From Demequina sediminicola (lineage in GTDB: Bacteria; Actinomycetota; Actinomycetes; Actinomycetales; Demequinaceae): 64,000 bases of DNA. Shown here one piece after another: positions 1-64,000 of this stretch. Position 1 is the first letter of the stretch, and each line of letters opens with the position of its first letter. Location of the stretch: positions 186,001 to 250,000 of the forward strand of contig NZ_BBRB01000001.1 of NCBI RefSeq assembly GCF_000975055.1, given 5' to 3'. The position numbers and the translations under genes are program-made. A model generated the notes under the pieces. That model did not search any database and was not told the origin of the DNA. It saw only the letters and a program-made list of their open reading frames with translations.

Positions 1-542
1 GTGAGGTGCGCGCCCTCAAGCCGGACAGCGACCTCGGCCCCCGCCACGGCGCACTCGCGGTGACATTTATGGGCGCAACGTACGCGTCAACGCAAATCGA
101 TGGCGATGACGGCACCGATCCCGAGGCGCAAGCCGCACGCCTCGTGGAGTGGGGAACGGCCATCGGCCCTGTGGTCATTGGCGGGGACTTTGGCGATGGC
201 CCCGATTCCGCCACGCTCGCAGTGATGCTGGACTCTGGCTATGCGATTGCTGCCGAAGCACTACCTGCCGGCGCAGCCGCACAGGATGGTGCCCGGGTGG
301 ACTTTATTCTGGGCCGTGAAGTCGTCCTTGAGGACTTCGCGCTGCTCGATGTCCCGTGGTCCGACCATCTGCCGCTCACCGCGCACGTGCGTACCGGTCT
401 AGGCGGCGATGTCGCGCCTCACGTCGAGCGTGACGAGGATGCCGGCGCCGCCACGTCTGAACCGTCGCCATCAGAGAGCGCGTCCGGCACGCCGTCAATC
501 AGTGAGTCACCGTCAGCGTCACCATCGCCCAGCACAAGCTAG
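1..542 (+). CDS. Endonuclease/exonuclease/phosphatase-family protein, C-terminal part
   Basis: The gene runs off the left edge; the reading frame is open from base 3, and the GTG at base 6 is probably internal. The visible 178 residues carry the C-terminal motifs of the EEP (DNase I-like) fold: GGDFGD near residue 60, VDFIL near 98 and WSDHLPLTAHV near 118, where the Asp and SDH residues bind metal and phosphate in this family. The tail after about residue 150 is a Ser/Pro-rich low-complexity stretch, as in secreted or surface-linked proteins. The substrate (nucleic acid, phosphoinositide or other phosphodiester) cannot be told. It converges on the downstream flavoprotein gene across a shared hairpin. 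Confidence 0.6.
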   Translation, partial: EVRALKPDSDLGPRHGALAVTFMGATYASTQIDGDDGTDPEAQAARLVEWGTAIGPVVIGGDFGDGPDSATLAVMLDSGYAIAAEALPAGAAAQDGARVDFILGREVVLEDFALLDVPWSDHLPLTAHVRTGLGGDVAPHVERDEDAGAATSEPSPSESASGTPSISESPSASPSPSTS

Positions 543-549
543 GTCCGCC

Positions 550-582
550 CTGGTGTCACGCATCGTCGATGGGTGACACCAG
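550..582. terminator. Bidirectional hairpin terminator
   Basis: A perfect 10-bp inverted repeat, CTGGTGTCAC at 550-559 and GTGACACCAG at 573-582, fills the 45-bp gap between two convergent genes. There is no long U-tract, which is common for actinobacterial terminators. Confidence 0.6.
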
Positions 583-587
583 GCGCG

Positions 588-1991
588 CTAGACGCGTGCT
601 TGGTCGGACAGGTGGTGCAGACGCCGCGCCACCTCTGCCGTGGTCCCTGAGAGGGACGGGTACACGGTGAACACGCCTGCGACATCGTCCACCGTCAAGT
701 GGTGCGTCACGGCGAGCGAGAGCGGGAAGATGTGCTCGCTGGCACGGGAGCCCACGATGACGGCGCCCAACACTTGTCCGGTAACGGTGTGACCGAAAAT
801 CTTGACGAAGCCCTGATCGATTCCGAGCATCTTGGCCCGGGGGTTGCGCGCCAAGTCCAAGCGCGAAACCTCATAGAAGAGACCGCGCTCCTTCAGCTCC
901 TCCTCGGAGGCTCCCACGGTGGCGATCTCGGGGGCGGTAAACACCGCCGACGCGACGTGCCGCAAATCAAGTGGGGTGACGGCGTCGCCGAGCGCATGCG
1001 CCATAGCAATGCGTCCCTGGGTGGCCGCGACGGAAGCCAGCGGGAGCACCCCGGTGCAGTCGCCGGCAGCATAGATTCCGCGAGCGGACGTGCGTGAGAC
1101 GCGGTCGACGGTGATGTAGCCGCGCTCGTCGAGTTCAACGCCCGCTTCTTCAAGGCCAAGTGAGTCAGTGTTGGGGATAGATCCCACGGCCATCAAGCAA
1201 TGGCTTCCCGTGACCACGCGGCCGTCGGCCAACGTGACCTCAACTCCGACGCCGGTGTTCTTCACGCTCTGCGCGCGGGTTCCACCCATCACATTCATGC
1301 CGCGTTCCGCGAACACTTCCTGAACAAGCGCGGCCGCCTCAGGGTCCTCGCGCGGCAGCACTCGGTCACCGGAGGACACGAGGGTGACCTCGGATCCGAG
1401 CAGACTGTAAGCACCCGCGAACTCTGCGCCCGTGACTCCGGAACCCACCACGATCAGATGTTCGGGGAGCTCGGCGAGATCGTAAAGCTGCGTCCACGTC
1501 AGGATGCGATCGTTGTCAGGCTCTGCACCTTCAACAACACGAGGCCGCGCACCCACCGCGAGCAAGACCACATCGGCGTCAAGCGTCTCGCCGTCGACCA
1601 CGACGTTGCCCTCGGGCGTCAGCGTCGCGCTGCCATGGAGCACCGTGATGCCGTTGTCTGCCATCCGGCTTGAAATGTCACCCGACTGCTTGGCGACGAG
1701 CGCCCGGATGCGCGCATTGACGGCGGCCACATCGACCACATGTGCAGTCGATTCGGAGCCATGCGCATCGCGGATTCCTAGTTGCGGTGCGCGGTCTGCG
1801 ATGGTGCGCCACTCAGCCGTGGCGATGGCCGTCTTGGAGGGCACCACATCGGTGAGGACGGCGTTACCGCCCATCCCTTGACGCTCGACCAAGGTGACAT
1901 CTGCACCGGCTTTGCGGGCGACGAGGGCCGCCTCGTATCCTCCAGGGCCGCCACCAATAATTGCCACGTGTGTCGTTGCCATAAACTCCAT
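588..1991 (-). CDS. lpdA: LpdA-like NAD(P)H:quinone oxidoreductase (flavoprotein disulfide reductase family)
   Basis: This FAD protein belongs to the pyridine nucleotide-disulfide oxidoreductase family: GGGPGGYEAA near residue 13 binds FAD, VVGSGVTGAEFA near 180 binds NAD(P)H, GIYAAGDCTG near 305 is the second FAD motif, followed by the dimerisation domain. In true dihydrolipoamide dehydrogenase the segment near residue 43 holds the redox pair CxxxxC; here it reads GGNAVLTDVVPSK with no cysteine, so disulfide chemistry is not possible. This matches mycobacterial LpdA (Rv3303c), an NAD(P)H-dependent quinone reductase. An in-frame ATG at 1982 (MATTHVA) is an equally good start. It is divergent from the purine-nucleoside phosphorylase gene, as in mycobacteria. 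Confidence 0.8.
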   Translation of the reverse strand: MEFMATTHVAIIGGGPGGYEAALVARKAGADVTLVERQGMGGNAVLTDVVPSKTAIATAEWRTIADRAPQLGIRDAHGSESTAHVVDVAAVNARIRALVAKQSGDISSRMADNGITVLHGSATLTPEGNVVVDGETLDADVVLLAVGARPRVVEGAEPDNDRILTWTQLYDLAELPEHLIVVGSGVTGAEFAGAYSLLGSEVTLVSSGDRVLPREDPEAAALVQEVFAERGMNVMGGTRAQSVKNTGVGVEVTLADGRVVTGSHCLMAVGSIPNTDSLGLEEAGVELDERGYITVDRVSRTSARGIYAAGDCTGVLPLASVAATQGRIAMAHALGDAVTPLDLRHVASAVFTAPEIATVGASEEELKERGLFYEVSRLDLARNPRAKMLGIDQGFVKIFGHTVTGQVLGAVIVGSRASEHIFPLSLAVTHHLTVDDVAGVFTVYPSLSGTTAEVARRLHHLSDQARV

Positions 1992-2044
1992 TGTCTCTCA
2001 CTCGCGGCAGGCGAAACTCACCTCTGGCAGGTTACGCTCGATGT

Positions 2045-2845
2045 ATGACACACGCCTCAGCACACGCATCCGAAGCCGCCGCCGCCATTGCCGCCGCCAC
2101 GGGCGTAGAAAAGCACGACATTGCCCTTGTTTTGGGATCAGGTTGGGGAGGTGCAGCCGAACTCATTGGAGAGGAAGTCGCGTCTGTTCCTGCCAATGAA
2201 ATCCCAGGCTTCGCCGGACACGTTGTCGCCGGCCACCACCCGACGCTTCGGTCGTTGAAGACGGCCGATGGTCGCGCAGTTTTGGTCTTGGGGGCGCGCC
2301 AACACTTCTATCAAGTGCGCGATGCCGCGAAGGTGGCACACGGTGTGCGCACCGCGGCCGCGACTGGCTGCACGCAGCTCGTGCTCACCAACGGATGCGG
2401 CTCCACTCGCCCCGAGGTAGGCCCGGGAGAGGTCGTGCTCCTCACGGACCACCTGAACCTGACCGGCGCCACGCCTCTCGAGGGTGCGACGTTCGTTGAC
2501 TTGACCCAGACGTATTCGCCACGGCTGCGGGCGCTCGCGCGCGAGATCGATGCGAACCTCAAGGACGGCGTGTACGCACAGTTCACCGGCCCTCAGTACG
2601 AAACCCCTGCAGAGGTGCGCATGGCTTCCATTCTTGGCGCCGACCTGGTGGGTATGTCGACAGCGCTCGAGGCCATCGCCGCACGCGAAGTGGGGCTCGA
2701 GATCCTGGGTCTGTCACTGGTCACCAACCTTGCAGCAGGCATCGGCGGGGAAACCCTCAACCACCAAGAAGTCATTGACGCCGGCACCGCTGCCGCGCCT
2801 CGGATCTCCCGACTGCTGGCTGACGTGGTGGAGCGCATGTCATGA
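2045..2845 (+). CDS. punA: Purine-nucleoside phosphorylase (type II, trimeric)
   Basis: The enzyme splits purine (deoxy)nucleosides with phosphate into base and (deoxy)ribose 1-phosphate. Family landmarks are LVLGSGWGG near residue 29 (phosphate loop), TNGCGSTRPEVGPGE near 118, GPQYETPAE near 180 and VGMSTALEA near 200, the base-binding region. The ATG at 2045 gives 266 residues, the usual length; an upstream in-frame extension overlaps the divergent promoter and looks spurious. Its stop overlaps the start of the phosphosugar mutase (ATGA), so the two are translationally coupled, which fits a route from sugar 1-phosphate to sugar 5-phosphate. Confidence 0.88.
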   Translation: MTHASAHASEAAAAIAAATGVEKHDIALVLGSGWGGAAELIGEEVASVPANEIPGFAGHVVAGHHPTLRSLKTADGRAVLVLGARQHFYQVRDAAKVAHGVRTAAATGCTQLVLTNGCGSTRPEVGPGEVVLLTDHLNLTGATPLEGATFVDLTQTYSPRLRALAREIDANLKDGVYAQFTGPQYETPAEVRMASILGADLVGMSTALEAIAAREVGLEILGLSLVTNLAAGIGGETLNHQEVIDAGTAAAPRISRLLADVVERMS

Positions 2846-4554
2846 GCGAAACCAGTGCTCTGATTGACCTCGCAACAGCGTGGGCGGCCGACGACCCGGA
2901 CCCTGCGACTCGTGAAGAGATGGAAGCCATCATCCATGCGGCCCGGGCTGGCTACGACGATGCTGTCCACGAACTTGAAGACCGCTTCCGCGGCATGCTC
3001 GAGTTCGGGACAGCGGGCCTACGCGGAGCCTTAGGCGCCGGGCCCAATCGGATGAACCGCGCGGTAGTGATTCGTGCCGCAGCGGGCCTTGCGGCGTTCC
3101 TCACCGAGGCTCTCACGGAAGCGGGTTTCGAGCCACGCGCCAAGGTCGTGATTGGTTTTGATGCCCGTCATGGTTCGCATGACTTCGCTGTCGACACCGC
3201 AGCGGTCATGACAGCCGCAGGCCACGAGGCTCTGCTGATGCCTCGCCTGTTGCCGACCCCCATGCTGGCGTACGTGACGCGCGACCTCGACGCGGATGCG
3301 GGCGTCATGGTGACCGCGTCCCACAATCCCCCACAAGACAACGGCTACAAGGTGTACCTCGGCGGCCGCGTTGTCACTGGAGACGGCCAAGGCGCGCAGA
3401 TCGTGTCGCCCTACGACGCTCAGATCGCTGCAAAGATCGCCAATGTCATTGCAGTGGCCGACGTCCCGCGCGCGGAAGACGGCTGGGAGCTGATCGAGTC
3501 GCCCGTACTGATGGGCTACATCGACAACGTTGCGGCTCTCGCCGGACCACCACTGGAAAAGTCGCCGCGCCACGACGTGCGGATAGTTCTCACCCCGCTG
3601 CACGGTGTGGGCGGTGCCCTCGTCGAGACAGTGCTGAGCTCTGCAGGGTTTGGTGACCTGCACACAGTCCCCGAGCAAGCCGAGCCCGACGGCGACTTCC
3701 CTACAGTCGCGTTCCCCAACCCTGAGGAAAAGGGTGCCATCGACTTGGCGCTTGACCTTGCCCGTTCCATCGATGCGGACCTCGTCATTGCTAACGATCC
3801 CGATGCGGATCGCTGCGCTGTCGCCACCATCATTGATGGTGAATGGACCATGCTCCACGGCGACGTCGTAGGTTCGCTCCTCGGTGAGCGCATCGCCTCA
3901 CGTGGCGGGCACCCCGAGGGTGCAGTCCTCGCAAACTCGATCGTGTCGTCGCGGATGCTTGGCCGTATCGCGGAACACCACGGCCTCCAGCACGCCCACA
4001 CGCTCACAGGGTTCAAGTGGATCGCTCGCGAGCCCGGCATCGTGTTCGGCTACGAGGAAGCGCTCGGGTATTGCGTTGCTCCTGACCTGGTTCGGGACAA
4101 GGACGGCATCTCAGCGGCAGTGCTGATGGCCGACTACGTGGCCGAACTCAAGGCCGAGGGCCGTACTTTGAGCGACGCCATCGACGACCTCAACCGGACG
4201 TACGGCATCCACCTCACGCGCCAGGTCTCGGGGCGGTTCAGCGACCTCTCGCAGATTCCTGCACGCATGGAACGGCTGCTTGCTGACCCTCCCACGTCGT
4301 TGGGCGGGTCGCACGTGGTAGCAACCGACGACATGAACGAAGGCTTCCAGGGCTTGCCCCCGACCAATGGCCTGCACTTGGCCACCAAATCCGGTGCCCG
4401 TGTCATCATCCGCCCCTCAGGGACAGAGCCAAAGATCAAGGCCTATCTCGAAGTAGTGCACAAGCCCACGGACAAGCTCGATTCAGCGCACGCCCATGCC
4501 GTCAAGGACATGGACGCGCTGGAAGCCGACGTCCGTCAGGCGCTTGGCCTCTAG
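2842..4554 (+). CDS. pmmB: Phosphosugar mutase of the PGM2/PMM type, probably acting as phosphopentomutase
   Basis: This is an alpha-D-phosphohexomutase superfamily enzyme of 570 residues with all four active-site loops: GTAGLRG near residue 57, the phosphoserine loop TASHNPPQDNGYK near 158, the metal loop NDPDADRC near 317, the sugar loop GYEEALGYCV near 400 and the phosphate loop RPSGTEPK near 525. Mycobacterial orthologues are named phosphomannomutase (pmmB), but the long PGM2-like form and its ATGA coupling to purine-nucleoside phosphorylase, with deoC next door, suggest that (deoxy)ribose 1-phosphate is the physiological substrate. That role is inferred from context. Confidence 0.82.
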   Translation: MSETSALIDLATAWAADDPDPATREEMEAIIHAARAGYDDAVHELEDRFRGMLEFGTAGLRGALGAGPNRMNRAVVIRAAAGLAAFLTEALTEAGFEPRAKVVIGFDARHGSHDFAVDTAAVMTAAGHEALLMPRLLPTPMLAYVTRDLDADAGVMVTASHNPPQDNGYKVYLGGRVVTGDGQGAQIVSPYDAQIAAKIANVIAVADVPRAEDGWELIESPVLMGYIDNVAALAGPPLEKSPRHDVRIVLTPLHGVGGALVETVLSSAGFGDLHTVPEQAEPDGDFPTVAFPNPEEKGAIDLALDLARSIDADLVIANDPDADRCAVATIIDGEWTMLHGDVVGSLLGERIASRGGHPEGAVLANSIVSSRMLGRIAEHHGLQHAHTLTGFKWIAREPGIVFGYEEALGYCVAPDLVRDKDGISAAVLMADYVAELKAEGRTLSDAIDDLNRTYGIHLTRQVSGRFSDLSQIPARMERLLADPPTSLGGSHVVATDDMNEGFQGLPPTNGLHLATKSGARVIIRPSGTEPKIKAYLEVVHKPTDKLDSAHAHAVKDMDALEADVRQALGL

Positions 4555-4597
4555 CCTGGCCGCGAGTTCCACGACGCTGGGACCTGCATCACGCAAT

Positions 4598-4633
4598 GAA
4601 GGCCGGGATGCTCCGAGGAGCAGCCCGGCCTTC
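4598..4633. terminator. Bidirectional hairpin terminator
   Basis: GAAGGCCGGG at 4598-4607 pairs with CCCGGCCTTC at 4624-4633, with a further TGCTCC/GGAGCA pairing inside. It sits between the convergent mutase and deoC genes. Confidence 0.75.
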
Positions 4634-4656
4634 GCCGCGTTCACGCATGGTGCGAG

Positions 4657-5349
4657 TCAGTACCCGCCGTCGCCGGCATCGTCCGTCTGCACGCCGTCGA
4701 GGCCGTCGAGGACTCCCCGAGTTCCCGACAGGCCCAAGCGGCTGGCGCCAGCGTTGATCATGGCGATCGCGTCATCGGCAGTCCGCACTCCGCCTGAGGC
4801 CTTGACCCCAAGCGCATCACCTACGGTTTCGCGCATCAGTCGCACAGCGTGCTCGCTTGCGCCACCCGCCGGGTGAAAGCCCGTCGACGTCTTCACAAAG
4901 TCCGCGCCCGCATCCGCTGCGGCACGGCACGCGCCCACAATGGCCTCGTCGCTTAGTGCCGCAGACTCGATGATGACCTTGAGAATCTTGCCCTCGGGCA
5001 CTGCCGCACGAACTGCAGCGATGTCCTTCTGGACGTCCTCGAAGCGAGACTCGATGGCGGCCGCAACATCGATGACCATATCCACCTCGTCAGCACCCTG
5101 AGCTACGCTCAGCGCGGCCTCAGCGGCTTTGATCTGCGAGTGGTGCTTGCCCGAAGGGAAGCCGCAGACAGTGGCAACAGCCAGGCCCTCGGGAACCTCG
5201 ACGGGCAGCATGGAGGGCGACACACAGATCGAGAAAGCCCCAAGTTCGTGGGCCTCGGCGATGAGCGCGTCGACATCCGCCGGAGTCGCTTCGGGCTTCA
5301 ACAACGTGTGGTCAACGTAGCTGGCCAGGCTGGCGCGGGACAAAGTCAT
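4657..5349 (-). CDS. deoC: Deoxyribose-phosphate aldolase
   Basis: The enzyme cleaves 2-deoxyribose 5-phosphate to glyceraldehyde 3-phosphate and acetaldehyde, the last step of deoxynucleoside catabolism. It is a class I aldolase TIM barrel: [10 protein letters not shown] near residue 13, the Schiff-base lysine in FVKTSTGF near 150 and the second active-site lysine in VKASGGVRT near 180. The length of 230 residues is normal. AGAGGAG lies about 8 bases before the ATG, supporting this start. It converges on the mutase gene that would supply its substrate. Confidence 0.93.
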
Positions 5350-5512
5350 GAGTGACGCTCCTCTGAGTACGGAATAGGTGCCGCTGCGGCAACAGCGGTG
5401 CTACCCACCAGCCTACGTCGGCTTAGCCCGTCACGCGCCGCGCACCACCCAGAACATGACTTGAACCTTCATACCAAGCGTGCGATCATTCCAGCAGAGC
5501 CCCCATCGGCTC

Positions 5513-5554
5513 CCGGACGAGGGTGACGTACCCGGCAACGCGACAAGACGTCAC
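5513..5554 (+). promoter_or_regulatory. Guanidine-III (ykkC-III) riboswitch
   Basis: The sequence follows the compact ykkC-III consensus: CCGGACGAGG, then GTGACGT, GTACCCGG and ACAAGACG in order. Stem P1 is a perfect 7-bp pairing of GTGACGT (5523-5529) with ACGTCAC (5548-5554), and CCGG at 5513-5516 can pair with CCGG at 5532-5535 to make the class's pseudoknot. As I remember the reference sequences, their P1 bases differ but still pair, which is covariation. The ribosome binding site GGGAG at 5557-5561 starts two bases after the aptamer, so guanidine would control access of the ribosome to the downstream SMR exporter gene. Confidence 0.85.
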
Positions 5555-5566
5555 ACGGGAGTTCTC

Positions 5567-5881
5567 ATGCCGTGGCTCATTCTCATTCTTTCTGGTGTCC
5601 TCGAAGCCGTGTGGGCAACAGCCCTTTCGCGTAGTGAAGGCTTTTCACGCCTCTGGCCCAGCGTCGTCTTTCTGGTGGCGCTCACGCTCAGCATGGCCGG
5701 GCTCGCCTGGTCGCTGAAGTACCTTCCCGTGGGCACGGCCTACGCGGTCTGGGTCGGCATCGGCGCAGCGCTCACCACTGGCTGGGCCATGTCTACTGGC
5801 GCTGAGCCATTCTCCATCGTCAGGGTTCTCCTCATCCTGGGCATTGTCGGCTGCGTCGCAGGACTCAAGGTGACGTCGTAA
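5567..5881 (+). CDS. gdx: SMR-family guanidinium exporter (Gdx/SugE type)
   Basis: A 104-residue, four-helix small multidrug resistance protein. The essential helix-1 glutamate is in GVLEAVWATAL near residue 13, followed by GFSRLWPS, the signature of the Gdx/SugE branch and unlike EmrE-type drug exporters. YAVWVGIGAALT near 60 is the conserved helix-3 segment. These proteins exchange guanidinium for protons as antiparallel dimers. The start at 5567 follows GGGAG by five bases; the longer open frame would translate through the riboswitch and is rejected. The guanidine-III riboswitch directly upstream makes the guanidine assignment strong even though no urea carboxylase or guanidinase gene is near. 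Confidence 0.88.
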   Translation: MPWLILILSGVLEAVWATALSRSEGFSRLWPSVVFLVALTLSMAGLAWSLKYLPVGTAYAVWVGIGAALTTGWAMSTGAEPFSIVRVLLILGIVGCVAGLKVTS

Positions 5882-5945
5882 ACCTGCCGCCTGGCCGTAA
5901 GCCCGCTCGGCGTCAGCGCAGGCTCGGATCGCTTCAGACAACGCA

Positions 5946-5999
5946 CAACGCCCGCCCGTCGCGACCGGCAACGAGCCGGAAAGCGAAGGGCGGGCGTTG
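5946..5999. terminator. Bidirectional hairpin terminator
   Basis: CAACGCCCGCCC (5946-5957) and GGGCGGGCGTTG (5988-5999) form a perfect 12-bp stem between the convergent gdx and add genes; a smaller CCGGC/GCCGG hairpin lies in the loop. Confidence 0.75.
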
Positions 6000-6016
6000 G
6001 TGTCTGCGGTGAGGAA

Positions 6017-7084
6017 CTACAGCTCGATGCCGTAGGCCTCCAGAATCATTTCAGCGAGGTCACCACGGTCCTGGTAAGGCAGGAAGACGCCCCAGGCAGC
6101 ACTCAACGTGGCCTCAAGCAAGTCGTCCTTGGTCCAGCCGTTGTCGACCAGTGCCTTGTACTCGCCGCTCATCGACACGCCGGACACCAGACGGTTGTCA
6201 GTGTTGATGGTCACCGCAAAGCCCAAGTCGCGCAGCGTGTGGATGGGGTGCTCCTCCACCGACTTCGCGGCACCCGTCTGCACGTTGGAGGTCGGGCAGC
6301 ATTCGAGGGGGATCTGCAGGTCGAGAGCGTGCTGAGCGATGTGTCCCAGGTTGGGCTCGTCCGAATCGAAGTCCTCGATGTCCTCCCAGATCCGCACACC
6401 GTGACCGATGCGACGGGCACCCTGGACCAGCGCATCCGAGACCGAGGCAGCGCCGTCGGCTTCGCCCGCGTGAATAGTGACGGGCAGGTGGTTCTCACGC
6501 AGGTAGGCAAACGCCTCGGCGTGGTTCGCGGGCGGGAAACCCAACTCCGGGCCAGCAATGTCGAAGCCCACACAGCAGCGCTCACGGTTAGCAACAGCCA
6601 GTTGCGCGACCTCAAGGGAGCGGTCCAGGTGGCGCATGGCGTCCAAGAGTGCGGCAGCGCGGATCACGCGGCCGCTTTCGACGGCCTCCGCAACGCCCTC
6701 GTCGATGCCAGCCTGAACGGCTTCAACGACCTGCTGCATGCTCAACCCACCAGCGACGTGCTGCTCGGGGGCGTAGCGCAGTTCCGCGTAGATGACGCCG
6801 TCATCAGCGAGGTCGACCACGGCCTCGCGGGCCACGCGACGCAGGTTGTCCTCGGTCTGCATCACAGCGGTGGTGTGCGCGAATGCTTCGAGGTACTTCA
6901 CGAGGTCGCCTGAGTTGGCGTTCTCCGCGAAAATCTTGGCAAGCTCATCCGGGTTCGTTGAGGGCAGTTCGTGCCCAATCTCTCCGGCGAGTTCAATCAA
7001 AGTAGTGGGCCGCAGGCCTCCATCGAGGTGATCGTGGAGAACAACCTTGGGCAGGGCAACGATGTCGTCATAGGTAAGACTCAT
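6017..7084 (-). CDS. add: Adenosine deaminase
   Basis: Converts adenosine and deoxyadenosine to (deoxy)inosine, which purine-nucleoside phosphorylase can then cleave. The zinc ligands and catalytic residues of the family are visible: HDHLDGG near residue 17, the glutamate in TIHAGEADG near 205, RIGHGVRI near 228, and the paired aspartates in INTDNRLVSG near 300. At 355 residues it is the normal size. It is the last salvage gene on the minus strand, 74 bp downstream of nothing else coding on that strand, so it may have its own promoter at about 7090-7150. Confidence 0.92.
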   Translation of the reverse strand: MSLTYDDIVALPKVVLHDHLDGGLRPTTLIELAGEIGHELPSTNPDELAKIFAENANSGDLVKYLEAFAHTTAVMQTEDNLRRVAREAVVDLADDGVIYAELRYAPEQHVAGGLSMQQVVEAVQAGIDEGVAEAVESGRVIRAAALLDAMRHLDRSLEVAQLAVANRERCCVGFDIAGPELGFPPANHAEAFAYLRENHLPVTIHAGEADGAASVSDALVQGARRIGHGVRIWEDIEDFDSDEPNLGHIAQHALDLQIPLECCPTSNVQTGAAKSVEEHPIHTLRDLGFAVTINTDNRLVSGVSMSGEYKALVDNGWTKDDLLEATLSAAWGVFLPYQDRGDLAEMILEAYGIEL

Positions 7085-7158
7085 TGTTCAAGGTTACCTG
7101 CGCATCGGCTCTCCCGCGGGCAGAGCCCCTCGAGCTGCCCACCGGAGCCCGGCTGCTA

Positions 7159-8178
7159 CTACGAACGGTGGCGGCGTTGGCGCGGCAACACCATCCAGCA
7201 CACTCGGGTCCACTGCCCCAGTGCGGGCTCCTTGGGTCCGCCGCCCACCATCCGCTCGGCGGTCAAAGGCAACGAGCGTCCTGTGCCAGGTTCATAGACC
7301 CGGTAGCCGCCTTCGATGCGCCCCGTGAGGAGCACGACGTGGCGAGGGACTGCCTGGCTCCATCCGCCTGCACTGTCGCCTCCGGTGTACATCGGCACCG
7401 GAATGCCGTCACGGAGTGCGGCCGATGCATGTGACATCGCAGCGTCCATCATTGCCGGATCGGTGTCATCGATCACAGCACCACGGAACTTGACGCCAGC
7501 AAAGCGAGTGGCGTTGTCGAGTCGCCAGGGCGGCGTCCCCAGCGATGTGGGCCACGGTGCGATTCCCAGTCCCCTCGACGTCGCGGAGCGGTGCAGGACC
7601 CGCTGCAATGCGGCCCAGCGCCCGTCGATCGTGCGAGGGTTCTCTTCTTCAACCGTGACGGCCAACGCTTCAGCTGGCAAGTGGTCACCGAACACGCGCC
7701 CAGTCATGACCCACGCGGCAACGAGCGGGTCACCCATCATGAGCATCATGGCCATCACGGCAGCGCCACAGGTGGTCTCATCGATCTGGGTCGCCTTCAC
7801 TGACCCCAAGCGCACAGCGCCGATGCCGGTACCGGCGGGGGCGCGAATCACGTCTTTGGCGCTCTCGGAGAGTTTTTCCCACGAGGCAGCCAGTGACGCC
7901 ACCGCAGTCACAGTCGCACCGGCAGCAAAAGCCCTTTCAAGGACATCTGCGTCGGTCACCATCTCTGAGCGCGCGGCTTCAAGAGCCTTGCGGTCTGCAC
8001 TCGAGCATTCCGCAAGTCGACGCGTATAAGCCCTGGCAAAGACAGTGTCGCCCTCGCGCCGTGGGCCACGTTGGGCAAGTCCGGCAGCGTGCGACGCCGC
8101 GTAGGGCTTAGCCCACGAACCGCGAAGTCCGAGGGCGCCGGCTGTACGCGCCGCGAGCGATGTCAGAGTCCAAGCCAC
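7159..8178 (-). CDS. Peptidase C39-like protein of unknown function
   Basis: Not a named family that I can assign. The 339-residue product has a plausible papain-like triad in the C39-like order: Q131 and C137 in TQIDETTCGAA, H280 in PRHVVLLTG and E296 in YRVYEPGTG (C39 enzymes usually have Asp here). No clear signal peptide; the N-terminus is mildly hydrophobic. The GTG start shares a base with the stop of deoA (TAGTG), so it is translationally coupled to the nucleoside operon; an open frame continues upstream inside deoA but lacks a convincing start. Its role in nucleoside use is unknown. Confidence 0.6.
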   Translation of the reverse strand: MAWTLTSLAARTAGALGLRGSWAKPYAASHAAGLAQRGPRREGDTVFARAYTRRLAECSSADRKALEAARSEMVTDADVLERAFAAGATVTAVASLAASWEKLSESAKDVIRAPAGTGIGAVRLGSVKATQIDETTCGAAVMAMMLMMGDPLVAAWVMTGRVFGDHLPAEALAVTVEEENPRTIDGRWAALQRVLHRSATSRGLGIAPWPTSLGTPPWRLDNATRFAGVKFRGAVIDDTDPAMMDAAMSHASAALRDGIPVPMYTGGDSAGGWSQAVPRHVVLLTGRIEGGYRVYEPGTGRSLPLTAERMVGGGPKEPALGQWTRVCWMVLPRQRRHRS

Positions 8179-9515
8179 TAGGACACAGTACCCACAGACG
8201 TCGTTCCAAGAGTCTCCATCACGATGCGACGTTCCGGAGCAGAGTCCGCAATCTCGATGGCGCCAGCACCATCGCATGCCTCCGCGATGGCTTCGAGTCC
8301 ACGAGGCATACGGCCTTCAGTCTCAGTGTGCAGCGTGAGGATCGGTTCGCCCTTACGCACGGTATCGCCCACGGTCCGATGCACCGTCACACCGGCCGAT
8401 GCTTGGATCGGGTCTCCCTGACGGGCCCGTCCCGCACCAAGTCGCCACGCGGCCACTCCAGTACCGAGTGCGTCGAGGCGGCTCACCACACCATCGCGTT
8501 CTGCGAGCACCTGATGCTGATGGGGCGCCTCAGGCATCGGCGCATCTGCATCTCCACCCTGAGCCTCGATCATGCGGCGCCAGGCGTCCATGGCACGCCC
8601 GTCCTGCAATGCCTCAGCAGGGTCAACGTCTGTCACGCCTGCCCCCGCGAGCATCTCCCTCGCCAGGGCGACAGTAAGCTCAACCACGTCGGCCGGACCG
8701 CCGCCAGCCAGGACTTCCACCGACTCAGTGACTTCGAGGCCATTGCCGATGGCAAGACCCAGCGGGGTGGACATGTCGGTCAACAGCGCGGAAGTCTTGA
8801 CGCCAGCGTCCGTGCCCAACTTGACCATGGTGTCCGCAAGTTCACGCGCCATGTCGATGTCCTTCATGAAGGCACCCGAACCGACCTTGACGTCGAGCAC
8901 CAGAACACCTGTGCCCTCGGCGATCTTCTTGGACATGATCGAGGAGGCAATGAGCGGAATCGCCTCAACGGTGCCCGTCACGTCACGCAGCGCATACAGT
9001 TTCTTGTCCGCGGGGGCCAAACCAGAACCGGCCGCGCAAATCACTGCGCCCACATCGCGCAACTGATCCATCATCTGCTCATTGCTCATCGATGCCTGCC
9101 ACCCAGGGATGGACTCGAGCTTGTCCAGAGTGCCGCCTGTGTGTCCGAGACCGCGCCCAGACAACTGAGGGACAGCCACGCCATAGACAGCCACCAGGGG
9201 TGCCAGCGGCAAGGTGATCTTGTCACCCACTCCCCCGGTCGAGTGCTTGTCAGCTGTCGGCATGCCCAGACCAGAGAAATCCAGGCGTTCACCCGTGTTG
9301 ATCATCGCGTGCGTCCACCGAGCAATCTCTTCACGCGTCATACCGCGCTGCAAAATCGCCATCGCCAACGAACTCATCTGCTCATCTGCAACCACGCCAC
9401 GGGTGTACGCGTCAATGACCCAATCAATCTGCGGGTCGCTCAGCACTCCACCATCACGCTTAGTGCGGATAACATCCACAGCATCGTGGGCCTCTGTCTT
9501 GGTCGAATCGCTCAC
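8178..9515 (-). CDS. deoA: Pyrimidine-nucleoside (thymidine) phosphorylase
   Basis: Phosphorolyses thymidine and/or uridine to the base and (deoxy)ribose 1-phosphate. The family signature SGRGLGHTGGTLDKLE lies near residue 120, with the phosphate-binding KHSTGGVGDK near 89 and KKIAEGTGVLVLDVKVGSGAFMK split around residue 190. Length 445 fits the family. The GTG start overlaps the cdd stop (GTGA) and its own stop overlaps the next start, so it is the middle of a coupled block: cdd, deoA, C39-like gene. Confidence 0.92.
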   Translation of the reverse strand: MSDSTKTEAHDAVDVIRTKRDGGVLSDPQIDWVIDAYTRGVVADEQMSSLAMAILQRGMTREEIARWTHAMINTGERLDFSGLGMPTADKHSTGGVGDKITLPLAPLVAVYGVAVPQLSGRGLGHTGGTLDKLESIPGWQASMSNEQMMDQLRDVGAVICAAGSGLAPADKKLYALRDVTGTVEAIPLIASSIMSKKIAEGTGVLVLDVKVGSGAFMKDIDMARELADTMVKLGTDAGVKTSALLTDMSTPLGLAIGNGLEVTESVEVLAGGGPADVVELTVALAREMLAGAGVTDVDPAEALQDGRAMDAWRRMIEAQGGDADAPMPEAPHQHQVLAERDGVVSRLDALGTGVAAWRLGAGRARQGDPIQASAGVTVHRTVGDTVRKGEPILTLHTETEGRMPRGLEAIAEACDGAGAIEIADSAPERRIVMETLGTTSVGTVS

Positions 9516-9913
9516 GTGACCTTCTCCAAATCCTCGGGCCCGAACGCGCCGGGCAACATCTGATCCATGGTGACCACACCATCGGCCGTTTCCAGCAGCA
9601 GGCCGCGCCCGCCATGTTCAAAGAGCAACTGACGGCAACGCCCACACGGAGCCAAGATGTCGCCGTTCGCATCCACGCAGGTGAACGCGACGAGGCGTGA
9701 CCCCATTCCGTCGGTATGCAACTTCGACACCAGCGCGCACTCGGCACACAACGTCAAGCCGTAACTGGCGTTCTCCACGTTGGCACCCACCACCACCTCA
9801 CCGGTGTCGGTGAGCGCAGCCACGCCTACGGGAAACTTCGAATACGGGACGTAGGCACGCGCCGACGCCTCGACGGCAGCAGCACGCAATCCGTCCCAAT
9901 CAACCTCGGGCAT
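9512..9913 (-). CDS. cdd: Cytidine deaminase
   Basis: Hydrolytic deaminase for cytidine and deoxycytidine. It is the homotetrameric type with an all-cysteine zinc site: CAE near residue 55 carries the first cysteine and the catalytic glutamate, and PCGRCRQ near 90 carries the other two cysteines. FPVGVAALTDTG near 26 is the substrate-binding strand. 133 residues is the standard length. It follows the permease gene by 8 bp and overlaps deoA by 4 bp, so it belongs to the transporter-salvage operon; uridine it makes can pass directly to DeoA. Confidence 0.92.
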   Translation of the reverse strand: MPEVDWDGLRAAAVEASARAYVPYSKFPVGVAALTDTGEVVVGANVENASYGLTLCAECALVSKLHTDGMGSRLVAFTCVDANGDILAPCGRCRQLLFEHGGRGLLLETADGVVTMDQMLPGAFGPEDLEKVT

Positions 9914-9921
9914 CGGCCCTC

Positions 9922-11220
9922 CTACTTCTTGTAGGGAATGTTCTCCGCAGCAGGTGCCCGTGAGTGACCCACGAGACCGGCCACAGCAAGGATGGTGGCG
10001 AGGTACGGCGTCATGGCCAAGAACTCGGACGGGATGTCCGAGCCGATGATGCCAAGTTGCACGCGAAGCGCATCGGCGAAACCGAAGAGCAACGCAGCCA
10101 CCAGCGCACCGCGCGGACTCCAGCGGCCAAGGATCATCGCAGCAAGGGCGATATAGCCCTTACCGGCCGACATGTTGTTACCGAACGCCAACCCCGAAGC
10201 CACCGTAAAGAACGCACCACCAAGGCCAGCAACCGCGCCGCCCAGAATGGTATTGCGCAGGCGAGTGCGGTTGACCTTGATTCCCACGGTGTCAGCAGCC
10301 TTGGGGTGTTCACCAACGGCCCGTACTCGCAGGCCCCAGCGGGACTTGAACAGCATGATCTGCGTCACGATCACGGTGACGTACAGGATGTAGACCAACA
10401 GGTTCTGTTGGAACAAGACCGGACCAATGATCGGGATGCTCGAGAGCACAGGAATGTCGATGCTCTGCATGTTGAGCGACTGGTTCAGGTTCGGGTTGTC
10501 CGACATCACGGTGTTGAAGAAGAATCCTGTCAGTCCCAACACCAGCAGGTTCAGCACCACACCGACAACGATCTGATCGACCCAGTACTTGGTGGCAAAG
10601 ACCGCCAGAATCGCACCCACGGCAGCACCTGCAAGAGGCGCCACGACCATACCGATGTACGCATTGCCTGCCATGGATCCCACAAGGGCCGCGAGGAACG
10701 CACCAGCGAGCAGCTGGCCCTCAATGGCGATGTTCACAATTCCGGACCGCTCGCAAATGGTTCCCGCAAGAGCACCAAAGACCAGCGGCACAGCGAGGAA
10801 CAGCGAACTCGTCAAAAGGCTCGTGAACTGGATACTGGTGTTGTCGCGGCCCGCACCCGCAGTCGTCAGCAGTGCGCCGATGATGGCGATGCCGTACACC
10901 ACAGGGAGCCAGATTCCCGGCTTGCGGTGATTGGTCGCCAGCACCAATGAGTACACCGCCAGAAGCAGTGCGATGACAGTCAACACAATGACGGCCATCA
11001 GCGATGGCACGGTGAGATCAGGAATCGTGAAGAAGTCCGAATTCTTCGCAAACGAGAACGTCGTCTCCGTGTCCGAACTGGTGAAGAACCCCAGCCCCAC
11101 CAGAGCCACGAGGGCAATCACACCCAGGGCAATCGGCCCCTTGTACGAGCGCGGCCTCTTGCGACCTTCACCCGACTCGGGGTGTGCGAGTGCATCTGGT
11201 TCTACGACTGGGGCGCTCAT
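9922..11220 (-). CDS. Nucleoside ABC transporter permease (NupQ-like)
   Basis: A polytopic permease of the branched-chain amino acid/ribose-type family used by BMP-dependent nucleoside importers. After a short cytoplasmic N-terminus rich in charged residues there are about ten hydrophobic segments; GTICERSGIVNIAIEGQLL split near residue 150 is the conserved cytoplasmic loop of the NupP/NupQ pair, and IKVNRTRLRNTILGGAVAG near 310 precedes the last helices. Its start overlaps the stop of the partner permease by 4 bp (ATGA). Together with the partner, the ATPase and the lipoprotein it forms a complete importer. Confidence 0.88.
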   Translation of the reverse strand: MSAPVVEPDALAHPESGEGRKRPRSYKGPIALGVIALVALVGLGFFTSSDTETTFSFAKNSDFFTIPDLTVPSLMAVIVLTVIALLLAVYSLVLATNHRKPGIWLPVVYGIAIIGALLTTAGAGRDNTSIQFTSLLTSSLFLAVPLVFGALAGTICERSGIVNIAIEGQLLAGAFLAALVGSMAGNAYIGMVVAPLAGAAVGAILAVFATKYWVDQIVVGVVLNLLVLGLTGFFFNTVMSDNPNLNQSLNMQSIDIPVLSSIPIIGPVLFQQNLLVYILYVTVIVTQIMLFKSRWGLRVRAVGEHPKAADTVGIKVNRTRLRNTILGGAVAGLGGAFFTVASGLAFGNNMSAGKGYIALAAMILGRWSPRGALVAALLFGFADALRVQLGIIGSDIPSEFLAMTPYLATILAVAGLVGHSRAPAAENIPYKK

Positions 11221-12449
11221 GCTGCCACCACCTTCTCGTGAGCAGGGACAGGCAAGCGGAACATCGTTCTGACCAGAGGCGGAGCAGCGATGAACAACAC
11301 CACCAGCGCCTGGATGACAAAGATGATGTCAGGGCGAAGGTCCGCCTGCGTCTGTAGCGTCGGCCCAGCGGCCTGAAGCCCGCCAAAGAGGATCGCTGCG
11401 AAGACAGTTCCGACCGGTCGCGACCTGCCCAGCAATGCCACCGTAATGGCGTCGAAGCCCACCGTGCCGCCCGTAGCGTCGGTCAACGCCTTCTCAGTTC
11501 CAAGCACAAAGGTGGATCCCGCCAGACCCGCGAGCGCACCGGCGATGGTCATCACCAAGATGGTGGTCTTGGTGACGCTCATTCCAGCGGTGCGGGCGGC
11601 GCGGGCGTTCGCGCCTGCAGCACGAATCTCGAAGCCAAGCGTGGAGCGCTCCATGAGCCACCAGACGCCCCACGCACACACGAGTGCGAGTACAAAACCC
11701 CAGTGAAGGTTGAAGTTACCCCCAAGCAACAGCGGGTATTGGGCGCTGGTCTCCACAAGGGGGGACTTTGGATTGCTCTGAACGTCATTGACCTTGAACG
11801 CGTCGAGGCTGAGGAGCCAGGCCACGAGGTTGAGCGCGATGTAGTTGAGCATGATCGTCACGATCACCTCATGTGCACCGGTCTTTGCCTTCAAGATTCC
11901 GGGGATGAAGCCCCAGATCGCACCGCCGACGGCACAACCAAGGATGGCAAGCACCAGGTGTAGCGGGAACGGCAAGTCCCATGCGAAACCAATGTAGGCA
12001 CCGAGGGTCGCACCAATGAGCAGCTGACCCTGAGCACCAATGTTGAACATTCCGGCGCGGAAACCAATGCCGAGTCCCAGGCCCGCGAAGATCAGCGGGG
12101 TCGCTTGGGTCAGCGTCTGGGTGAATGGCCTGATAGTTCCGGCGAAAGTCGACGAGTCCAGGTTGACGACTGCACCCTGGAAGATTGCTGAGTAGACGGA
12201 CCACAGCGCATCCCACGCCGCCTTGAAGAAGTCAGCTGGCTGTGCGAAGAAGTACTTGGCGGCATCCTGAACGGCGGGGTCCACGATGATGACCAACAGT
12301 CCGGCGATGAGGAGGGCCGCCAGGATTGCCATCGCGACAACGAGTCCTGAGCTCTCAACGACGTGGCGCCATGCGGTGCCCCAATCGCGGCGAGGGGCTT
12401 CAGGCTCGGGAGCCTCGGGGGGAGTCTGAGTGACGGGTTGTTCGCTCAT
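11217..12449 (-). CDS. Nucleoside ABC transporter permease (NupP-like)
   Basis: The second membrane subunit of the importer, 410 residues. GIGFRAGMFNIGAQGQLLIG near residue 130 is the EAA-like conserved loop of this permease family, followed by helices and KTGAHEVIVTIMLNYIAL split near 205. The N-terminal 30 residues are Pro/Glu-rich and cytoplasmic. It overlaps both neighbours by 4 bp, indicating a translationally coupled operon. Family members of this arrangement (YufO/P/Q, NupO/P/Q, RnsB-type) import nucleosides, which suits the salvage enzymes encoded downstream. Confidence 0.88.
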   Translation of the reverse strand: MSEQPVTQTPPEAPEPEAPRRDWGTAWRHVVESSGLVVAMAILAALLIAGLLVIIVDPAVQDAAKYFFAQPADFFKAAWDALWSVYSAIFQGAVVNLDSSTFAGTIRPFTQTLTQATPLIFAGLGLGIGFRAGMFNIGAQGQLLIGATLGAYIGFAWDLPFPLHLVLAILGCAVGGAIWGFIPGILKAKTGAHEVIVTIMLNYIALNLVAWLLSLDAFKVNDVQSNPKSPLVETSAQYPLLLGGNFNLHWGFVLALVCAWGVWWLMERSTLGFEIRAAGANARAARTAGMSVTKTTILVMTIAGALAGLAGSTFVLGTEKALTDATGGTVGFDAITVALLGRSRPVGTVFAAILFGGLQAAGPTLQTQADLRPDIIFVIQALVVLFIAAPPLVRTMFRLPVPAHEKVVAA

Positions 12450-13966
12450 GCCACTTCCTCCTTGCTGTGAGCTCCGGCCATCATGAGGCCCAGAGTGTCG
12501 CGGTCAGTGTCAGGTGAAACGATGTCGACGATCTTGCCGTGATACATCACGGCAATGCGGTCTGCGAGTGCATACACCTCGTCGAGTTCCGAGCTCACCA
12601 CAAGAACGGCCACGCCCTTGTCTCGCTCTTCGATGATGCGCTTGTGGACAAACTCGATTGAGCCGACATCTAGGCCGCGGGTGGGCTGGGACGCGATCAG
12701 GAGTTTCAGGTCGCGGGAGAGTTCACGAGCGAGCACCACTTTTTGTTGGTTACCGCCTGAGAGCGAGCCCGTCAGCGCATCGATCGACGTGGTGCGCACG
12801 TCAAAGTTCTCCACTTGTGTGTCTGCGTTCTCACGCAACACACTGGGCTGAAGCGAACCGCGCTTGGAGTAGGGTGCCCGGTCGTAGAGGTCCAGGATCA
12901 GATTGTTGATGATCGTGAAGTCCGCCACCACACCGTCTTCGGTGCGGTCTTCCGGGACGAAGCCGACGCCCGCGTCGAGCACACTACGGATGGAGCGTCC
13001 GGTGAGTCGCTCACCATCGAGCGTGACACTTCCGGCATCGGTCTTGGTCAGTCCGAGAATGGCCTCTGCGAGCTCTGTCTGCCCGTTGCCTTGCACACCG
13101 GCAACCGCGAGTACCTCGCCCGCACGCAACTCAAAGCTCACGTTGTCGAGCAACGTGATGTCCGTCTCTTCATCCACGACGGAAAGTCCGTCGACGGTCA
13201 GGGCCGCGTCACCGGGCTCAGCGGGTTCCTTGTCGACAGCCATAGAGACGCTGCGGCCCACCATGAGAGACGCAAGTTCCTCTTGGGAATCGGACGGGGA
13301 TGCGGTGCCGACAACTTTGCCGCGACGGATCACAGTGATGTCATCTGCGATGGCCTTGACCTCGCGGAGCTTGTGGGTAATCAACACCACAGCCGTACCG
13401 GAGTCGCGCAGCTGACCCACGATTTCTAGGAGTTCGTCGGTTTCCTGGGGCGTGAGCACTGCAGTGGGCTCGTCCAGGATGAGCACCTTGGCGTCGCGAG
13501 AGAGCGCCTTGATGATCTCGACACGCTGTTGCGCGCCTACGGAGAGGTCCTCGATGATCGCGTCTGGGTCGATGTGGAAGCCAAAGCGCTCAGACAGCTC
13601 CTTGACCTTGTCGCGAGCTGCATCGAGGTTGAGCAGCTTGGCGGGGCCTTTCACGTCCTCGTGCCCGAGCATCAGGGACTCAGCGACGGTGAAGACCGGT
13701 ACGAGCATGAAGTGCTGGTGCACCATGCCAATTCCCGCGTCCATGGCGTCACCTGGGTCGGAGAACACCGTGGGTTCCCCGTCGAGGAGAATTTGGCCGC
13801 CATCCGCGTCATAAAGACCGAACAGCACGTTCATCAATGTGGATTTACCAGCGCCGTTTTCGCCCAGCAAAGCATGCACTTTACCTGGGGAGACCACTAG
13901 GTCGATGGCGTCATTGGCGGTGAAGTCACCAAACTTCTTGGTGATTCCCTGAAGCTCCAGTTTCAC
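12446..13966 (-). CDS. Nucleoside ABC transporter ATP-binding protein (two ABC domains, NupO-like)
   Basis: A 506-residue double ABC ATPase as used in ribose/nucleoside importers. The first half has a canonical Walker A (GENGAGKST near residue 36), signature LSVGAQQRVEI near 140 and Walker B LILDEPTAVL near 160. The second half has a degenerate Walker A (GVQGNGQTEL near 292) but an intact signature LSGGNQQKV near 395 and QPTRGLDVGS, so only one site is expected to hydrolyse ATP fully, as is usual in this family. GTG start with an AG-rich stretch upstream. It is separated from the binding-protein gene by a strong hairpin. Confidence 0.9.
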   Translation of the reverse strand: MKLELQGITKKFGDFTANDAIDLVVSPGKVHALLGENGAGKSTLMNVLFGLYDADGGQILLDGEPTVFSDPGDAMDAGIGMVHQHFMLVPVFTVAESLMLGHEDVKGPAKLLNLDAARDKVKELSERFGFHIDPDAIIEDLSVGAQQRVEIIKALSRDAKVLILDEPTAVLTPQETDELLEIVGQLRDSGTAVVLITHKLREVKAIADDITVIRRGKVVGTASPSDSQEELASLMVGRSVSMAVDKEPAEPGDAALTVDGLSVVDEETDITLLDNVSFELRAGEVLAVAGVQGNGQTELAEAILGLTKTDAGSVTLDGERLTGRSIRSVLDAGVGFVPEDRTEDGVVADFTIINNLILDLYDRAPYSKRGSLQPSVLRENADTQVENFDVRTTSIDALTGSLSGGNQQKVVLARELSRDLKLLIASQPTRGLDVGSIEFVHKRIIEERDKGVAVLVVSSELDEVYALADRIAVMYHGKIVDIVSPDTDRDTLGLMMAGAHSKEEVA

Positions 13967-14016
13967 GCGAGGATCCTCTCAGCGGTGCACCCGTCTTTGG
14001 GTGCTCTTCAGTCAAG

Positions 14017-14056
14017 CACGAGGGGCGCGCCGCGTCTACGCGGCACGCCCCTCGTG
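14017..14056 (-). terminator. Intra-operon hairpin downstream of the binding-protein gene
   Basis: CACGAGGGGCG (14017-14027) pairs with CGCCCCTCGTG (14046-14056), with extra CCGCG/CGCGG pairing inside. A weaker GCACCC/GGGTGC hairpin follows at 13986-14003. Lying between the lipoprotein gene and the ATPase gene, it probably causes partial termination or protects the upstream transcript, so that binding protein is made in excess over membrane subunits. Confidence 0.6.
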
Positions 14057-14102
14057 TCGTCTCAGGGGTGTACCCCTTGGTACTGCTTTTTACTCTTTAT
14101 CT

Positions 14103-15173
14103 TTACTCTGCTCCGGATGCTTCGATGTCACCCGCGATGATGCCTGCGGTGATCTCATCGAGTGCCGCAAGGGTGTCGTCGCCGACGGTGCCTTCTGCGA
14201 AGTCCGAGACGCCAACGCCCTCGTTCTCCAGGTTTCCGAGGTAAGCGTCGGTCGAGAAGCCGGAGTTCACGGTCTCGTCGATGGTGTCGAACACTGCGTT
14301 TGCGATGTTCTTCAGCACCGAGGTGAACACGATGTCCGAGTACTCAGGAGCGGTCTCGGTCCAGTCGGAGTCAACGCCGACGAGCCACGAGTTGCCAGCG
14401 GACTGGATCGCCGAGGCGGCACCCAGGCCCACAGGGCCGGCGACGGGCATGACGATGTCTGCACCCTGGTCGAGGAAGCCCTGCGTGATGTTCTGACCCT
14501 GCGTCTGGTCGTCGAAGCCACCGGAGAAGGAGTTGAGGCCCAGAACCTGGACGTCGCCTTCCATCTCCTGGTTGTAGTACTCAACGCCGGCTGCGTAGCC
14601 CTCCATGAAGATGGTGACCGAAGGGATCTCGAGGCCACCGAAGGTGCCGACCGTGCCGGTCTGCGTTGCCGATGCAGCTGCGTAGCCAGCAAGGAACGCA
14701 GCCTCGTCGGTCTCGAAGGTGATGGGCTTGATGTTCGGTGCGTCGATCTCGCCGTCAAAGTCGTTGTCGGCGAGGTCATCGATGATCGCGTAGTGAACGT
14801 CTGGGTTGGCAAGAGCCGAGTCAACGGTGGCCTGGCTCAGCAGGAAGCCCACGGTGATGATGAGGTCACAGCCAGCTGCCACCTGAGCCTCGAGGTTCGG
14901 GCCGAAGTCCGATTCGGAGTTCGACTCTGCGGTCACAATCTCGATGCCGAGTTCACTCTCAGCACGAGTGAGGCCCTCGTATGCGGACTGGTTGAAGGAC
15001 TTGTCATCGAATCCACCGGCATCCGAAACCATGCATGCCGTGAAGTCGACTGATTCTGCTGCAGCCTCAGTTTCGCCGCCCGCAGTGCTCTCTTCTTCGG
15101 GCGCGGTACCGCATGCCGCCAGCACCAGCGCGGACGCTGCCGCTACTGCACCAAAGCGAATTGTGTTGCGCAT
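14103..15173 (-). CDS. BMP-family nucleoside-binding lipoprotein
   Basis: Substrate-binding protein of the basic membrane protein (PnrA/BmpA/Med) family, the class that binds purine and pyrimidine nucleosides. The start at 15173 (MRNTIRFG) has GAGGAAG 8 bases upstream and gives a lipoprotein signal with lipobox LAACG (Cys at about residue 20), then a Glu/Ala linker. CMVSDAGGFDDKSFNQSAYEGL, here cited in part as DAGGFDDKSFNQ near residue 50, is the family's ligand-site hallmark. It is the first gene of the importer operon; its promoter should lie in 15174-15340. Confidence 0.9.
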   Translation of the reverse strand: MRNTIRFGAVAAASALVLAACGTAPEEESTAGGETEAAAESVDFTACMVSDAGGFDDKSFNQSAYEGLTRAESELGIEIVTAESNSESDFGPNLEAQVAAGCDLIITVGFLLSQATVDSALANPDVHYAIIDDLADNDFDGEIDAPNIKPITFETDEAAFLAGYAAASATQTGTVGTFGGLEIPSVTIFMEGYAAGVEYYNQEMEGDVQVLGLNSFSGGFDDQTQGQNITQGFLDQGADIVMPVAGPVGLGAASAIQSAGNSWLVGVDSDWTETAPEYSDIVFTSVLKNIANAVFDTIDETVNSGFSTDAYLGNLENEGVGVSDFAEGTVGDDTLAALDEITAGIIAGDIEASGAE

Positions 15174-15347
15174 CTGTTGCTTCCTCACGTGTCGTGGTTG
15201 CCTGTTGGGTACGCCAGGCACATTGCGTTAGTCACAATGCTACGCAGTACCACGTACTGCCTCGCGCTGGAACAGGTCTGGTACGGCAACGTTTCGGTAT
15301 CAATCCGCTACTCGGAGTACCGCATATCTCCCCTCCCCACCCCCGCC

Positions 15348-15401
15348 AAATGGCTCCATTTGCCGGTTTTGAGGCCACAAGACTGGCAAATGGAGCCATT
15401 T
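15348..15401 (+). repeat. 54-nt palindromic intergenic element, copy 1
   Basis: Arms AAATGGCTCCATTT (15348-15361) and AAATGGAGCCATTT (15388-15401) flank a 26-nt centre; here the pairing extends to a perfect 17 bp including GCC/GGC. It lies 36 bp past the manC stop and about 175 bp upstream of the binding-lipoprotein start. Three further copies of exactly the same 14-26-14 spacing occur at 30841, 39314 and 40047. Confidence 0.8.
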
Positions 15402-15437
15402 CGCAAACAGGGGACAGGGGTGAGTGGCCGCTCGCGG

Positions 15438-16520
15438 TTAGAGCGACACGTCCTTCACTTTCTGAGCCTGTGCCCGCGTCGTGACCAGGATCGCTTCCTC
15501 CGTCTCGACCACCACAGCGTCGTCGATTCCGACGACCGCCACAGGCTTGGTGCCGCCGATCACCACGGCGCCATCGGCCGCCACCGCGTCCACGGCAGCG
15601 TCACGTCCCATCGTGATCGTGCCCGAGGCATCGGCCGTCAACAGTTGAGCAAGTGAGTCAAAATCGCCCACGTCGTGCCAGGCGAAACTCCCCGGGACCG
15701 TCGCCACTCCCCCAGCGGCCGCGACCGGTTCAGCAATAGCGTGGTCGATCGCAATCTTGGTCAACGTAGGCCACACCCGCTCCACGACAGTGTCGCGATC
15801 CGCGCTATCCCAGGCGGCCGCGATCTCTCGCACACCTGCTTCCAGAGTGGGCTGCAACCGAGCCAAGTGCCCCAACAGCACCGACGTCGACACCACGAAC
15901 ATGCCCGCATTCCACGTGTATCCACCGGCGGTCAACATCCGCGCCGCCGTGGCCTCATCAGGCTTCTCAGTAAACGCTTCGACAGCGAACGCCCCTGGCG
16001 CATCGGCTAGCGCCTGCCCAGCCTTGATGTACCCAAATGCACTCGACGGACCCGTGGGTGCAATGCCGAGTGTCACCACCTTGCCTGTGCGCGCGGCCTC
16101 GACGGCAGTCCGCACCGTGGTGCGGAACTCCTCGCCGTCCGGAATCACATGGTCCGCGGCAAAGGACCCCATGATCCGCTCGCCGTGGCGTTGCTCAATC
16201 ACCGCAGCAGCAAGAGCGATCGCCGCCATCGAGTCGCGCGGAGAGGGCTCGGTCAAGAGAGCCGATGCTGGGAGGCTGGGGACCTGCTGAGCGACGGCAT
16301 CGGCGTGCCGCACTCCCGTGACGACCAGTGTGGACTCTGTCAGTGGGGCGAGCCGGGCCACCGTCTCCTGGATCAGGGTCCGCCCGGTTCCCAGCAAATC
16401 GATGAGGAACTTGGGCCGATGCGGCTGAGAAAGTGGCCACAAACGGGAACCCACCCCTCCGGCAGGCACGACGGCCACGAAGTCATCAATGGGGTTTCTA
16501 CCGTTGTCCAAGGAAGTCAT
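15438..16520 (-). CDS. manC: Mannose-1-phosphate guanylyltransferase
   Basis: Makes GDP-mannose from mannose 1-phosphate and GTP for glycans and lipoglycans. The nucleotidyltransferase signature VVPAGGVGSRLWPLSQPHRPK, cited as PAGGVGSRLWPLS near residue 20, is followed by the family's KPKFLIDLLG-like segment, with FTEKPD near 180 and GMFVV near 205 matching the sugar-binding region. At 360 residues it lacks the C-terminal isomerase domain of bifunctional ManC/AlgA enzymes, as is usual in Actinobacteria. It is divergent from sdhC with 52 bp between starts, and is followed by a palindromic element. Confidence 0.9.
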   Translation of the reverse strand: MTSLDNGRNPIDDFVAVVPAGGVGSRLWPLSQPHRPKFLIDLLGTGRTLIQETVARLAPLTESTLVVTGVRHADAVAQQVPSLPASALLTEPSPRDSMAAIALAAAVIEQRHGERIMGSFAADHVIPDGEEFRTTVRTAVEAARTGKVVTLGIAPTGPSSAFGYIKAGQALADAPGAFAVEAFTEKPDEATAARMLTAGGYTWNAGMFVVSTSVLLGHLARLQPTLEAGVREIAAAWDSADRDTVVERVWPTLTKIAIDHAIAEPVAAAGGVATVPGSFAWHDVGDFDSLAQLLTADASGTITMGRDAAVDAVAADGAVVIGGTKPVAVVGIDDAVVVETEEAILVTTRAQAQKVKDVSL

Positions 16521-16572
16521 GGCACCACATTAGGATGGACGGCAAGACACCAAGGAATTCGAAGGAGAGTCC

Positions 16573-16947
16573 GTGTCACCAGCGCCCACCCTCTACCGAG
16601 GAGCAGAGGGGATGTGGATGTGGGTTGTGCACCGCACAACCGGCGTCGCCATCTTCTTCTTCCTCATGGTCCACGTTCTCGATACCGCATTGGTTCGAGT
16701 GTCCCCCGAGGCCTACAACGATGTGATCGGTCACTACAAGACCCCGCTCTACACCTTCATTGAAGCGGGCCTCGTCGCCGCCATCGCCCTCCACGCGCTT
16801 AACGGTCTGCGCGTCATCGCCGTCGACAGGTCGACATGGGCGTTGCGCCACCAGAAGCAGTTGGTGTGGGCGGTGTGGATCGGCTTTGCGATCATCATGC
16901 TCGGCTTCCTTCCCCGCCACCTCATGCACGCGTTTGGTGGTGCGTAA
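16573..16947 (+). CDS. sdhC: Succinate dehydrogenase cytochrome b556 subunit
   Basis: Membrane anchor of complex II, 124 residues with three helices. MWMWVVHRTTGVAIFF near residue 15 and ALHALNGLRV near 77 contain the histidines expected for haem b ligation and quinone-site contacts. The GTG start has GGAGAG a few bases upstream. Its stop overlaps the sdhD start (TAATG), beginning a coupled sdhCDAB operon in the same order and genomic neighbourhood (after cdd/deoA/add) as in mycobacteria. Confidence 0.9.
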   Translation: MSPAPTLYRGAEGMWMWVVHRTTGVAIFFFLMVHVLDTALVRVSPEAYNDVIGHYKTPLYTFIEAGLVAAIALHALNGLRVIAVDRSTWALRHQKQLVWAVWIGFAIIMLGFLPRHLMHAFGGA

Positions 16948-17396
16948 TGGCTCCGGCACCTGAACTGAAGGCCCCCAAGAAGGGCATCAGCCACTCGACG
17001 TTGGGACGCACGCAGCGGTGGTCCTGGATCTTCCAACGCGTTTCGGGCGTAGCCCTGATTCTGCTGATCACGATCCACCTGACCGTCAACCTCATCATGG
17101 GCGACGGCATCAACCAGATCGACTTCGCCTTCGTTGCGGGCAAGCTGGCCAACCCGTTCTGGCAGTGGTTCGACTTCGTGATGTTGGTCCTTGCCATGGT
17201 CCACGGCTCCAACGGCATGCGCATGATCATCGATGACTACGCACGCACCAAGTGGATGCACGCAACCCTGCAATGGGCGCTACGCATCGCGACCGTGGTG
17301 ATCATCGTTCTTGGCACCCTGGTGCTCTTCACCTTTGACCCCTGCCCAGCGGGCGCAGACGCGTCCCTTCTTCCTAGTTTCTGCGAGGGAATCTAA
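16947..17396 (+). CDS. sdhD: Succinate dehydrogenase hydrophobic membrane anchor subunit
   Basis: Second membrane anchor of complex II, 149 residues, three helices. WIFQRVSGVALILLITIHL near residue 27 and MVHGSNGMRMIIDDYAR near 90 are the quinone/haem-site segments of the SdhD family. I chose the ATG at 16947, which overlaps the sdhC stop by one base; the longer open frame from 16836 reads through sdhC in another frame. It ends immediately before the sdhA start codon. Confidence 0.9.
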   Translation: MAPAPELKAPKKGISHSTLGRTQRWSWIFQRVSGVALILLITIHLTVNLIMGDGINQIDFAFVAGKLANPFWQWFDFVMLVLAMVHGSNGMRMIIDDYARTKWMHATLQWALRIATVVIIVLGTLVLFTFDPCPAGADASLLPSFCEGI

Positions 17397-19172
17397 ATGG
17401 CAACCGAGCACGATTTTGACGTCGTTATCGTGGGCGCCGGTGGCGCTGGCATGCGTGCCGCGCTGGAAAGCTCACAGCGCGCCAAGACGGCCGTGATCAC
17501 CAAGCTCTACCCCACGCGTTCGCACACCGGTGCAGCGCAGGGCGGCATGGCAGCAGCGCTCGCCAACGTCGAGGACGACAACGCCGAATGGCACACCTTC
17601 GACACCGTCAAAGGTGGCGACTACTTGGTGGACCAAGACGCCGCAGAGATCCTGTGCAACGAGGCCATCGACGCGGTCCTGGACCTCGAGAAGATGGGGC
17701 TGCCGTTCAACCGCACCCCCGACGGCACTGTTGACCAGCGTCGCTTTGGTGGCCACACGCGTAATCACGGCGAGGCTGCGGTGCGCCGCGCCTGCTACGC
17801 CGCAGACCGCACCGGCCACATGATTCTGCAGACCCTCTACCAACAGTGCATCAAGCAGGAAGTGGAGTTCTTCAACGAGTTCTACGTTCTGGACTTGATC
17901 CTCGACGGCGACCCCCAGGCTGCCGGCGAAGATGGCGAAGTCGCTGCAGCGGGTGTCGTGGCGTACTCGCTGGCAACCGGCGAGATTCACACCTTCCGCG
18001 CCAAGTCAGTGGTGTTTGCCACCGGTGGCGCAGGCAAGGTCTTCAAGACCACGTCGAACGCTCACACCCTGACCGGTGACGGCATGGGCATCGCGCTCCG
18101 TGCAGGCCTGCCGCTGGAGGACATGGAGTTCTTCCAGTTCCACCCCACAGGCCTCGCTGGCTTGGGCATCCTGCTGTCTGAGGCTGCACGTGGTGAGGGC
18201 GGAATCCTCCGTAACTCCGAGGGCGAACGCTTCATGGAGCGTTACGCCCCGACCATCAAGGACTTGGCTCCTCGTGACATGGTCGCGCGCGCCATGGCCA
18301 ACGAAGTGCGCGAGGGCCGCGGTTGTGGCCCCAACAAGGACTACGTGCTGCTAGACCTCACGCACCTCGAGCCCAAGCACATTGACGAGAAGCTCCCCGA
18401 CATCACCGAATTCGCACGCACTTACCTGGGCGTCGAGCCTTACACCGAACCTGTGCCGGTGTTCCCGACGGCGCACTACGCCATGGGCGGCATCCCCACC
18501 AACGTTCAGGGTGAAGTCCTGCGCGACAACACCCACGTCGTCAAGGGCCTCTATGCGGCCGGCGAATGCGCCTGCGTGTCGGTGCACGGCGCCAACCGCC
18601 TCGGCACCAACTCACTGCTCGACATCAACGTCTTTGGGCGCCGCGCGGGCATCGCCGCAGCGGAGTATGCAAATGCCACCGAGACGACGCCGGAGCTCCC
18701 GGCCGATGCCGCGGCACGCCTCGAGAACACGGTGGCCCACCTGCGGAACACCGTAGGTGGCGAAGGCACGGAGCGCATCGCGCAGATCCGCAAGGAACTG
18801 CAGGAAACCATGGACCGCAACGTCCAGGTGTTCCGCACCGAAGAGTCACTTGCCGAGGCCCACGGCATCGTCAAGGACCTTCAGAAGCGCTACGAGAACA
18901 TCGCGATCCACGACCGTGGCACGCGCTTCAACACCGACCTCCTGGAAGCCATTGAACTGGCCTTCCTGCTGGAGTTGGCGGAAGTCGTGGTGCTCGGTGC
19001 CGAGGCTCGCAAGGAGTCGCGCGGTGGTCACTACCGTGAGGACTACCCCACGCGTGACGACGAGAACTTCATGCAGCACACCATGGCGTACAAGCGTGCC
19101 GATGGCACGGTGGACCTGGACTGGAAGCCCGTGGTGATCACGAAGTACCAGCCCATGGAACGTAAGTACTAG
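17397..19172 (+). CDS. sdhA: Succinate dehydrogenase flavoprotein subunit
   Basis: Oxidises succinate to fumarate. The FAD dinucleotide fold [14 protein letters not shown] is near residue 9, the covalent-FAD histidine is in [10 protein letters not shown] near 41, and [17 protein letters not shown] (cited in part, near 120) and EFFQFHPTG near 243 belong to the active site; [18 protein letters not shown] near 400 contacts FAD. 591 residues is normal. It abuts sdhD with no gap, and sdhB follows after 11 bp containing AGGAGG. Confidence 0.95.
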
Positions 19173-19183
19173 GAGGGACCGAC

Positions 19184-19951
19184 ATGACTGCGACAGCTGA
19201 GAAGCCTGCGGAGGTGGGCGCTATCCCCACCATGACGGTCACGCTGAAGATCATGCGTCACGACCCCGACGGTTTGGACGGACGCGAGCCCGGCACCGAC
19301 TACTGGGAAGAGTTCCAGGTCGAGGCACACGCCACCGACCGCGTCCTCGACGCCCTGCACAAGATCAAGTGGGAGCAGGACGGCACACTTGCGTTCCGTC
19401 GTTCCTGTGCACACGGTGTGTGCGGTTCTGATGCGATGCGCATCAACGCCCGCAACCGCCTTGCCTGCAAGACGCTCCTCAAGGATCTCAACCCCGCCAA
19501 GCCCATCCAGGTGGAGCCCATCAAGGGTCTTCCCGTGGAGAAGGACCTGATCGTGGACATGGAGCCATTCTTCGCCTCCTACCGCGAGATCATGCCGTTC
19601 CTGATGACCTCGGGCCCCACCCCGGAGCGCGAGCGCCTTCAATCGCCAGAGGACCGTCAGCGCTTTGATGACACGACCAAGTGCATCATGTGTGCTGCCT
19701 GCACCACGAGCTGCCCCGTGTTCTGGACCGACGGACAGTACTTTGGTCCACAAGCCATCGTGGGCGCACACCGCTTCATCTTCGACTCACGCGACGAAGG
19801 CGAATGGGACCGTCTGGAAATCCTCAACGACAAGGCCGGTGTGTGGAAGTGCCGCACGGCTTTCAACTGCACCGAGGCTTGCCCCCGTGGCATCGAGGTC
19901 ACCAAGGCCATCTCCGAGGTCAAGCACGCACTCAACACTGGTGAGATCTAA
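19184..19951 (+). CDS. sdhB: Succinate dehydrogenase iron-sulfur subunit
   Basis: Carries electrons from SdhA to quinone through three clusters. Ligands are visible for [2Fe-2S] in RRSCAHGVCGSDAM near residue 68 with a later cysteine in RLACK, for [4Fe-4S] in CIMCAACTTSCP near 168 and for [3Fe-4S] in CRTAFNCTEACPRGI near 222. 255 residues. AGGAGG precedes the ATG. It is the last gene of the operon; a strong terminator follows. Confidence 0.95.
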   Translation: MTATAEKPAEVGAIPTMTVTLKIMRHDPDGLDGREPGTDYWEEFQVEAHATDRVLDALHKIKWEQDGTLAFRRSCAHGVCGSDAMRINARNRLACKTLLKDLNPAKPIQVEPIKGLPVEKDLIVDMEPFFASYREIMPFLMTSGPTPERERLQSPEDRQRFDDTTKCIMCAACTTSCPVFWTDGQYFGPQAIVGAHRFIFDSRDEGEWDRLEILNDKAGVWKCRTAFNCTEACPRGIEVTKAISEVKHALNTGEI

Positions 19952-19996
19952 AGATCCGATGCGGTGACCGTACCTCGCGAGAGGTGCGCACCCCCA

Positions 19997-20064
19997 CACA
20001 GAAGCCGCGGGCGAGACACAGAAGCCGCGGGCGAGAGGGTCAACCTCTTGCCCGCGGCTTTTTA
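19997..20064 (+). terminator. sdh operon terminator with duplicated 5' arm
   Basis: AAGCCGCGGGC (20022-20032) pairs with GCCCGCGGCTT (20050-20060), followed by T's: a classical intrinsic terminator. The 20-bp unit containing the left arm is repeated perfectly in tandem (19997-20016 and 20017-20036), so two left arms compete for one right arm. Confidence 0.85.
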
Positions 20065-20065
20065 A

Positions 20066-21193
20066 CTATGAGCCGCGTTGCCGCTCCGTGGCCCGCGCGG
20101 TCGTCACTGAACCCTTGTCCCGGCGCGACGTGGGCTCGGCTGGCTGAGTGGGGATCAACTGCGTGTCAAGAATCTTGTCCTCGGGAAGCGTGCCTAGCCA
20201 GGCGGCAACGAACAACATGATTTTGGCCACCCAATCCGCAAAGATCAGGATGGTCAGCACCGCAGCGAACGATCCCAGCACCGGGTTATCGCCCACGCCG
20301 CCGACCACAAACGACACTCCCTGACGGAGGATGCCAATCGCGATGGCACCAGCAATGAGCGCGATGAACAGTTCCTTCTTGGCGCCGCGGTAGCGCCCCA
20401 ATACCACCATCGCCAATGCCAAGAAGGCCATGTCGACGAGGACACCCACAAGCAGTGCTGGCCCGCGGATAATCCATTGCGAAGCGACCTCGCCTGGAAT
20501 CCAGCTCGCCAAGACCTCTGCAAACTGCGAGGCAAGCACCTGCACAGCCATGCCCACGACAACAATCACACCAATGGCCAGCAGGGCGCCAAAATCACGC
20601 AACTTGCCCTGGACAGGCGCGTTGCGCTCCTTACCCAGCATGGTGCGCGTACCGACGCGGACAGCAGTGAGATAACGCGCGGCCGTATTGAAGAGAATCA
20701 AGAAGGAGACCACACCCACCACACCCGTGATGGTCTGTGGCTGGATGGCTCCGGGATCGATGAGTCCACCGGTATCACCGCTGTCATCCTTGACTACCCC
20801 CGGAATGGTGTCGTCAATGAACGAGTAGAACGTGTCATTCCAGTTCTCGTTGAACTGCACCATGAAGCTGGAGATTGTCACACCGATGACGAGGGCCGCT
20901 GACAGTGCGGTCAGGGAGAAGTACGCCATGCCTCCGGCGAGGACATTCGAGTTGCCCTCAGCCGCACGAGTGAGCATCTTTCCGAGATGGGTCCCGTCAA
21001 AGCGCTTCTTCTTCGCTTTGGCATCCGCAATCGCCGCTTTGGTCTTATCGATGGCACCTGAGCCTTCAAGTGATTGGCGGCTCCGCCGGACAGTCTTGGA
21101 CCCGTCGAACGCGTCACGCATAGACCTACGCTCGGGCGACTGGGCTTCGCCGGCCGTGCCGTCGGTGGACCTGGATTCGTCGGTGTCTGCCAT
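20066..21193 (-). CDS. YihY/BrkB-family inner membrane protein (YhjD-like)
   Basis: A 375-residue polytopic protein of the YihY/virulence factor BrkB family. A charged cytoplasmic N-terminus of about 85 residues precedes GMAYFSLTALSAALVIGVTI near 88, then FNTAARYLTAVRVGTRTMLG near 165 and about six helices in total. The biochemical role of the family is unsettled (older ribonuclease BN naming is wrong for it). It starts 3 bp after the trpS stop on the same strand; trpS next to a YhjD-like gene is also the mycobacterial arrangement (Rv3335c/Rv3336c). Confidence 0.82.
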   Translation of the reverse strand: MADTDESRSTDGTAGEAQSPERRSMRDAFDGSKTVRRSRQSLEGSGAIDKTKAAIADAKAKKKRFDGTHLGKMLTRAAEGNSNVLAGGMAYFSLTALSAALVIGVTISSFMVQFNENWNDTFYSFIDDTIPGVVKDDSGDTGGLIDPGAIQPQTITGVVGVVSFLILFNTAARYLTAVRVGTRTMLGKERNAPVQGKLRDFGALLAIGVIVVVGMAVQVLASQFAEVLASWIPGEVASQWIIRGPALLVGVLVDMAFLALAMVVLGRYRGAKKELFIALIAGAIAIGILRQGVSFVVGGVGDNPVLGSFAAVLTILIFADWVAKIMLFVAAWLGTLPEDKILDTQLIPTQPAEPTSRRDKGSVTTARATERQRGS

Positions 21194-21196
21194 CGG

Positions 21197-22219
21197 CTAC
21201 CCCTGCAGTTGTGGTGCGATGAGGCCTACGCGGTCGTAGAGACGTTCAAGCGTGGGACGGGCCATGCCGCGGGCCTTGCTGGCACCGTCCGCGAGCACCC
21301 CGTCCAACTTGTCAGGTGACTCGATCCAGTCCATTGCACGCTCGTGGACAGGCGTCAGATACTCCACCACGACATCGGCGAGGTCGACCTTGAGGTGGCC
21401 ATACATTTTGCCTTCGTATTCGGCGACGATGTCCTCGACCGTTCGCCCGGTGAGCGCCGAATAGATTGTCAGAAGGTTCGATACGCCGGGCTTCTCTTCC
21501 CGGTCGAACGACACCACCGTGCCGGAATCCGTCGCAGCTGACTTGATGTTCTTCGCGACCTTCTTGGGGTCATCGAGGATCTCGATCAAACCCTTCGGGC
21601 TTGAGAAAGACTTGGACATCTTCCTCGTCGGATCCTGGAGGTCATAGATCTTCGCAGTCTCCTTGACGATGTGCGGTTCAGGGACCACGACGGAGCCATC
21701 TCCGAGCCGGGTGTTCAGACGCTCTGCGAGGTCTCGGGAGAGTTCAAGGTGTTGACGCTGATCTTCACCCACGGGCACCACATTGGTGTCGTAAAGGAGA
21801 ATGTCAGCGGCCATCAGCACTGGATAGGTGAACAGCCCGACGTTAGTACCGGACTCCCCCACCTTTGCCGACTTGTCCTTGAACTGCGTCATGCGGCCGG
21901 CCTCGCCCATGCCAGTGAACGTCGACAGCAACCACGCAAGTTGAGTGTGCTCAGCCACATGCGACTGCACAAACACCGTGGAGCGCTCGGGGTCGACTCC
22001 CGCAGCGAGGAACTGCGCGGCCGTGCGGCGTGTGCGTTCTCGAAGTACAGCGGGGTCAGGCGCAACAGTCAACGCGTGCAGGTCAACCACGCCGTAGATC
22101 GCGTCATGCGTGTCCTGAAGCTTGACCCACTCCACCAGTGCACCCAAATAGTTGCCGAGCTGGAGGGAATCAGACGTCGGCTGCATGGCCGAAAACACGC
22201 GAGGCTTCATGCGCGCCAT
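21197..22219 (-). CDS. trpS: Tryptophanyl-tRNA synthetase
   Basis: Class I synthetase charging tRNA-Trp. The HIGH-like motif reads [12 protein letters not shown] near residue 16 and the KMSKS motif is [12 protein letters not shown] near 195, with the Trp-pocket residues in [19 protein letters not shown], cited as [10 protein letters not shown] near 145. I prefer the ATG at 22219 (MARMKP); a further upstream TTG at 22237 and an ATG at 22210 are possible. The C-terminal domain with [14 protein letters not shown] is complete. brkB-like follows after 3 bp. Confidence 0.92.
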
Positions 22220-22257
22220 TATTGCGCACGCACCCAACGTGGCGAAACCGCTGGTGC

Positions 22258-22698
22258 CTAGGTCGCCTCGTCGTCGAACGGAGCTACGGCAGTCTCGGCG
22301 GGACCTGTCGGAGGCCCGTGCGACGCCGCGCCACCTGACGTCGCGCCGCCTGAAACGGCACCTTCCGCAACAGCAGCACTCGACAGCGCGCTAGACGCCG
22401 CCGCGGTGGTGGCAGTGCCCGAGGCCGCCGCCGTCGCGGAGCGTGAAGCGGCCGGGGGTTCCGCTAGCGCTTCCTTCACGATCCTGCGCGGGTCGTACTG
22501 GCGAGGGTCGAGCTGCTTCCAGTCCACGTCGTCTCCGACCTCAGACTTCAGCGACTCCTTGCCCTCGTTGACCATGTCGCGCCCACGCACAATCCACTCA
22601 CGGAACTGACGGGCGTATTCGGGCATACGCTCGGGGCCGATCACGAGAATCGCGACCAGCACAATGATGAGGAGTTCTCCTCCATTGATGCCCAACAC
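22258..22698 (-). CDS. tatB: Twin-arginine translocase subunit TatB
   Basis: A single N-terminal helix ([21 protein letters not shown], cited in part, near residue 6) with the GPE hinge and a following amphipathic helix ([16 protein letters not shown]) mark the TatA/B family; the glutamate at about residue 8 and the position next to htrA, rseA and sigE indicate TatB. The Ala/Ser/Thr/Gly-rich tail after residue 85 is disordered. TatB forms part of the receptor for folded Tat substrates. 146 residues. Confidence 0.85.
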
Positions 22699-22735
22699 AG
22701 TTCTATTGTGCCGCCTTATCCCAACTGCGCAGTGC

Positions 22736-24244
22736 CTACCCCTGCTGAGCGTCGAGCGTCGCGGAGGAAGCCAAGGTCACCGTGATGTCCTCTTGCTCGC
22801 CATCGCGGAGCACAGTGAGGACGACGTCGTCGCCGGGTGACTGTGCACGGATTGCCACCACGAGTTCATCGACCTGAGTGATGGGACGCCCGTCGATTGC
22901 CGTGATGACGTCTCCAGGTTCGATGCCAGCTTCCGCTGCTGGCAGGCCCGGGGTCACACCCTCCGCATCGTCCACGACCTTGACGCCCTCGCCTACATAG
23001 CGACGGTCAAGCTGGACGCCGATGAGCGGATAGGTAGCCTCGCCAGTTTCGATCAGCTCGTTGGCAGTCCGCTCCGCCTGGTTGGACGGAATGGCGAAAC
23101 CCAGACCGATGGAACCCGTGCTGTCAACACTGTCGGAGAGCGTGGCAATCGCCGAGTTCACACCGATGACCTCGCCGTTGGCATTCAGCAGCGGGCCACC
23201 AGAGTTTCCAGGGTTGATTGCGGCATCGGTTTGAATCGCGTCGATGAACGCGAACCCATCCGTATTGTCTCCGGCAGTCACCGGTCGGTGCATGGCAGAG
23301 ACGATTCCCGTGGTTACCGTGGCCTGCAGACCCAGCGGAGACCCCACGGCGATAGCGTCGTCACCGACGACGACCTCATCCGAGTCCGCGAAGGCGAGAG
23401 GAGTGAGGCCTTCGAGGTCAACCTGAAGCACCGCAAGGTCGTAGTCGCTCGTGGCACCCACCAGATCTGCGGGATACTCCGATCCATCCGAGAAGATCAC
23501 CGTGATGTCATCGGCCCCTTCCACGACGTGGTTGTTCGTCATGATGTAGCCGTCTTCACGAATGACGAACCCTGAACCTGTGGACCCACCCACCGAACTG
23601 ATGCTTGCCTCGATAGACACCGTCGACGGCATCACTTCAGCAGCCACTGCCGCAACCGATCCCTCAGGACGATCAACCGGCTCGGAAGTTGCAGTAGCGA
23701 TGGTGGCCTCGGCCCCATCGCCGTACTCATCCCACGCCCACGAGCCCAACACCCCGCCACCTAGGCCCAAGAGCAGTGCTCCGGCGGTGATGCCGGCGAC
23801 GGCACCCTTACCGACTTTTCCGCGCTTCTCCTTCGCAGGCTTGGCGCCAGCTGCTGGGTCTGACGGGGGCGTGCCGTATGCGGCACCGTCATACGCTGGC
23901 GCAGCGGTCGAGAACGTTCCGTCGGGCCGCACTGCTGCGGGGTCGTGAGGGGCCATAGCCGACTGTGCGGGGACCTGGTGAGCGGCGCCATAGGGCGTGG
24001 CGGTTGGCCGCTCAGCCGCAGCCTGCTGCTGAGGCGCGGGCTGCTGCTGGATGGGGTACTCAAGCTTCTCGGTGTCGTACTGCGGCCCAGCCGGCGCGCC
24101 GGTGGGAGGCGTAGGCGGCACCGCATCGGCAACGGGCGACGCTGCGCTTGGCGGCGTTGTCGACTCGGCAGAATCGTGGTCCGCGTTCACATCAGGACGC
24201 TTTCCCTCAGGGTCGCTCGGGGAGGCGAATGGGTTGTCAGACAT
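22736..24244 (-). CDS. htrA: HtrA-like serine protease with PDZ domain
   Basis: Membrane-anchored S1C protease of envelope quality control. A Pro/Ala-rich cytoplasmic region (residues 1-135) is followed by one helix near 146-170, then the trypsin fold with catalytic His in TNNHVVEGAD near 238, Asp in SDYDLAVLQ near 268 and Ser in NPGNSGGPL near 345, and a C-terminal PDZ domain containing AGIEPGDVITAIDGRPI, cited as EPGDVITAIDG near 445. 502 residues. It lies between rseA and tatB as in the mycobacterial sigE-rseA-htrA-tatB cluster and is probably in the sigma-E regulon. Confidence 0.92.
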   Translation of the reverse strand: MSDNPFASPSDPEGKRPDVNADHDSAESTTPPSAASPVADAVPPTPPTGAPAGPQYDTEKLEYPIQQQPAPQQQAAAERPTATPYGAAHQVPAQSAMAPHDPAAVRPDGTFSTAAPAYDGAAYGTPPSDPAAGAKPAKEKRGKVGKGAVAGITAGALLLGLGGGVLGSWAWDEYGDGAEATIATATSEPVDRPEGSVAAVAAEVMPSTVSIEASISSVGGSTGSGFVIREDGYIMTNNHVVEGADDITVIFSDGSEYPADLVGATSDYDLAVLQVDLEGLTPLAFADSDEVVVGDDAIAVGSPLGLQATVTTGIVSAMHRPVTAGDNTDGFAFIDAIQTDAAINPGNSGGPLLNANGEVIGVNSAIATLSDSVDSTGSIGLGFAIPSNQAERTANELIETGEATYPLIGVQLDRRYVGEGVKVVDDAEGVTPGLPAAEAGIEPGDVITAIDGRPITQVDELVVAIRAQSPGDDVVLTVLRDGEQEDITVTLASSATLDAQQG

Positions 24245-24258
24245 GATGCTCCTTGAGG

Positions 24259-25104
24259 TCAGTCCCCTGCGACGGTTGCCGCAATGCGCTGCGCGCCTTG
24301 TCCAAGTCGCGCAAAGAATCCAGGGGGTTCAGCGGAAGGAAAACTCGAAGCGGCTGCCTCGAGGGTAGAACGACTACATTCACATGCCGCAGAGATGACG
24401 ATATCGCCGGTCTGCCAGATGTAGTGGAGTGGGTTCTCACCCACCTGGTACGCAGTGGCCTTGCCCAACTGCACGCTGGGAAGATCCTCAATAGACCCGT
24501 CGAGTGACCCGTGCTGCTCCGTCACGACGATGAGATCCGAGCCTGCCAGCACCTGTGCGGCCAAAATGTTGCTGCCGTCGGCCCGCTTCAGTACACGTGC
24601 CTCGATGGGGACCAAGTCGGCCTCTTCCCAGTCGGGGTGTGCCCAGGCCGCAAGCGAATCACCTGTACGCATGGAACTCGACGAGATAAAAGAGACCCCG
24701 CCGTCGGCGGTGCCAGACTCGGCTCCATCTGCGAACGCTAGTTCTACTTCATGCGGTGCACCAGCGGCGTAGCACGCCACTACCCCCGACGAGACGAGCA
24801 TGAAGACCAACATCATCACCAGCATCGGCCGTTGTCCCTGGCCCGCAGCGGCGCGGACCTGAGCTTTACTCTCGTGCTGCGCGATCTCTGCCATGCGTTG
24901 CCGATCCAACAACTGTTGAGTGAAGCGCATGTCAATGCCAGCATCGGCCGTCTTCAACGCCTCGCGAGCGTCTCGCAACTCTTCCCAGCGGGTGCGGCAG
25001 TCCTCGCACGACTCCAGGTGAGCCATGGCGTCAGTGGTCGCTTCTCGACTCAAACGGTTGTCAAGAAGGTCGTGGACCGAATCGCCTAGGTGCTTATCAC
25101 TCAC
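24259..25104 (-). CDS. rseA: Anti-sigma factor (zinc-finger ZAS type, RseA-like)
   Basis: The N-terminal anti-sigma domain has the zinc motif HLESCEDC near residue 29, which would clamp the ECF sigma factor encoded immediately upstream. One helix near residues 95-117 ([18 protein letters not shown]) anchors it, leaving an extracytoplasmic sensor of about 160 residues with no family I recognise. Its GTG start overlaps the sigE stop (GTGA), giving coupled synthesis of sigma and anti-sigma. Regulated proteolysis would release the sigma factor under envelope stress. Confidence 0.85.
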
Positions 25105-25709
25105 ACGCCACCTCGCACCGGCGCACGGTGGGCCAACGACCCACGGAGCTTCGCGCGGGCGCGAGACAGTCGAGACCGGACAGTTCCCATCTTGATGCCA
25201 AGGGTGGCAGCAATTTCCTCATACGACAGACCTTCAATATCGCTCAGCACTACTGCAGCGCGGTACTCAGGGGGAAGGTCTGCCAAGGCGGCGATGATGT
25301 CATCGCCTAGATGGGACATGTCAAAGGCGTCCTCGGGCTGTCCCGAACGCTCGTGGCGATCGAAACTGTCCGACGTGGCAACGGCAACATCATCTTCGGC
25401 CATGAAGTCGAAGCGGATGCGCTTTTTGCGACGCATGCGGTCAAGGAACAAATTGGTCGTAATGCGGTGAAGCCATCCCTCAAACGTTCCCGGCTTGAAC
25501 TGGGACAACGAGTTGAAGACGCGGATGAAAACATCCTGCGTCAGGTCCTCAGCATCGTGCTGATTTCCTGTGAGGTGATAGGCCAATCGGTATACCCGGC
25601 CAGAGTGGTCCTCGACGATGCGTTCCCACGTCAATTCTGGTGGGAGCGTCGGGGTCGCGGAAGTAAGGCTCTCACTTTGTGATTGAGTCACACTTTGTGT
25701 CTGAGTCAT
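25101..25709 (-). CDS. sigE: ECF RNA polymerase sigma factor, SigE type
   Basis: Group IV sigma factor: region 2 around [26 protein letters not shown] (cited in part, [15 protein letters not shown] near residue 55) and region 4 [23 protein letters not shown] (in part, near 150) ending in [16 protein letters not shown]. The start at 25709 (MTQTQS) follows GGAGGAAGG by about 8 bases; the longer frame has no ribosome site. The gene leads the sigE-rseA-htrA-tatB cluster and has a sigma-E-like promoter of its own just upstream, indicating positive autoregulation. Confidence 0.9.
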
Positions 25710-25737
25710 CTCAGTTACCTTCCTCCACACCACGTCC

Positions 25738-25764
25738 AACGGATACCAATAACTTCATGTTCCC
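25738..25764 (-). promoter_or_regulatory. Candidate sigma-E autoregulatory promoter
   Basis: Read on the minus strand, GGGAAC (25764-25759) is followed by AT, 15 bases and CGTT (25741-25738), matching the mycobacterial sigma-E type promoter (GGGAAC then about 17 bases then CGTT). It lies about 30 bases upstream of the sigE start codon. Confidence 0.6.
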
Positions 25765-25838
25765 ACGCAATCCTGGGAGTTTGCTGAGACAAACGTCCCT
25801 CGCACCGGACTACGATGCAAGGGTTGAAGGAGGCTGCC

Positions 25839-26471
25839 ATGAGTACAGAGGCCGCAAACTGGGCATACAGCGAGGACTTCCTGCCGGAGGACCGGGTATT
25901 GCTCACGGCACGAGACATCGCCGACGAGCTCGGGTGCATTCCCGTTCTGCCCGGCGCAGGGCAAGCGCTTCAGCTCCTCACCCAAGCTTCTGGCACCCGC
26001 TCGGCTGTCGAAATCGGCACCGGAGCAGGCGTGTCACTCGTCTACCTCCTCAGGGGTATGACCCAGGGTGGCGTTGTCACCACCATCGATGTCGAGCCCG
26101 AACACCACAAAGCCGCGCGCAAGACCCTTGCGGCAGCGGGCTTCACTCCTGAGCGAGCCCGCATGATCACTGGACGTGCACTCGACGTCCTCCCACGCCT
26201 CACCGACGGCGGCTATGACCTTGTCTTGATCGATGCTCGCAAGGTCGAATACCCCCAGTACCTCGAACAGGCGCTCAGGCTCGTGCGCATCGGCGGAATG
26301 ATCGCGATCGACAACTCCCTGTGGCACGGTCGCGTTCCCGACCCCGCGCAACGCGACCAGGAAACCACCGCGATCCGCACCACCTTGAAGCACATCCGCG
26401 AAAACGAATCACTCACGACAGTCCTGTTGCCATCTGGGGACGGCCTGCTCGTGGCCATCCGCAACGCCTAG
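25839..26471 (+). CDS. SAM-dependent O-methyltransferase (class I, catechol-O-methyltransferase-like)
   Basis: A 210-residue methyltransferase of the O-methyltransferase family 3: SAM-binding AVEIGTGAGVSLVYLLRG near residue 58 and VTTIDVEPEHHKAA near 83, metal-site acidic residues in DLVLIDARKVEYPQYL near 130 and GGMIAIDNSLWHGRV near 158. The ATG at 25839 follows GAAGGAGG. Orthologues sit divergently beside sigE in mycobacteria (Rv1220c); the substrate is unknown. The DARK rather than DADK variant in the metal loop is worth noting. Confidence 0.85.
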   Translation: MSTEAANWAYSEDFLPEDRVLLTARDIADELGCIPVLPGAGQALQLLTQASGTRSAVEIGTGAGVSLVYLLRGMTQGGVVTTIDVEPEHHKAARKTLAAAGFTPERARMITGRALDVLPRLTDGGYDLVLIDARKVEYPQYLEQALRLVRIGGMIAIDNSLWHGRVPDPAQRDQETTAIRTTLKHIRENESLTTVLLPSGDGLLVAIRNA

Positions 26472-26567
26472 GCCACTCACGGGCAATTGCGGGGTAGGCA
26501 CCGCCATCGGGGTTGACGAGATCGCAGTGCCGTCGGGAGCGAAGGTCGCCGACCATTGGATATGACA

Positions 26568-26597
26568 ACGGCCGCGCCCCCAATGGAGCGCGGCCGT
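26568..26597. terminator. Hairpin terminator
   Basis: ACGGCCGCGC (26568-26577) and GCGCGGCCGT (26588-26597) form a 10-bp stem between the convergent methyltransferase and DUF3117 genes. Confidence 0.7.
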
Positions 26598-26619
26598 CGC
26601 GAAGGTATTGAATTAAGCG

Positions 26620-26787
26620 TTACTGCAAGGCGCCTGCGAGTGCATCGCGTAGCGACGCAACCTCGTCAGCGTTCACCTCAACGACGAGGCGTCCACCGCC
26701 TTCAAGCGGCACTCGCATCACATACCCGCGACCCTCCTTTACGACCTCCATGGGGCCGTCGCCGGTACGGGGCTTCATCGCAGCCAT
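26620..26787 (-). CDS. DUF3117 small conserved protein
   Basis: A 55-residue actinobacterial protein of unknown function, beginning MAAMKPRTGDGPMEV and containing VPLEGGGRLVVEV, the conserved core of DUF3117. The start has GAGGAG about 8 bases upstream. The family is found almost throughout Actinobacteria, commonly in this neighbourhood near sigE. It has no signal peptide or helix long enough to span a membrane. The gene is too short for ordinary ORF cut-offs but is well conserved. Confidence 0.88.
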   Translation of the reverse strand: MAAMKPRTGDGPMEVVKEGRGYVMRVPLEGGGRLVVEVNADEVASLRDALAGALQ

Positions 26788-26910
26788 ATGTGTATCTCCT
26801 CGGAAGTTCGCGTGGCCACGCTTCGCGCGGCGCTGGGAACTATTCTACGATGCCGGGCGTATTCCCCAAAACCCCGGTCGAAGTTCTTGAGGGCGTGTCT
26901 CCCGGCACCC

Positions 26911-27684
26911 CTACATCGGTTCGGCACGCGGTGGGCTCGACGGTGCCTCGGGCCCCGTACCTTCACCCCGCGAGTACTCCGCCACAATCCGGATTGCCTC
27001 TTCGATGTCGTCGGTCACGTGGAACAAGTCGAGGTCAGTGGCTGCCGCTTTCCCGTCTGCGACGACGGACTCGCGCAGCCAGTCCACCAAGCCATCCCAA
27101 TACTTGTGACCAACGAGGACCACAGGGAACTTCGTGATCGTCCTGGTCTGCACCAGCGTGAGCGACTCAAAAAGTTCGTCCATCGTTCCAAAGCCGCCAG
27201 GCAACACGATGAAGCCCTGGGCATACTTCACGAACATCGTCTTGCGCACAAAGAAGTAGCGGAAGTTGATACCGAGATTCACGTACTGGTTGACACCCTG
27301 CTCGAAGGGCAGTTCGATTCCCAACCCCACGGAGACTCCCCCGGCATCGTGTGCGCCTTTGTTGGCCGCCTCCATGACGCCAGGGCCGCCACCTGTAATG
27401 ACTGCGAACCCCTCCTCCACAAGCCGGCGGCCCACCGTTTCACCTTGCTGATAGTCGTGAGCATCGTGCTTGGTGCGCGCGGAGCCAAACACCGAGATCG
27501 CGGGACCAAGCTCAGCGAGCGCCCCGAAACCCTCCACAAACTCCGACTGAATCCTGAGCACACGCCACGGGTCCCCGTGCAACCAATCGGCGTGCTCCTG
27601 CCCTCCAAGGAGGCGTCCCGATGTTGATGTCTGGGGGATGTTCTGTCCGCGCAACAGGACCGGGCCCTTGCGGTACTCACTCAT
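26911..27684 (-). CDS. LOG family protein (nucleoside 5'-monophosphate phosphoribohydrolase)
   Basis: Members of this Rossmann-fold family (often misnamed lysine decarboxylase) hydrolyse cytokinin riboside or related nucleoside 5'-monophosphates. The hallmark GFIVLPGGFGTMDELFE (in part) is near residue 145, with ITGGGPGVMEAANKGA near 95 supplying the other half of the active site. 257 residues, slightly longer than short LOG proteins because of an N-terminal extension starting MSEYRKGPVLLRG. AGGAGG lies 6 bases before the ATG. Proximity to dapE matches mycobacterial order (Rv1205 near Rv1202). Confidence 0.88.
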   Translation of the reverse strand: MSEYRKGPVLLRGQNIPQTSTSGRLLGGQEHADWLHGDPWRVLRIQSEFVEGFGALAELGPAISVFGSARTKHDAHDYQQGETVGRRLVEEGFAVITGGGPGVMEAANKGAHDAGGVSVGLGIELPFEQGVNQYVNLGINFRYFFVRKTMFVKYAQGFIVLPGGFGTMDELFESLTLVQTRTITKFPVVLVGHKYWDGLVDWLRESVVADGKAAATDLDLFHVTDDIEEAIRIVAEYSRGEGTGPEAPSSPPRAEPM

Positions 27685-27776
27685 GGTGTCCTCCTCGGTT
27701 GTGGCCGCTAGGCCGTTTCTCGATGTGGCTTGGTGACAGCGCGGGGGTGTGGGTGACGACGGCGGTTACCCCACCG

Positions 27777-28871
27777 CTATGCGGTGAGCCAACGCTCCAG
27801 ACCCGCCCGGCACGCATGGATTTCGCTCACGGAGCAGTGCTCGTCGTCCGCGTGCGCAAGTTCCGGATTCCCTGGCCCGTAATTGACAGCGGGGATGCCC
27901 ATCTCGCCAAAGCGGGACACATCGGTCCAGCCCTCCTTGGCACGCGGGTCGCCTCCACCAGCCTCGCGCACAGACTCTGCGAACGACTGAGCAAGAGGCG
28001 CCTCAAGACCAGGCCGGCACGCGGCAGACTCATCGGTCCACACCACCGTGTGCTCACTGTGAAGGGCATCGGCGACGACCTGCTCAACATGCGCCTTGGC
28101 CTCGTGGAGAGACTTGTCCGGCGCAAACCGATAGTTCACCGTCACCGTCGCGGCATCTGGAATGACGTTGCCGGCAATGCCACCGCGAACACCCACGGCG
28201 TTGAGCCCCTCACGGTAGTCCAGCCCGTCAACGGACACCGTGGCGGGCCGATAGCCCGACAGCGCGCTCAAGACGGGCGTCAACCCATGAATAGCGTTGA
28301 TCCCCTTCCACGCACGCGCACTATGGGCAGCCTTGCCCGGCACAGTGATCTCCGCACGAATGGTGCCGTTACAGCCACCCTCGATGGCAGCAGACGTAGG
28401 CTCACACAGCACAGCGAAATCTGCGTGGAACAACTCAGGATGCTTGCGCACCAGACGGCCCAGGCCGTTCTTAGTCGCCTCAACTTCCTCGTGGTCATAA
28501 AAGACCCAAGTGATGTCTCGCGCGGGCTCATCCAGCTGCGCAGCAAGCGACAGCATCACAGCCACGCCAGCCTTCATATCGACGCTGCCGCGACCCCACA
28601 ACACCGCACCGTCGTCATCAAAACGGCTCGGCACGTTGTCCTTAATCGGCACAGTGTCCAAGTGGCCCGCAATGATGACCCGCTCCGCGGCCCCCGACTC
28701 CGTCCGCGCGACCATCGCGTCTCCGTCACGAGTCACGTTCAGGTGACGCAACCCCACGAGTGCTCTCTCAACGGCATCGGCGATGGTGTGCTCACCTCCC
28801 GATACCGAAGGGATGTCGATCAGATCCGCTGCCAGCTGGTCAACAGGAACGGTGAGGTCAAGATCAGCCAT
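27777..28871 (-). CDS. dapE: Succinyl-diaminopimelate desuccinylase
   Basis: M20-family zinc peptidase fold that removes succinate from N-succinyl-LL-diaminopimelate in lysine/peptidoglycan precursor synthesis. IIAGHLDTVPI near residue 69 supplies the first zinc ligands, GRGSVDMKAGVAVML near 97 the bridging aspartate, and YDHEEVE near 127 the catalytic glutamate pair. The C-terminal half includes DVSRFGEMGIPAVNYGPG near 320. The ATG at 28871 (MADLDLT) gives 364 residues; the longer frame reads into the divergent dapD promoter. Confidence 0.9.
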   Translation of the reverse strand: MADLDLTVPVDQLAADLIDIPSVSGGEHTIADAVERALVGLRHLNVTRDGDAMVARTESGAAERVIIAGHLDTVPIKDNVPSRFDDDGAVLWGRGSVDMKAGVAVMLSLAAQLDEPARDITWVFYDHEEVEATKNGLGRLVRKHPELFHADFAVLCEPTSAAIEGGCNGTIRAEITVPGKAAHSARAWKGINAIHGLTPVLSALSGYRPATVSVDGLDYREGLNAVGVRGGIAGNVIPDAATVTVNYRFAPDKSLHEAKAHVEQVVADALHSEHTVVWTDESAACRPGLEAPLAQSFAESVREAGGGDPRAKEGWTDVSRFGEMGIPAVNYGPGNPELAHADDEHCSVSEIHACRAGLERWLTA

Positions 28872-28953
28872 ACCGCCAGCGTAGCCGCGCACATCTGCCG
28901 GATGCTCTCGCGGCGCGCCAAGGCAGGTCCCGCACCTCAACTAGGCTTGCCCC

Positions 28954-29898
28954 ATGACTCGACCTGCCTACGGATTCGGACTGGCCACTTACGACGCGAA
29001 CGGTGTTGCACTCGACACCTGGTACCCCTCCCCCACATTGGGTGAGGCCCCGAGCGACAGCGTTCCCGCGGAACTCACTGCCGCAGAACGCGAGGACTCG
29101 CTGCGCGGTGTCACCATCCGTGCAGTCCGCACTGTGATCGACCTCGACGATGCACCTGCCTCAGTAGAAGACGCGTACCTGCGCCTTCACCTGATCTCCC
29201 ACCGCCTCGTGCAGCCCCACGGCCTCAACCTCGATGGCGTCTTCGGCGCACTCACCAACGTGGTGTGGACCTCCATGGGCCCATGCGCCATCGACAGCTT
29301 CGAAGACACGCGCCTGCGTCTGCGCACCGCCGGCCAGCACGTCGCGGTCTACGGCATCGACAAGTTCCCTCGTCTCGTCGACTACGTGCTGCCCAGCGGC
29401 GTCCGCATCGCAGACGCAGACCGTGTTCGCCTCGGTGCGCACTTGGCCGAAGGCACCACCGTCATGCACGAGGGATTCGTGAACTTCAACGCCGGCACCC
29501 TTGGCCAATCGATGGTCGAGGGCCGCATTTCTGCTGGCGTCGTGGTCGGCGATGGCTCCGATGTGGGCGGCGGCGCCTCGATTATGGGGACGCTCTCGGG
29601 TGGTGGCAAGGAAGTCATCTCCATTGGCGAACGCTCCCTCCTCGGTGCGAACTCCGGACTCGGCATCCCACTGGGCGACGACTGCATCGTCGAGGCAGGG
29701 CTCTACGTCACCGCTGGTTCCAAGGTCATTCTTGCCGGGCAGACGGACGAGAGCGGTAAGCCCGTCACCGTCAAGGCAAAGGAACTCGCCGGCAAGAACG
29801 GCATCTTGTTCCGCCGCAACTCCCTGACCGGCGCCGTTGAAGCGGTCGTTCGCGAAGGTAAGGGCGTCGAACTCAACGCAGCATTGCACGCAAACTAA
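28954..29898 (+). CDS. dapD: Tetrahydrodipicolinate N-succinyltransferase (actinobacterial type)
   Basis: Adds succinyl from succinyl-CoA to tetrahydrodipicolinate. The N-terminus [19 protein letters not shown] (near residue 6) is typical of the mycobacterial-type enzyme; the C-terminal two thirds form a left-handed beta helix with hexapeptide repeats such as [19 protein letters not shown] (in part, near 175). 314 residues. It is divergent from dapE with 82 bp between starts, and with dapC at 32271 the window holds three steps of the succinylase branch. Confidence 0.92.
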
Positions 29899-29899
29899 C

Positions 29900-30772
29900 G
29901 TGTCACGCAGGCAGGGCTCACGCGGATCACGCGGATTCGCGTGGGCCCTGATTCTTGCGGTCACGATTGCAGCGGTCGTGTGGGTTCCCCAACTCTGGGA
30001 CCGGTACGCCGACCAACATTTCGCGACGTCGCGCTGCACCGTCACTCTTGGCGAGCGCACGGACACTAAGACTGCGGAGCAGGCGAACAACATCGGCCTC
30101 ATCGTGGCCGGATCGATGCGTTGGGGCCTGCCCGCCCGCGCTGCCACCATTGCCGTGGCCACAGCCATTCAAGAGTCCAGTTTGCGCAACATCGACTATG
30201 GGGACCGCGACAGCGTTGGGCTGTTTCAGCAACGGCCATCGCAGGGTTGGGGGTCTGTTGAGCAAATCATGGACCCCTACTACGCGACGGATCAGTTCTA
30301 CGAGAACCTCATCAAGGTTGATGGTTGGGAAACCATGGACGTCACCGACGCGGCTCAAGAGGTACAGCGCTCTGGCTTCCCGTTGGCCTACGCAGACCAC
30401 GAAGAGGAAGGCCGTCTGTGGGCCTCGGCGCTGACAGGCAACGGTGGTTCCGTCACCTGCGACCTTCCGGACCCCGAGGGCACGACCACCGCACGCGATC
30501 TTGCTGACCGCATCAGTGCGGACTTCGGTTCTGACGCCTATGCGGTCGAGGTCGTGGGCAGCGACGGCGATGACACGGTGATGCGCGTCACCGCAACAAG
30601 TGGCGACACCAACGCTAACCACGCCTTGCAGGAGTGGGCAGTGAGCGTAGCGGCATATGAGGCGGTCACATCGTCAACGGGGACGGCCGATGCTTGGGTC
30701 AGGGGCGGCGCGGAGCCGACAGAGGCGCCCGAGGCCGGAACGTTTGTGACGATCCGCACCACGACGCCGTAG
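29900..30772 (+). CDS. Membrane-anchored protein with a lysozyme-like motif, conserved hypothetical
   Basis: One N-terminal helix (FAWALILAVTIAAVVWVP near residue 13-30) precedes an extracytoplasmic domain. AATIAVATAIQESSLRN near residue 75 with GLFQQRPSQGWGS near 102 resembles the catalytic-glutamate and following segments of transglycosylase/goose-lysozyme-like domains; the glutamate of IQESSL is the candidate catalytic residue. Similar proteins are widespread in Actinobacteria without an assigned function. I chose the GTG at 29900, one base after the dapD stop, giving 290 residues. Cell-wall cleavage would suit the dap neighbours but is an inference. Confidence 0.6.
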   Translation: MSRRQGSRGSRGFAWALILAVTIAAVVWVPQLWDRYADQHFATSRCTVTLGERTDTKTAEQANNIGLIVAGSMRWGLPARAATIAVATAIQESSLRNIDYGDRDSVGLFQQRPSQGWGSVEQIMDPYYATDQFYENLIKVDGWETMDVTDAAQEVQRSGFPLAYADHEEEGRLWASALTGNGGSVTCDLPDPEGTTTARDLADRISADFGSDAYAVEVVGSDGDDTVMRVTATSGDTNANHALQEWAVSVAAYEAVTSSTGTADAWVRGGAEPTEAPEAGTFVTIRTTTP

Positions 30773-30840
30773 CACCTCAGCTCCAAGGACCCCATGCGAA
30801 GGCGCTAAAAGCACACGCGAAAGCACTCAGAACATACGCG

Positions 30841-30894
30841 AAATGGCTCCATTTTGCTGTCATGAGCAGTCATAACAGCGAAATGGAGCCACTT
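30841..30894 (+). repeat. 54-nt palindromic intergenic element, copy 2
   Basis: AAATGGCTCCATTT at 30841-30854 and AAATGGAGCCACTT at 30881-30894 around a 26-nt centre that contains a second inverted repeat, TCATGA...TCATAA. CGCG flanks both arms, so the pairing spans 30837-30898 with few mismatches. It lies 28 bp past the gltA stop and 68 bp past the lysozyme-like gene, between convergent genes. Confidence 0.8.
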
Positions 30895-30907
30895 CGCGTG
30901 AAAAGGT

Positions 30908-30922
30908 GGGGGGGGGGGGGGG
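30908..30922 (+). repeat. G15 homopolymer tract
   Basis: Fifteen consecutive G residues directly follow the gltA stop codon (on the minus strand, C15). Tracts of this length are rare in bacteria and are prone to slippage and to sequencing error. Confidence 0.9.
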
Positions 30923-32212
<1,290 letters not shown>

Positions 32213-32270
32213 ACTTTCGGATACCTCCGTGCGCCGCAGCGCCATTGTGTGCGTTCGCTCGGGAGCGAGT

Positions 32271-33392
32271 TTACCTACTTTTTTGCAATCGTTTGACAGC
32301 CTGTGCAATGCGTTCGTCAGACGCTGTCAGTGCGATGCGCACGTACTGCTTGCTCGCTTCCCCGTAGAACGCCCCCGGTGCGGCGACGATGCCGAGGCCA
32401 GCGAGAAAGTCGATGGTATCCCAGCAATCCTCTCCGCGTGTACACCACAAGTACAGTCCGGCCTCAGAACCGGCCACAGTGAAACCTGCTGCTTCCACCG
32501 CAGGCTTCAAGGCAGAACGGCGTGCCCGGTAGACCTCTCGCTGCGCGGAGACATGCGCGTCGTCCCGCAAAGCCGCGGCCATGGCCGCTTGGACGGGGGC
32601 CGGGACAATCATGCCCGCGTGCTTGCGGGTCTCGAGTAGTCCTGCGACGACGGCCGGGTCACCGGCGACAAACGCTGCGCGGTATCCGGCCAGATTCGAC
32701 TGCTTGGACAAGGAGTACAGCGCAAGGAGACCCTCGTGGGACCCTTCGCAGACCTCAGGGTCGAGTACCGACGGCACACCATCATTGATCCACGGCTCAT
32801 TCCATGGCAATGCTGCGTAGCACTCGTCGGACGCCACGATCGCTCCCATGGAGCGCGCCTGGCGTACGACGGCACGGAGCTGTTCCTTCGACAGGACCTC
32901 CCCCGTGGGGTTGGACGGCGAGTTCACCCACACCAAGCGAACATCGTCACGATGCGCCCACAGCGCCGGGTCGTCGGCCGCAATCGGCGTCGCACCACTG
33001 AGCGTCGCCCCCACCGCATATGTGGGGTACGCCGATGCTGGATGTACGACCGCATCGCCGTCGCCTAGCCCGAGGAGTGCCGGCAACCACGCCACCATCT
33101 CCTTGGATCCCACCGACGGGATGACGGCGTCAAGCCCCAGACCCTCCACACCGCGGGTGCGGGCAAACCAGTCAACGATGGCCCGACGCAGGTCTTCTGT
33201 TCCCTGAGTCGTGGGATAGCCCGGCGCGTCAGAGGCAGCACGCAGCGCCTCTTGAACGTGCTCCGGCGTGGGATCGACTGGAGTACCGACGGAGAGGTCG
33301 ACAACGCCGTCCGGGTGCGCGCGAGCGCGGTCGCGGAACGGGACCAGACTGTCCCAGGGAAAGTCAGGAAGAGCGCGCGGGTTCAGGCCCAT
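32271..33392 (-). CDS. dapC: Succinyldiaminopimelate transaminase
   Basis: Fold-type I PLP aminotransferase of 373 residues. LSVGTPVDPTPEHVQEAL near residue 34, VGSKEMVAWLPALLGLGDGD (in part, near 97), NSPSNPTG near 157 and the PLP lysine in YSLSKQSNLAGYRAAF near 232 are as expected. The close genomic link to ferredoxin (9 bp) is the arrangement of the actinobacterial DapC-type gene (compare Rv1177/Rv1178), and dapD and dapE lie within 5 kb, supporting the N-succinyl-LL-2,6-diaminopimelate role over a generic transaminase. Confidence 0.85.
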   Translation of the reverse strand: MGLNPRALPDFPWDSLVPFRDRARAHPDGVVDLSVGTPVDPTPEHVQEALRAASDAPGYPTTQGTEDLRRAIVDWFARTRGVEGLGLDAVIPSVGSKEMVAWLPALLGLGDGDAVVHPASAYPTYAVGATLSGATPIAADDPALWAHRDDVRLVWVNSPSNPTGEVLSKEQLRAVVRQARSMGAIVASDECYAALPWNEPWINDGVPSVLDPEVCEGSHEGLLALYSLSKQSNLAGYRAAFVAGDPAVVAGLLETRKHAGMIVPAPVQAAMAAALRDDAHVSAQREVYRARRSALKPAVEAAGFTVAGSEAGLYLWCTRGEDCWDTIDFLAGLGIVAAPGAFYGEASKQYVRIALTASDERIAQAVKRLQKSR

Positions 33393-33401
33393 GCGCGCGA
33401 A

Positions 33402-33725
33402 TCAACCGTTCGGGTTCGGCGGAAGCGCCTTGATCAGGTCGTGATCGTGCTCGATGAGACCCATCTTGGCGGCGCCGCCAGGCGAGCCAATCTCCGAGAA
33501 AAACTCGACGTTGGCGTCGTAGAAGTCTGCCCACTTGTCGGGGGTGTCATCTTCGTAGAAGATCGCCTCAACGGGGCAAACGGGCTCGCAGGCGCCACAG
33601 TCAACGCACTCGTCGGGGTGAATGTAGAGAGACCGTTCACCCTCGTAGATGCAGTCAACGGGACACTCGTCGATGCAGGCCTTGTCCTTGACATCCACAC
33701 AAGGCAATGCGATGACGTACGTCAC
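33402..33725 (-). CDS. fdxA: Ferredoxin (7Fe-8S type)
   Basis: A 107-residue bacterial ferredoxin with one [3Fe-4S] and one [4Fe-4S] cluster: cysteines near the N-terminus in ALPCVDVKDKACIDECPVDC (near residue 8) and a second set in CVDCGACEPVCPVEAI near 40. The C-terminal extension of about 50 residues is typical of the FdxA/FdxC type. The GTG start has GGAGGAG upstream. It reads into dapC. Confidence 0.93.
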   Translation of the reverse strand: MTYVIALPCVDVKDKACIDECPVDCIYEGERSLYIHPDECVDCGACEPVCPVEAIFYEDDTPDKWADFYDANVEFFSEIGSPGGAAKMGLIEHDHDLIKALPPNPNG

Positions 33726-33809
33726 TTTGACTCCTCCATCCGGGGTACAGGGCTAGGCCATCATACCGCTGTGCGATATGACAAAGCACACAACAATAGG
33801 CAACGACTT

Positions 33810-36164
33810 CTAGTCGTCTTCGTCTTCCTCAGACAAGCATTTGATCGCGTCGTCGGGTGCATAGGTCCAGGTATCGACGTTGCGGTCTACTTCCTCGCCG
33901 TCAAGCAGCACAGACCGGGTGTTCGTGATCGTGAAGCCGGGGTGGCCCGCGTTTTTGGACTCGCAGCCCTCGGCAGTGACTTCCTTGACGCCAGGCTGAC
34001 GAATGTTGGTTTTGTCCGACGCAAACGTCTCGACCTCGAAGTGCGGCGTGGACCACACTTCGACGTACAGCCTGCCGTTGCTCACGTAACTATTCATCAC
34101 GGCGGCATAAGGCGTGTTGTTCTCGAAAACCACGTTGATGGTTTCGCCCCACAGGGTCGACTCGCGTCCTGCCGGATAGCGCTCAAACCACACCGAGTGC
34201 GGCCGGTGCTGCAGGAGTTCAAACCCAGCGAAGTAGGCCGCGTTGTAGCTTGTGGTCGCCATTTGGGAGAGGCCGCCACCCATGCCATTCGTGAGGATGC
34301 CATCCACGATGACGTGCGCCTCGGCGTACCCCTCTTCTACCGTGATAGGCGCCAAGGTTTGCGCAAGGTTGAACTGATCTCCGGGGAGCAGCGTGGTGCC
34401 TTGCACGTCAGCGGCCGCAGTAATGAGGTTCTGGGTTCGGACATACTCGTTCGTGAGCGGCGTATCGAATGAGGCGACGACTTCCTTGAGGTCCTCGACG
34501 CCCAAATCCTCAGACCGCACGGCTGGCTCGGTGGTCACCACCGGCAGTTCTCCCGAGCGTGAGGCACTGAACGATGCTTCGACGAGGGCCTCGCCGAGGT
34601 TGTCCGCATCGACGCTTTGGCCATCGACGCCCGCAGTGGCTTGAATCTTCTGGCTGGAGTCAAAGGACACCTTGGCGTCCTTGGGCTCCGTCTCGAGCTC
34701 CGGTTGCGCGCTGACGATCTGGGCGGCCAGGGGCTCACCATTAATGACCAGTTCGAGTGCCCCGCCGGACGATTCGACAGACGCGTTCTCGGCAAGATCC
34801 TCGGCGCTGACCGCGACCTCGCCGGCATCGGAGACCAGCGTGACGGGTCCAGCCAGCGCTACGTCCGTCACTTCCCGTGCGAAGAGCTCAGCGGTCCCGT
34901 CTGTCACGGCCGGCTCGATCACGACAGCGTCAGCTTCAACATCGAGGGAGTCGGGCCATTGGTCAACGACAATCTCGGCCGTGGCGTCAGCATCTACCTC
35001 GATACCGGTGGACCCCGGCTCCGCAACAGCGACCGTTCCCACGATCTCCACCGTGGCATCGGCCGGTTCACTGTCGAGCTCCCGCGCTACACCATCGATC
35101 GCAGCGCTCAGGGCGTCATCCTCAACGGTGGTGACGACGTCGAGGTCACCCCCGCCCACAATGTGGCTCCACATGCGGTCAAGACGCCAGGTGAACCCCG
35201 TCGTCGCCTCCACTGTGGACTGCGCGTCAACACCCAAACCAGCGTCGCCGGCTGGAACCTGCGCTGTCGCTTCCCCGGCAGAGATCACCAGGTCCTGGGC
35301 AACCAATTCGTCTGCGGCCTCGTTGACAGCACCTACGGCCTGACCTGTCGACATACCGCCGATGTCGACACCCAGTGCGGTGGTACCGCGAGGCACGGTG
35401 TTGGACAGCAAGGCGGCACCCCCGACGTAGGCCACACCGAGGAGTGCGATGGCCGCGATCCCGACAATCCATCCCTTGCCACGGCGCTGAGGGCTTTCCT
35501 CGGTGACGGCTTCAGCCTCTGCGGGTTCCTCATGCGCCGCAGAGGAGGACTCGACGGCAGAGGACTCGGCGGCGGAAGACTCAACAGCGCTGGAGTTGTC
35601 GGAAGCAGGCACGGGCTCGGCCATGACGGCCGTTTGCTCAACGGCGGGTTCGGAAGTCTCCGAATCCTCGGGGGTACCAGCGTTGGGCGATGCCGGCACC
35701 GGTGCAATGACTTCCGTCGGAGCATCGTCACTCTCCGGGACGTTCTCGGCCTCCGCCTGGCCCTCCGCCTGGCCCTCCGGCTCTGGCACGGATGCGTCCT
35801 CACCTGCGTGAGAGCGTGCCAAGTGTGCGGCACCCGCGGCCGCAACAAAGCTCACCCGACCCACTCCGGCATCGGCCGGTGTCGCGCCGTCCTCATCGGT
35901 TGCTGCCTGCTCGGCCTTGTCATCGTGCAGAGGTGGTGCGGTGGGAGTTTCCGAGGCAAGCCACGTGGGCGTCGCCAGTTCCGCCGTGGGCGTGCGCTCG
36001 TACACCACCGCTTCTGGAGCGACGTCCGGTCCCGTCGACCCGGCGATGAAGCCACCCTTGCCGCGTGCTGCCCTAGACCGCAGTGAGCGATGCGCAGCGG
36101 AACGGCGCCGCCGCTCTACTTGCGCTTGGACTTCCCTGAGCTGTGCGTCCTTACGCCGTGACAT
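33810..36164 (-). CDS. VanW-family membrane protein
   Basis: A 784-residue protein: a long acidic, low-complexity cytoplasmic region (1-230), a helix near 235-258 (GWIVGIAAIALLGVAYVGGAALL, in part), an extracytoplasmic region with at least two repeated putative peptidoglycan-binding domains, then the VanW domain (about 590-700) with GDQFNLAQTLAPITVEEGY and GMGGGLSQMATTSYNAAYFAG in part. The tail has a CxxxxxNAGHPGFTITNTR segment. VanW itself has no proven activity despite being named from vancomycin operons. It overlaps the upstream small membrane protein gene by 14 bp. Confidence 0.85.
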   Translation of the reverse strand: MSRRKDAQLREVQAQVERRRRSAAHRSLRSRAARGKGGFIAGSTGPDVAPEAVVYERTPTAELATPTWLASETPTAPPLHDDKAEQAATDEDGATPADAGVGRVSFVAAAGAAHLARSHAGEDASVPEPEGQAEGQAEAENVPESDDAPTEVIAPVPASPNAGTPEDSETSEPAVEQTAVMAEPVPASDNSSAVESSAAESSAVESSSAAHEEPAEAEAVTEESPQRRGKGWIVGIAAIALLGVAYVGGAALLSNTVPRGTTALGVDIGGMSTGQAVGAVNEAADELVAQDLVISAGEATAQVPAGDAGLGVDAQSTVEATTGFTWRLDRMWSHIVGGGDLDVVTTVEDDALSAAIDGVARELDSEPADATVEIVGTVAVAEPGSTGIEVDADATAEIVVDQWPDSLDVEADAVVIEPAVTDGTAELFAREVTDVALAGPVTLVSDAGEVAVSAEDLAENASVESSGGALELVINGEPLAAQIVSAQPELETEPKDAKVSFDSSQKIQATAGVDGQSVDADNLGEALVEASFSASRSGELPVVTTEPAVRSEDLGVEDLKEVVASFDTPLTNEYVRTQNLITAAADVQGTTLLPGDQFNLAQTLAPITVEEGYAEAHVIVDGILTNGMGGGLSQMATTSYNAAYFAGFELLQHRPHSVWFERYPAGRESTLWGETINVVFENNTPYAAVMNSYVSNGRLYVEVWSTPHFEVETFASDKTNIRQPGVKEVTAEGCESKNAGHPGFTITNTRSVLLDGEEVDRNVDTWTYAPDDAIKCLSEEDEDD

Positions 36165-36504
36165 CGTCCCCCACCAAAAGTTTCACGGGCACTACAGCCG
36201 CAGCCACGATCGCAAGGACCGAACCCAACAGCCATGCCACTCCAAGCCCATCCTGAGCAATCAACACGGAATTGCCTGGGCCATTCAATGACCACACAGC
36301 AGTCGCCACGACCCACAAACCCGCAAAAACTCCAAGACCGTTCCATGACAACCAGGTCCGAGCAAAGATCGCGGCAGCCAGAACCATCACGATCGCAAGC
36401 ACCACGCCAAACGGTGGGATCGAGCGATACGCCACCGCACCGACCGTCGCCGTCAGCAGGCCTGCGAGCGCGACAACGACATACCCCACGGAGTCCTTCA
36501 TGCG
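36151..36504 (-). CDS. Small integral membrane protein (DUF6113-like)
   Basis: A 117-residue protein with four hydrophobic segments: VGYVVVALAGLLTATVGAVAYR near residue 5, FGVVLAIVMVLAAAIFAR near 35, then two more at about 60 and 90. The ATG at 36504 (MKDSVG) is chosen because the longer frame has no membrane character and overlaps the typA region. A similar membrane gene follows mshB in mycobacteria (Rv1171), which suggests family DUF6113; function unknown. Its 3' end overlaps the VanW gene, so the two are coupled. Confidence 0.65.
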   Translation of the reverse strand, partial: RMKDSVGYVVVALAGLLTATVGAVAYRSIPPFGVVLAIVMVLAAAIFARTWLSWNGLGVFAGLWVVATAVWSLNGPGNSVLIAQDGLGVAWLLGSVLAIVAAAVVPVKLLVGDDVTA

Positions 36505-36618
36505 CTCAAGGATAGGCGCATATCCACATTTCTCAGATGCACACAGCATCGATGTGATAGTTCCGTGACCCGCGCGGCGTATCGGCGAGCTCAAAGCGCA
36601 CAGTTCACTACACGCAAC

Positions 36619-36658
36619 AGGGCCGATGCCCCACTCAAGTGAGTGGGGCATCGGCCCT
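36619..36658. terminator. Long hairpin terminator carrying GGCCGATGC/GCATCGGCC
   Basis: A near-perfect 19-bp stem with a 2-nt loop: AGGGCCGATGCCCCACTCA (36619-36637) against its complement ending at 36658. It lies 21 bp past the typA stop. Both arms contain the over-represented 9-mer discussed in the findings. Confidence 0.8.
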
Positions 36659-36679
36659 TGAAGCTGTGCGAAAGACTCG

Positions 36680-38575
36680 TTACATCTTCTTCGCGCGCGA
36701 GGCGGCACGAGCACGCGTGGTTGCGTCCAAGTTCACCTTGCGGATGCGGATGTTCTCCGGAGTGACCTCAACGCACTCGTCTTCACGTGCGAACTCGAGG
36801 GATTCCTCCAACGTCAGTGTGCGAGGAGGCGTCAAGCGCTCAAGCTCGTCACCCGTGGCAGAACGAATGTTGTTGAGCTTCTTCTCCTTGCAGATGTTGA
36901 TGTCCATGTCCTCGCCGCGCGAGTTCTCACCAACAACCATGCCCTCGTACACCTCTTGGGTGGGCTTCACGAAGAACGTGCCGCGGTCCTGCAGCAGGAG
37001 CAGCGCGTTCGTAGTGACGGCACCGGTACGGTCTGCCACGAGCGAACCGTTGGTGCGGTACTCAATGACGCCGGCCCACGGTGCGAAGCCGTGCGAGATG
37101 GACGATGCGATGCCGGTTCCGCGAGTCTCCGTCAAGAACGTAGAACGGAAGCCGATCAGGCCACGGGCAGGAACGATGAATTCCATACGCACCCAGCCGG
37201 TGCCGTGGTTAGACATCGAGTCCATACGGCCCTTACGCGAGGCAAGCAGCTGGGTGACAGCACCCAAGTGCTCCTCAGGAACGTCGATGGTCATGTGCTC
37301 CATGGGCTCGTGAACCTTGCCGTCCACGTCCTTGGTCACTACCTGCGGCTTGCCGACAGTCAGCTCGAAGCCCTCGCGGCGCATCTGCTCCACAAGAATC
37401 GCCAGTGCCAGTTCGCCACGGCCCTGAACTTCCCACGCGTCAGGACGCTCGGTGGGCAGCACGCGGATCGAGACGTTACCGATCAGTTCCTTGTCAAGGC
37501 GGTCCTTCACCTGACGAGCCGTGACCTTGGCCCCCTTCACGCGGCCAGCAAGGGGCGACGTGTTGATACCGATGGTCATCGAGATTGCTGGGTCATCGAC
37601 AGTGATGCGAGGCAACGGACGCGGGTCGTTGAGGTCCGTCAAGGTCTCACCAATGGTGATGTCCTCGATACCGGCGACAGCAACAATGTCGCCAGGCTGT
37701 GCCACCTCAGCGGGAACGCGCTCCAAGCCCTTGGTCTGCAAAAGCTCAGTGATCTTCACGGTCTGGACCGAACCATCGGCCCGTGCCCATGCCACCTGCT
37801 GGCCCTTACGGAGCTCGCCGTTGAAGACACGCAGCAACGCGAGACGGCCCAAGAAGGGGCTGGCGTCAAGGTTGGTGACGTGCGCCTGCAGCGGGTGACC
37901 CTCCTCGAACACGGGTCCAGGGATGCGCTCCATGATGGTCTTGAACAGAGGCTCAAGGTTCTCGGAGTCAGGCAGTTCGCCGTCTGCGGGCTGGTTCAAC
38001 GAGGCGCGGCCAGCCTTCGCGGAAGCGAAGACAACAGGCACTTCGAGCAAAGCGTCGATGTCAAGATCAGGAACCTCGTCCTGCAAGTCCGCAGCGAGAC
38101 CCAGCAGGAGGTCGTGGCTTTCCTCGACCACAGCGCTAATGCGCGAGTCGGGGCGGTCAACCTTGTTCACCACAATGATGACAGGGAGCTTGGCCGCGAG
38201 CGCCTTGCGCAGCACAAAGCGAGTCTGCGGCAGCGGACCCTCGGACGCATCCACGAGCAGCACGACGCCGTCCACCATGGACAGTCCACGCTCAACCTCG
38301 CCACCGAAGTCAGCGTGGCCAGGGGTGTCGATCACGTTGATAGTGACGCCGCCCTCGGTCGCTGCTTCACCGGTGTAACGGATCGCGGTGTTCTTCGCGA
38401 GGATGGTGATGCCCTTTTCCCGCTCAAGGTCACCCGAGTCCATGGCACGGTCTTCGATGTGGGCGTGGTCGCCGTAGGCGCCGCCCTGGACGAGCATGCC
38501 GTCCACCAGGGTGGTCTTACCGTGGTCAACGTGGGCGACGATCGCGACGTTGCGCAGGTCGGAGCGCACAGGCAT
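36680..38575 (-). CDS. typA: Ribosome-associated GTPase TypA/BipA
   Basis: Translational GTPase that acts on 50S assembly under stress. G1 [15 protein letters not shown] near residue 14, G2 region after [13 protein letters not shown] near 45, G3 [18 protein letters not shown] (in part, near 78), G4 VNKVDRPD near 135; domains II, V and the BipA-specific C-terminal domain with [18 protein letters not shown] (in part, near 460) follow. The ATG at 38575 gives 631 residues, normal for the family; the frame to 38653 is not needed. No clear ribosome site precedes it. Confidence 0.93.
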
Positions 38576-38711
38576 GAGAAAAACTCGATTCGTTGAGATG
38601 AGAAGTCGGGCGCAAGGGGCGCACCGCCGATACAGTCTAGCGGGTCTCGTCAAGAGTCACCGATGAATGGCCTCCGTCGAGGGCGACGCACATCCGTGGC
38701 ACGATGCTCTC

Positions 38712-39260
38712 ATGCGTTCCTACCGCTCCCCCAGTGCACCCATGTGGGGCTGGATCGGCATTGCCGCCGGCGTGCTCATCGCAGTGCTCGGCACACTCGT
38801 TGAGGGGTTCCCCGTCGCCTTCGTTCCGATCACGCTCGGGGCAGCGATAGCGCTGATTGCCGTGGCGTGTTTTCTTCGTCCCAAGGTCGAAGTGGACGAT
38901 CACTCAGTCATCGTCCACAACATCACTCAGGTGGTTGAGGTGCCCTTTGCTCGCCTGGCCGATGTGGAGACGCAGTGGGGTCTGGAACTCGTCACCGATG
39001 ACGGCAAGAAGGTGGGCGCATTTGCGGCACCTGACCCCAATCGACGTGATCGGCGCAAAGCCCCACACGAACACAAGTCAGCCGACCTCGTGGCCATGGT
39101 GCGCGGCGGCGAGTCAGCATGGCTCGAAGGGCCTCATCGGGCACAGGACGAGCAGGCGTGGGCAGATGCGCCGTCGCGCGTCCGGCACTGGGATTTTGTG
39201 GGGGTCGCTCTTCTCGCGAGCGCCGCGGTGTTGATCATTGCGGGTATTGCTCTCGTTTAG
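38712..39260 (+). CDS. PH-like domain membrane protein
   Basis: 182 residues: two N-terminal helices (WGWIGIAAGVLIAVLGTLV and FVPITLGAAIALIAVACF near residues 12 and 35), a cytoplasmic or surface domain with alternating strands (VEVDDHSVIVHNITQVVEVPFARLADVE, in part) resembling the bacterial PH domain, and a C-terminal helix (FVGVALLASAAVLIIAGIALV). Function unknown. The ATG at 38712 (MRSYRS) is divergent from typA. A palindromic element lies 53 bp after the stop. Confidence 0.7.
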   Translation: MRSYRSPSAPMWGWIGIAAGVLIAVLGTLVEGFPVAFVPITLGAAIALIAVACFLRPKVEVDDHSVIVHNITQVVEVPFARLADVETQWGLELVTDDGKKVGAFAAPDPNRRDRRKAPHEHKSADLVAMVRGGESAWLEGPHRAQDEQAWADAPSRVRHWDFVGVALLASAAVLIIAGIALV

Positions 39261-39313
39261 TCTCGCCTCCCCCACACCCCGCGCTGCTCCACATCTCTTC
39301 GCGAATCCTCGTG

Positions 39314-39367
39314 AGATGGCCACATTTCGTCGTTATGAGCCCTCATAGCAGTCAAATGGAGCCATTT
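39314..39367 (+). repeat. 54-nt palindromic intergenic element, copy 3
   Basis: Left arm AGATGGCCACATTT (39314-39327) is diverged, right arm AAATGGAGCCATTT (39354-39367) is invariant; the 26-nt centre contains TTATGAG/CTCATAG. It lies between convergent genes, 21 bp past the PaiB-like stop. Confidence 0.75.
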
Positions 39368-39388
39368 GGCGAGAGGCCGCGTGCATCC

Positions 39389-40006
39389 TCACGCGAAATC
39401 TCGTCGCATACGGGCCGCGACCTCCACAGACTCTCCACCTCGCCCACTCATGCCTTCCGCGACCGCCTTGCGGTCAGCATCGGCCCGGTTCTGGCTCAAC
39501 TTATCCTTCGCAACGACGCGTGAGACAGCGATATCGACCCCGACGATGCCGTGAAGTTGCCCCTCGATGAAACGACCCGGAGCATCGTCAAGACTCCAGG
39601 GAACTGACTCCGCGGATTCATGGGTGTCCGTCAGCCGCGCAACCGCTCCACGCAACCATGCGGGGTCGCGTCGAAGCGTGACGGTTCCGCGGATCTGCAC
39701 TGTCGAGTAGTTCCAGGTTGGCACGACCCTGCCGTGTTCTGCCTTCCCCTGGTACCAGGAGGGAGTCACGTACGCTTGCGGCCCTGTCACGATGAGCAAC
39801 ACTTGCTGTCCGTCCCCGATCGCATCCACGTGCGGATTCTTTAATGCCAGATGGGCCTCGACGGTGTCGTCGCGCCACACGATCGGGAGTTGCGTCGCAT
39901 GCAGCTCTCCGGCATCGTCCACCGTCACCATCTGTGCCGAGCCGATGCTCGCGACGAAGTCTCGTACGTCTGCAGGCGGCATCTCGTTGAAGTGTGGGAC
40001 ATACAT
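39389..40006 (-). CDS. PaiB-family FMN-binding protein
   Basis: A 205-residue split-barrel flavin-binding protein of the PaiB group: MYVPHFNEMPPADVRDFV at the start, LPIVWRDDTVEAHLALKNPH (in part, near 40), GPQAYVTPSWYQ near 74 and VPTWNYSTVQIRGT near 95 are the conserved family blocks. PaiB was named as a transcriptional regulator of sporulation and degradative enzymes in Bacillus; many homologues are probably flavin-dependent enzymes. No DNA-binding domain is visible here. It sits between two palindromic elements. Confidence 0.85.
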   Translation of the reverse strand: MYVPHFNEMPPADVRDFVASIGSAQMVTVDDAGELHATQLPIVWRDDTVEAHLALKNPHVDAIGDGQQVLLIVTGPQAYVTPSWYQGKAEHGRVVPTWNYSTVQIRGTVTLRRDPAWLRGAVARLTDTHESAESVPWSLDDAPGRFIEGQLHGIVGVDIAVSRVVAKDKLSQNRADADRKAVAEGMSGRGGESVEVAARMRRDFA

Positions 40007-40046
40007 GCCGTCACAGTATCGACGGACCGCGCGCCAGTCTCTCGTG

Positions 40047-40100
40047 AAGTGGCACTTTCTGGTCGTTATGAGCCGTTAAAACAGTCAAATGGAGCCATTT
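40047..40100 (+). repeat. 54-nt palindromic intergenic element, copy 4
   Basis: Left arm AAGTGGCACTTTCT (40047-40060) is the most diverged; right arm AAATGGAGCCATTT (40087-40100) is intact, and the centre is nearly that of copy 3. The right arm provides the last codons and TGA stop of the adjacent regulator gene. Confidence 0.75.
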
Positions 40101-41545
40101 GACGGGGGTGGGTCGGAGGCGTGGGACTCCAGAAACTCGTGGAGCTCACGATCATCCACACCGGGGTAGGTTCCGTGAGGGAGCGGCGCAAACAAGTACG
40201 GCCGCACCCGCGGCGACGCCCATGAGCGCCCATGCCACCGCTCCGCCAAGCCATCCTCGGGCCTACGGCAACACGTCACATCAGGGCATCGTGACACTTC
40301 ATGCGCCGGCGACTCACGCCCACGGAACCACTTGGACTCCGCGTAAGGAACGCCCACCGTGATCGAGTATTCGTCAGAGCCGATGCCGGTCTGAGTCGCT
40401 TCAAAGAACGTGCCCGCAGGGGTGTCCGTGTACTGGTAGTGCTCGGTGGTTCGCGTCGCCTGCGCGAAGGCCTTGCGGGCGCTCCAGTATCGACACACCA
40501 CCTCACCTTCCGTTGACCCCGTGGCATCGAGCGGAAGCGGCAGATTGTCGTTCTCATACGCACCCGACACGGTGCCGTCCCCGGCCACCCGCACATAGTG
40601 CAACCGAATACCCAGGTGCTGTGTGGACAGATTCGTAAACCGGAGCGCTGCCGCCTCATGCGTGACGCCGTACACGTCACGGAAATCATCGATCGCAATA
40701 GCGCGATCACGCTTGGCCTGCTCCAAAAATGGCACGGCCGTCGAACGCGGCATTAAACACGCCGCCGCGTAATAGCTCGCCTCGAGGCGTTGCCGAAGGA
40801 AATCGCCGTAGTCGGCAGGTTCGCCGTGTTCCAGAAGCGTCTGCGCCACCGCCTGAAGCGCCAACGATCGGAGCCCATGCCCACCCGGGATGGACGCTGG
40901 CGGGATGTAAATCCTCCCGTGTTCCACGTCAACGACAGCCCTCGCTGAATGCGGCAAATCGTCGGTATGGACAATGGTTAAGCCCACACGCTCGGCCATC
41001 TCAGCCACGGTGCGGTGAGTCAGTGCTCCCCCACTGTGACCCACGGCAGCCACAGCCTCATCGGCCAACACCTCGATGTCTGGCAGGTAGTTGTTGATGG
41101 AACGCATGTGCGCACGGAGGTCAGTGTTTTCCCGCCGCGCCAATTCCGGGGTTGCGATCGCTTGCCGTGCACGCCGGTCGAGCTCTCGATGCAGACCGAC
41201 GAGAGTCCGTAGCGTCTCATCCGTCATCGACCGTGTGGGACGAAGTGCGGGCAGCCCCAACTCTCGGTATGACGGTGAACGCTGTGCATGCTCAAGTTCA
41301 AGTTCGAGGGCATCGCGGCCTGTCGGAGCATCGTCTCGCAGAAGATCGGACACGCTCACGTCGACCGCCTCCGCGATCTTGCCCAAGAGCGAGAGCCGGG
41401 GCTCCCGTTTGCCGTTCTCGATGAGCGACAGCACACTCGGCGCCACATCGCATGCGTTCCCGAGTTGATCCAACGTCAGCCCTGCACGCGTGCGGAAGTG
41501 CCTCACGCGACGCCCCAGTACGTCTAACTCCGCCATGGTTTTCAC
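40085..41545 (-). CDS. RamB/PrpR-type regulator of short-chain fatty acyl metabolism (XRE HTH + ScfR domains)
   Basis: An N-terminal XRE helix-turn-helix (LGRRVRHFRTRAGLTLDQLGNACDVAPSVLSLIENGKREP, in part, residues 9-50) is followed by an ImmA/IrrE-like domain (about 180-290) and the C-terminal ScfR domain with paired cysteines (SRCPDVTCCRRPEDGLAERWHG, in part). Such proteins sense acyl-CoA thioesters and regulate acetate, propionate and glyoxylate genes. It is divergent from PEPCK, a gluconeogenic gene RamB-type proteins can control. Its last five codons lie inside palindromic copy 4. GTG at 41545 or ATG at 41536 may be the start. Confidence 0.82.
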   Translation of the reverse strand: MKTMAELDVLGRRVRHFRTRAGLTLDQLGNACDVAPSVLSLIENGKREPRLSLLGKIAEAVDVSVSDLLRDDAPTGRDALELELEHAQRSPSYRELGLPALRPTRSMTDETLRTLVGLHRELDRRARQAIATPELARRENTDLRAHMRSINNYLPDIEVLADEAVAAVGHSGGALTHRTVAEMAERVGLTIVHTDDLPHSARAVVDVEHGRIYIPPASIPGGHGLRSLALQAVAQTLLEHGEPADYGDFLRQRLEASYYAAACLMPRSTAVPFLEQAKRDRAIAIDDFRDVYGVTHEAAALRFTNLSTQHLGIRLHYVRVAGDGTVSGAYENDNLPLPLDATGSTEGEVVCRYWSARKAFAQATRTTEHYQYTDTPAGTFFEATQTGIGSDEYSITVGVPYAESKWFRGRESPAHEVSRCPDVTCCRRPEDGLAERWHGRSWASPRVRPYLFAPLPHGTYPGVDDRELHEFLESHASDPPPSNGSI

Positions 41546-41546
41546 G

Positions 41547-41618
41547 TTACGTCAAAAACGCCCAAAATTCACGGCATCGGCCCTCCCCGAACCCCCCACC
41601 CGTGTGTCTAACGTCAAA
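41547..41618. promoter_or_regulatory. Direct-repeat candidate operator between the RamB-like regulator and pckG
   Basis: TTACGTCAAA (41547-41556) and TAACGTCAAA (41609-41618) are direct repeats 62 bp apart, one next to the regulator start and one 35 bp before the pckG start. A divergent regulator/target pair makes these reasonable binding sites; no family consensus was matched. Confidence 0.4.
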
Positions 41619-41652
41619 GTACACGCAGTTTTCATCTCGACGAGGAGCCGCC

Positions 41653-43479
41653 ATGACTGTGACCGCCACCGCCATCCGCCACGATTGCCCCGCCTATGCC
41701 GACGCTCGCGTGGTGGCGTGGGTCGAGCGCATCGCCGCGCTGACGGAACCGGACGCGGTCTACTGGTGCGACGGCTCCGCCGCCGAACGCGAGCGCCTCA
41801 TCGACACGATGGTGGCTCGCGGGACGCTGCTCCCCCTCAACGAAGAGAAACGCCCCAACTCATACCTTGCCCGGTCTCGTCCAGACGATGTCGCACGCGT
41901 GGAGTCACGTACATTCATCTGCTCACGCGACGAGGCCGATGCGGGACCAACGAACAACTGGGCCGACCCCGAAGAAATGCGGGCCACGCTCGACGGTCTG
42001 TTCCACGGTGCCATGCGTGGACGCACGATGTATGTGGTGCCATTCTCAATGGGGCCGGTAGGGAGCCCGTTGGCTCGAGTCGGAGTCCAAGTCACTGATT
42101 CGCCGTACGTGGTCGTCAGCACAGGAACGATGACCAGAATGGGTGCCGATGCCCTGCGCCAGATCGCTCCGACGACCCCGTGGGTGCCTGCCGTACATTC
42201 CGTGGGGGCACCGTTGGGTCCGGACGATGCTGATGTGGCCTGGCCTTGCTCCGACACCAAATACATCGTTCACTATCCAGAGGACCGGGAGATCTGGTCG
42301 TACGGATCGGCATACGGCGGCAACGCGATCCTCGCGAAGAAGGCATTCGCACTGCGGATCGCCTCAGCCATCGGCAAGGACGAGGGATGGATTGCGGCAC
42401 ACATGCTGCTGCTGAAAGTGACCAACCCGCAAGGCCGTGTGTTTCACGTCGCAGCCGCGTTTCCCAGCGCGTGCGGCAAAACCAACTTCGCCATGCTCAA
42501 GCCATCCATCGCCGGTTGGGACGTCGAAACCATCGGCGATGACATCGCCTGGCTCGCCCCCGGAGCCAACGGCGAACTGCGAGCGATCAACCCCGAAGCG
42601 GGGTTCTTTGGCGTCGCACCTGGCACTGGAGCCGACACGAACCCCGTCGCAGTCGACATGCTGGAGCGTGACGTCATCTTCACCAATGTCGCCCTGACAG
42701 ATGACGGTGACGTGTGGTGGGAAGGGCTGACTCCTGACACTCCCTCGCACCTCACAGACTGGCAAGGCAATGACTGGACCCCAGACTCCCCCACCCCTGC
42801 CGCACACCCCAACTCTCGCTTCACCGTCTCCGCGGACCAATGCCCGACCATCGCCGACACCTGGGATGATCCAGCCGGCGTACCCATCGACGCCATCATC
42901 TTTGGAGGCCGCCGCGCCACCAACGTCCCACTCGTTGCCCAAGCACGGAGCTGGGAGCACGGCGTCTACATGGGAGCCACCCTGGCGTCGGAACGCACGG
43001 CTGCGGCTGAGGGCACTGTAGGAGAACTCAGGCGCGATCCGTTTGCGATGTTGCCGTTCTCTGGCACCCATATGGCAGACCACTGGCAGCACTGGCTCGA
43101 TGTGGGCGAGCGTCTGGCGGAGCAGGGGTCAGCACCGGCTATCTTCCAGGTGAATTGGTTCCGCAAGGGTGATGACGGCTCGTTCTTGTGGCCCGGCTTC
43201 AGCGAAAACGCCCGGGTCCTCGAATGGATCCTTGATCGTGTTGCAGGCAACGTCGATGCGACGGACTCCCCCGTGGGCCTGCTGCCGTCCGAGGGCAGCA
43301 TCGACTATGAGGCCGCGGGCGTGGCGCCCGAGCAGTGGTCGCAGTTGTTCGCACTCCACTCTGAGCCCCTTGCTGCGGAGGTCGCGGACACTGAGGGCTT
43401 CCTCGCCGGCTACGGCGACGCGGTACCCACGGAGGTATGGGGGCAGCACCGCGAACTCGAGGCGCGACTGCGCCGCTAG
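41653..43479 (+). CDS. pckG: Phosphoenolpyruvate carboxykinase (GTP)
   Basis: Decarboxylates oxaloacetate to PEP in gluconeogenesis. The GTP-type enzyme is recognised by the P-loop FPSACGKTNFAML near residue 275, FSMGPVGSPLARVGVQVTDS (in part, near 135), IFGGRRATNVPLV near 418 and FRKGDDGSFLWPGFSENARV (in part, near 500). The ATG at 41653 follows GAGGAG and gives 608 residues, typical; the upstream extension crosses the regulator's promoter. Divergent from a RamB-like regulator. Confidence 0.94.
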   Translation: MTVTATAIRHDCPAYADARVVAWVERIAALTEPDAVYWCDGSAAERERLIDTMVARGTLLPLNEEKRPNSYLARSRPDDVARVESRTFICSRDEADAGPTNNWADPEEMRATLDGLFHGAMRGRTMYVVPFSMGPVGSPLARVGVQVTDSPYVVVSTGTMTRMGADALRQIAPTTPWVPAVHSVGAPLGPDDADVAWPCSDTKYIVHYPEDREIWSYGSAYGGNAILAKKAFALRIASAIGKDEGWIAAHMLLLKVTNPQGRVFHVAAAFPSACGKTNFAMLKPSIAGWDVETIGDDIAWLAPGANGELRAINPEAGFFGVAPGTGADTNPVAVDMLERDVIFTNVALTDDGDVWWEGLTPDTPSHLTDWQGNDWTPDSPTPAAHPNSRFTVSADQCPTIADTWDDPAGVPIDAIIFGGRRATNVPLVAQARSWEHGVYMGATLASERTAAAEGTVGELRRDPFAMLPFSGTHMADHWQHWLDVGERLAEQGSAPAIFQVNWFRKGDDGSFLWPGFSENARVLEWILDRVAGNVDATDSPVGLLPSEGSIDYEAAGVAPEQWSQLFALHSEPLAAEVADTEGFLAGYGDAVPTEVWGQHRELEARLRR

Positions 43480-43493
43480 CCGTCCACAGACGA

Positions 43494-43536
43494 CTGCAGG
43501 GCCGATGCGTCTGCCATCAACGCATCGGCCCTGCAG
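43494..43536. terminator. Perfect 17-bp hairpin terminator
   Basis: CTGCAGGGCCGATGCGT (43494-43510) pairs without mismatch with 43520-43536 around a 9-nt loop, between convergent pckG and lipoprotein genes. Both arms contain the recurrent 9-mer GGCCGATGC/GCATCGGCC. Confidence 0.85.
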
Positions 43537-43552
43537 GACGGGGGAAGAGAAG

Positions 43553-44142
43553 TTACGCGTCTTCCGCCGTCAACGTTGCTTCAGACACCTTGGTCAGGAG
43601 TCCTTCGAAGGACCACCGGTCCACGATGACAATGGTGCCGTCGGCGGTGTCCAGAGTCCATTGGTTCTGAGGCACAGTGACCTGTTCAACTCCATCTTCG
43701 TCAGAGCACGTCACCTCAAACATGTACATCGTGCCCTCTTGGCCAGCGACCGTGGACGGATGCTCGCTGAGGAGCTTTCCACCCGATCCGGTAGTACCCG
43801 GGACAGGGCACGCCACGCCATCATCGAAGTACGGCTCGGCCGGATTGATGCCGCTGGCCGTCTCCCCTGTGATCACTGCGAACCCTGGGCACGGCGCATC
43901 GTCCTGGCAGCCACCTGCCGTCACCGTCGTCACGTCACCTTCAGTGGTGCCCGGTGACCAGAACTCGGCTGCGTCCATCTCGAGGGGACCCACAGGCATC
44001 AGCGTGGCCGCTTCGGAGACCTGAGCCTCCGCGTCGCCTGTTGGTTCTACTGAATCCCCCGGTGCGGGGGCGCTCCCCGTGCACCCCGCTGCGAGAAAAC
44101 TCACAGCGAGGGCGACGGGGAGCGTCCGCACGGCAATGCGAT

Positions 44143-44167
<25 letters not shown>
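43553..44167 (-). CDS. Secreted lipoprotein of unknown function
   Basis: The N-terminus (MEGPRRLLNRIAVRT) and hydrophobic stretch end in lipobox FLAAGC near residue 29, then a Pro/Glu/Ala linker. The mature part of about 175 residues has four further cysteines (GGCQDDAPCPG, GVACP, VTCSDEDG) suggesting two disulfides; no family recognised. The ATG at 44167 lies inside the last codons of the upstream chitinase; a GTG at 44131 would avoid overlap but gives a signal without basic residues beyond one Arg. Position downstream of a chitinase suggests co-transcription. Confidence 0.6.
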
Positions 44168-46116
<1,949 letters not shown>

Positions 46117-46268
46117 GTTTTCTGTGTCCTTTGTTCTCGTGTGTGCTTCGAGATGTCCAGCGATCCGGCCAAGGGTTCTCCTGACCGCTGATCACTGGTG
46201 TTGGCGCTGAGGGCTGAGGGGCCTCGGTGCGCCGCGTCCGAGTGTGTCGCTCGGAAGTGTGGGATGCA

Positions 46269-46299
46269 GTGGCGGGCCAAGGGCTTCAAGGCCCGCCAC
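46269..46299. terminator. Hairpin terminator after chitinase 2
   Basis: GTGGCGGGCC (46269-46278) pairs with GGCCCGCCAC (46290-46299), 13 bp past the stop of the upstream chitinase, separating the two chitinase genes into independent units. Confidence 0.75.
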
Positions 46300-46312
46300 C
46301 GCACGTGTGTTG

Positions 46313-49000
46313 TTAGCAGGCGCCAGCGCTGGTCCAGGGGCCCCAGGTGTTGGCTGAGCTGGGCTCGTTACCCTGCGTCCAGTAGTTAGCGGTCCACTCG
46401 TAGCCGTTGTGGCTCACGCGAGCACCACCGTTGTAGACAGTGGCCGAGTCCCAGGCAGCTGCGGAGCAGGTGCCGTCTCCGCCACCGTTGCCACCGCCGT
46501 TATTGCCGCCGCCGTTGTCACCGCCACCGGTTCCGGTGCCGGCTTCCACAACCTCGACACCACGCGGGTGGTCGTAGGTGGTGGCGTAGTCCACACCGTC
46601 GATAGTGATGATGACGTTGGAGAACTGAGCGATCGGGAGCGTCCACTTCAGGTTGTTCACGATCTCACCGCCGGCGGGGATGCCGCCCATGGGAACGGAG
46701 AACTCTGCGGTGTGGAAGTCACCGTTGAGCCCACCGATGTTGTCTCCGGTGTGACCCTCGTTGACTGTGGTGGTGCCGAAACCGGACCAGTCACTCATGT
46801 CACCAAGGTCAGAGGTGGCGTACTGGAAGGACACCGTTGCCCCTGCGGGGATGTCGGTGGTGCCGTTGTTGGTGAAGACCACCTTGGGCGCGATCGGGTA
46901 GTTGTTGTCACCCATCGCGAACTCGGTGTAGTCGATCGAGACATCCAGTGCCTGTGTGGGCATTGGACGATCAGCGTTGGCCTTGGTGGATCCGTAAGCA
47001 CCAGAGCTCTGGAACTTGCCGGCCATGAGGTCCACCAAGGTCGATCCCATCTCGTACTGGCCCTTGGTCTGGTTGTACTCGTAGTCACCTGCGAGTTCCC
47101 AGATCATGAGGCCGCCGAGACCGGTGTCGTTGACGTAGTCAGCCTTGGCCGTGATGGCCTCGTTCGAGTCTCCCGAGAGGAAGGTCTTGGTGGTGTCATT
47201 CCACCACCACTCGGCCTTGGACACGTTGTCGAAGTAGCGGACGTACTCGCCCTCGATGGCTTCGCTCACTCCGTAGGAGTCAACGTAGTCGCCGCGGACC
47301 CCGTCTTCGAGGTTCAGCATGTGCCAGATGGGGTTGACACCTGCAGGGATTGCGTTGCCCTGGGGGTCGGAGTCGAACCACAGGTTGTTGATTCCTTCAC
47401 CACCGTAGCCACAGGCGTTGTTGGTCCCTGGGGGGCAGTTGAAGCCAGCAGGCGGGGTTGCAGTTCCACCCATGCCGTTGACTCCACCCTTGACGTCCTC
47501 GAAGCCACGAGTGTAGAAGGGCACACCGAGGTTGATGCGTCCGGCCTGCATGGCGCCGCGGAAGTAGTGCGCTGCCCAGTCGGCGTTGAGGTAGCCGATG
47601 TTGTCGTAGGCACCGTAGATGCCGGCAGCTGCCAGTTCAGGGTCCTTGCCGTCGTCGTAAAGTGGGCCGTTGCCACCGACGTACTTGTTCCACGCGCCGT
47701 GGAGGTCGTAGGTCATGAGGTTCAGGTAGTCCACGTATTCGGTGATCTGGAACGCTTCCATACCGCGCAGCAGCCATCCTGATGAGGGAACTGCAGCGGT
47801 GAGCATGTAGTACTCGCCGTCCTCGGCACCAGCCTGGTCCAGCTTTTCGCGCAGGAGCTTCATGAGCTCCTCAAAGTCGGCGAAGAGCTCACCTCGCTTG
47901 CCCTCGGCGATGTGGAAGTCGTCAGGGTTTCCTGCACCGACGTTCGACGTGGGGTATTCGTAGTCGATGTCGATGCCGTCGAAACCGTACTCACGGATGA
48001 AGTCAACAACCGAGTTGGCGAAGATTTCGCGACGCTCAGCGGTCTCGGTCATCGAGTAGAAGCCGCCGTTGGCGACGCGGTCGCCATTGCCGTCGAAGTA
48101 GCCGCCAGTCTCAGCCCAGCCACCGACTGCGGGAAGAATCTTCACGCCAGGGTTGGCAGCCTTGTAGGTGTTCAACAGGTTGAAGTGACCGGTGTACGGG
48201 AGAGCGGGGTCCATCTCTGCGCCCGGGGTGCCGTCCCACGTCATGTCTGTCGCGGCGTTACCTGCGACGTCCTCGTTGACTGACACCTTCCAGTCATCAC
48301 CGATGTGCGCAAAGGCGTAGTTCAGGTGAGTGACGGAGTCCCATGGGATGTCGCTGGCAAGGTACTGCGGCTGATCGTTCTTGCCGGTGCGCCATGAGGT
48401 GAAGTAACCGATCACGCGACGGTCGAGCCCGTTGGGAAGGAGTTCCACACCGTTCTCGTCGTAGATGTCGCAGTAAGGAGTTTCAACGCCCGGGGTCTGT
48501 GCCATTCCATCGGGACGGCACACCTCATCGGGGTACGACGGCTGCGGGTCAGTCGTCGGATCCGTCGTGGGATCCGTGGTCGGGTCCGTCGTGGGATCCG
48601 TGGTGGGATCCGTAGTCGGGTCGGTCGTGGGGTCTGTGGTCGGGTCCGTGGTGGGATCCGTGGTGGGATCCGTGGTCGGGTCCGTCGTGGGATCGGTGGT
48701 GGGATCGGTGGTGGGATCCGTCGTAGGCCCACACTCGCCCTGTGATGCCCAAGGGCCCCACTGGGTTGACCCAGGCTGCTCGTTGAGCGTCCACCACTTG
48801 GCGGAGTAGTTGACACCGTTCAGGGAAGCGGTGTCACCGCCCGTGTAGGTGGTCCCTGCGGACCATTCCGGCGCACACTCCGCCGCATTTGCGCCCGTAG
48901 CTGTCGCGGTCACCGCAACAGCCGTGAGCGAAGCGCCAAGCAGGGCAGTCGCCGCCGTAGCAGCTACTCCTCTGCGCGCTCGTGTGAAGGTGGGAAGCAT
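46313..49000 (-). CDS. Secreted multidomain GH18 chitinase with N- and C-terminal CBM5/12 domains
   Basis: Signal peptide (1-40, AxA-type end at GANAA), a CBM5/12 with WTLNEQPGSTQWGPW near residue 75, a TTDP linker (about 95-155), a large GH18 domain with VKILPAVGGWAE near 288 and catalytic DGIDIDYEY near 340, a beta-rich module (about 680-800) resembling accessory domains of ChiA/ChiD-type enzymes, a Gly/Asn linker and a second CBM5/12 with WTQGNEPSSANTWGPW near 880. The ATG at 49000 follows AGAGAGG; 895 residues. Terminal CBMs at both ends suggest action on crystalline chitin. Confidence 0.92.
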   Translation of the reverse strand: MLPTFTRARRGVAATAATALLGASLTAVAVTATATGANAAECAPEWSAGTTYTGGDTASLNGVNYSAKWWTLNEQPGSTQWGPWASQGECGPTTDPTTDPTTDPTTDPTTDPTTDPTTDPTTDPTTDPTTDPTTDPTTDPTTDPTTDPTTDPQPSYPDEVCRPDGMAQTPGVETPYCDIYDENGVELLPNGLDRRVIGYFTSWRTGKNDQPQYLASDIPWDSVTHLNYAFAHIGDDWKVSVNEDVAGNAATDMTWDGTPGAEMDPALPYTGHFNLLNTYKAANPGVKILPAVGGWAETGGYFDGNGDRVANGGFYSMTETAERREIFANSVVDFIREYGFDGIDIDYEYPTSNVGAGNPDDFHIAEGKRGELFADFEELMKLLREKLDQAGAEDGEYYMLTAAVPSSGWLLRGMEAFQITEYVDYLNLMTYDLHGAWNKYVGGNGPLYDDGKDPELAAAGIYGAYDNIGYLNADWAAHYFRGAMQAGRINLGVPFYTRGFEDVKGGVNGMGGTATPPAGFNCPPGTNNACGYGGEGINNLWFDSDPQGNAIPAGVNPIWHMLNLEDGVRGDYVDSYGVSEAIEGEYVRYFDNVSKAEWWWNDTTKTFLSGDSNEAITAKADYVNDTGLGGLMIWELAGDYEYNQTKGQYEMGSTLVDLMAGKFQSSGAYGSTKANADRPMPTQALDVSIDYTEFAMGDNNYPIAPKVVFTNNGTTDIPAGATVSFQYATSDLGDMSDWSGFGTTTVNEGHTGDNIGGLNGDFHTAEFSVPMGGIPAGGEIVNNLKWTLPIAQFSNVIITIDGVDYATTYDHPRGVEVVEAGTGTGGGDNGGGNNGGGNGGGDGTCSAAAWDSATVYNGGARVSHNGYEWTANYWTQGNEPSSANTWGPWTSAGAC
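48545..48722 (-). repeat. 12-bp tandem repeats encoding TTDP linker (chitinase 2)
   Basis: About fifteen 12-bp units, read on the minus strand as ACGACGGACCCG-type and variants, encode a (Thr-Thr-Asp-Pro)n linker between the first CBM5/12 and the catalytic domain. Units differ only at wobble positions and match the linker repeats of the neighbouring chitinase. Confidence 0.88.
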
Positions 49001-49054
49001 CTTTGCTGCCTCTCTTCCTGTCCGCACCTGCAGGCGGACGTAGGGGAACCGTCG

Positions 49055-49067
49055 CCTTACGGTAAGG
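49055..49067. promoter_or_regulatory. Perfect 13-bp palindrome upstream of chitinase 2
   Basis: CCTTACGGTAAGG is symmetric around its central G and lies 55 bp before the chitinase start. A second inverted repeat, GTCCGC...GCGGAC, lies at about 49019-49039 nearer the ribosome site. Either could be an operator or an mRNA leader structure. Confidence 0.45.
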
Positions 49068-49182
49068 AAAAATTCACCTCAGCGGAATGAGCATTCCCCA
49101 CACACTTCTGCCCCCACTACGCATGCTCTACGTACGTAAGTACCCGTAGGTAGTACAGAGAGGTACCTGGCCTTGGGACGGC

Positions 49183-52074
49183 TTAGCGGTGCTCGGTGAA
49201 GCGGTGAGCCAGCACTGCCAACTCAACACGACTGCGCAGGCCGAGCTTGCGGTACACGCGCCCCAGGTGGACCTCGACAGTGCGCACACTCACGTAGAGG
49301 CGCTCGGCGACATCGCGGTTCGCGTACCCTTGCGCCACCAGCTTCGCGACCTGACGTTCGCGCTCGGTGAGGTCGGCGTCCCACCCGTCCCCAGAACCAG
49401 AAGCCGAACCAGCGGGGCCGCCATCGTGGTGCGGCGCTGCGCGGCCCGAAGCACCCGAGTGCCCGTCGCCTTGCAACATCCCTTCGGGAACCGAGGTGTG
49501 ATTTGCCAGAACACGCGCTTCCTCGCGCACCAGGGTGACCCAAGCATCGGCCCCTGCCTCGTCAAAGAAGTCCTGAGCAGACATGAGGAATGACAAAGCC
49601 TGGTCGCCGCGACCCAACCGCACCAACGCACGACCAATACTCAACTCTGTCCGGCCACGGTCATAGGCGCTCGTCAAATCACGTGCGGCTCGGTGCGCGT
49701 TGTCAACACGGTCCTCAATGTCGTCCACCGTGGCAATCGCTAGCTCCGCCCGCGTCAGCGTGACCGAACGCGTCAATGGCGACATCGTCCCGATGCGTGA
49801 GCGCAACCGCATCAACGCCCGGTGCGCCTCATGGCCCCTGCCTGCCATCGCCCACGACTCCACGATGTCAAGACCTGGAACGGCGATCCCAATCTGCGAC
49901 TCTCGGAGTTCGCGTTCAGCCGCAACCTCGAGGAGTGTCGCAGCCTGCACATAATCCATGTCGAAGGACGCTTCCATGGCTCGGTCAACCAGCAGACCCA
50001 ATCGCGCCTGAGTGGTCGCCGCGCAGGGAGACGTGGCCGCGAGCGCCTCACTCAGCACGCCCACAGTGCCATCACGGACGATGTCGATACGCCGGCTCAA
50101 GGTGACACCCAAACCTGCGAGCACCATGCCGACAGGAAGAGTCTCCGCTGCCTCGCGCAACGTGGTCGCCGCACGAGCGATATCGCCAGACCGGAATTCG
50201 ACCAACGCCTGCACGACCCGCACGTGAGCGATCGCGATGGGCGATGCTGCACGCTGCGCTCCAGAGAACCACTGATCCCCCTGATGCGCTGGGGACAGCT
50301 CGGCAACCGCACTCGCCAGGAGGCGCGCGGCAGCATCTGAATCGTCGGCATGCATGAGGGCCACGCCTCGCGCGACGGCGCCCAGCGCGTCATCATCTGC
50401 CACGGCCGACTTCACCGGCAGATCAATGTCGCCGTTGTTCTCCCCCGCATAGATCGCGAGCCAGGCGCGCGCTAGGCGGGTCCCGTCCCTATCACCAGAA
50501 CGCCCGCCGCCCACCAGCTCTTGGGCCTCGTCGAGGTGGCGCCACGCCGCCGACGCCGCTCCGCGCTCCATATGGAGGCACGCAGCCGACGACAAGCCCC
50601 GTGCAACATCGGCCCGGATCTGTTCACCGTCGGGCGCATCGTCGAGCGCCGCCGCCTCAGCGCGAGTCCGTTCGACGACATCGTCCGGTACACGGCCATC
50701 CGTCATGGTCAGCGTCAGGACTGTGGCCAGGAGCGTGCGTGCCCGTGCGCCAAGATCGCCCGACCTCGCCGCATACGGCAGCCAATGTGCCGCATCGTGG
50801 GTGAACCCGCTGAGGATCGCGGCCACACCCGAGAGTTCACAGGCACGCAGTCTCTGGGCCCCTGAAGCATGGCCCACGGCTTCACGGGCGACCGTCTGAG
50901 CCCAAGCCGTGTCGCCCCTGCGCAGGTGCCGCATGGCGAGCGAAAGCAGGTCTGGCACGACGCTTGGCTCTCCGGCGATGCGCGCCAACGCGGTGTGCCA
51001 TGACGCGAACTCGTGCTCGCCCGCCTGTGCGTGTGCTAGGGCCAGCGCCTCGTGCGCCGCAGTGCGCTCGGCCAGGCTTGCCTCGCCGTGGATGAAGGAC
51101 TTCATGCGCGCGTCGGCGAGCGCGAAGCCTCCGGAAAGGAGGTGAAAGTGTGGCGCCACCGACCCGGAGACGAAGTAGCTGACGTCCTCCCCTGTCGCGG
51201 CCGTCAGGGTGTCGATGCGGTCAACAACGGCCACGGAGGCGATGAGAAGGGCGGCTCGGTCACGGTCAGAGAGGTCCTCGACCTTGGAGGCGAGCGCCGT
51301 CTTGACGGCAGGGACCAATGGCAACGGGTCGGGCAACAGCGATGTCCCCGCCAGGTGGTGAGGACTGAGGCGGCGTGCGGTGTGGACGATGCAGCCAGGG
51401 TTTCCCTCAAGCCTCACCGCCAGCGCTCGCGCGACATGGGGCGCGACGGGTTCACTCCCGGCCTCGGCCAACACACGCAGCGCGCCTTCCGCCCCGACGC
51501 CCGGCAGTTCGCGCACAGAGACATCGTGAGGGGGCCGCTCACCGAAGGGAGAGATCATTGCGGTTGCGAGTACCACCGTGGTGGATCCGCCGTGTCCCAA
51601 CAGTTGCAGGAGCGAATCGAGCGCTTCAGGCGACAGTTCGTCTGCATCGTCGATCATCAGGACGAGGGAGCGCGCGCCAGCAACTTTGCGGATCTGGCTT
51701 GCGATAGCGGCCTCAAGTCCGCGCTCCGTGGGCAGTTCAATCTCTGCGTGAGTACGTTGCTGTTCCACCTGGCTCAGGACGGCAGCGAGAAACGCATCCC
51801 GCGAGCGCTCGCTGTCGAGCCGTTCAGGTGCCACGCGAATCGCAATCGGGCTCTGGTGTGACGCGGTTGCACTCAACGTGGCGGCAATCACGTCGAGGAG
51901 GGTGGACCGCCCCATGCCGTGCTCGCCGGTCCACAAGATGACTCCCGAGCCTTGATCTACCAGAGCCAGTGCGTGTTCAACTTCTGCCTGGCGTGCGGGT
52001 GGGAGGTCCGATACCGCGTCATGGGGGTTGCGGGCATGCCAAGGACCGCCTGGTACCTCGGACGTCGCTGCCAT
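49183..52074 (-). CDS. LAL-type LuxR-family transcriptional regulator
   Basis: A large ATP-binding regulator of 963 residues. Near the N-terminus the AAA/STAND ATPase has Walker A TGEHGMGRSTLLD near residue 50 and Walker B SLVLMIDDADEL near 138; a long helical-repeat region rich in Ala (probably TPR-like) fills the middle, and the C-terminus has the GerE/LuxR helix-turn-helix LTERERQVAKLVAQGYANRDVAERLYVS (in part) near residue 900. The ATG at 52074 has GAGAGG upstream; the frame to 52116 lacks one. It stands directly upstream of two chitinase genes on the same strand and may control them; the ligand is unknown. Confidence 0.85.
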   Translation of the reverse strand: MAATSEVPGGPWHARNPHDAVSDLPPARQAEVEHALALVDQGSGVILWTGEHGMGRSTLLDVIAATLSATASHQSPIAIRVAPERLDSERSRDAFLAAVLSQVEQQRTHAEIELPTERGLEAAIASQIRKVAGARSLVLMIDDADELSPEALDSLLQLLGHGGSTTVVLATAMISPFGERPPHDVSVRELPGVGAEGALRVLAEAGSEPVAPHVARALAVRLEGNPGCIVHTARRLSPHHLAGTSLLPDPLPLVPAVKTALASKVEDLSDRDRAALLIASVAVVDRIDTLTAATGEDVSYFVSGSVAPHFHLLSGGFALADARMKSFIHGEASLAERTAAHEALALAHAQAGEHEFASWHTALARIAGEPSVVPDLLSLAMRHLRRGDTAWAQTVAREAVGHASGAQRLRACELSGVAAILSGFTHDAAHWLPYAARSGDLGARARTLLATVLTLTMTDGRVPDDVVERTRAEAAALDDAPDGEQIRADVARGLSSAACLHMERGAASAAWRHLDEAQELVGGGRSGDRDGTRLARAWLAIYAGENNGDIDLPVKSAVADDDALGAVARGVALMHADDSDAAARLLASAVAELSPAHQGDQWFSGAQRAASPIAIAHVRVVQALVEFRSGDIARAATTLREAAETLPVGMVLAGLGVTLSRRIDIVRDGTVGVLSEALAATSPCAATTQARLGLLVDRAMEASFDMDYVQAATLLEVAAERELRESQIGIAVPGLDIVESWAMAGRGHEAHRALMRLRSRIGTMSPLTRSVTLTRAELAIATVDDIEDRVDNAHRAARDLTSAYDRGRTELSIGRALVRLGRGDQALSFLMSAQDFFDEAGADAWVTLVREEARVLANHTSVPEGMLQGDGHSGASGRAAPHHDGGPAGSASGSGDGWDADLTERERQVAKLVAQGYANRDVAERLYVSVRTVEVHLGRVYRKLGLRSRVELAVLAHRFTEHR

Positions 52075-52247
52075 CGCCGACCCTCTCGACCGCGCTGCGT
52101 TGGTGCGGCGCGGCACATCGTAGCAAGGCTAGAGACGTAGTGCCCCTCGCCCTTCACACCACTGCGTCGTGGTGCGGTTTTCCGTCATGAGAGCTGTTGC
52201 GGTCAATCTAGGTCGGCAAATCGTTTCGACTCCAAAGACTGACACGA

Positions 52248-53333
52248 TTAGCGAGTCGCGGCGTGCGGATCCTCCGGCAACATCGCCACCGGAACGGGCA
52301 TTCCAGCAGATGTCGGGGCGTCCAGTGTGGGCACCTCTGCAACCAACCCGCGGTCCGCCACGACGTCATCGGCGGGAATTGCTTCCGGTACGGACAGCGG
52401 CTCGAGCCGTCGCTCCCCCAACTTCACGATGATAACGCCCGCCAACACAAGCGCGGCGCCAGCGATCTGGATGCCCCCAGGCGCCTGCCCCAGCAGGAAC
52501 CAGGCGAATAGCGCAGCGGCCATGACCTCAGTGAGGGCTACGAACGAACCCAACCGCGCACCGAGCCGCCGCGTCGCAGCGATGCCCGAAACGTATGCCA
52601 CCGCCGCCGTGACGACACCCAAGAGCAGCACGACAACCCACCAGGGCACGTCCCCTGGCGCAAAGTGTGCGGTCCCGGTGGCGAACGACATGGGCAAGAG
52701 TCCGGTCACTGCGGCAAGGGTCAAGACGACGAGGCCAACGATCAGTGCACCGGCGGCAAGCGTCAGCGGCGGGAGGCCGTTCGACTCGTCTCCGGAGATC
52801 ACGAAGTACACCGAGAGCCCAATCATGGCGCACAACGCCCAGCCGATGCCCACAATGCTGACTTCTCCACCGCCCACCACGTCCAGTAGCAGGACGAGAC
52901 CGCCAAAGGCGACCCCCGCGCCCGCGAGAGTAAGGCGCGTAGGTCGATTCCCATGCCGCAACCACATCCACAACACCACTGCGATCGGCGCCAGGTATTC
53001 GATGAGGAGGGCAACGGACACGTCCAGGTGCTGGACGGCGAAGAAGTAACACAGCTGGGCGCCAGCGACGGCAAAGAGGCCGTAGGCCACGATAGGGCCG
53101 ATGCCACGACGCACCAGATACCACCGGCCGCGAAGCGCGACGATGCCGGGGAGGGTCAGCACCGCCGCCGCAATCGCGACGCGGACAAGGGTTGCTGAAC
53201 CTGCGGTCCAGCCCATGTCCATCATGCCTCGACCAAGACTTCCTGCGACGCCGAACGTCGCCGCCGAGAGCAAGGCAAAGCCGAGCCCCGAGGCGAGGCG
53301 CGAGCCACGGATGTCATGAGTCAAAGCCGTCAT
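52248..53333 (-). CDS. EamA/DMT-family transporter 1
   Basis: A drug/metabolite transporter of 361 residues with ten hydrophobic helices in two EamA repeats: GFALLSAATFGVAGSLGRG near residue 18, AYGLFAVAGAQLCYFFAVQHL (in part, near 85), LLIEYLAPIAVVLWMW near 108, and the second-repeat motif SFVALTEVMAAALFAWFLLGQ (in part, near 265). The C-terminal 45 residues are cytoplasmic and Pro/Ala-rich. Substrate unknown (amino acids or metabolites are usual). A perfect 11-bp inverted repeat overlaps its start codon, and a CGNR-type protein gene diverges from it, suggesting local repression. Confidence 0.85.
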   Translation of the reverse strand: MTALTHDIRGSRLASGLGFALLSAATFGVAGSLGRGMMDMGWTAGSATLVRVAIAAAVLTLPGIVALRGRWYLVRRGIGPIVAYGLFAVAGAQLCYFFAVQHLDVSVALLIEYLAPIAVVLWMWLRHGNRPTRLTLAGAGVAFGGLVLLLDVVGGGEVSIVGIGWALCAMIGLSVYFVISGDESNGLPPLTLAAGALIVGLVVLTLAAVTGLLPMSFATGTAHFAPGDVPWWVVVLLLGVVTAAVAYVSGIAATRRLGARLGSFVALTEVMAAALFAWFLLGQAPGGIQIAGAALVLAGVIIVKLGERRLEPLSVPEAIPADDVVADRGLVAEVPTLDAPTSAGMPVPVAMLPEDPHAATR

Positions 53334-53343
53334 GACTCATGAC
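53313..53343. promoter_or_regulatory. 11-bp perfect inverted repeat, candidate operator of the EamA/CGNR pair
   Basis: GTCATGAGTCA (53313-53323) and TGACTCATGAC (53333-53343) are exact inverted repeats with a 9-nt spacer. The second half covers the transporter's start codon and the whole element lies between the two divergent start codons or just inside the transporter gene. Confidence 0.6.
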
Positions 53344-53371
53344 AGTAATTCCCGTTTGGTAATGTGTCAAC

Positions 53372-53911
53372 ATGGTTTTTGCCGATGACACCGCCCTCGC
53401 GCTCGAGACAGGTGTGTGGCTGGCCAACTCAGAGCTCGAACCCGATACGCTCACGACATTCGAGCAACTCGAAACCTTCTACGACGAGTGGAACTACACG
53501 GGCGCGCGACCCACACACAAAGACCTCGAAGAAGTGCGCGCGATCCGCAGCCGCCTCCGCGCGATGTTCAAAGCAACGCGCGAGGGAGCCGCACCACTCG
53601 TCAATGCCGCACTCGCCGAAAACCACGCACTCCCCCAAGTCGTCCGACACGGCGACGTTGACTGGCACATTCACGCCACCACCGACGACCGCCCACTCGC
53701 AGAGCGCATCCTCGTTGAAGCCGCCATGGGCATGATCGACGTCATCCGCGCCGACGAGATGAGCCGATTCGACCGCTGCGAAATGGAAGATTGCGACGGA
53801 GTGGTCTTCGACCTCTCGCGCAACCGTTCCCGCAAGTACTGCTCAACAACCTGCACCAACCGCGCCGCCGTCCAGGCCTACCGTGCTCGCCAAGCCGAGG
53901 ACGACGACTAA
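53372..53911 (+). CDS. CGNR zinc-finger protein, probable transcriptional regulator
   Basis: 179 residues: an alpha-helical N-terminal region (ABATE-like, containing WLANSELEP near 18 and ILVEAAMGMIDVIR near 112) and a C-terminal CGNR-type zinc finger with ligands in RCEMEDCDGVVFDLSRNRSRKYCSTTC, cited by its four cysteines at CxxxxC and CSTTC. The name-giving CGNR reads CTNR here, a conservative variant. These fingers bind DNA in stress-type regulators. It is divergent from the EamA transporter with 38 bp between starts, and a palindrome lies in between. Confidence 0.85.
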   Translation: MVFADDTALALETGVWLANSELEPDTLTTFEQLETFYDEWNYTGARPTHKDLEEVRAIRSRLRAMFKATREGAAPLVNAALAENHALPQVVRHGDVDWHIHATTDDRPLAERILVEAAMGMIDVIRADEMSRFDRCEMEDCDGVVFDLSRNRSRKYCSTTCTNRAAVQAYRARQAEDDD

Positions 53912-53955
53912 GCCAACCCGAGCATCGGCCGCATGCAAGAACGACGCATCGCGCG

Positions 53956-54789
53956 CTACGCGCGCTGAACCTTCACCGCCCCATAGCCCGTGTGGACATG
54001 AAGCTCAACAGGCGCCTCGCCGTCCAGCGGCCCACCGTCAACGTCAAGATCAGTGCGCACTGCACCATGGTCTGAGGCTGCATCGAGCCACAAAGGGACC
54101 CCCGAGCGCACCCCTACTGTCACCGAACCCATCGAGGACACACAGCGGCTCACGCCACCACTCAGGTCACGGACGCGAATAGATCCGTTGGTCGTGCGAG
54201 CCTCGACCCCGCCGGCGACGGCACCCACCTTGATGGCACCATTCGTGGTCGCCAAACGCGCAGGCCCCGTCGCACGATCCACGCGAATAGAACCGTTGGA
54301 GCCTCGCACGTCGAGCGTGCCGCGCACCGATTCCACGTGAACGGAGCCATTGGTCAGGGCGACCGATCCGTCACCCGCCACGTCGCCAATGCGCACAGCT
54401 CCGTTGCCACCATCAACTTCCAGGTCACCCACAGCATTGATGTTGACCGCACCGTGCGAGGTCGACGTGCGGGCGCTCGCCACTGTGCCAAGGACGTAGA
54501 TGTCGCCGTACTTCGTCGCCGCATCAACCCTCAGTGTCTCGGGACCCTCAACCACCACATCGACGGCATCCGGTCGCCCAAAGATTGAGGTACGGGATGG
54601 CACCGTCACCACTAGGGCATCACCCACACGTTCGATGCGCGCATTCTCGGCTGCCTCCCGATCCCCACTACGGGAGCGATTCGCGGGATTCACCACGACA
54701 GCAACATCTTCCCGCCCCGGCATGCCGACAACCTCAATCCTGCCCGCAGGAATGTCAACACGAACCTCGGCGATCGGCGTGGAGGTCAT
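53956..54789 (-). CDS. DUF4097-family beta-repeat protein
   Basis: 277 residues made of short repeating strands with the pattern TNGSIRV/GNGAVRIGDV, as in YvlB/LiaX-like DUF4097 adhesin-type proteins, which form a right-handed parallel beta helix. There is no signal peptide, so it is probably cytoplasmic or surface-associated by another route. The start at 54789 (MTSTPIAEV) overlaps the stop of the ribbon-helix-helix gene (ATGA), and the two form an operon. In other Actinobacteria DUF4097 genes are commonly paired with a small HicB/Arc-type gene in the same way. Confidence 0.8.
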   Translation of the reverse strand: MTSTPIAEVRVDIPAGRIEVVGMPGREDVAVVVNPANRSRSGDREAAENARIERVGDALVVTVPSRTSIFGRPDAVDVVVEGPETLRVDAATKYGDIYVLGTVASARTSTSHGAVNINAVGDLEVDGGNGAVRIGDVAGDGSVALTNGSVHVESVRGTLDVRGSNGSIRVDRATGPARLATTNGAIKVGAVAGGVEARTTNGSIRVRDLSGGVSRCVSSMGSVTVGVRSGVPLWLDAASDHGAVRTDLDVDGGPLDGEAPVELHVHTGYGAVKVQRA

Positions 54790-55316
54790 CGGACCCACCC
54801 CGTGTAACGAGCCGATGCCATTCCCCGCCGCGACTGCGGTGCAGGCGTCACAGCCCCTTGCACCGCGCGCACAATCCAGGCGTTGAGTGAGATGCCCTCG
54901 GCTGCGGCGGAGGCCTCGGCACGCTGCTTGAGCGCATCGGGAAGCCTTAGCGTGGTGCGGCTCGACACCTCCTCCTCCACGGCCTCCGGCTCCGCGCCGA
55001 CAGTGGCCGCATGCGCCGCGGCCTCCTCAGGAGTCGCGGTGTCGCTTGCCGAGCCGGTCACGTCGGCTTCGCTCAGGGCTCCCGTCACAACGAAGTCGAC
55101 CCCTCGCCCACGCACGCGCACGTCGACTGCACCGGGTGCGATTGCATGGGAGATCTCTCCAGCGGCTTCCGATAGCGCCTCCAGAATGACCATCCGCGTT
55201 GCAGATTCGAGTGCGGTAGCGAGGCGCTCAGCTGTTTGCTGGGTCTCTTCGGTGCCAGCGGCAGATGCTGCCACGAGCTGGCGCTGCAAGTCTTCGACAT
55301 AGTGCTCAAGTTCCAT
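54786..55316 (-). CDS. Ribbon-helix-helix (HicB/Arc-like) DNA-binding protein
   Basis: 176 residues. The N-terminal part (ELEHYVEDLQRQLVAASAAG and following) is helical and may dimerise; the middle is Ala/Glu-rich and disordered; the C-terminal TTLRLPDALKQRAEASAAAEG (in part) near residue 120 followed by SLNAWIVRAVQGA has the ribbon-helix-helix pattern of HicB/CopG-type regulators. It is often annotated as a toxin-antitoxin HicB antitoxin, but no HicA toxin is present; its partner gene is DUF4097. ATG at 55316 is preferred to the longer frame. Confidence 0.72.
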   Translation of the reverse strand: MELEHYVEDLQRQLVAASAAGTEETQQTAERLATALESATRMVILEALSEAAGEISHAIAPGAVDVRVRGRGVDFVVTGALSEADVTGSASDTATPEEAAAHAATVGAEPEAVEEEVSSRTTLRLPDALKQRAEASAAAEGISLNAWIVRAVQGAVTPAPQSRRGMASARYTGWVR

Positions 55317-55410
55317 GACATCATTATGCCACCAACGTGACACCACGGCGACGCATCGATGCGTCACGGGCGCTTTGGAACGCGGGACGAGCGGGGGCTA
55401 CAGTGCCCAG

Positions 55411-55629
55411 GTGACTATCGTGCTCTCCATCCTGCTGCTGACCAACGCTGCGTTCTCCTTCATCGTGTGGCCGCCGTTCATGAAACGCATCGCCGCCGAC
55501 GAACGCTCCACGGATGCCGAAGGGAACCGCACGAAGTTCTACACGGTGCACCGCAGGCTCATCACCATCGCGTACGTTCTCGCAGGCATCTCCGCAGTCG
55601 CAGGCGCGGCCGGGTTCATCTTCGGCTAA
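55411..55629 (+). CDS. SCO4848-family small membrane protein
   Basis: 72 residues with two helices, VTIVLSILLLTNAAFSFIVWPPF (residues 1-23) and LITIAYVLAGISAVAGAAGFIFG (50-72), joined by a basic/acidic loop with FMKRIAADERST and KFYTVHRRLI. This matches the conserved actinobacterial SCO4848 family of unknown function. GTG start at 55411; the longer frame upstream overlaps the divergent gene. A 49-nt palindrome begins 9 bp after the stop. Confidence 0.78.
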   Translation: MTIVLSILLLTNAAFSFIVWPPFMKRIAADERSTDAEGNRTKFYTVHRRLITIAYVLAGISAVAGAAGFIFG

Positions 55630-55638
55630 CGCGCCCCA

Positions 55639-55687
55639 GCGGTACCTGAGTGCCCAAGAGATGCGCGAGTGGGCACTGACGCACCGC
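55639..55687. repeat. 49-nt palindromic element, copy A
   Basis: GCGGTACCTGAGTGCCCA (55639-55656), 13-nt centre containing TGCGCG, then TGGGCACT...ACCGC ending at 55687. The inner 8 bp pair perfectly and the outer 10 largely. The same 18-13-18 architecture and inner sequence recur at 57679-57727, so the two bracket the LysR/EamA genes. Confidence 0.75.
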
Positions 55688-55693
55688 CAGGGA

Positions 55694-55757
55694 GCCAAGC
55701 AGGAGCCCGGGGGCCAAGCAGGAGCCCGGGGGCCAAGCAGGAGCCCGGGGGCCAAGC
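55694..55757 (+). repeat. 19-bp tandem repeat, 3.4 units
   Basis: GCCAAGCAGGAGCCCGGGG is repeated exactly three times (55694-55712, 55713-55731, 55732-55750) with the first 7 bases of a fourth copy. It fills the gap between palindromic copy A and the 3' end of the LysR gene and does not sit in a plausible coding frame. Confidence 0.9.
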
Positions 55758-55763
55758 GCAGGA

Positions 55764-56633
55764 TTATTCCGATGCCACATCAATAAAGGCCCTCGCCGCT
55801 GGCGACGGATTGAGAGCACTCCAGGCAAGAAACTCATGCCGAGTAGGACCGTCTGTCACCGGCACCACCGCGATGCCGTCGCGCGGCTCGACTGCTGCCC
55901 GCGGGAGCAGCGACACGACGAGCCCATGGGCGACGAGGTCAAGCATGAACGCGCTCGAGATTGCCTCGAATGCCACATCCCGGTGAAGGCCAGCTTGCGC
56001 GAAGGCGAGGTCGGACTGAGCACGGCCGGGAGTACCGTCAGGAAAGTCAACAAACACCTCTTCCGCGAGGTCCCGAAGAGACACTTCCGGGTGCGTCGCG
56101 AGCGCATGAGTGTCCGGCACCACAGCGACAAGCCGCTCAGCTGACAACAGTCGAGTGGCAACCCCAGCACGGGCCACGCGGTCTTCGCGCAGGCCCAGCA
56201 CGGCGACGTCGAGGTCGCCCGTCGCGAGCGCTGCGATGAACTGGTCGCTGCCACCACCGCGCATATGAATCCGGACCCCGGGGTGAGATCGGTGGAAATG
56301 TCCCAAAACTGCCGCCAAGTCGATCATGGTCACCGTCGGAATGACGCCGACCGACAGCGTGCCGCGCACCTCCCCCGTGGTAGCGACGGCGTCCGCGGCC
56401 GCACGTTCGGCGGCAGCGAGCGACTCCCGGGCCGATGCTACGAAGGCTGCGCCGGCATCGGTCACTTCGACGCGGCGAGAGGTTCGAGCAAACAGTGGCG
56501 TACCCAGTTCGCGTTCGAGTGCTTTGATTTGGTGACTGAGCGCCGACTGGACGACGTGGCAGCGTTGAGCGGCGCGCGTGAAGTTTCGCTCTTCCGCCAC
56601 GGCGATTGCGTATCGCATCTGTTGAAACTCCAC
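55764..56633 (-). CDS. LysR-family transcriptional regulator
   Basis: A typical LysR protein: winged HTH MRYAIAVAEERNFTRAAQRCHVVQSALSHQIKALE (in part, residues 6-40) and a periplasmic-binding-like effector domain from about residue 90 (GTLSVGVIPTVTMIDLAAVL, in part). The GTG at 56633 (VEFQQMRYAI) gives the standard start and 289 residues; an upstream ATG at 56654 would add seven residues including several His/Cys. It is divergent from the second EamA transporter gene, which it probably controls; effector unknown. Confidence 0.85.
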   Translation of the reverse strand: MEFQQMRYAIAVAEERNFTRAAQRCHVVQSALSHQIKALERELGTPLFARTSRRVEVTDAGAAFVASARESLAAAERAAADAVATTGEVRGTLSVGVIPTVTMIDLAAVLGHFHRSHPGVRIHMRGGGSDQFIAALATGDLDVAVLGLREDRVARAGVATRLLSAERLVAVVPDTHALATHPEVSLRDLAEEVFVDFPDGTPGRAQSDLAFAQAGLHRDVAFEAISSAFMLDLVAHGLVVSLLPRAAVEPRDGIAVVPVTDGPTRHEFLAWSALNPSPAARAFIDVASE

Positions 56634-56651
56634 GCATTCATGATGACAGTT

Positions 56652-56673
56652 CATTGGTTGTATGTCGACAATG
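56652..56673. promoter_or_regulatory. Candidate LysR binding site
   Basis: CATTG (56652-56656) and CAATG (56669-56673) are inverted half-sites with a 12-nt spacer, containing the T-N11-A pattern usual for LysR operators, in the 79-bp divergent promoter region. Confidence 0.35.
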
Positions 56674-56712
56674 CGTTGGACTCATCGTTGGTGCGCGCCG
56701 CACGATGGGTTC

Positions 56713-57660
56713 ATGACCACTACCACCGCGCCAGACGCGACACCAACCACCACCGCAGGGGCCGCCCCGAGCATCGGCCCGTCACACGTCCCCGCCGCAT
56801 CCGGCCACCGGGCCGGCTGGACACTGCTCACCGCGTTAGCACCCGCCGTGTGGGGCACCACCTACATCGTGACCACCCACCTGCTGCCCGAGGGTCACCC
56901 GCTGTTCGCAGCGCTCATGCGCACGCTCCCTGCCGGCCTCATCGCCTTGGCGATCGCTCGAACGCTGCCGCGCGGCGACTGGTGGTGGAAGTCCCTCGTC
57001 CTCGGCACTCTGAACATGGCCGCGTTCTTTCCGTTGTTGTTCATCTCGGCTCAACACCTGCCCGGAGGGGTCGCGGCCACCCTCGGCGCGTTCCAACCCA
57101 TGCTGATCGCGCTGCTCGCAGTGGGCCTGCTGCACGAGAAGCTATCGTGGTGGCGCCTGGCCTGGGGCGGGGTGGGAGCCTTCGGTGTCGCGCTCGTGGT
57201 CCTGGGACCTGCGGCTGCACTGTCGCCAATCGGCGTTGCCGCCGGGCTCGCGGGAGCGCTTTCGATGGGGTTCGGGGTGATCCTCACCAAGAAGTGGGGG
57301 CGTCCGCAGGGCGTGTCAGCCGTAGGCTTCGCCGGATGGCAACTCACCGCGGGCGGCCTCGTCCTGCTCGTCCCCGCACTCGCCATCGACGGCATCCCCA
57401 CCATCGATGCCCCAGCCGTCGCGGGCTACCTGTGGCTCGGCGTGATGGGTGCCCTGGTGACGTACAGCCTGTGGTTCGCCGGCATCGGCCGGCTGCCCGT
57501 GGCCGCAACCGCACTGCTGGGACTGCTCGCGCCGCTGGTGGCTGCGGCGCTTGGCGCGACCGTTGCAGGGGAAACGCTCACAGCAGTCCAGGTCACAGGC
57601 TTCGCGCTGGCGCTCACCGCCATGGTTGCCGGCCAACTCACGCCAGGCGCGAGGCGGTAG
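56713..57660 (+). CDS. EamA/DMT-family transporter 2
   Basis: 315 residues, ten helices in two EamA repeats. LLTALAPAVWGTTYIVTTHLLPEG (in part, near residue 35) is the typical first-helix motif, GTLNMAAFFPLLFISAQHLPGGVAAT (in part, near 95) ends the first repeat, and MGALVTYSLWFAGIGRLPVA near 242 belongs to the second. The 30 N-terminal residues are Thr/Ala/Pro-rich. The start at 56713 (MTTTTAP) is preferred to 56662. With its divergent LysR regulator it forms a cassette bracketed by two copies of a 49-nt palindrome. Confidence 0.87.
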   Translation: MTTTTAPDATPTTTAGAAPSIGPSHVPAASGHRAGWTLLTALAPAVWGTTYIVTTHLLPEGHPLFAALMRTLPAGLIALAIARTLPRGDWWWKSLVLGTLNMAAFFPLLFISAQHLPGGVAATLGAFQPMLIALLAVGLLHEKLSWWRLAWGGVGAFGVALVVLGPAAALSPIGVAAGLAGALSMGFGVILTKKWGRPQGVSAVGFAGWQLTAGGLVLLVPALAIDGIPTIDAPAVAGYLWLGVMGALVTYSLWFAGIGRLPVAATALLGLLAPLVAAALGATVAGETLTAVQVTGFALALTAMVAGQLTPGARR

Positions 57661-57678
57661 GGGTCACGCTGTTCGCTA

Positions 57679-57727
57679 GCGGTGTCTCAGTGCCCACAGT
57701 GCGCGTCGTTGGGCACTCAGGCACCGC
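57679..57727. repeat. 49-nt palindromic element, copy B
   Basis: GCGGTGTCTCAGTGCCCA (57679-57696), a 13-nt centre containing TGCGCG, and TGGGCACT...GCACCGC ending at 57727; the 18-bp arms match with two mismatches. It follows the EamA stop by 18 bp and shares arm length, spacer length, inner sequence and flanking GCACCGCCAG with copy A. Confidence 0.78.
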
Positions 57728-57760
57728 CAGAACGCGAAGGCCGCTGATACCGTCGTCGTC

Positions 57761-58243
57761 ATGAGAACTCTGCGTCACGCCGCGCTCGCCGCCCTGGCAT
57801 GTGCCGCGATTGCGGGCTGCTCCACAGCGCCGACGGCTACCGACGCCACTACGCAGTCCAGTTCCCAGACCCAGTCCAGTTCGCAGACCCCGGCCGCGAC
57901 AGCATCGGCCGGTGAGACCACCGCCCAGACCGAGCAAGAGTTCCCCGACGTCATCGGTGTGGAACTCGCTCCCAGCGGGGACGAGTTCACAGTGGCAGTG
58001 ACGCTGTCTTCGCCCTACGACACTCCCGAGCGCTACGCCGATGGCTGGCGCGTCATGACCGCCGAGGGAGACGTGCTCTCCGAGCACACCTTGGGGCACG
58101 ACCATGCCAACGAGCAGCCCTTCACTCGCACGAGCGCACCGTTCGCAATCCCAGACGATGTTGACGAAGTGACCGTTGAGGGCCGCGACCAGGCCAATGG
58201 CTATGGCGGCGGCACCGTCACGGTAGAAGTGCCACGGAACTGA
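57761..58243 (+). CDS. Small secreted lipoprotein of unknown function
   Basis: 160 residues. MRTLRHAALAALACAAIAGC is a lipoprotein signal with lipobox IAGC (Cys 20), then a Thr/Ser/Gln linker with the short repeat QTQSSSQT, and a compact domain of about 100 residues with strands FPDVIGVELAPSGDEFTVAVTLSSP (in part) and a C-terminal GTVTVEVPRN. No family recognised. The pseudouridine synthase gene begins 10 bp downstream, but the products are not functionally related in any obvious way. Confidence 0.65.
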   Translation: MRTLRHAALAALACAAIAGCSTAPTATDATTQSSSQTQSSSQTPAATASAGETTAQTEQEFPDVIGVELAPSGDEFTVAVTLSSPYDTPERYADGWRVMTAEGDVLSEHTLGHDHANEQPFTRTSAPFAIPDDVDEVTVEGRDQANGYGGGTVTVEVPRN

Positions 58244-58252
58244 CACCGGCCG

Positions 58253-59200
58253 ATGCCGCCACGCTCACCGCTCCCCCAACGCCACGGCCTCGATGCAGCG
58301 TGGGTGCGCACACCCGACACCGTCCCGGAGGACGTACCCCCGTGGGAAACCATGCACGACTTCCTCATGTGGCGCCTCCCGGCCAAAGCTGAGGTTGCGA
58401 AGAGGCTCGCGGCTGGAGAGTTTGTGAACCAGGCAGGCGAGCCATTGAACGGCGGCGAGCCCTACCGAGCACGCCAGTTTGTATGGTTCCACCGGCCGCT
58501 CACACCAGAAACTCCTGTCCCCTTCCCCATCACCGTGCTCGAGCAGACCGAGAATCTGCTCGTCGTCGACAAGCCTCACTTTGTTGCCACCACCCCGCGC
58601 GGGGCGCACGTGCAGGAATCGGCGTTGGTCAAGATGCGTCTGGCCCGCGACCTGCCGGAACTGTCCGCGGCGCATCGGCTGGACCGCTTGACCGCTGGCG
58701 TCCTGGTGTTCACCACGCATCGCGCATGCAGAGGAGCGTACGCCGGCGTGTTTCAGTCACGCAGGGCGGTCAAGACTTACGAGGCGCTTGCGCCGTTCGA
58801 CCCCTCCCTGGAATTCCCGCGCCGACTCGTGGGGCGCATCGAGAAAGATCGCGGCAGCCTGCAAGCACGACTCGTTCCAGGCGAACCGAATGCCGAAACC
58901 CTCGTGGAGCTCGTCGAAGTGCGGGGCAACTACGGCCGCTACCGCCTGTCGCCCATCACAGGCAAGACTCACCAGCTGCGCCTCCAGATGGCGGACATCG
59001 GGTTACCCCTCGTGGGCGACTCGCTGTATCCGGAAATCAAGCAGGTCGCCGCAGATGACTTCAGTTCACCGCTGCAGTTGATCGCGCGCCGACTCCAGTT
59101 CACCGATCCGATTGACCGTGTCGAGCGGGAGTACGTGAGCGCGCGAAGCCTCGAGTGGCCAGCCCTCTCACCCACGGCACCCCCGTACGGACAAAGCTAG
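58253..59200 (+). CDS. RluA-family pseudouridine synthase
   Basis: Converts uridine to pseudouridine in rRNA or tRNA. The catalytic motif AHRLDRLTAGVLVF near residue 140 contains the essential Asp of the HRLDxxTSG motif (with Ala-Gly instead of Ser-Gly), LLVVDKPHFVATTPRG near 104 is the conserved preceding strand, and GKTHQLRLQMADIGLPLVGD (in part, near 238) the closing motif. 315 residues with an N-terminal S4-like stretch (VAKRLAAGEFVNQAGEPLNGG, in part). Which position it modifies cannot be told. Its stop codon shares the tetranucleotide CTAG with the stop of the convergent DUF4914 gene. Confidence 0.88.
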   Translation: MPPRSPLPQRHGLDAAWVRTPDTVPEDVPPWETMHDFLMWRLPAKAEVAKRLAAGEFVNQAGEPLNGGEPYRARQFVWFHRPLTPETPVPFPITVLEQTENLLVVDKPHFVATTPRGAHVQESALVKMRLARDLPELSAAHRLDRLTAGVLVFTTHRACRGAYAGVFQSRRAVKTYEALAPFDPSLEFPRRLVGRIEKDRGSLQARLVPGEPNAETLVELVEVRGNYGRYRLSPITGKTHQLRLQMADIGLPLVGDSLYPEIKQVAADDFSSPLQLIARRLQFTDPIDRVEREYVSARSLEWPALSPTAPPYGQS

Positions 59201-61086
59201 AGGTACATCGGCGTCAATGCTTCGTACTCCTCCACTGAACCGTCACGCAAGCACACCTCGATGATCTGGCGGCCAAGAGGGTCGAGGTCGTCGGTCAGGA
59301 ACTGCTGGAGTTCTGACTTGAAGAAGCCCGTCAGGATGGCGGCTCCCGCGTCGTACGCTTCGACCCCCACCTGGGACTGCAACTCCGGCCGCAGCAACGT
59401 GCGCCGCACCGGCTGGCCATCCAAGGTGATCTCTTTGGGCGCATAGCCGAACAGCGGACACCGCGAGGGAGTCAACAGGTCCGCACGCATGCGACCTCCA
59501 CCTTTGCGGGCCAACCATTCGCGAGTGAGCCACTCGGCCGAGAACCCCACCTTGTATGCGCCAATGTGCTGGTTAGGCGTCAGCACATAGCGTGTCCGGT
59601 CGGCAGCAAGCAGTTGCTTGAGCAGAAGATTGGCAGCGGCAACCTTGGTTCCCGTGGAGAAAGGCCAGTACGAGCCGACGCCCTCCGAAACCATGCCTCC
59701 ATGCTCGAGGGATTTCACGGCATCGGCCGCTTCCCCGATCGATGGATTCTTGTCACCGCGCGGTGCGATGAGACGCCAAAGCCAGGCGATGGCAGGCGGC
59801 ACAAAGTGAGTCATTCCCATCACGCCATACGTGGGCTTGGCGCGTGTGCACGCCGGCATCCTCACGCCAAAGGTGCGCACGTCGACCGCTTGAGGCTCGT
59901 CAATAACCTCGTCGATCATGCGGCGCGCGATCACCACGCGCGGGTTTGGGCAGGGCTTCCCGGTGGAATCTAAGGTGTGCTCCCAAGGAAGCACCGTGGC
60001 ATCGGCCACGCCATGCAGGTTGAAAAACACCAGTGGCGTCTCGGGGTGGATGACCGCACGCTCAAATTGAGGGTCCTCGCCGTATGCCGCGAGGTTGTCG
60101 ACCCGAACAAACCAGCCGTCCTCAGCATCGGCGACGACGAGCTTGCCAGAGTCGTCTTGAACATCCGTGTGGCACAGCGTCATGTCGTCGGTGACGGGTG
60201 CCAGGTGCGAGGTCTCCGACAGCGTCACCAAGTACGGCTCGTCCGTCACAACATTGGTTCCCAGAAGGATGCGTCCATCATGTTCGCGGCGGAGGTCCTG
60301 GCACATCTCCGACTTGCCGCCACCCGACGCACCTTCGTGCATAACGACAGTCTCGTTGTCGTAGGGCGTGGTGACGCGGACGGACGATGCGTGGGCTGTG
60401 ATCCAGCCCTCGCTCTCGCCGATGTCGAGCAGCACCGAGAACACGCCCTTCTTGGCGCTTGGCCCCGGGTAGAGGTTGTAGGCAAAAACCTCGTGAAGCG
60501 ACTCGGTCCGGTCGTGGACCACGACCTGCTTCCCTTCGAAGTGGGTGTGACGGAACGGCGGCGCCACGTAGATGATCGAGCGGGGTGTGAACGCGCCGAG
60601 TTCGTCAAACGTGGTCCAGCCCTGCAGGTCCACCAAAGCAGTGGCAAAGAATGCGGCGTTCACGGGCACGATCGCGATGGACGGCGAACCGAACGTGAGT
60701 CCGCCCGCCATGAAGGGCACCACCACCAGGTCTTGCTCGGCCAGCCACTGCATCGTGTCGCCACGGGTGGACTCAAAACTGGCGCCAAAGCGGTCGGCAT
60801 AGCGCGTCTTGTCCGTGGGCCGATCGTCGGCGATGATCATGCACTGCGGGTCGCGGCGTCGCATGTAGTCCTCCGGATAGTTCACCGCCATGCCGTTGCG
60901 GCAGCGCGTGACGGTCGCCTCGGTGACGGAGCGCTCTCCCACGGTGTAGTCGACAGAGAACTCCGGACCGCCGTCGGGGCCCAACGACAACTCATACAAC
61001 TCCGCGCGGGTCGAGGGAATCACCACGGACCGCGCCGACTCCAGAACCTGACGGACCTCTGGGGCCACATCAACCTGTTCAAGCAT
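59197..61086 (-). CDS. DUF4914 protein, PEP carboxykinase-like fold
   Basis: A 629-residue protein of the uncharacterised DUF4914 family. VVMHEGASGGGKSEMCQDLR (in part) near residue 250 is a P-loop of the PEPCK/HPr-kinase type, and segments such as NVVTDEPYLVTLSE near 277, FNLHGVADATVLPWEH near 350 and GVMGMTHFVPPAIAWLWRL (in part, near 420) are conserved in the family. It is not the GTP-PEPCK encoded at 41653 and no reaction is known for it. The gene stands alone on its strand and ends by overlapping the convergent pseudouridine synthase by 4 bp. Confidence 0.8.
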   Translation of the reverse strand: MLEQVDVAPEVRQVLESARSVVIPSTRAELYELSLGPDGGPEFSVDYTVGERSVTEATVTRCRNGMAVNYPEDYMRRRDPQCMIIADDRPTDKTRYADRFGASFESTRGDTMQWLAEQDLVVVPFMAGGLTFGSPSIAIVPVNAAFFATALVDLQGWTTFDELGAFTPRSIIYVAPPFRHTHFEGKQVVVHDRTESLHEVFAYNLYPGPSAKKGVFSVLLDIGESEGWITAHASSVRVTTPYDNETVVMHEGASGGGKSEMCQDLRREHDGRILLGTNVVTDEPYLVTLSETSHLAPVTDDMTLCHTDVQDDSGKLVVADAEDGWFVRVDNLAAYGEDPQFERAVIHPETPLVFFNLHGVADATVLPWEHTLDSTGKPCPNPRVVIARRMIDEVIDEPQAVDVRTFGVRMPACTRAKPTYGVMGMTHFVPPAIAWLWRLIAPRGDKNPSIGEAADAVKSLEHGGMVSEGVGSYWPFSTGTKVAAANLLLKQLLAADRTRYVLTPNQHIGAYKVGFSAEWLTREWLARKGGGRMRADLLTPSRCPLFGYAPKEITLDGQPVRRTLLRPELQSQVGVEAYDAGAAILTGFFKSELQQFLTDDLDPLGRQIIEVCLRDGSVEEYEALTPMYL

Positions 61087-61266
61087 GCCTGTCTCCTTGC
61101 CGGGTATCGGACGGTCGCGTCAAGAGCGACCCCAGTAATGACCGAGTATCCCGACATCAAAGGAACAGCAAAGGGGACTTAGGTCACGGGTCAAGCGCGG
61201 AGCCCACAGCAAGGTCGCTGCCCGCTCCTGCGCAATCACCAACTCACGGCGGTCCCTGGAGGAGCG

Positions 61267-61698
61267 CTACTGGAGACAGAACTCGTTACCCTCGGGGTCG
61301 CGCATTTGGTAGTACAGCTCAGGCCACTCGCCCCACGTTTGATCGACGAGCCGCGCCACTCCAGCGCCTAGCTCAACCAGCCGGTCCTTTTCGGCATCAA
61401 GTTCTTCCCTCGTAGGACGACGACCGGGAGTAGCTCGGATATCGAGGTGCAACCGATTCCGCCCAGCCTTTGTGCCACCGGCATGGTGAAAGAACAGTCG
61501 AGGCCCCTCCTGGCCCTCCCCCGGTTCCGCGAGGCCCCGCTTGGCCAGGTCAGCCTCTGTGAGGCCCGCCGCCATGAGCTGTCCCTTGAGCGGCTCCTCC
61601 CACCGCTGCAGCGGATACCCCAACACGGCTGCCCAAAAATGCGACAACCCTTCAGGATCGTCGGCATAGAACGTAATGTTGCCCAACTTCGATGACAT
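61267..61698 (-). CDS. VOC-superfamily (glyoxalase-like) protein
   Basis: 143 residues in two beta-alpha-beta-beta-beta modules: LGNITFYADDPEGLSHFWAAVLGYP (in part) near residue 5, RNRLHLDIRA near 87 and MRDPEGNEFCLQ at the end, with His and Glu residues in the metal positions. AGGAGGG precedes the ATG at 61698, so the open frame to 61887 is not used. Members act as dioxygenases, lyases, isomerases or resistance proteins; the substrate is unknown. Confidence 0.8.
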   Translation of the reverse strand: MSSKLGNITFYADDPEGLSHFWAAVLGYPLQRWEEPLKGQLMAAGLTEADLAKRGLAEPGEGQEGPRLFFHHAGGTKAGRNRLHLDIRATPGRRPTREELDAEKDRLVELGAGVARLVDQTWGEWPELYYQMRDPEGNEFCLQ

Positions 61699-61883
61699 AT
61701 CTGGCCCTCCTCGTGCTCGTGCCGCTAGGAGCAATCCGCTGGAGCGTGCGCCGGCTCGCCGACCCGCCACACAAGTGTCGCGCTCATACGGCACGTATGT
61801 CTCGCCACGCATCAGCCGTGAGCGCACAACGAGCACATGCGAGCGAATGCCCGAGCCATGCAAGGTGCGATGGCCGGCCGCCT

Positions 61884-62408
61884 TCACGCGCGGTACTTGG
61901 TCAGCAGTTCTCGTGGAAGGTGGCAGGAATCGTCCGGAAACCGAGCGAGCCGGTGCTGATGCTCATCCGCGCTTGGCACATAGTTCGTGAGCGGTAACAC
62001 CTCCACGGCGATGCGGTCGGCGTCCTCTCTTGCCGCGATGAACGCTCGCGCCGCTTCAAGGTGAATCACGTTGTCGGAGTACACCCCAGTGCGGTACTTC
62101 GTGCCGATGTCTGGGCCCTGTCGGTTCGCACTGTACGGATCGATGATCTCAAAGAGGTACGCCATCATTTCCTCGACGGCCACGACGTCAGGGTCAAACC
62201 GAGTCTTCACACACTCCGCGTACCCGTCATAATCGCCCTCGAGTCGCGCACTCGAGCCATTGGCCCGGCCAGCCTCCGTGGAAGTCACGCCCGGAAGTGT
62301 CGCGACGAACCCCTGCACACCCCAGAGGCAGCCACCCGCGAAATAAATCTCCTCGCACTTGCGCCCTGTCTCCACGACACAATCGTACGGGCCAGCAGAA
62401 TCACACAT
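61884..62408 (-). CDS. msrA: Peptide methionine sulfoxide reductase A
   Basis: Reduces the S-form of methionine sulfoxide. YFAGGCLWGVQGFVATLPGV (in part) near residue 22 contains the catalytic cysteine in GGCLWG (GCFWG in most enzymes), GRANG replaces the usual GYAGG, and IIDPYSANRQGPDIGTKYRTGVYS (in part) near 90 is the substrate loop, a variant seen in some Firmicutes and Actinobacteria. The C-terminus ends HQHRLARFPDDSCHLP without an obvious resolving-cysteine pair, so recycling may need thioredoxin directly. A GTG at 62375 is an alternative start. Confidence 0.8.
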   Translation of the reverse strand: MCDSAGPYDCVVETGRKCEEIYFAGGCLWGVQGFVATLPGVTSTEAGRANGSSARLEGDYDGYAECVKTRFDPDVVAVEEMMAYLFEIIDPYSANRQGPDIGTKYRTGVYSDNVIHLEAARAFIAAREDADRIAVEVLPLTNYVPSADEHQHRLARFPDDSCHLPRELLTKYRA

Positions 62409-62453
62409 TGAAGTGGAAAACCGTCACGTTACGCGCCGGTCAGACTGTCAGCG

Positions 62454-63275
62454 TTACTTGCTGGGTGTGACCGGCCCGGCCATCGTTCGGGTGTGCCACA
62501 ACGCGGCCACGACACCGATCACCAGGATCGTCACAGCAGCCAGCCAGCCGAACTCACCCATGAGCTCGTCGCTGCCGGCGAACGCCGGGACCCGCTCGCC
62601 TCCCTCAGTCGCAGCAAAGCTGGTGGCGACGAGCCCGTTCCAGGCGCCGTGCGTGACGACACTCGGCCAGACGGCGCGCGACCGGTCGGTGATGACGCCA
62701 ATAAAGAGCGTGATCCCGACAATCGCGACAGTGAACGCAGGGAGGTGAGCCACGTCGCCGTACCAGCCCAAGATGATCAGGGGCACGTGGTAAACCCACC
62801 AGATGACCATCATGATCAGGCTCGTGACCCAGAAGCCCGAGCGGCCGCGAAGCATCGGCCACAGGAAGCCGCGCCAGCCGATCTCTTCGCCAACCGCGGA
62901 CAACGAAGCCGAAAGGATTGCAGCGGGCGCCGCAACCAGCGCGGCGCGCAGCAGGCTCGGATCCTCAGTGTCCCAGCCGATGCTCGCACCGAGCAGGTAG
63001 ACGCCTAGGACCGCTACCGCGGGGATCAGCCCGGCGAGAAGCCACAGGTTCGGCCGGCCCCATTGGATGCGCCCGCCCCCGAACAACCTGGCGAGGATCG
63101 CACCCACCGTGGGCGCAAACATCAGGACCACGAAGATCGCCTGGCTCGGTTGCTCCCCGGCGGGCGGCCAAAACATGGCCACACCTGCCACATACGTGAC
63201 AATCAAGCCACCGAAGAACCACACCAATGGGCGCACCATCGAGGCGTTACCTGTCCGTTTAACGCCGGTGTTCAT
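62454..63275 (-). CDS. CPBP-family intramembrane metalloprotease
   Basis: 273 residues, about eight helices. The three CPBP motifs are present: EEIGWRGFLWP near residue 130 (paired glutamates and Arg), WVYHVPLIILGW near 165 (His) and VVTHGAWNGL near 210 (His/Asn). Homologues cleave prenylated or other membrane proteins, or act in bacteriocin immunity. The ATG at 63239 (MVRPLVW) would also be a good start. It is the last ordinary-looking gene before the low-GC right edge. Confidence 0.85.
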   Translation of the reverse strand: MNTGVKRTGNASMVRPLVWFFGGLIVTYVAGVAMFWPPAGEQPSQAIFVVLMFAPTVGAILARLFGGGRIQWGRPNLWLLAGLIPAVAVLGVYLLGASIGWDTEDPSLLRAALVAAPAAILSASLSAVGEEIGWRGFLWPMLRGRSGFWVTSLIMMVIWWVYHVPLIILGWYGDVAHLPAFTVAIVGITLFIGVITDRSRAVWPSVVTHGAWNGLVATSFAATEGGERVPAFAGSDELMGEFGWLAAVTILVIGVVAALWHTRTMAGPVTPSK

Positions 63276-63465
63276 GAGATTCCCCTCGACTCAACCCTGC
63301 GATGTTGCCTTGTCACCCGCGAGATTCGCACATGCGGATCGCGGCATGGCCGGATGGGGGCCTGTGCAAACAGGCAAAGCCCCGGGTCGCCAACACGCGA
63401 CGACAACCCCCGAACGGGCACGCATAAGCACGCTGCCCCTCGAGCGATGCGACGGGAAGCTGCGG

Positions 63466-63495
63466 CTACACGTTAAAGCGGAACTCCACCACGTC
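63466..63495 (-). pseudogene. Displaced 3' end of a ychF-like gene, possible attachment site
   Basis: Read on the minus strand, this 30-bp stretch encodes DVVEFRFNV followed by a stop, which matches the conserved C-terminus of the YchF/OLA1 ATPase as I know it from Actinobacteria; upstream the same frame is unrelated and soon stops. No other gene is visible in 63276-63606. Duplicated gene ends of this kind are left when an element integrates into the 3' end of a gene. Confidence 0.45.
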
Positions 63496-63606
63496 CCGTA
63501 GCCGAATAACCTCTGGTCGCAATCGGCTATCGACTGAACCGCCGCCTAGCCGAGCTCGTTACCCTCAGGTCGAATGGCCAGTTTCGGGTGCGCCGCCACC
63601 CGTGGA

Positions 63607-64000
63607 CTAGTTATCAGTGAAACGGATCACCTTCGAAGCATCTCCCGGCCAAACGACGAAGTACTCGCCTACCTCAACTCTTACCTGCGGCTCGTCCCCG
63701 CCCTGCACATCTTCGAAAACCCCGACCGCTATAGATGTACCTGCGACTGGCACCAACCCCTCCTTCTTTTCAGGAGCTCGGCAGACATTTAGCGTTGTCC
63801 TACCGTCGAACAGAATCGCCTCTCCACTCAGCACTGAAGTTTCGAAGTGGGATACGGTTCTCAGTACCTCTCTAAACCCGCTCGAGTACCACCCGTCCGA
63901 ATCCTCCATACCTCCGCAAGGAGTAAGTAGGACGTAGTGTGCAGCTTCCTTTCCGAGCGCATCGATCGACTCTCTGATAGTCCGACCAGACGGTTCAAGT
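63607..64000 (-). CDS. Hypothetical protein, partial (start beyond window)
   Basis: The frame is open from the right window edge to the stop at 63607, giving at least 131 residues; an internal ATG at 63909 with GGAGG upstream could also start translation. The sequence includes LTPCGGMEDSDGWYSSGFREVL and EYFVVWPGDASKVIRF in part, with no signal or helix and no family I recognise. Local GC (about 53% by eye) and codon use are clearly lower than in the rest of the window, suggesting recent transfer. Confidence 0.5.
   Translation of the reverse strand, partial: LEPSGRTIRESIDALGKEAAHYVLLTPCGGMEDSDGWYSSGFREVLRTVSHFETSVLSGEAILFDGRTTLNVCRAPEKKEGLVPVAGTSIAVGVFEDVQGGDEPQVRVEVGEYFVVWPGDASKVIRFTDN

Follow-up and report, generated by a model that had tools for sequence, protein, structure and literature searches.

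Palindromic 54-nt repeats in Demequina sediminicola and a predicted homing-type nuclease gene bracketed by them

Results

Four repeat copies in the window

The window, by which we mean the whole 64,000-nt stretch of DNA that was analysed, carries four copies of a palindromic repeat, each exactly 54 nt long and each where a preliminary description had placed it. The copies and the features closest to them are:

15348..15401, no strand assigned: copy 1, an arm-26-arm palindrome, with a Bmp/PnrA-like gene (14103-15221, minus) on one side and manC (15438-16520, minus) on the other
30841..30894, no strand assigned: copy 2, an arm-26-arm palindrome, flanked by an unnamed plus-strand gene (29978-30772) and gltA
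30855..30880, no strand assigned: linker of copy 2, 26 nt, palindromic, in the 14-26-14 register with its 40-nt period
30923-32209 (range scanned), minus: gltA, citrate synthase gene, adjoining copy 2
39314..39367, minus: copy 3, with a good arm at 39354-39367 and a decayed left arm
40047..40100, minus: copy 4, with an arm at 40087-40100 and an END-type left arm, AAGTGGCACTTTCT

As had been described, the right arm reads AAATGGAGCCATTT in three of the copies and AAATGGAGCCACTT in copy 2 (30881-30894). The common orientation ascribed to all four holds for copies 3 and 4, whose good arm lies on the right, but means little in the case of copies 1 and 2, both almost perfect palindromes, and the inner repeat TTATGAG/CTCATAA attributed to copies 2-4 is merely approximate in copies 2 and 4. 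The distances of 36, 28 and 21 bp from the first three copies to minus-strand 3' ends are correct; the 0 bp given for copy 4 is not, its arm overlapping the last 16 nt of the ORF at 40085-41545 (minus), part of the stop codon included. Pfam agrees with the names citrate synthase and ManC-type transferase and assigns the product of 39389-40006 to FMN_bind_2, which we take to be the PaiB type, whereas for the supposedly RamB-like product of 40085-41545 it gives helix-turn-helix domains only.

Folded as RNA, copies 1 and 2 reach z scores of -7.05 and -11.0, and copies 3 and 4 scores of -1.5 and -1.1. The spacer of copy 2 is likewise occupied in the related genomes G036 and G009. Copies 3 and 4 are missing in G036, as is copy 1, where the two genomes differ by a larger, unclean indel rather than by a clean 54-nt insertion. 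Scanning the window against Rfam produced no hit at the repeat positions.

A repeat family of fixed architecture

The window contains 15 arm matches at ≤3 mismatches, against 1.75 expected and a maximum of 6 in 100 shuffles, near-palindromic arms scoring on both strands in this count. Genome-wide, 86 matches were found at 0-1 mismatch and none with the reversed control, and by hand count all 24 pairs of these matches lying <100 nt from each other are spaced 40 nt, which places 14-nt nodes and 26-nt linkers in a 14-26-14 register. Where the preliminary description had left it to a genome-wide search whether copies were few, the search of the 2.46-Mb Demequina genome (G000) returned 62 sites with fixed spacing: 60 catalogued by a 54-mer scan, C11:181749, which was read, and C11:327189, known solely as a full-length model match. 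The length is 54 nt in all 61 sites whose sequence was inspected; deriving from a 54-mer scan, the catalogue may miss copies that are longer or shorter, whereas the model and BLAST searches were not tied to that length.

In the 60 copies of this genome taken as an unselected set (A2), pairing stands at 78.3% and covariation exceeds that in all 500 shuffles. Three copies compensate a swap of their arm centres, but in C11:972542 both arms carry CT and do not pair there. The flanks are mostly CGCC or CGCG and largely paired with the opposite side. Among asymmetric copies, the arm is letter-perfect in 24/29 despite the loss of its pairing partner.

Position relative to genes and the level of constraint

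We classified 60 of the 62 sites by gene context, using genes predicted with a home-made codon-usage caller: as called, 34/60 copies lie between convergent genes, 22/60 between tandem and 4/60 between divergent ones, yet convergent spacers account for 14.5% of spacer bases (spacers ≥60 nt). The distance from stop codon to element is 12-68 nt (median 31; 57 gene ends counted), the intervening leader is C-rich (58.5% C, 13.5% G), and in 11/13 asymmetric copies between tandem genes the good arm faces the gene end (hand count). This placement favours a lineage-specific 3'-end signal, either a bidirectional terminator or an mRNA-protecting hairpin without a U-tract, as the Demequina counterpart of mycobacterial TRIT. 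The same reading draws on the strong hairpins formed by the symmetric copies folded, on the T-run (ATTTTT) within the replaced arm of some asymmetric copies, on another hairpin discernible by eye in some repeat-less spacers of G036 (76150, 82204, 270933), and on the U-less stem-loop 3' ends of Streptomyces that appear in excerpts of PMC8269248.

We nevertheless regard such a signal as unlikely, because several of its expected properties are absent. In sense-oriented copies G·U and A·C pairs are equally frequent (47 vs 44, p 0.83; 47 symmetric copies close to a single gene end, all species pooled), while ordinary 3' ends, a weak control, have an excess of G·U (88 vs 61 and 10 vs 3). The flank outside the arm is C-rich both with and without a gene end there (59% C and 8% G in one group of 19 copies, 56% C and 14% G in the other of 10), and outside a replaced arm with a gene end there is no C-rich flank (42% C, 26% G; 10 copies). 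Given that C-richness thus goes with the conserved arm and not with the gene end, we dropped a Rho-type C-rich leader of genes as the main reading; from the same flanks and from the equal frequency of the two mismatches, the constraint on the palindrome seems to lie at the DNA and not at the RNA level. Canonical terminators are no rarer at repeat ends, so that mutual exclusion was not observed (13/68 repeat ends vs 12/81, part of the 13 being the repeat element itself). RNA structure is weak in the asymmetric copies folded, and the consensus has no T-run after the distal arm. As the earlier statement had it, a simple terminator is not supported: there is no U-tract and no G·U bias, and 24 arms are perfect without a partner.

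TRIT terminators of Mycobacterium, reportedly described with RNIE by Gardner in 2011, likewise form a near-palindromic, conserved sequence that lies at gene ends within a single actinobacterial lineage. Compared with TRIT, the repeats here differ in their signs of DNA-level constraint, their dialects, their in-frame copies and the enzyme gene that they bracket. TRIT is named in PMC3526491.

Dialects and occupancy in relatives

Relatives retain the architecture and many of the positions, with the repeat spelled in species dialects that involve massive compensatory change; the relatives' copies in this set (A3) were hand-chosen and mostly symmetric, which favours pairing. Dialects differ together at orthologous sites. 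Between G000 and G036 the repeat is kept in both at 8/16 comparable spacers (hand count), and from this half we conclude that movement is slow. Copies also occur in frame within the Mur ligase gene of five relatives (G014, G015, G029, G031 and G033; 5/30 loci read), a position that does not suit a 3'-end signal.

The end-module pattern AATCRRCCGCCA has 26 matches in 8/14 genomes. Among the matches listed, it lies one linker from an arm in 10/10 in G029 (a tally that leaves out three G029 matches), 3/4 in G033 and 2/2 in G031, and away from that position in 7/7 in G013, G034, G023, G036 and G014. Two of the matches one linker from an arm are shifted by one base. The f6 palindrome had no match in the plasmid or phage collection, nor the gltA copy in the plasmid collection.

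The repeats might instead serve a DNA-binding protein with a regulatory or chromosome-organising role, be it the bracketed one described below or another, and persist through a host function and not through selfish spread. Palindromic or near-palindromic 14-bp arms, a 40-bp period that continues in longer arrays, the joint change of dialect at orthologous sites, and the absence of any copy from 426 kb of contigs where 10.7 were expected would all fit such sites. Host sites of this kind are distinctly unlikely, however, in view of the presence and absence of copies between two close species, the in-frame insertion in the Mur ligase gene, the adjoining gene, which encodes a predicted nuclease and not a bare DNA-binding protein, and the finding that the exact arms found belong throughout to the 54-nt form. 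This last observation also led us to disfavour a DNA-uptake-like sequence.

A nuclease-type gene between inverted copies

In seven Demequina species, a gene at the pheA-dagK locus stands between inverted copies of the palindrome, one downstream copy being damaged, and in three genomes of another family the same type of gene is bracketed by the local palindrome. Together these make ten loci in two families, each with its local dialect; in nine the gene lies between two copies, and in the tenth it adjoins an intact copy and a damaged one. The bracketing palindromes are clearly above shuffles in 9/10 loci read. The encoded protein is predicted to combine an AbiEi-like half with a homing-endonuclease/Vsr-like half, both fold and catalytic type being predictions; the catalytic fold predicted is of the homing type. 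The structure model (A5) is poor, with a pLDDT of 48.6, and a PDB sequence search with the protein returned nothing useful.

Not every homologue stands beside the repeat, which speaks against a partnership of the two. Homologues without the repeat in their loci occur in G034 (E <1e-55) and G020, another three in G000 are ≥11 kb away from the nearest catalogued copy, and 38/59 genomes have some homologue at E 1e-15 in a search that left out the copy-rich G107. The f6 loci were picked for holding palindromes, so unbracketed homologues there fall outside the sample. In a pheA-dagK comparison that leaves out G023, G107 and G213, the locus is empty in G009 and G034; since the empty loci have no palindrome, they lend no support there to classical homing into a pre-existing site. 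Within Demequina, the co-occurrence of gene and repeat may partly reflect shared ancestry.

The preliminary description had suggested a REP-like mobile palindrome and a search for a REP-associated tyrosine transposase (RAYT). A REP-like family is what we find, with 62 sites, fixed spacing, convergent or 3'-end placement and in-frame copies; a RAYT is not. The profile PF01797 (Y1_Tnp) has 0 matches in G000, while the control of this search gave matches in 5/14 genomes, and we rejected a RAYT partner. The REP/RAYT layout, an enzyme gene flanked by two inverted, co-varying repeats, is present with a different enzyme, whose gene occupies the position expected of a RAYT gene. A one-sided GTAG or CGTC tag together with a 20-40 bp palindrome was not found in G000.

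An ordinary REP or MITE family might also descend from a since-lost transposase, and the bracketing of the nuclease gene would then be accidental or the gene a piece of cargo. In G000, two copies also flank at least five other intervals that contain genes, and a 14-mer resembling the arm lies near IstB genes, at IS21-type loci, of G017. Against this very unlikely origin, bracketing of this enzyme type recurs across two families, in ten species each with its local dialect, G000 is without Y1_Tnp, and IstB proper (E 1e-37 or below) was found among Demequina only in G003, G012, G017, G018, G021 and G024, all without R1 matches. An IS21 origin was accordingly set aside, since no Demequina that carries the repeat yielded IstB proper, and is kept only as a lead. 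An autonomous transposon at every inverted pair was rejected because the enclosed genes differ (aspS-like, lipoprotein-like and Abi_2-like, named by eye). No target-site duplication was seen by eye in the flanks, in a comparison without a clean young insertion.

Discussion

From the nuclease gene standing between or beside copies in ten species, we hypothesize, with a probability of roughly 0.55, that the 54-nt palindromes are a REP-like family likely recognised, and probably spread, by the bracketed AbiEi-like plus Vsr/homing-type enzyme. On our best reading, the partner of this REP-like repeat would be a homing-type nuclease and not a RAYT. The enzyme would bind the 14-nt arms and cut or nick at or near the palindrome, whereupon repair or transposition would copy the repeat; copies would survive mainly after genes, where insertion may do little harm.

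To our knowledge, RAYTs are the sole enzymes tied to REP-type repeats. The parts of Nunvar 2010 (PMC2817692) and Di Nocera 2013 (PMC3733652) on which we draw also name RAYTs as the enzymes, and describe REPtrons that resemble the present family: palindromic repeats in many copies and in arrays, lying after genes, between convergent genes and in some cases inside ORFs, with a fast-evolving enzyme gene between two inverted copies that co-varies with the repeat. REPs as described there are 20-40 nt long and carry a one-sided GTAG or CGTC tag, whereas the Demequina-type repeats are 54-60 nt and have no such one-sided tag; and in place of a Y1/HUH transposase, of which we found none, a gene for an AbiEi-like plus Vsr/homing-type protein is bracketed. 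Rickettsia palindromic elements, in the portion of PMC10969869 consulted, likewise sit in frame in housekeeping genes, as the repeats here do in the Mur ligase gene of five relatives, but they are ~150 bp long, whereas the present repeats are 54-60 nt, mostly intergenic and associated with a bracketed nuclease-type gene. The enzyme differs from Vsr-like homing endonucleases, for example I-Bth0305I (PDB 3r3p), in its AbiEi-like N-terminal half and in a gene that stands between palindromes rather than demonstrably in a cleaved recognition site. Relative to AbiEi antitoxins (PDB 6y8q), the AbiEi-like part is fused to a nuclease-type half.

We tentatively suggest, at somewhat less than even odds, a second, independent kind of REP system, in which a homing-type nuclease with an AbiEi-like half replaces the HUH transposase, enzyme and dialect co-evolve, and copies can settle in frame in an essential cell-wall gene. 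Within one literature collection the link between repeat and enzyme was not found in print, papers on DUF559 and palindromes were unrelated by title and abstract start, and none of the titles listed for Demequina genome repeats was on the subject. If true, the REP-type way of life would have arisen more than once, with a nuclease of another fold; an orphan repeat class would gain an enzyme candidate; and the paired enzymes and palindrome dialects would form a natural series for the study of changing DNA recognition. A possible function would also emerge for part of the DUF559/PF18741 group, whose entries in Pfam read unknown or restriction-enzyme-like. CGTC-type REPs are apparently without a dedicated transposase, according to PMC3733652. 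The repeat of G014 shows CGTC, there paired with GACG.

A fixed-architecture palindrome repeated through the genome

The four palindromes in the window of Demequina sediminicola (genome G000, 2.46 Mb, in which the window is C11:186001-250000; other G numbers denote relatives' genomes, C numbers contigs of G000, L numbers loci read) lie exactly where the preliminary description placed them:

15348-15401, copy 1
30841-30894, copy 2, the gltA copy
39314-39367, copy 3
40047-40100, copy 4

A long G run lies just outside the gltA copy (about 30905-30922), and the sole above-threshold Rfam match in the window is a Guanidine-III riboswitch (RF01763) at 5494-5557 (+).

Allowing up to three mismatches to the conserved 14-nt arm, we found 15 matches in the window against 1.75 expected; with at most one mismatch there are 86 in the whole genome and none for the reversed control. 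The spacing of close arm pairs among the latter is 40 nt in 24 of 24 cases. A covariance model (R1) built from 60 G000 copies, which align gap-free, returned 62 sites in G000, of which 61 were read and the last is a full-length model match only; this is far from the scarcity of further copies that, by the preliminary description, would have left coincidental terminators.

The full form is GCC-AAATGGCTCCATTT-CGCTGTCTAGAGnnnTCAAAACAGCG-AAATGGAGCCATTT-GGC, i.e. two 14-nt arms separated by a 26-nt palindromic linker. Both arms are present with at most three mismatches in 32 of the 61 copies; in the remaining 29 one arm is swapped for another 14-mer, and the other arm is letter-perfect in 24 of these. 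Relatives frequently have a conserved end module, AGAATCRACCGCCA, in place of the swapped arm, one 26-nt linker away from the remaining one; forms in G000 include AGAATCAGCCACTT and ATTTTTNGCCACTA. We also read five arrays in which three or four arm-type nodes recur every 40 nt exactly, in G029 (L116, L121, L122, L125) and G031 (L161). At C7:7239, C11:270933 and C11:181749 the first arm has AG instead of CT at its centre and the partner arm is altered to match, unlike C11:972542, where the arm centre is unmatched.

A second repeated hairpin, GGGCCGATGC...GCATCGGCCC, lies directly beside several end modules, with a T-run in one place:

L306, L308, L311, L315, L318, after the end module
C11:365404 of G000, in the flank
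L057

Species dialects at shared positions

In one genome from each of 84,980 species, a set that may omit the organism's own records, an exact-pattern scan gave 29 stretches, which all belong to four named Demequina species. Relatives in the genus keep the 54 nt and spell them differently:

G014: AAATGGATCCATTT, with another linker
G029: AAATGGGCCCACTT and AAATGGATCCATTT
G033 and G031: AGATGGATCCATCT-like
G015: ATTTGGCACCATTT

Changes on both sides occur in 24 of the 28 pairs; the cells so changed number 272, compared with 94 for shuffled data (gap-free alignment of 58 analyst-picked copies from nine genomes). At orthologous spacers the repeat stands in each species' own dialect; the gltA copy is found also in G036 and G009, and G000 and G036 both carry a copy in 8 of 16 comparable spacers. 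Many of the positions are thus old, and the joint differences in spelling at many places suggest a recognising partner. The pairs of asymmetric copies at C11:365104/365404 and C11:662031/662235 flank 246 and 150 nt, respectively, and each pair corresponds to one symmetric copy in G036.

Genomic placement

Spacers between convergent genes hold 34 of 60 copies with a 14.5% share of spacer bases, and those called divergent hold 4 of 60 against 31.7% (shares from spacers of at least 60 nt; 464 kb from the window and G036 together). By hand count in G000, the good arm faces a gene 3' end in 11 of 13 asymmetric copies between same-direction genes, the two exceptions being members of close inverted pairs. 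The stretch from stop codon to arm is C-rich (58.5% C, 13.5% G; 57 ends), and 85 other gene ends lack such a stretch (34.7% C, 29.8% G). Outside the arm of asymmetric copies the flank is 59% C and 8% G where a gene ends there (19 copies) and 56% C and 14% G where none does (10 copies). Beyond the replaced arm this enrichment is missing: next to a gene end the values are 42% C and 26% G (10 copies), and elsewhere 39% C and 28% G (19 copies). Symmetric copies have a C-rich flank on both sides. The C-rich stretch resembles an RNA signal, yet it does not depend on the gene.

No copies occur on the 426 kb of G000 contigs besides C7, C9, C10 and C11, against 10.7 expected, and 13 fall within the final 130 kb of C11. 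Contig C8, among the copy-free ones, bears the Mur ligase gene treated below.

Probable constraint on DNA rather than RNA

If the palindrome acted as an RNA hairpin, G·U mismatches should be the more frequent. In the sense direction we counted 47 G·U and 44 A·C (p 0.83; 47 symmetric copies near just one gene end). The best inverted repeats at 186 other 3' ends gave 88 and 61 (p 0.03), and the 19 of these ends with a U-tract 10 and 3 (p 0.09); as this control leans to G·U, the test has a degree of power, if a limited one. In RNA folding, window copies 1 and 2 fold strongly and the other two little more than shuffled sequence (z -1.5, -1.1). We take it that the palindrome is maintained as DNA.

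Of 30 loci read of a gene identified by Pfam as Mur ligase, which we take to be murC, five (G014, G015, G029, G031, G033) carry an in-frame copy in the local dialect at the same site; the insert is absent from the other 25, including G000 and G036. At that site a terminator would interrupt a gene for the cell wall. We reject a set of coincidental terminators as the identity of the copies, and the preliminary view that they are not simple terminators stands.

A predicted nuclease gene between inverted copies

Between prephenate dehydratase (pheA) and diacylglycerol-kinase-type (dagK) genes in G000 (C11:920830 and 922063) and G033, we observed a gene between two inverted copies of arm, 26-nt linker and end module. 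It encodes a predicted enzyme with an AbiEi-like half and a homing-endonuclease/Vsr-like half; the protein matches PF04480 (DUF559) above the curated cut-off and PF18741 (REase_MTES_1575), in G000 below it. Searching 59 relatives with the protein only, we obtained the best matches in G000, G036, G014, G029, G033, G031 and G015, and a lower one in G034, whose homologue is at another locus without a repeat there. In these seven best genomes the gene adjoins pheA and is flanked by local-dialect copies; dagK is on the opposite side in six and did not turn up in G029, whose locus is short. In all but G029, the match between the upstream and downstream repeats scores well beyond those of 100 shuffles; G029, whose downstream copy has lost its arm, scores 29 against 26. 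In G036 the inverted match spans 98 columns. The pheA and dagK genes of G009 and G034 point towards each other and enclose neither a gene of this kind nor any match to the repeat model. The bracketed protein of five species is 41-45% identical to that of G000, against 72-80% for the PheA piece and 60-66% for the DagK piece (four species); for G036 the values are 71%, 84% and 77%, respectively.

A second model (R2) detected the palindrome in 10 Demequina genomes, seven of one other family (f6) and two of a third, together 19 of 297 genomes searched in the order. A class-wide draw gave 7 of 394 genomes, four of them with one or two uninspected matches each. In G041 (f6) two palindromes 1,057 nt apart enclose a gene of the bracketed type (PF18741 E 7e-7, below cut-off). 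Twenty further stretches around palindromes in ten genomes yielded homologues in two, both bracketed: G209 (protein 79% identical) and G130, of another genus and with a different palindrome (46%). Demequina and f6 protein profiles are collinear over 200 columns (E 2e-5, probability 77).

Relation to REP systems

A RAYT (REP-associated tyrosine transposase) gene between two REPs is a known layout (PMC2817692). The Demequina layout is alike in placing an enzyme between two repeats, but the enzyme is a different one, and because tag, size and transposase were tested and do not agree with REP/RAYT, it is not such a system. The REP-like idea of the preliminary description survives in that the family works like a REP system. 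In the literature searched, we found no link of this nuclease type to REP-like repeats.

The repeat with its register, its dialects, its positions and the bracketed gene are established here. We hypothesize that the AbiEi-like half binds the arms and that the enzyme cuts or nicks at the palindrome; repair or transposition would then leave new copies, which would persist after genes, where harm is least. Against this count the empty loci without a palindrome site, the homologues without repeats, and the compared copies, in which neither a clean insertion border nor a target duplication was seen. Gene and repeat may also share their ancestry within Demequina, an objection weakened by the presence of the bracketed gene in two genera of a second family, one of them with a dialect of its own.

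Arm-like 14-mers, AAATGGGGCCATTT and AAATGGGGCCACTG, lie close to IstB genes in L266 (G017), near 820 and 1429; IS21 ends and the Demequina repeats are possibly distantly linked.
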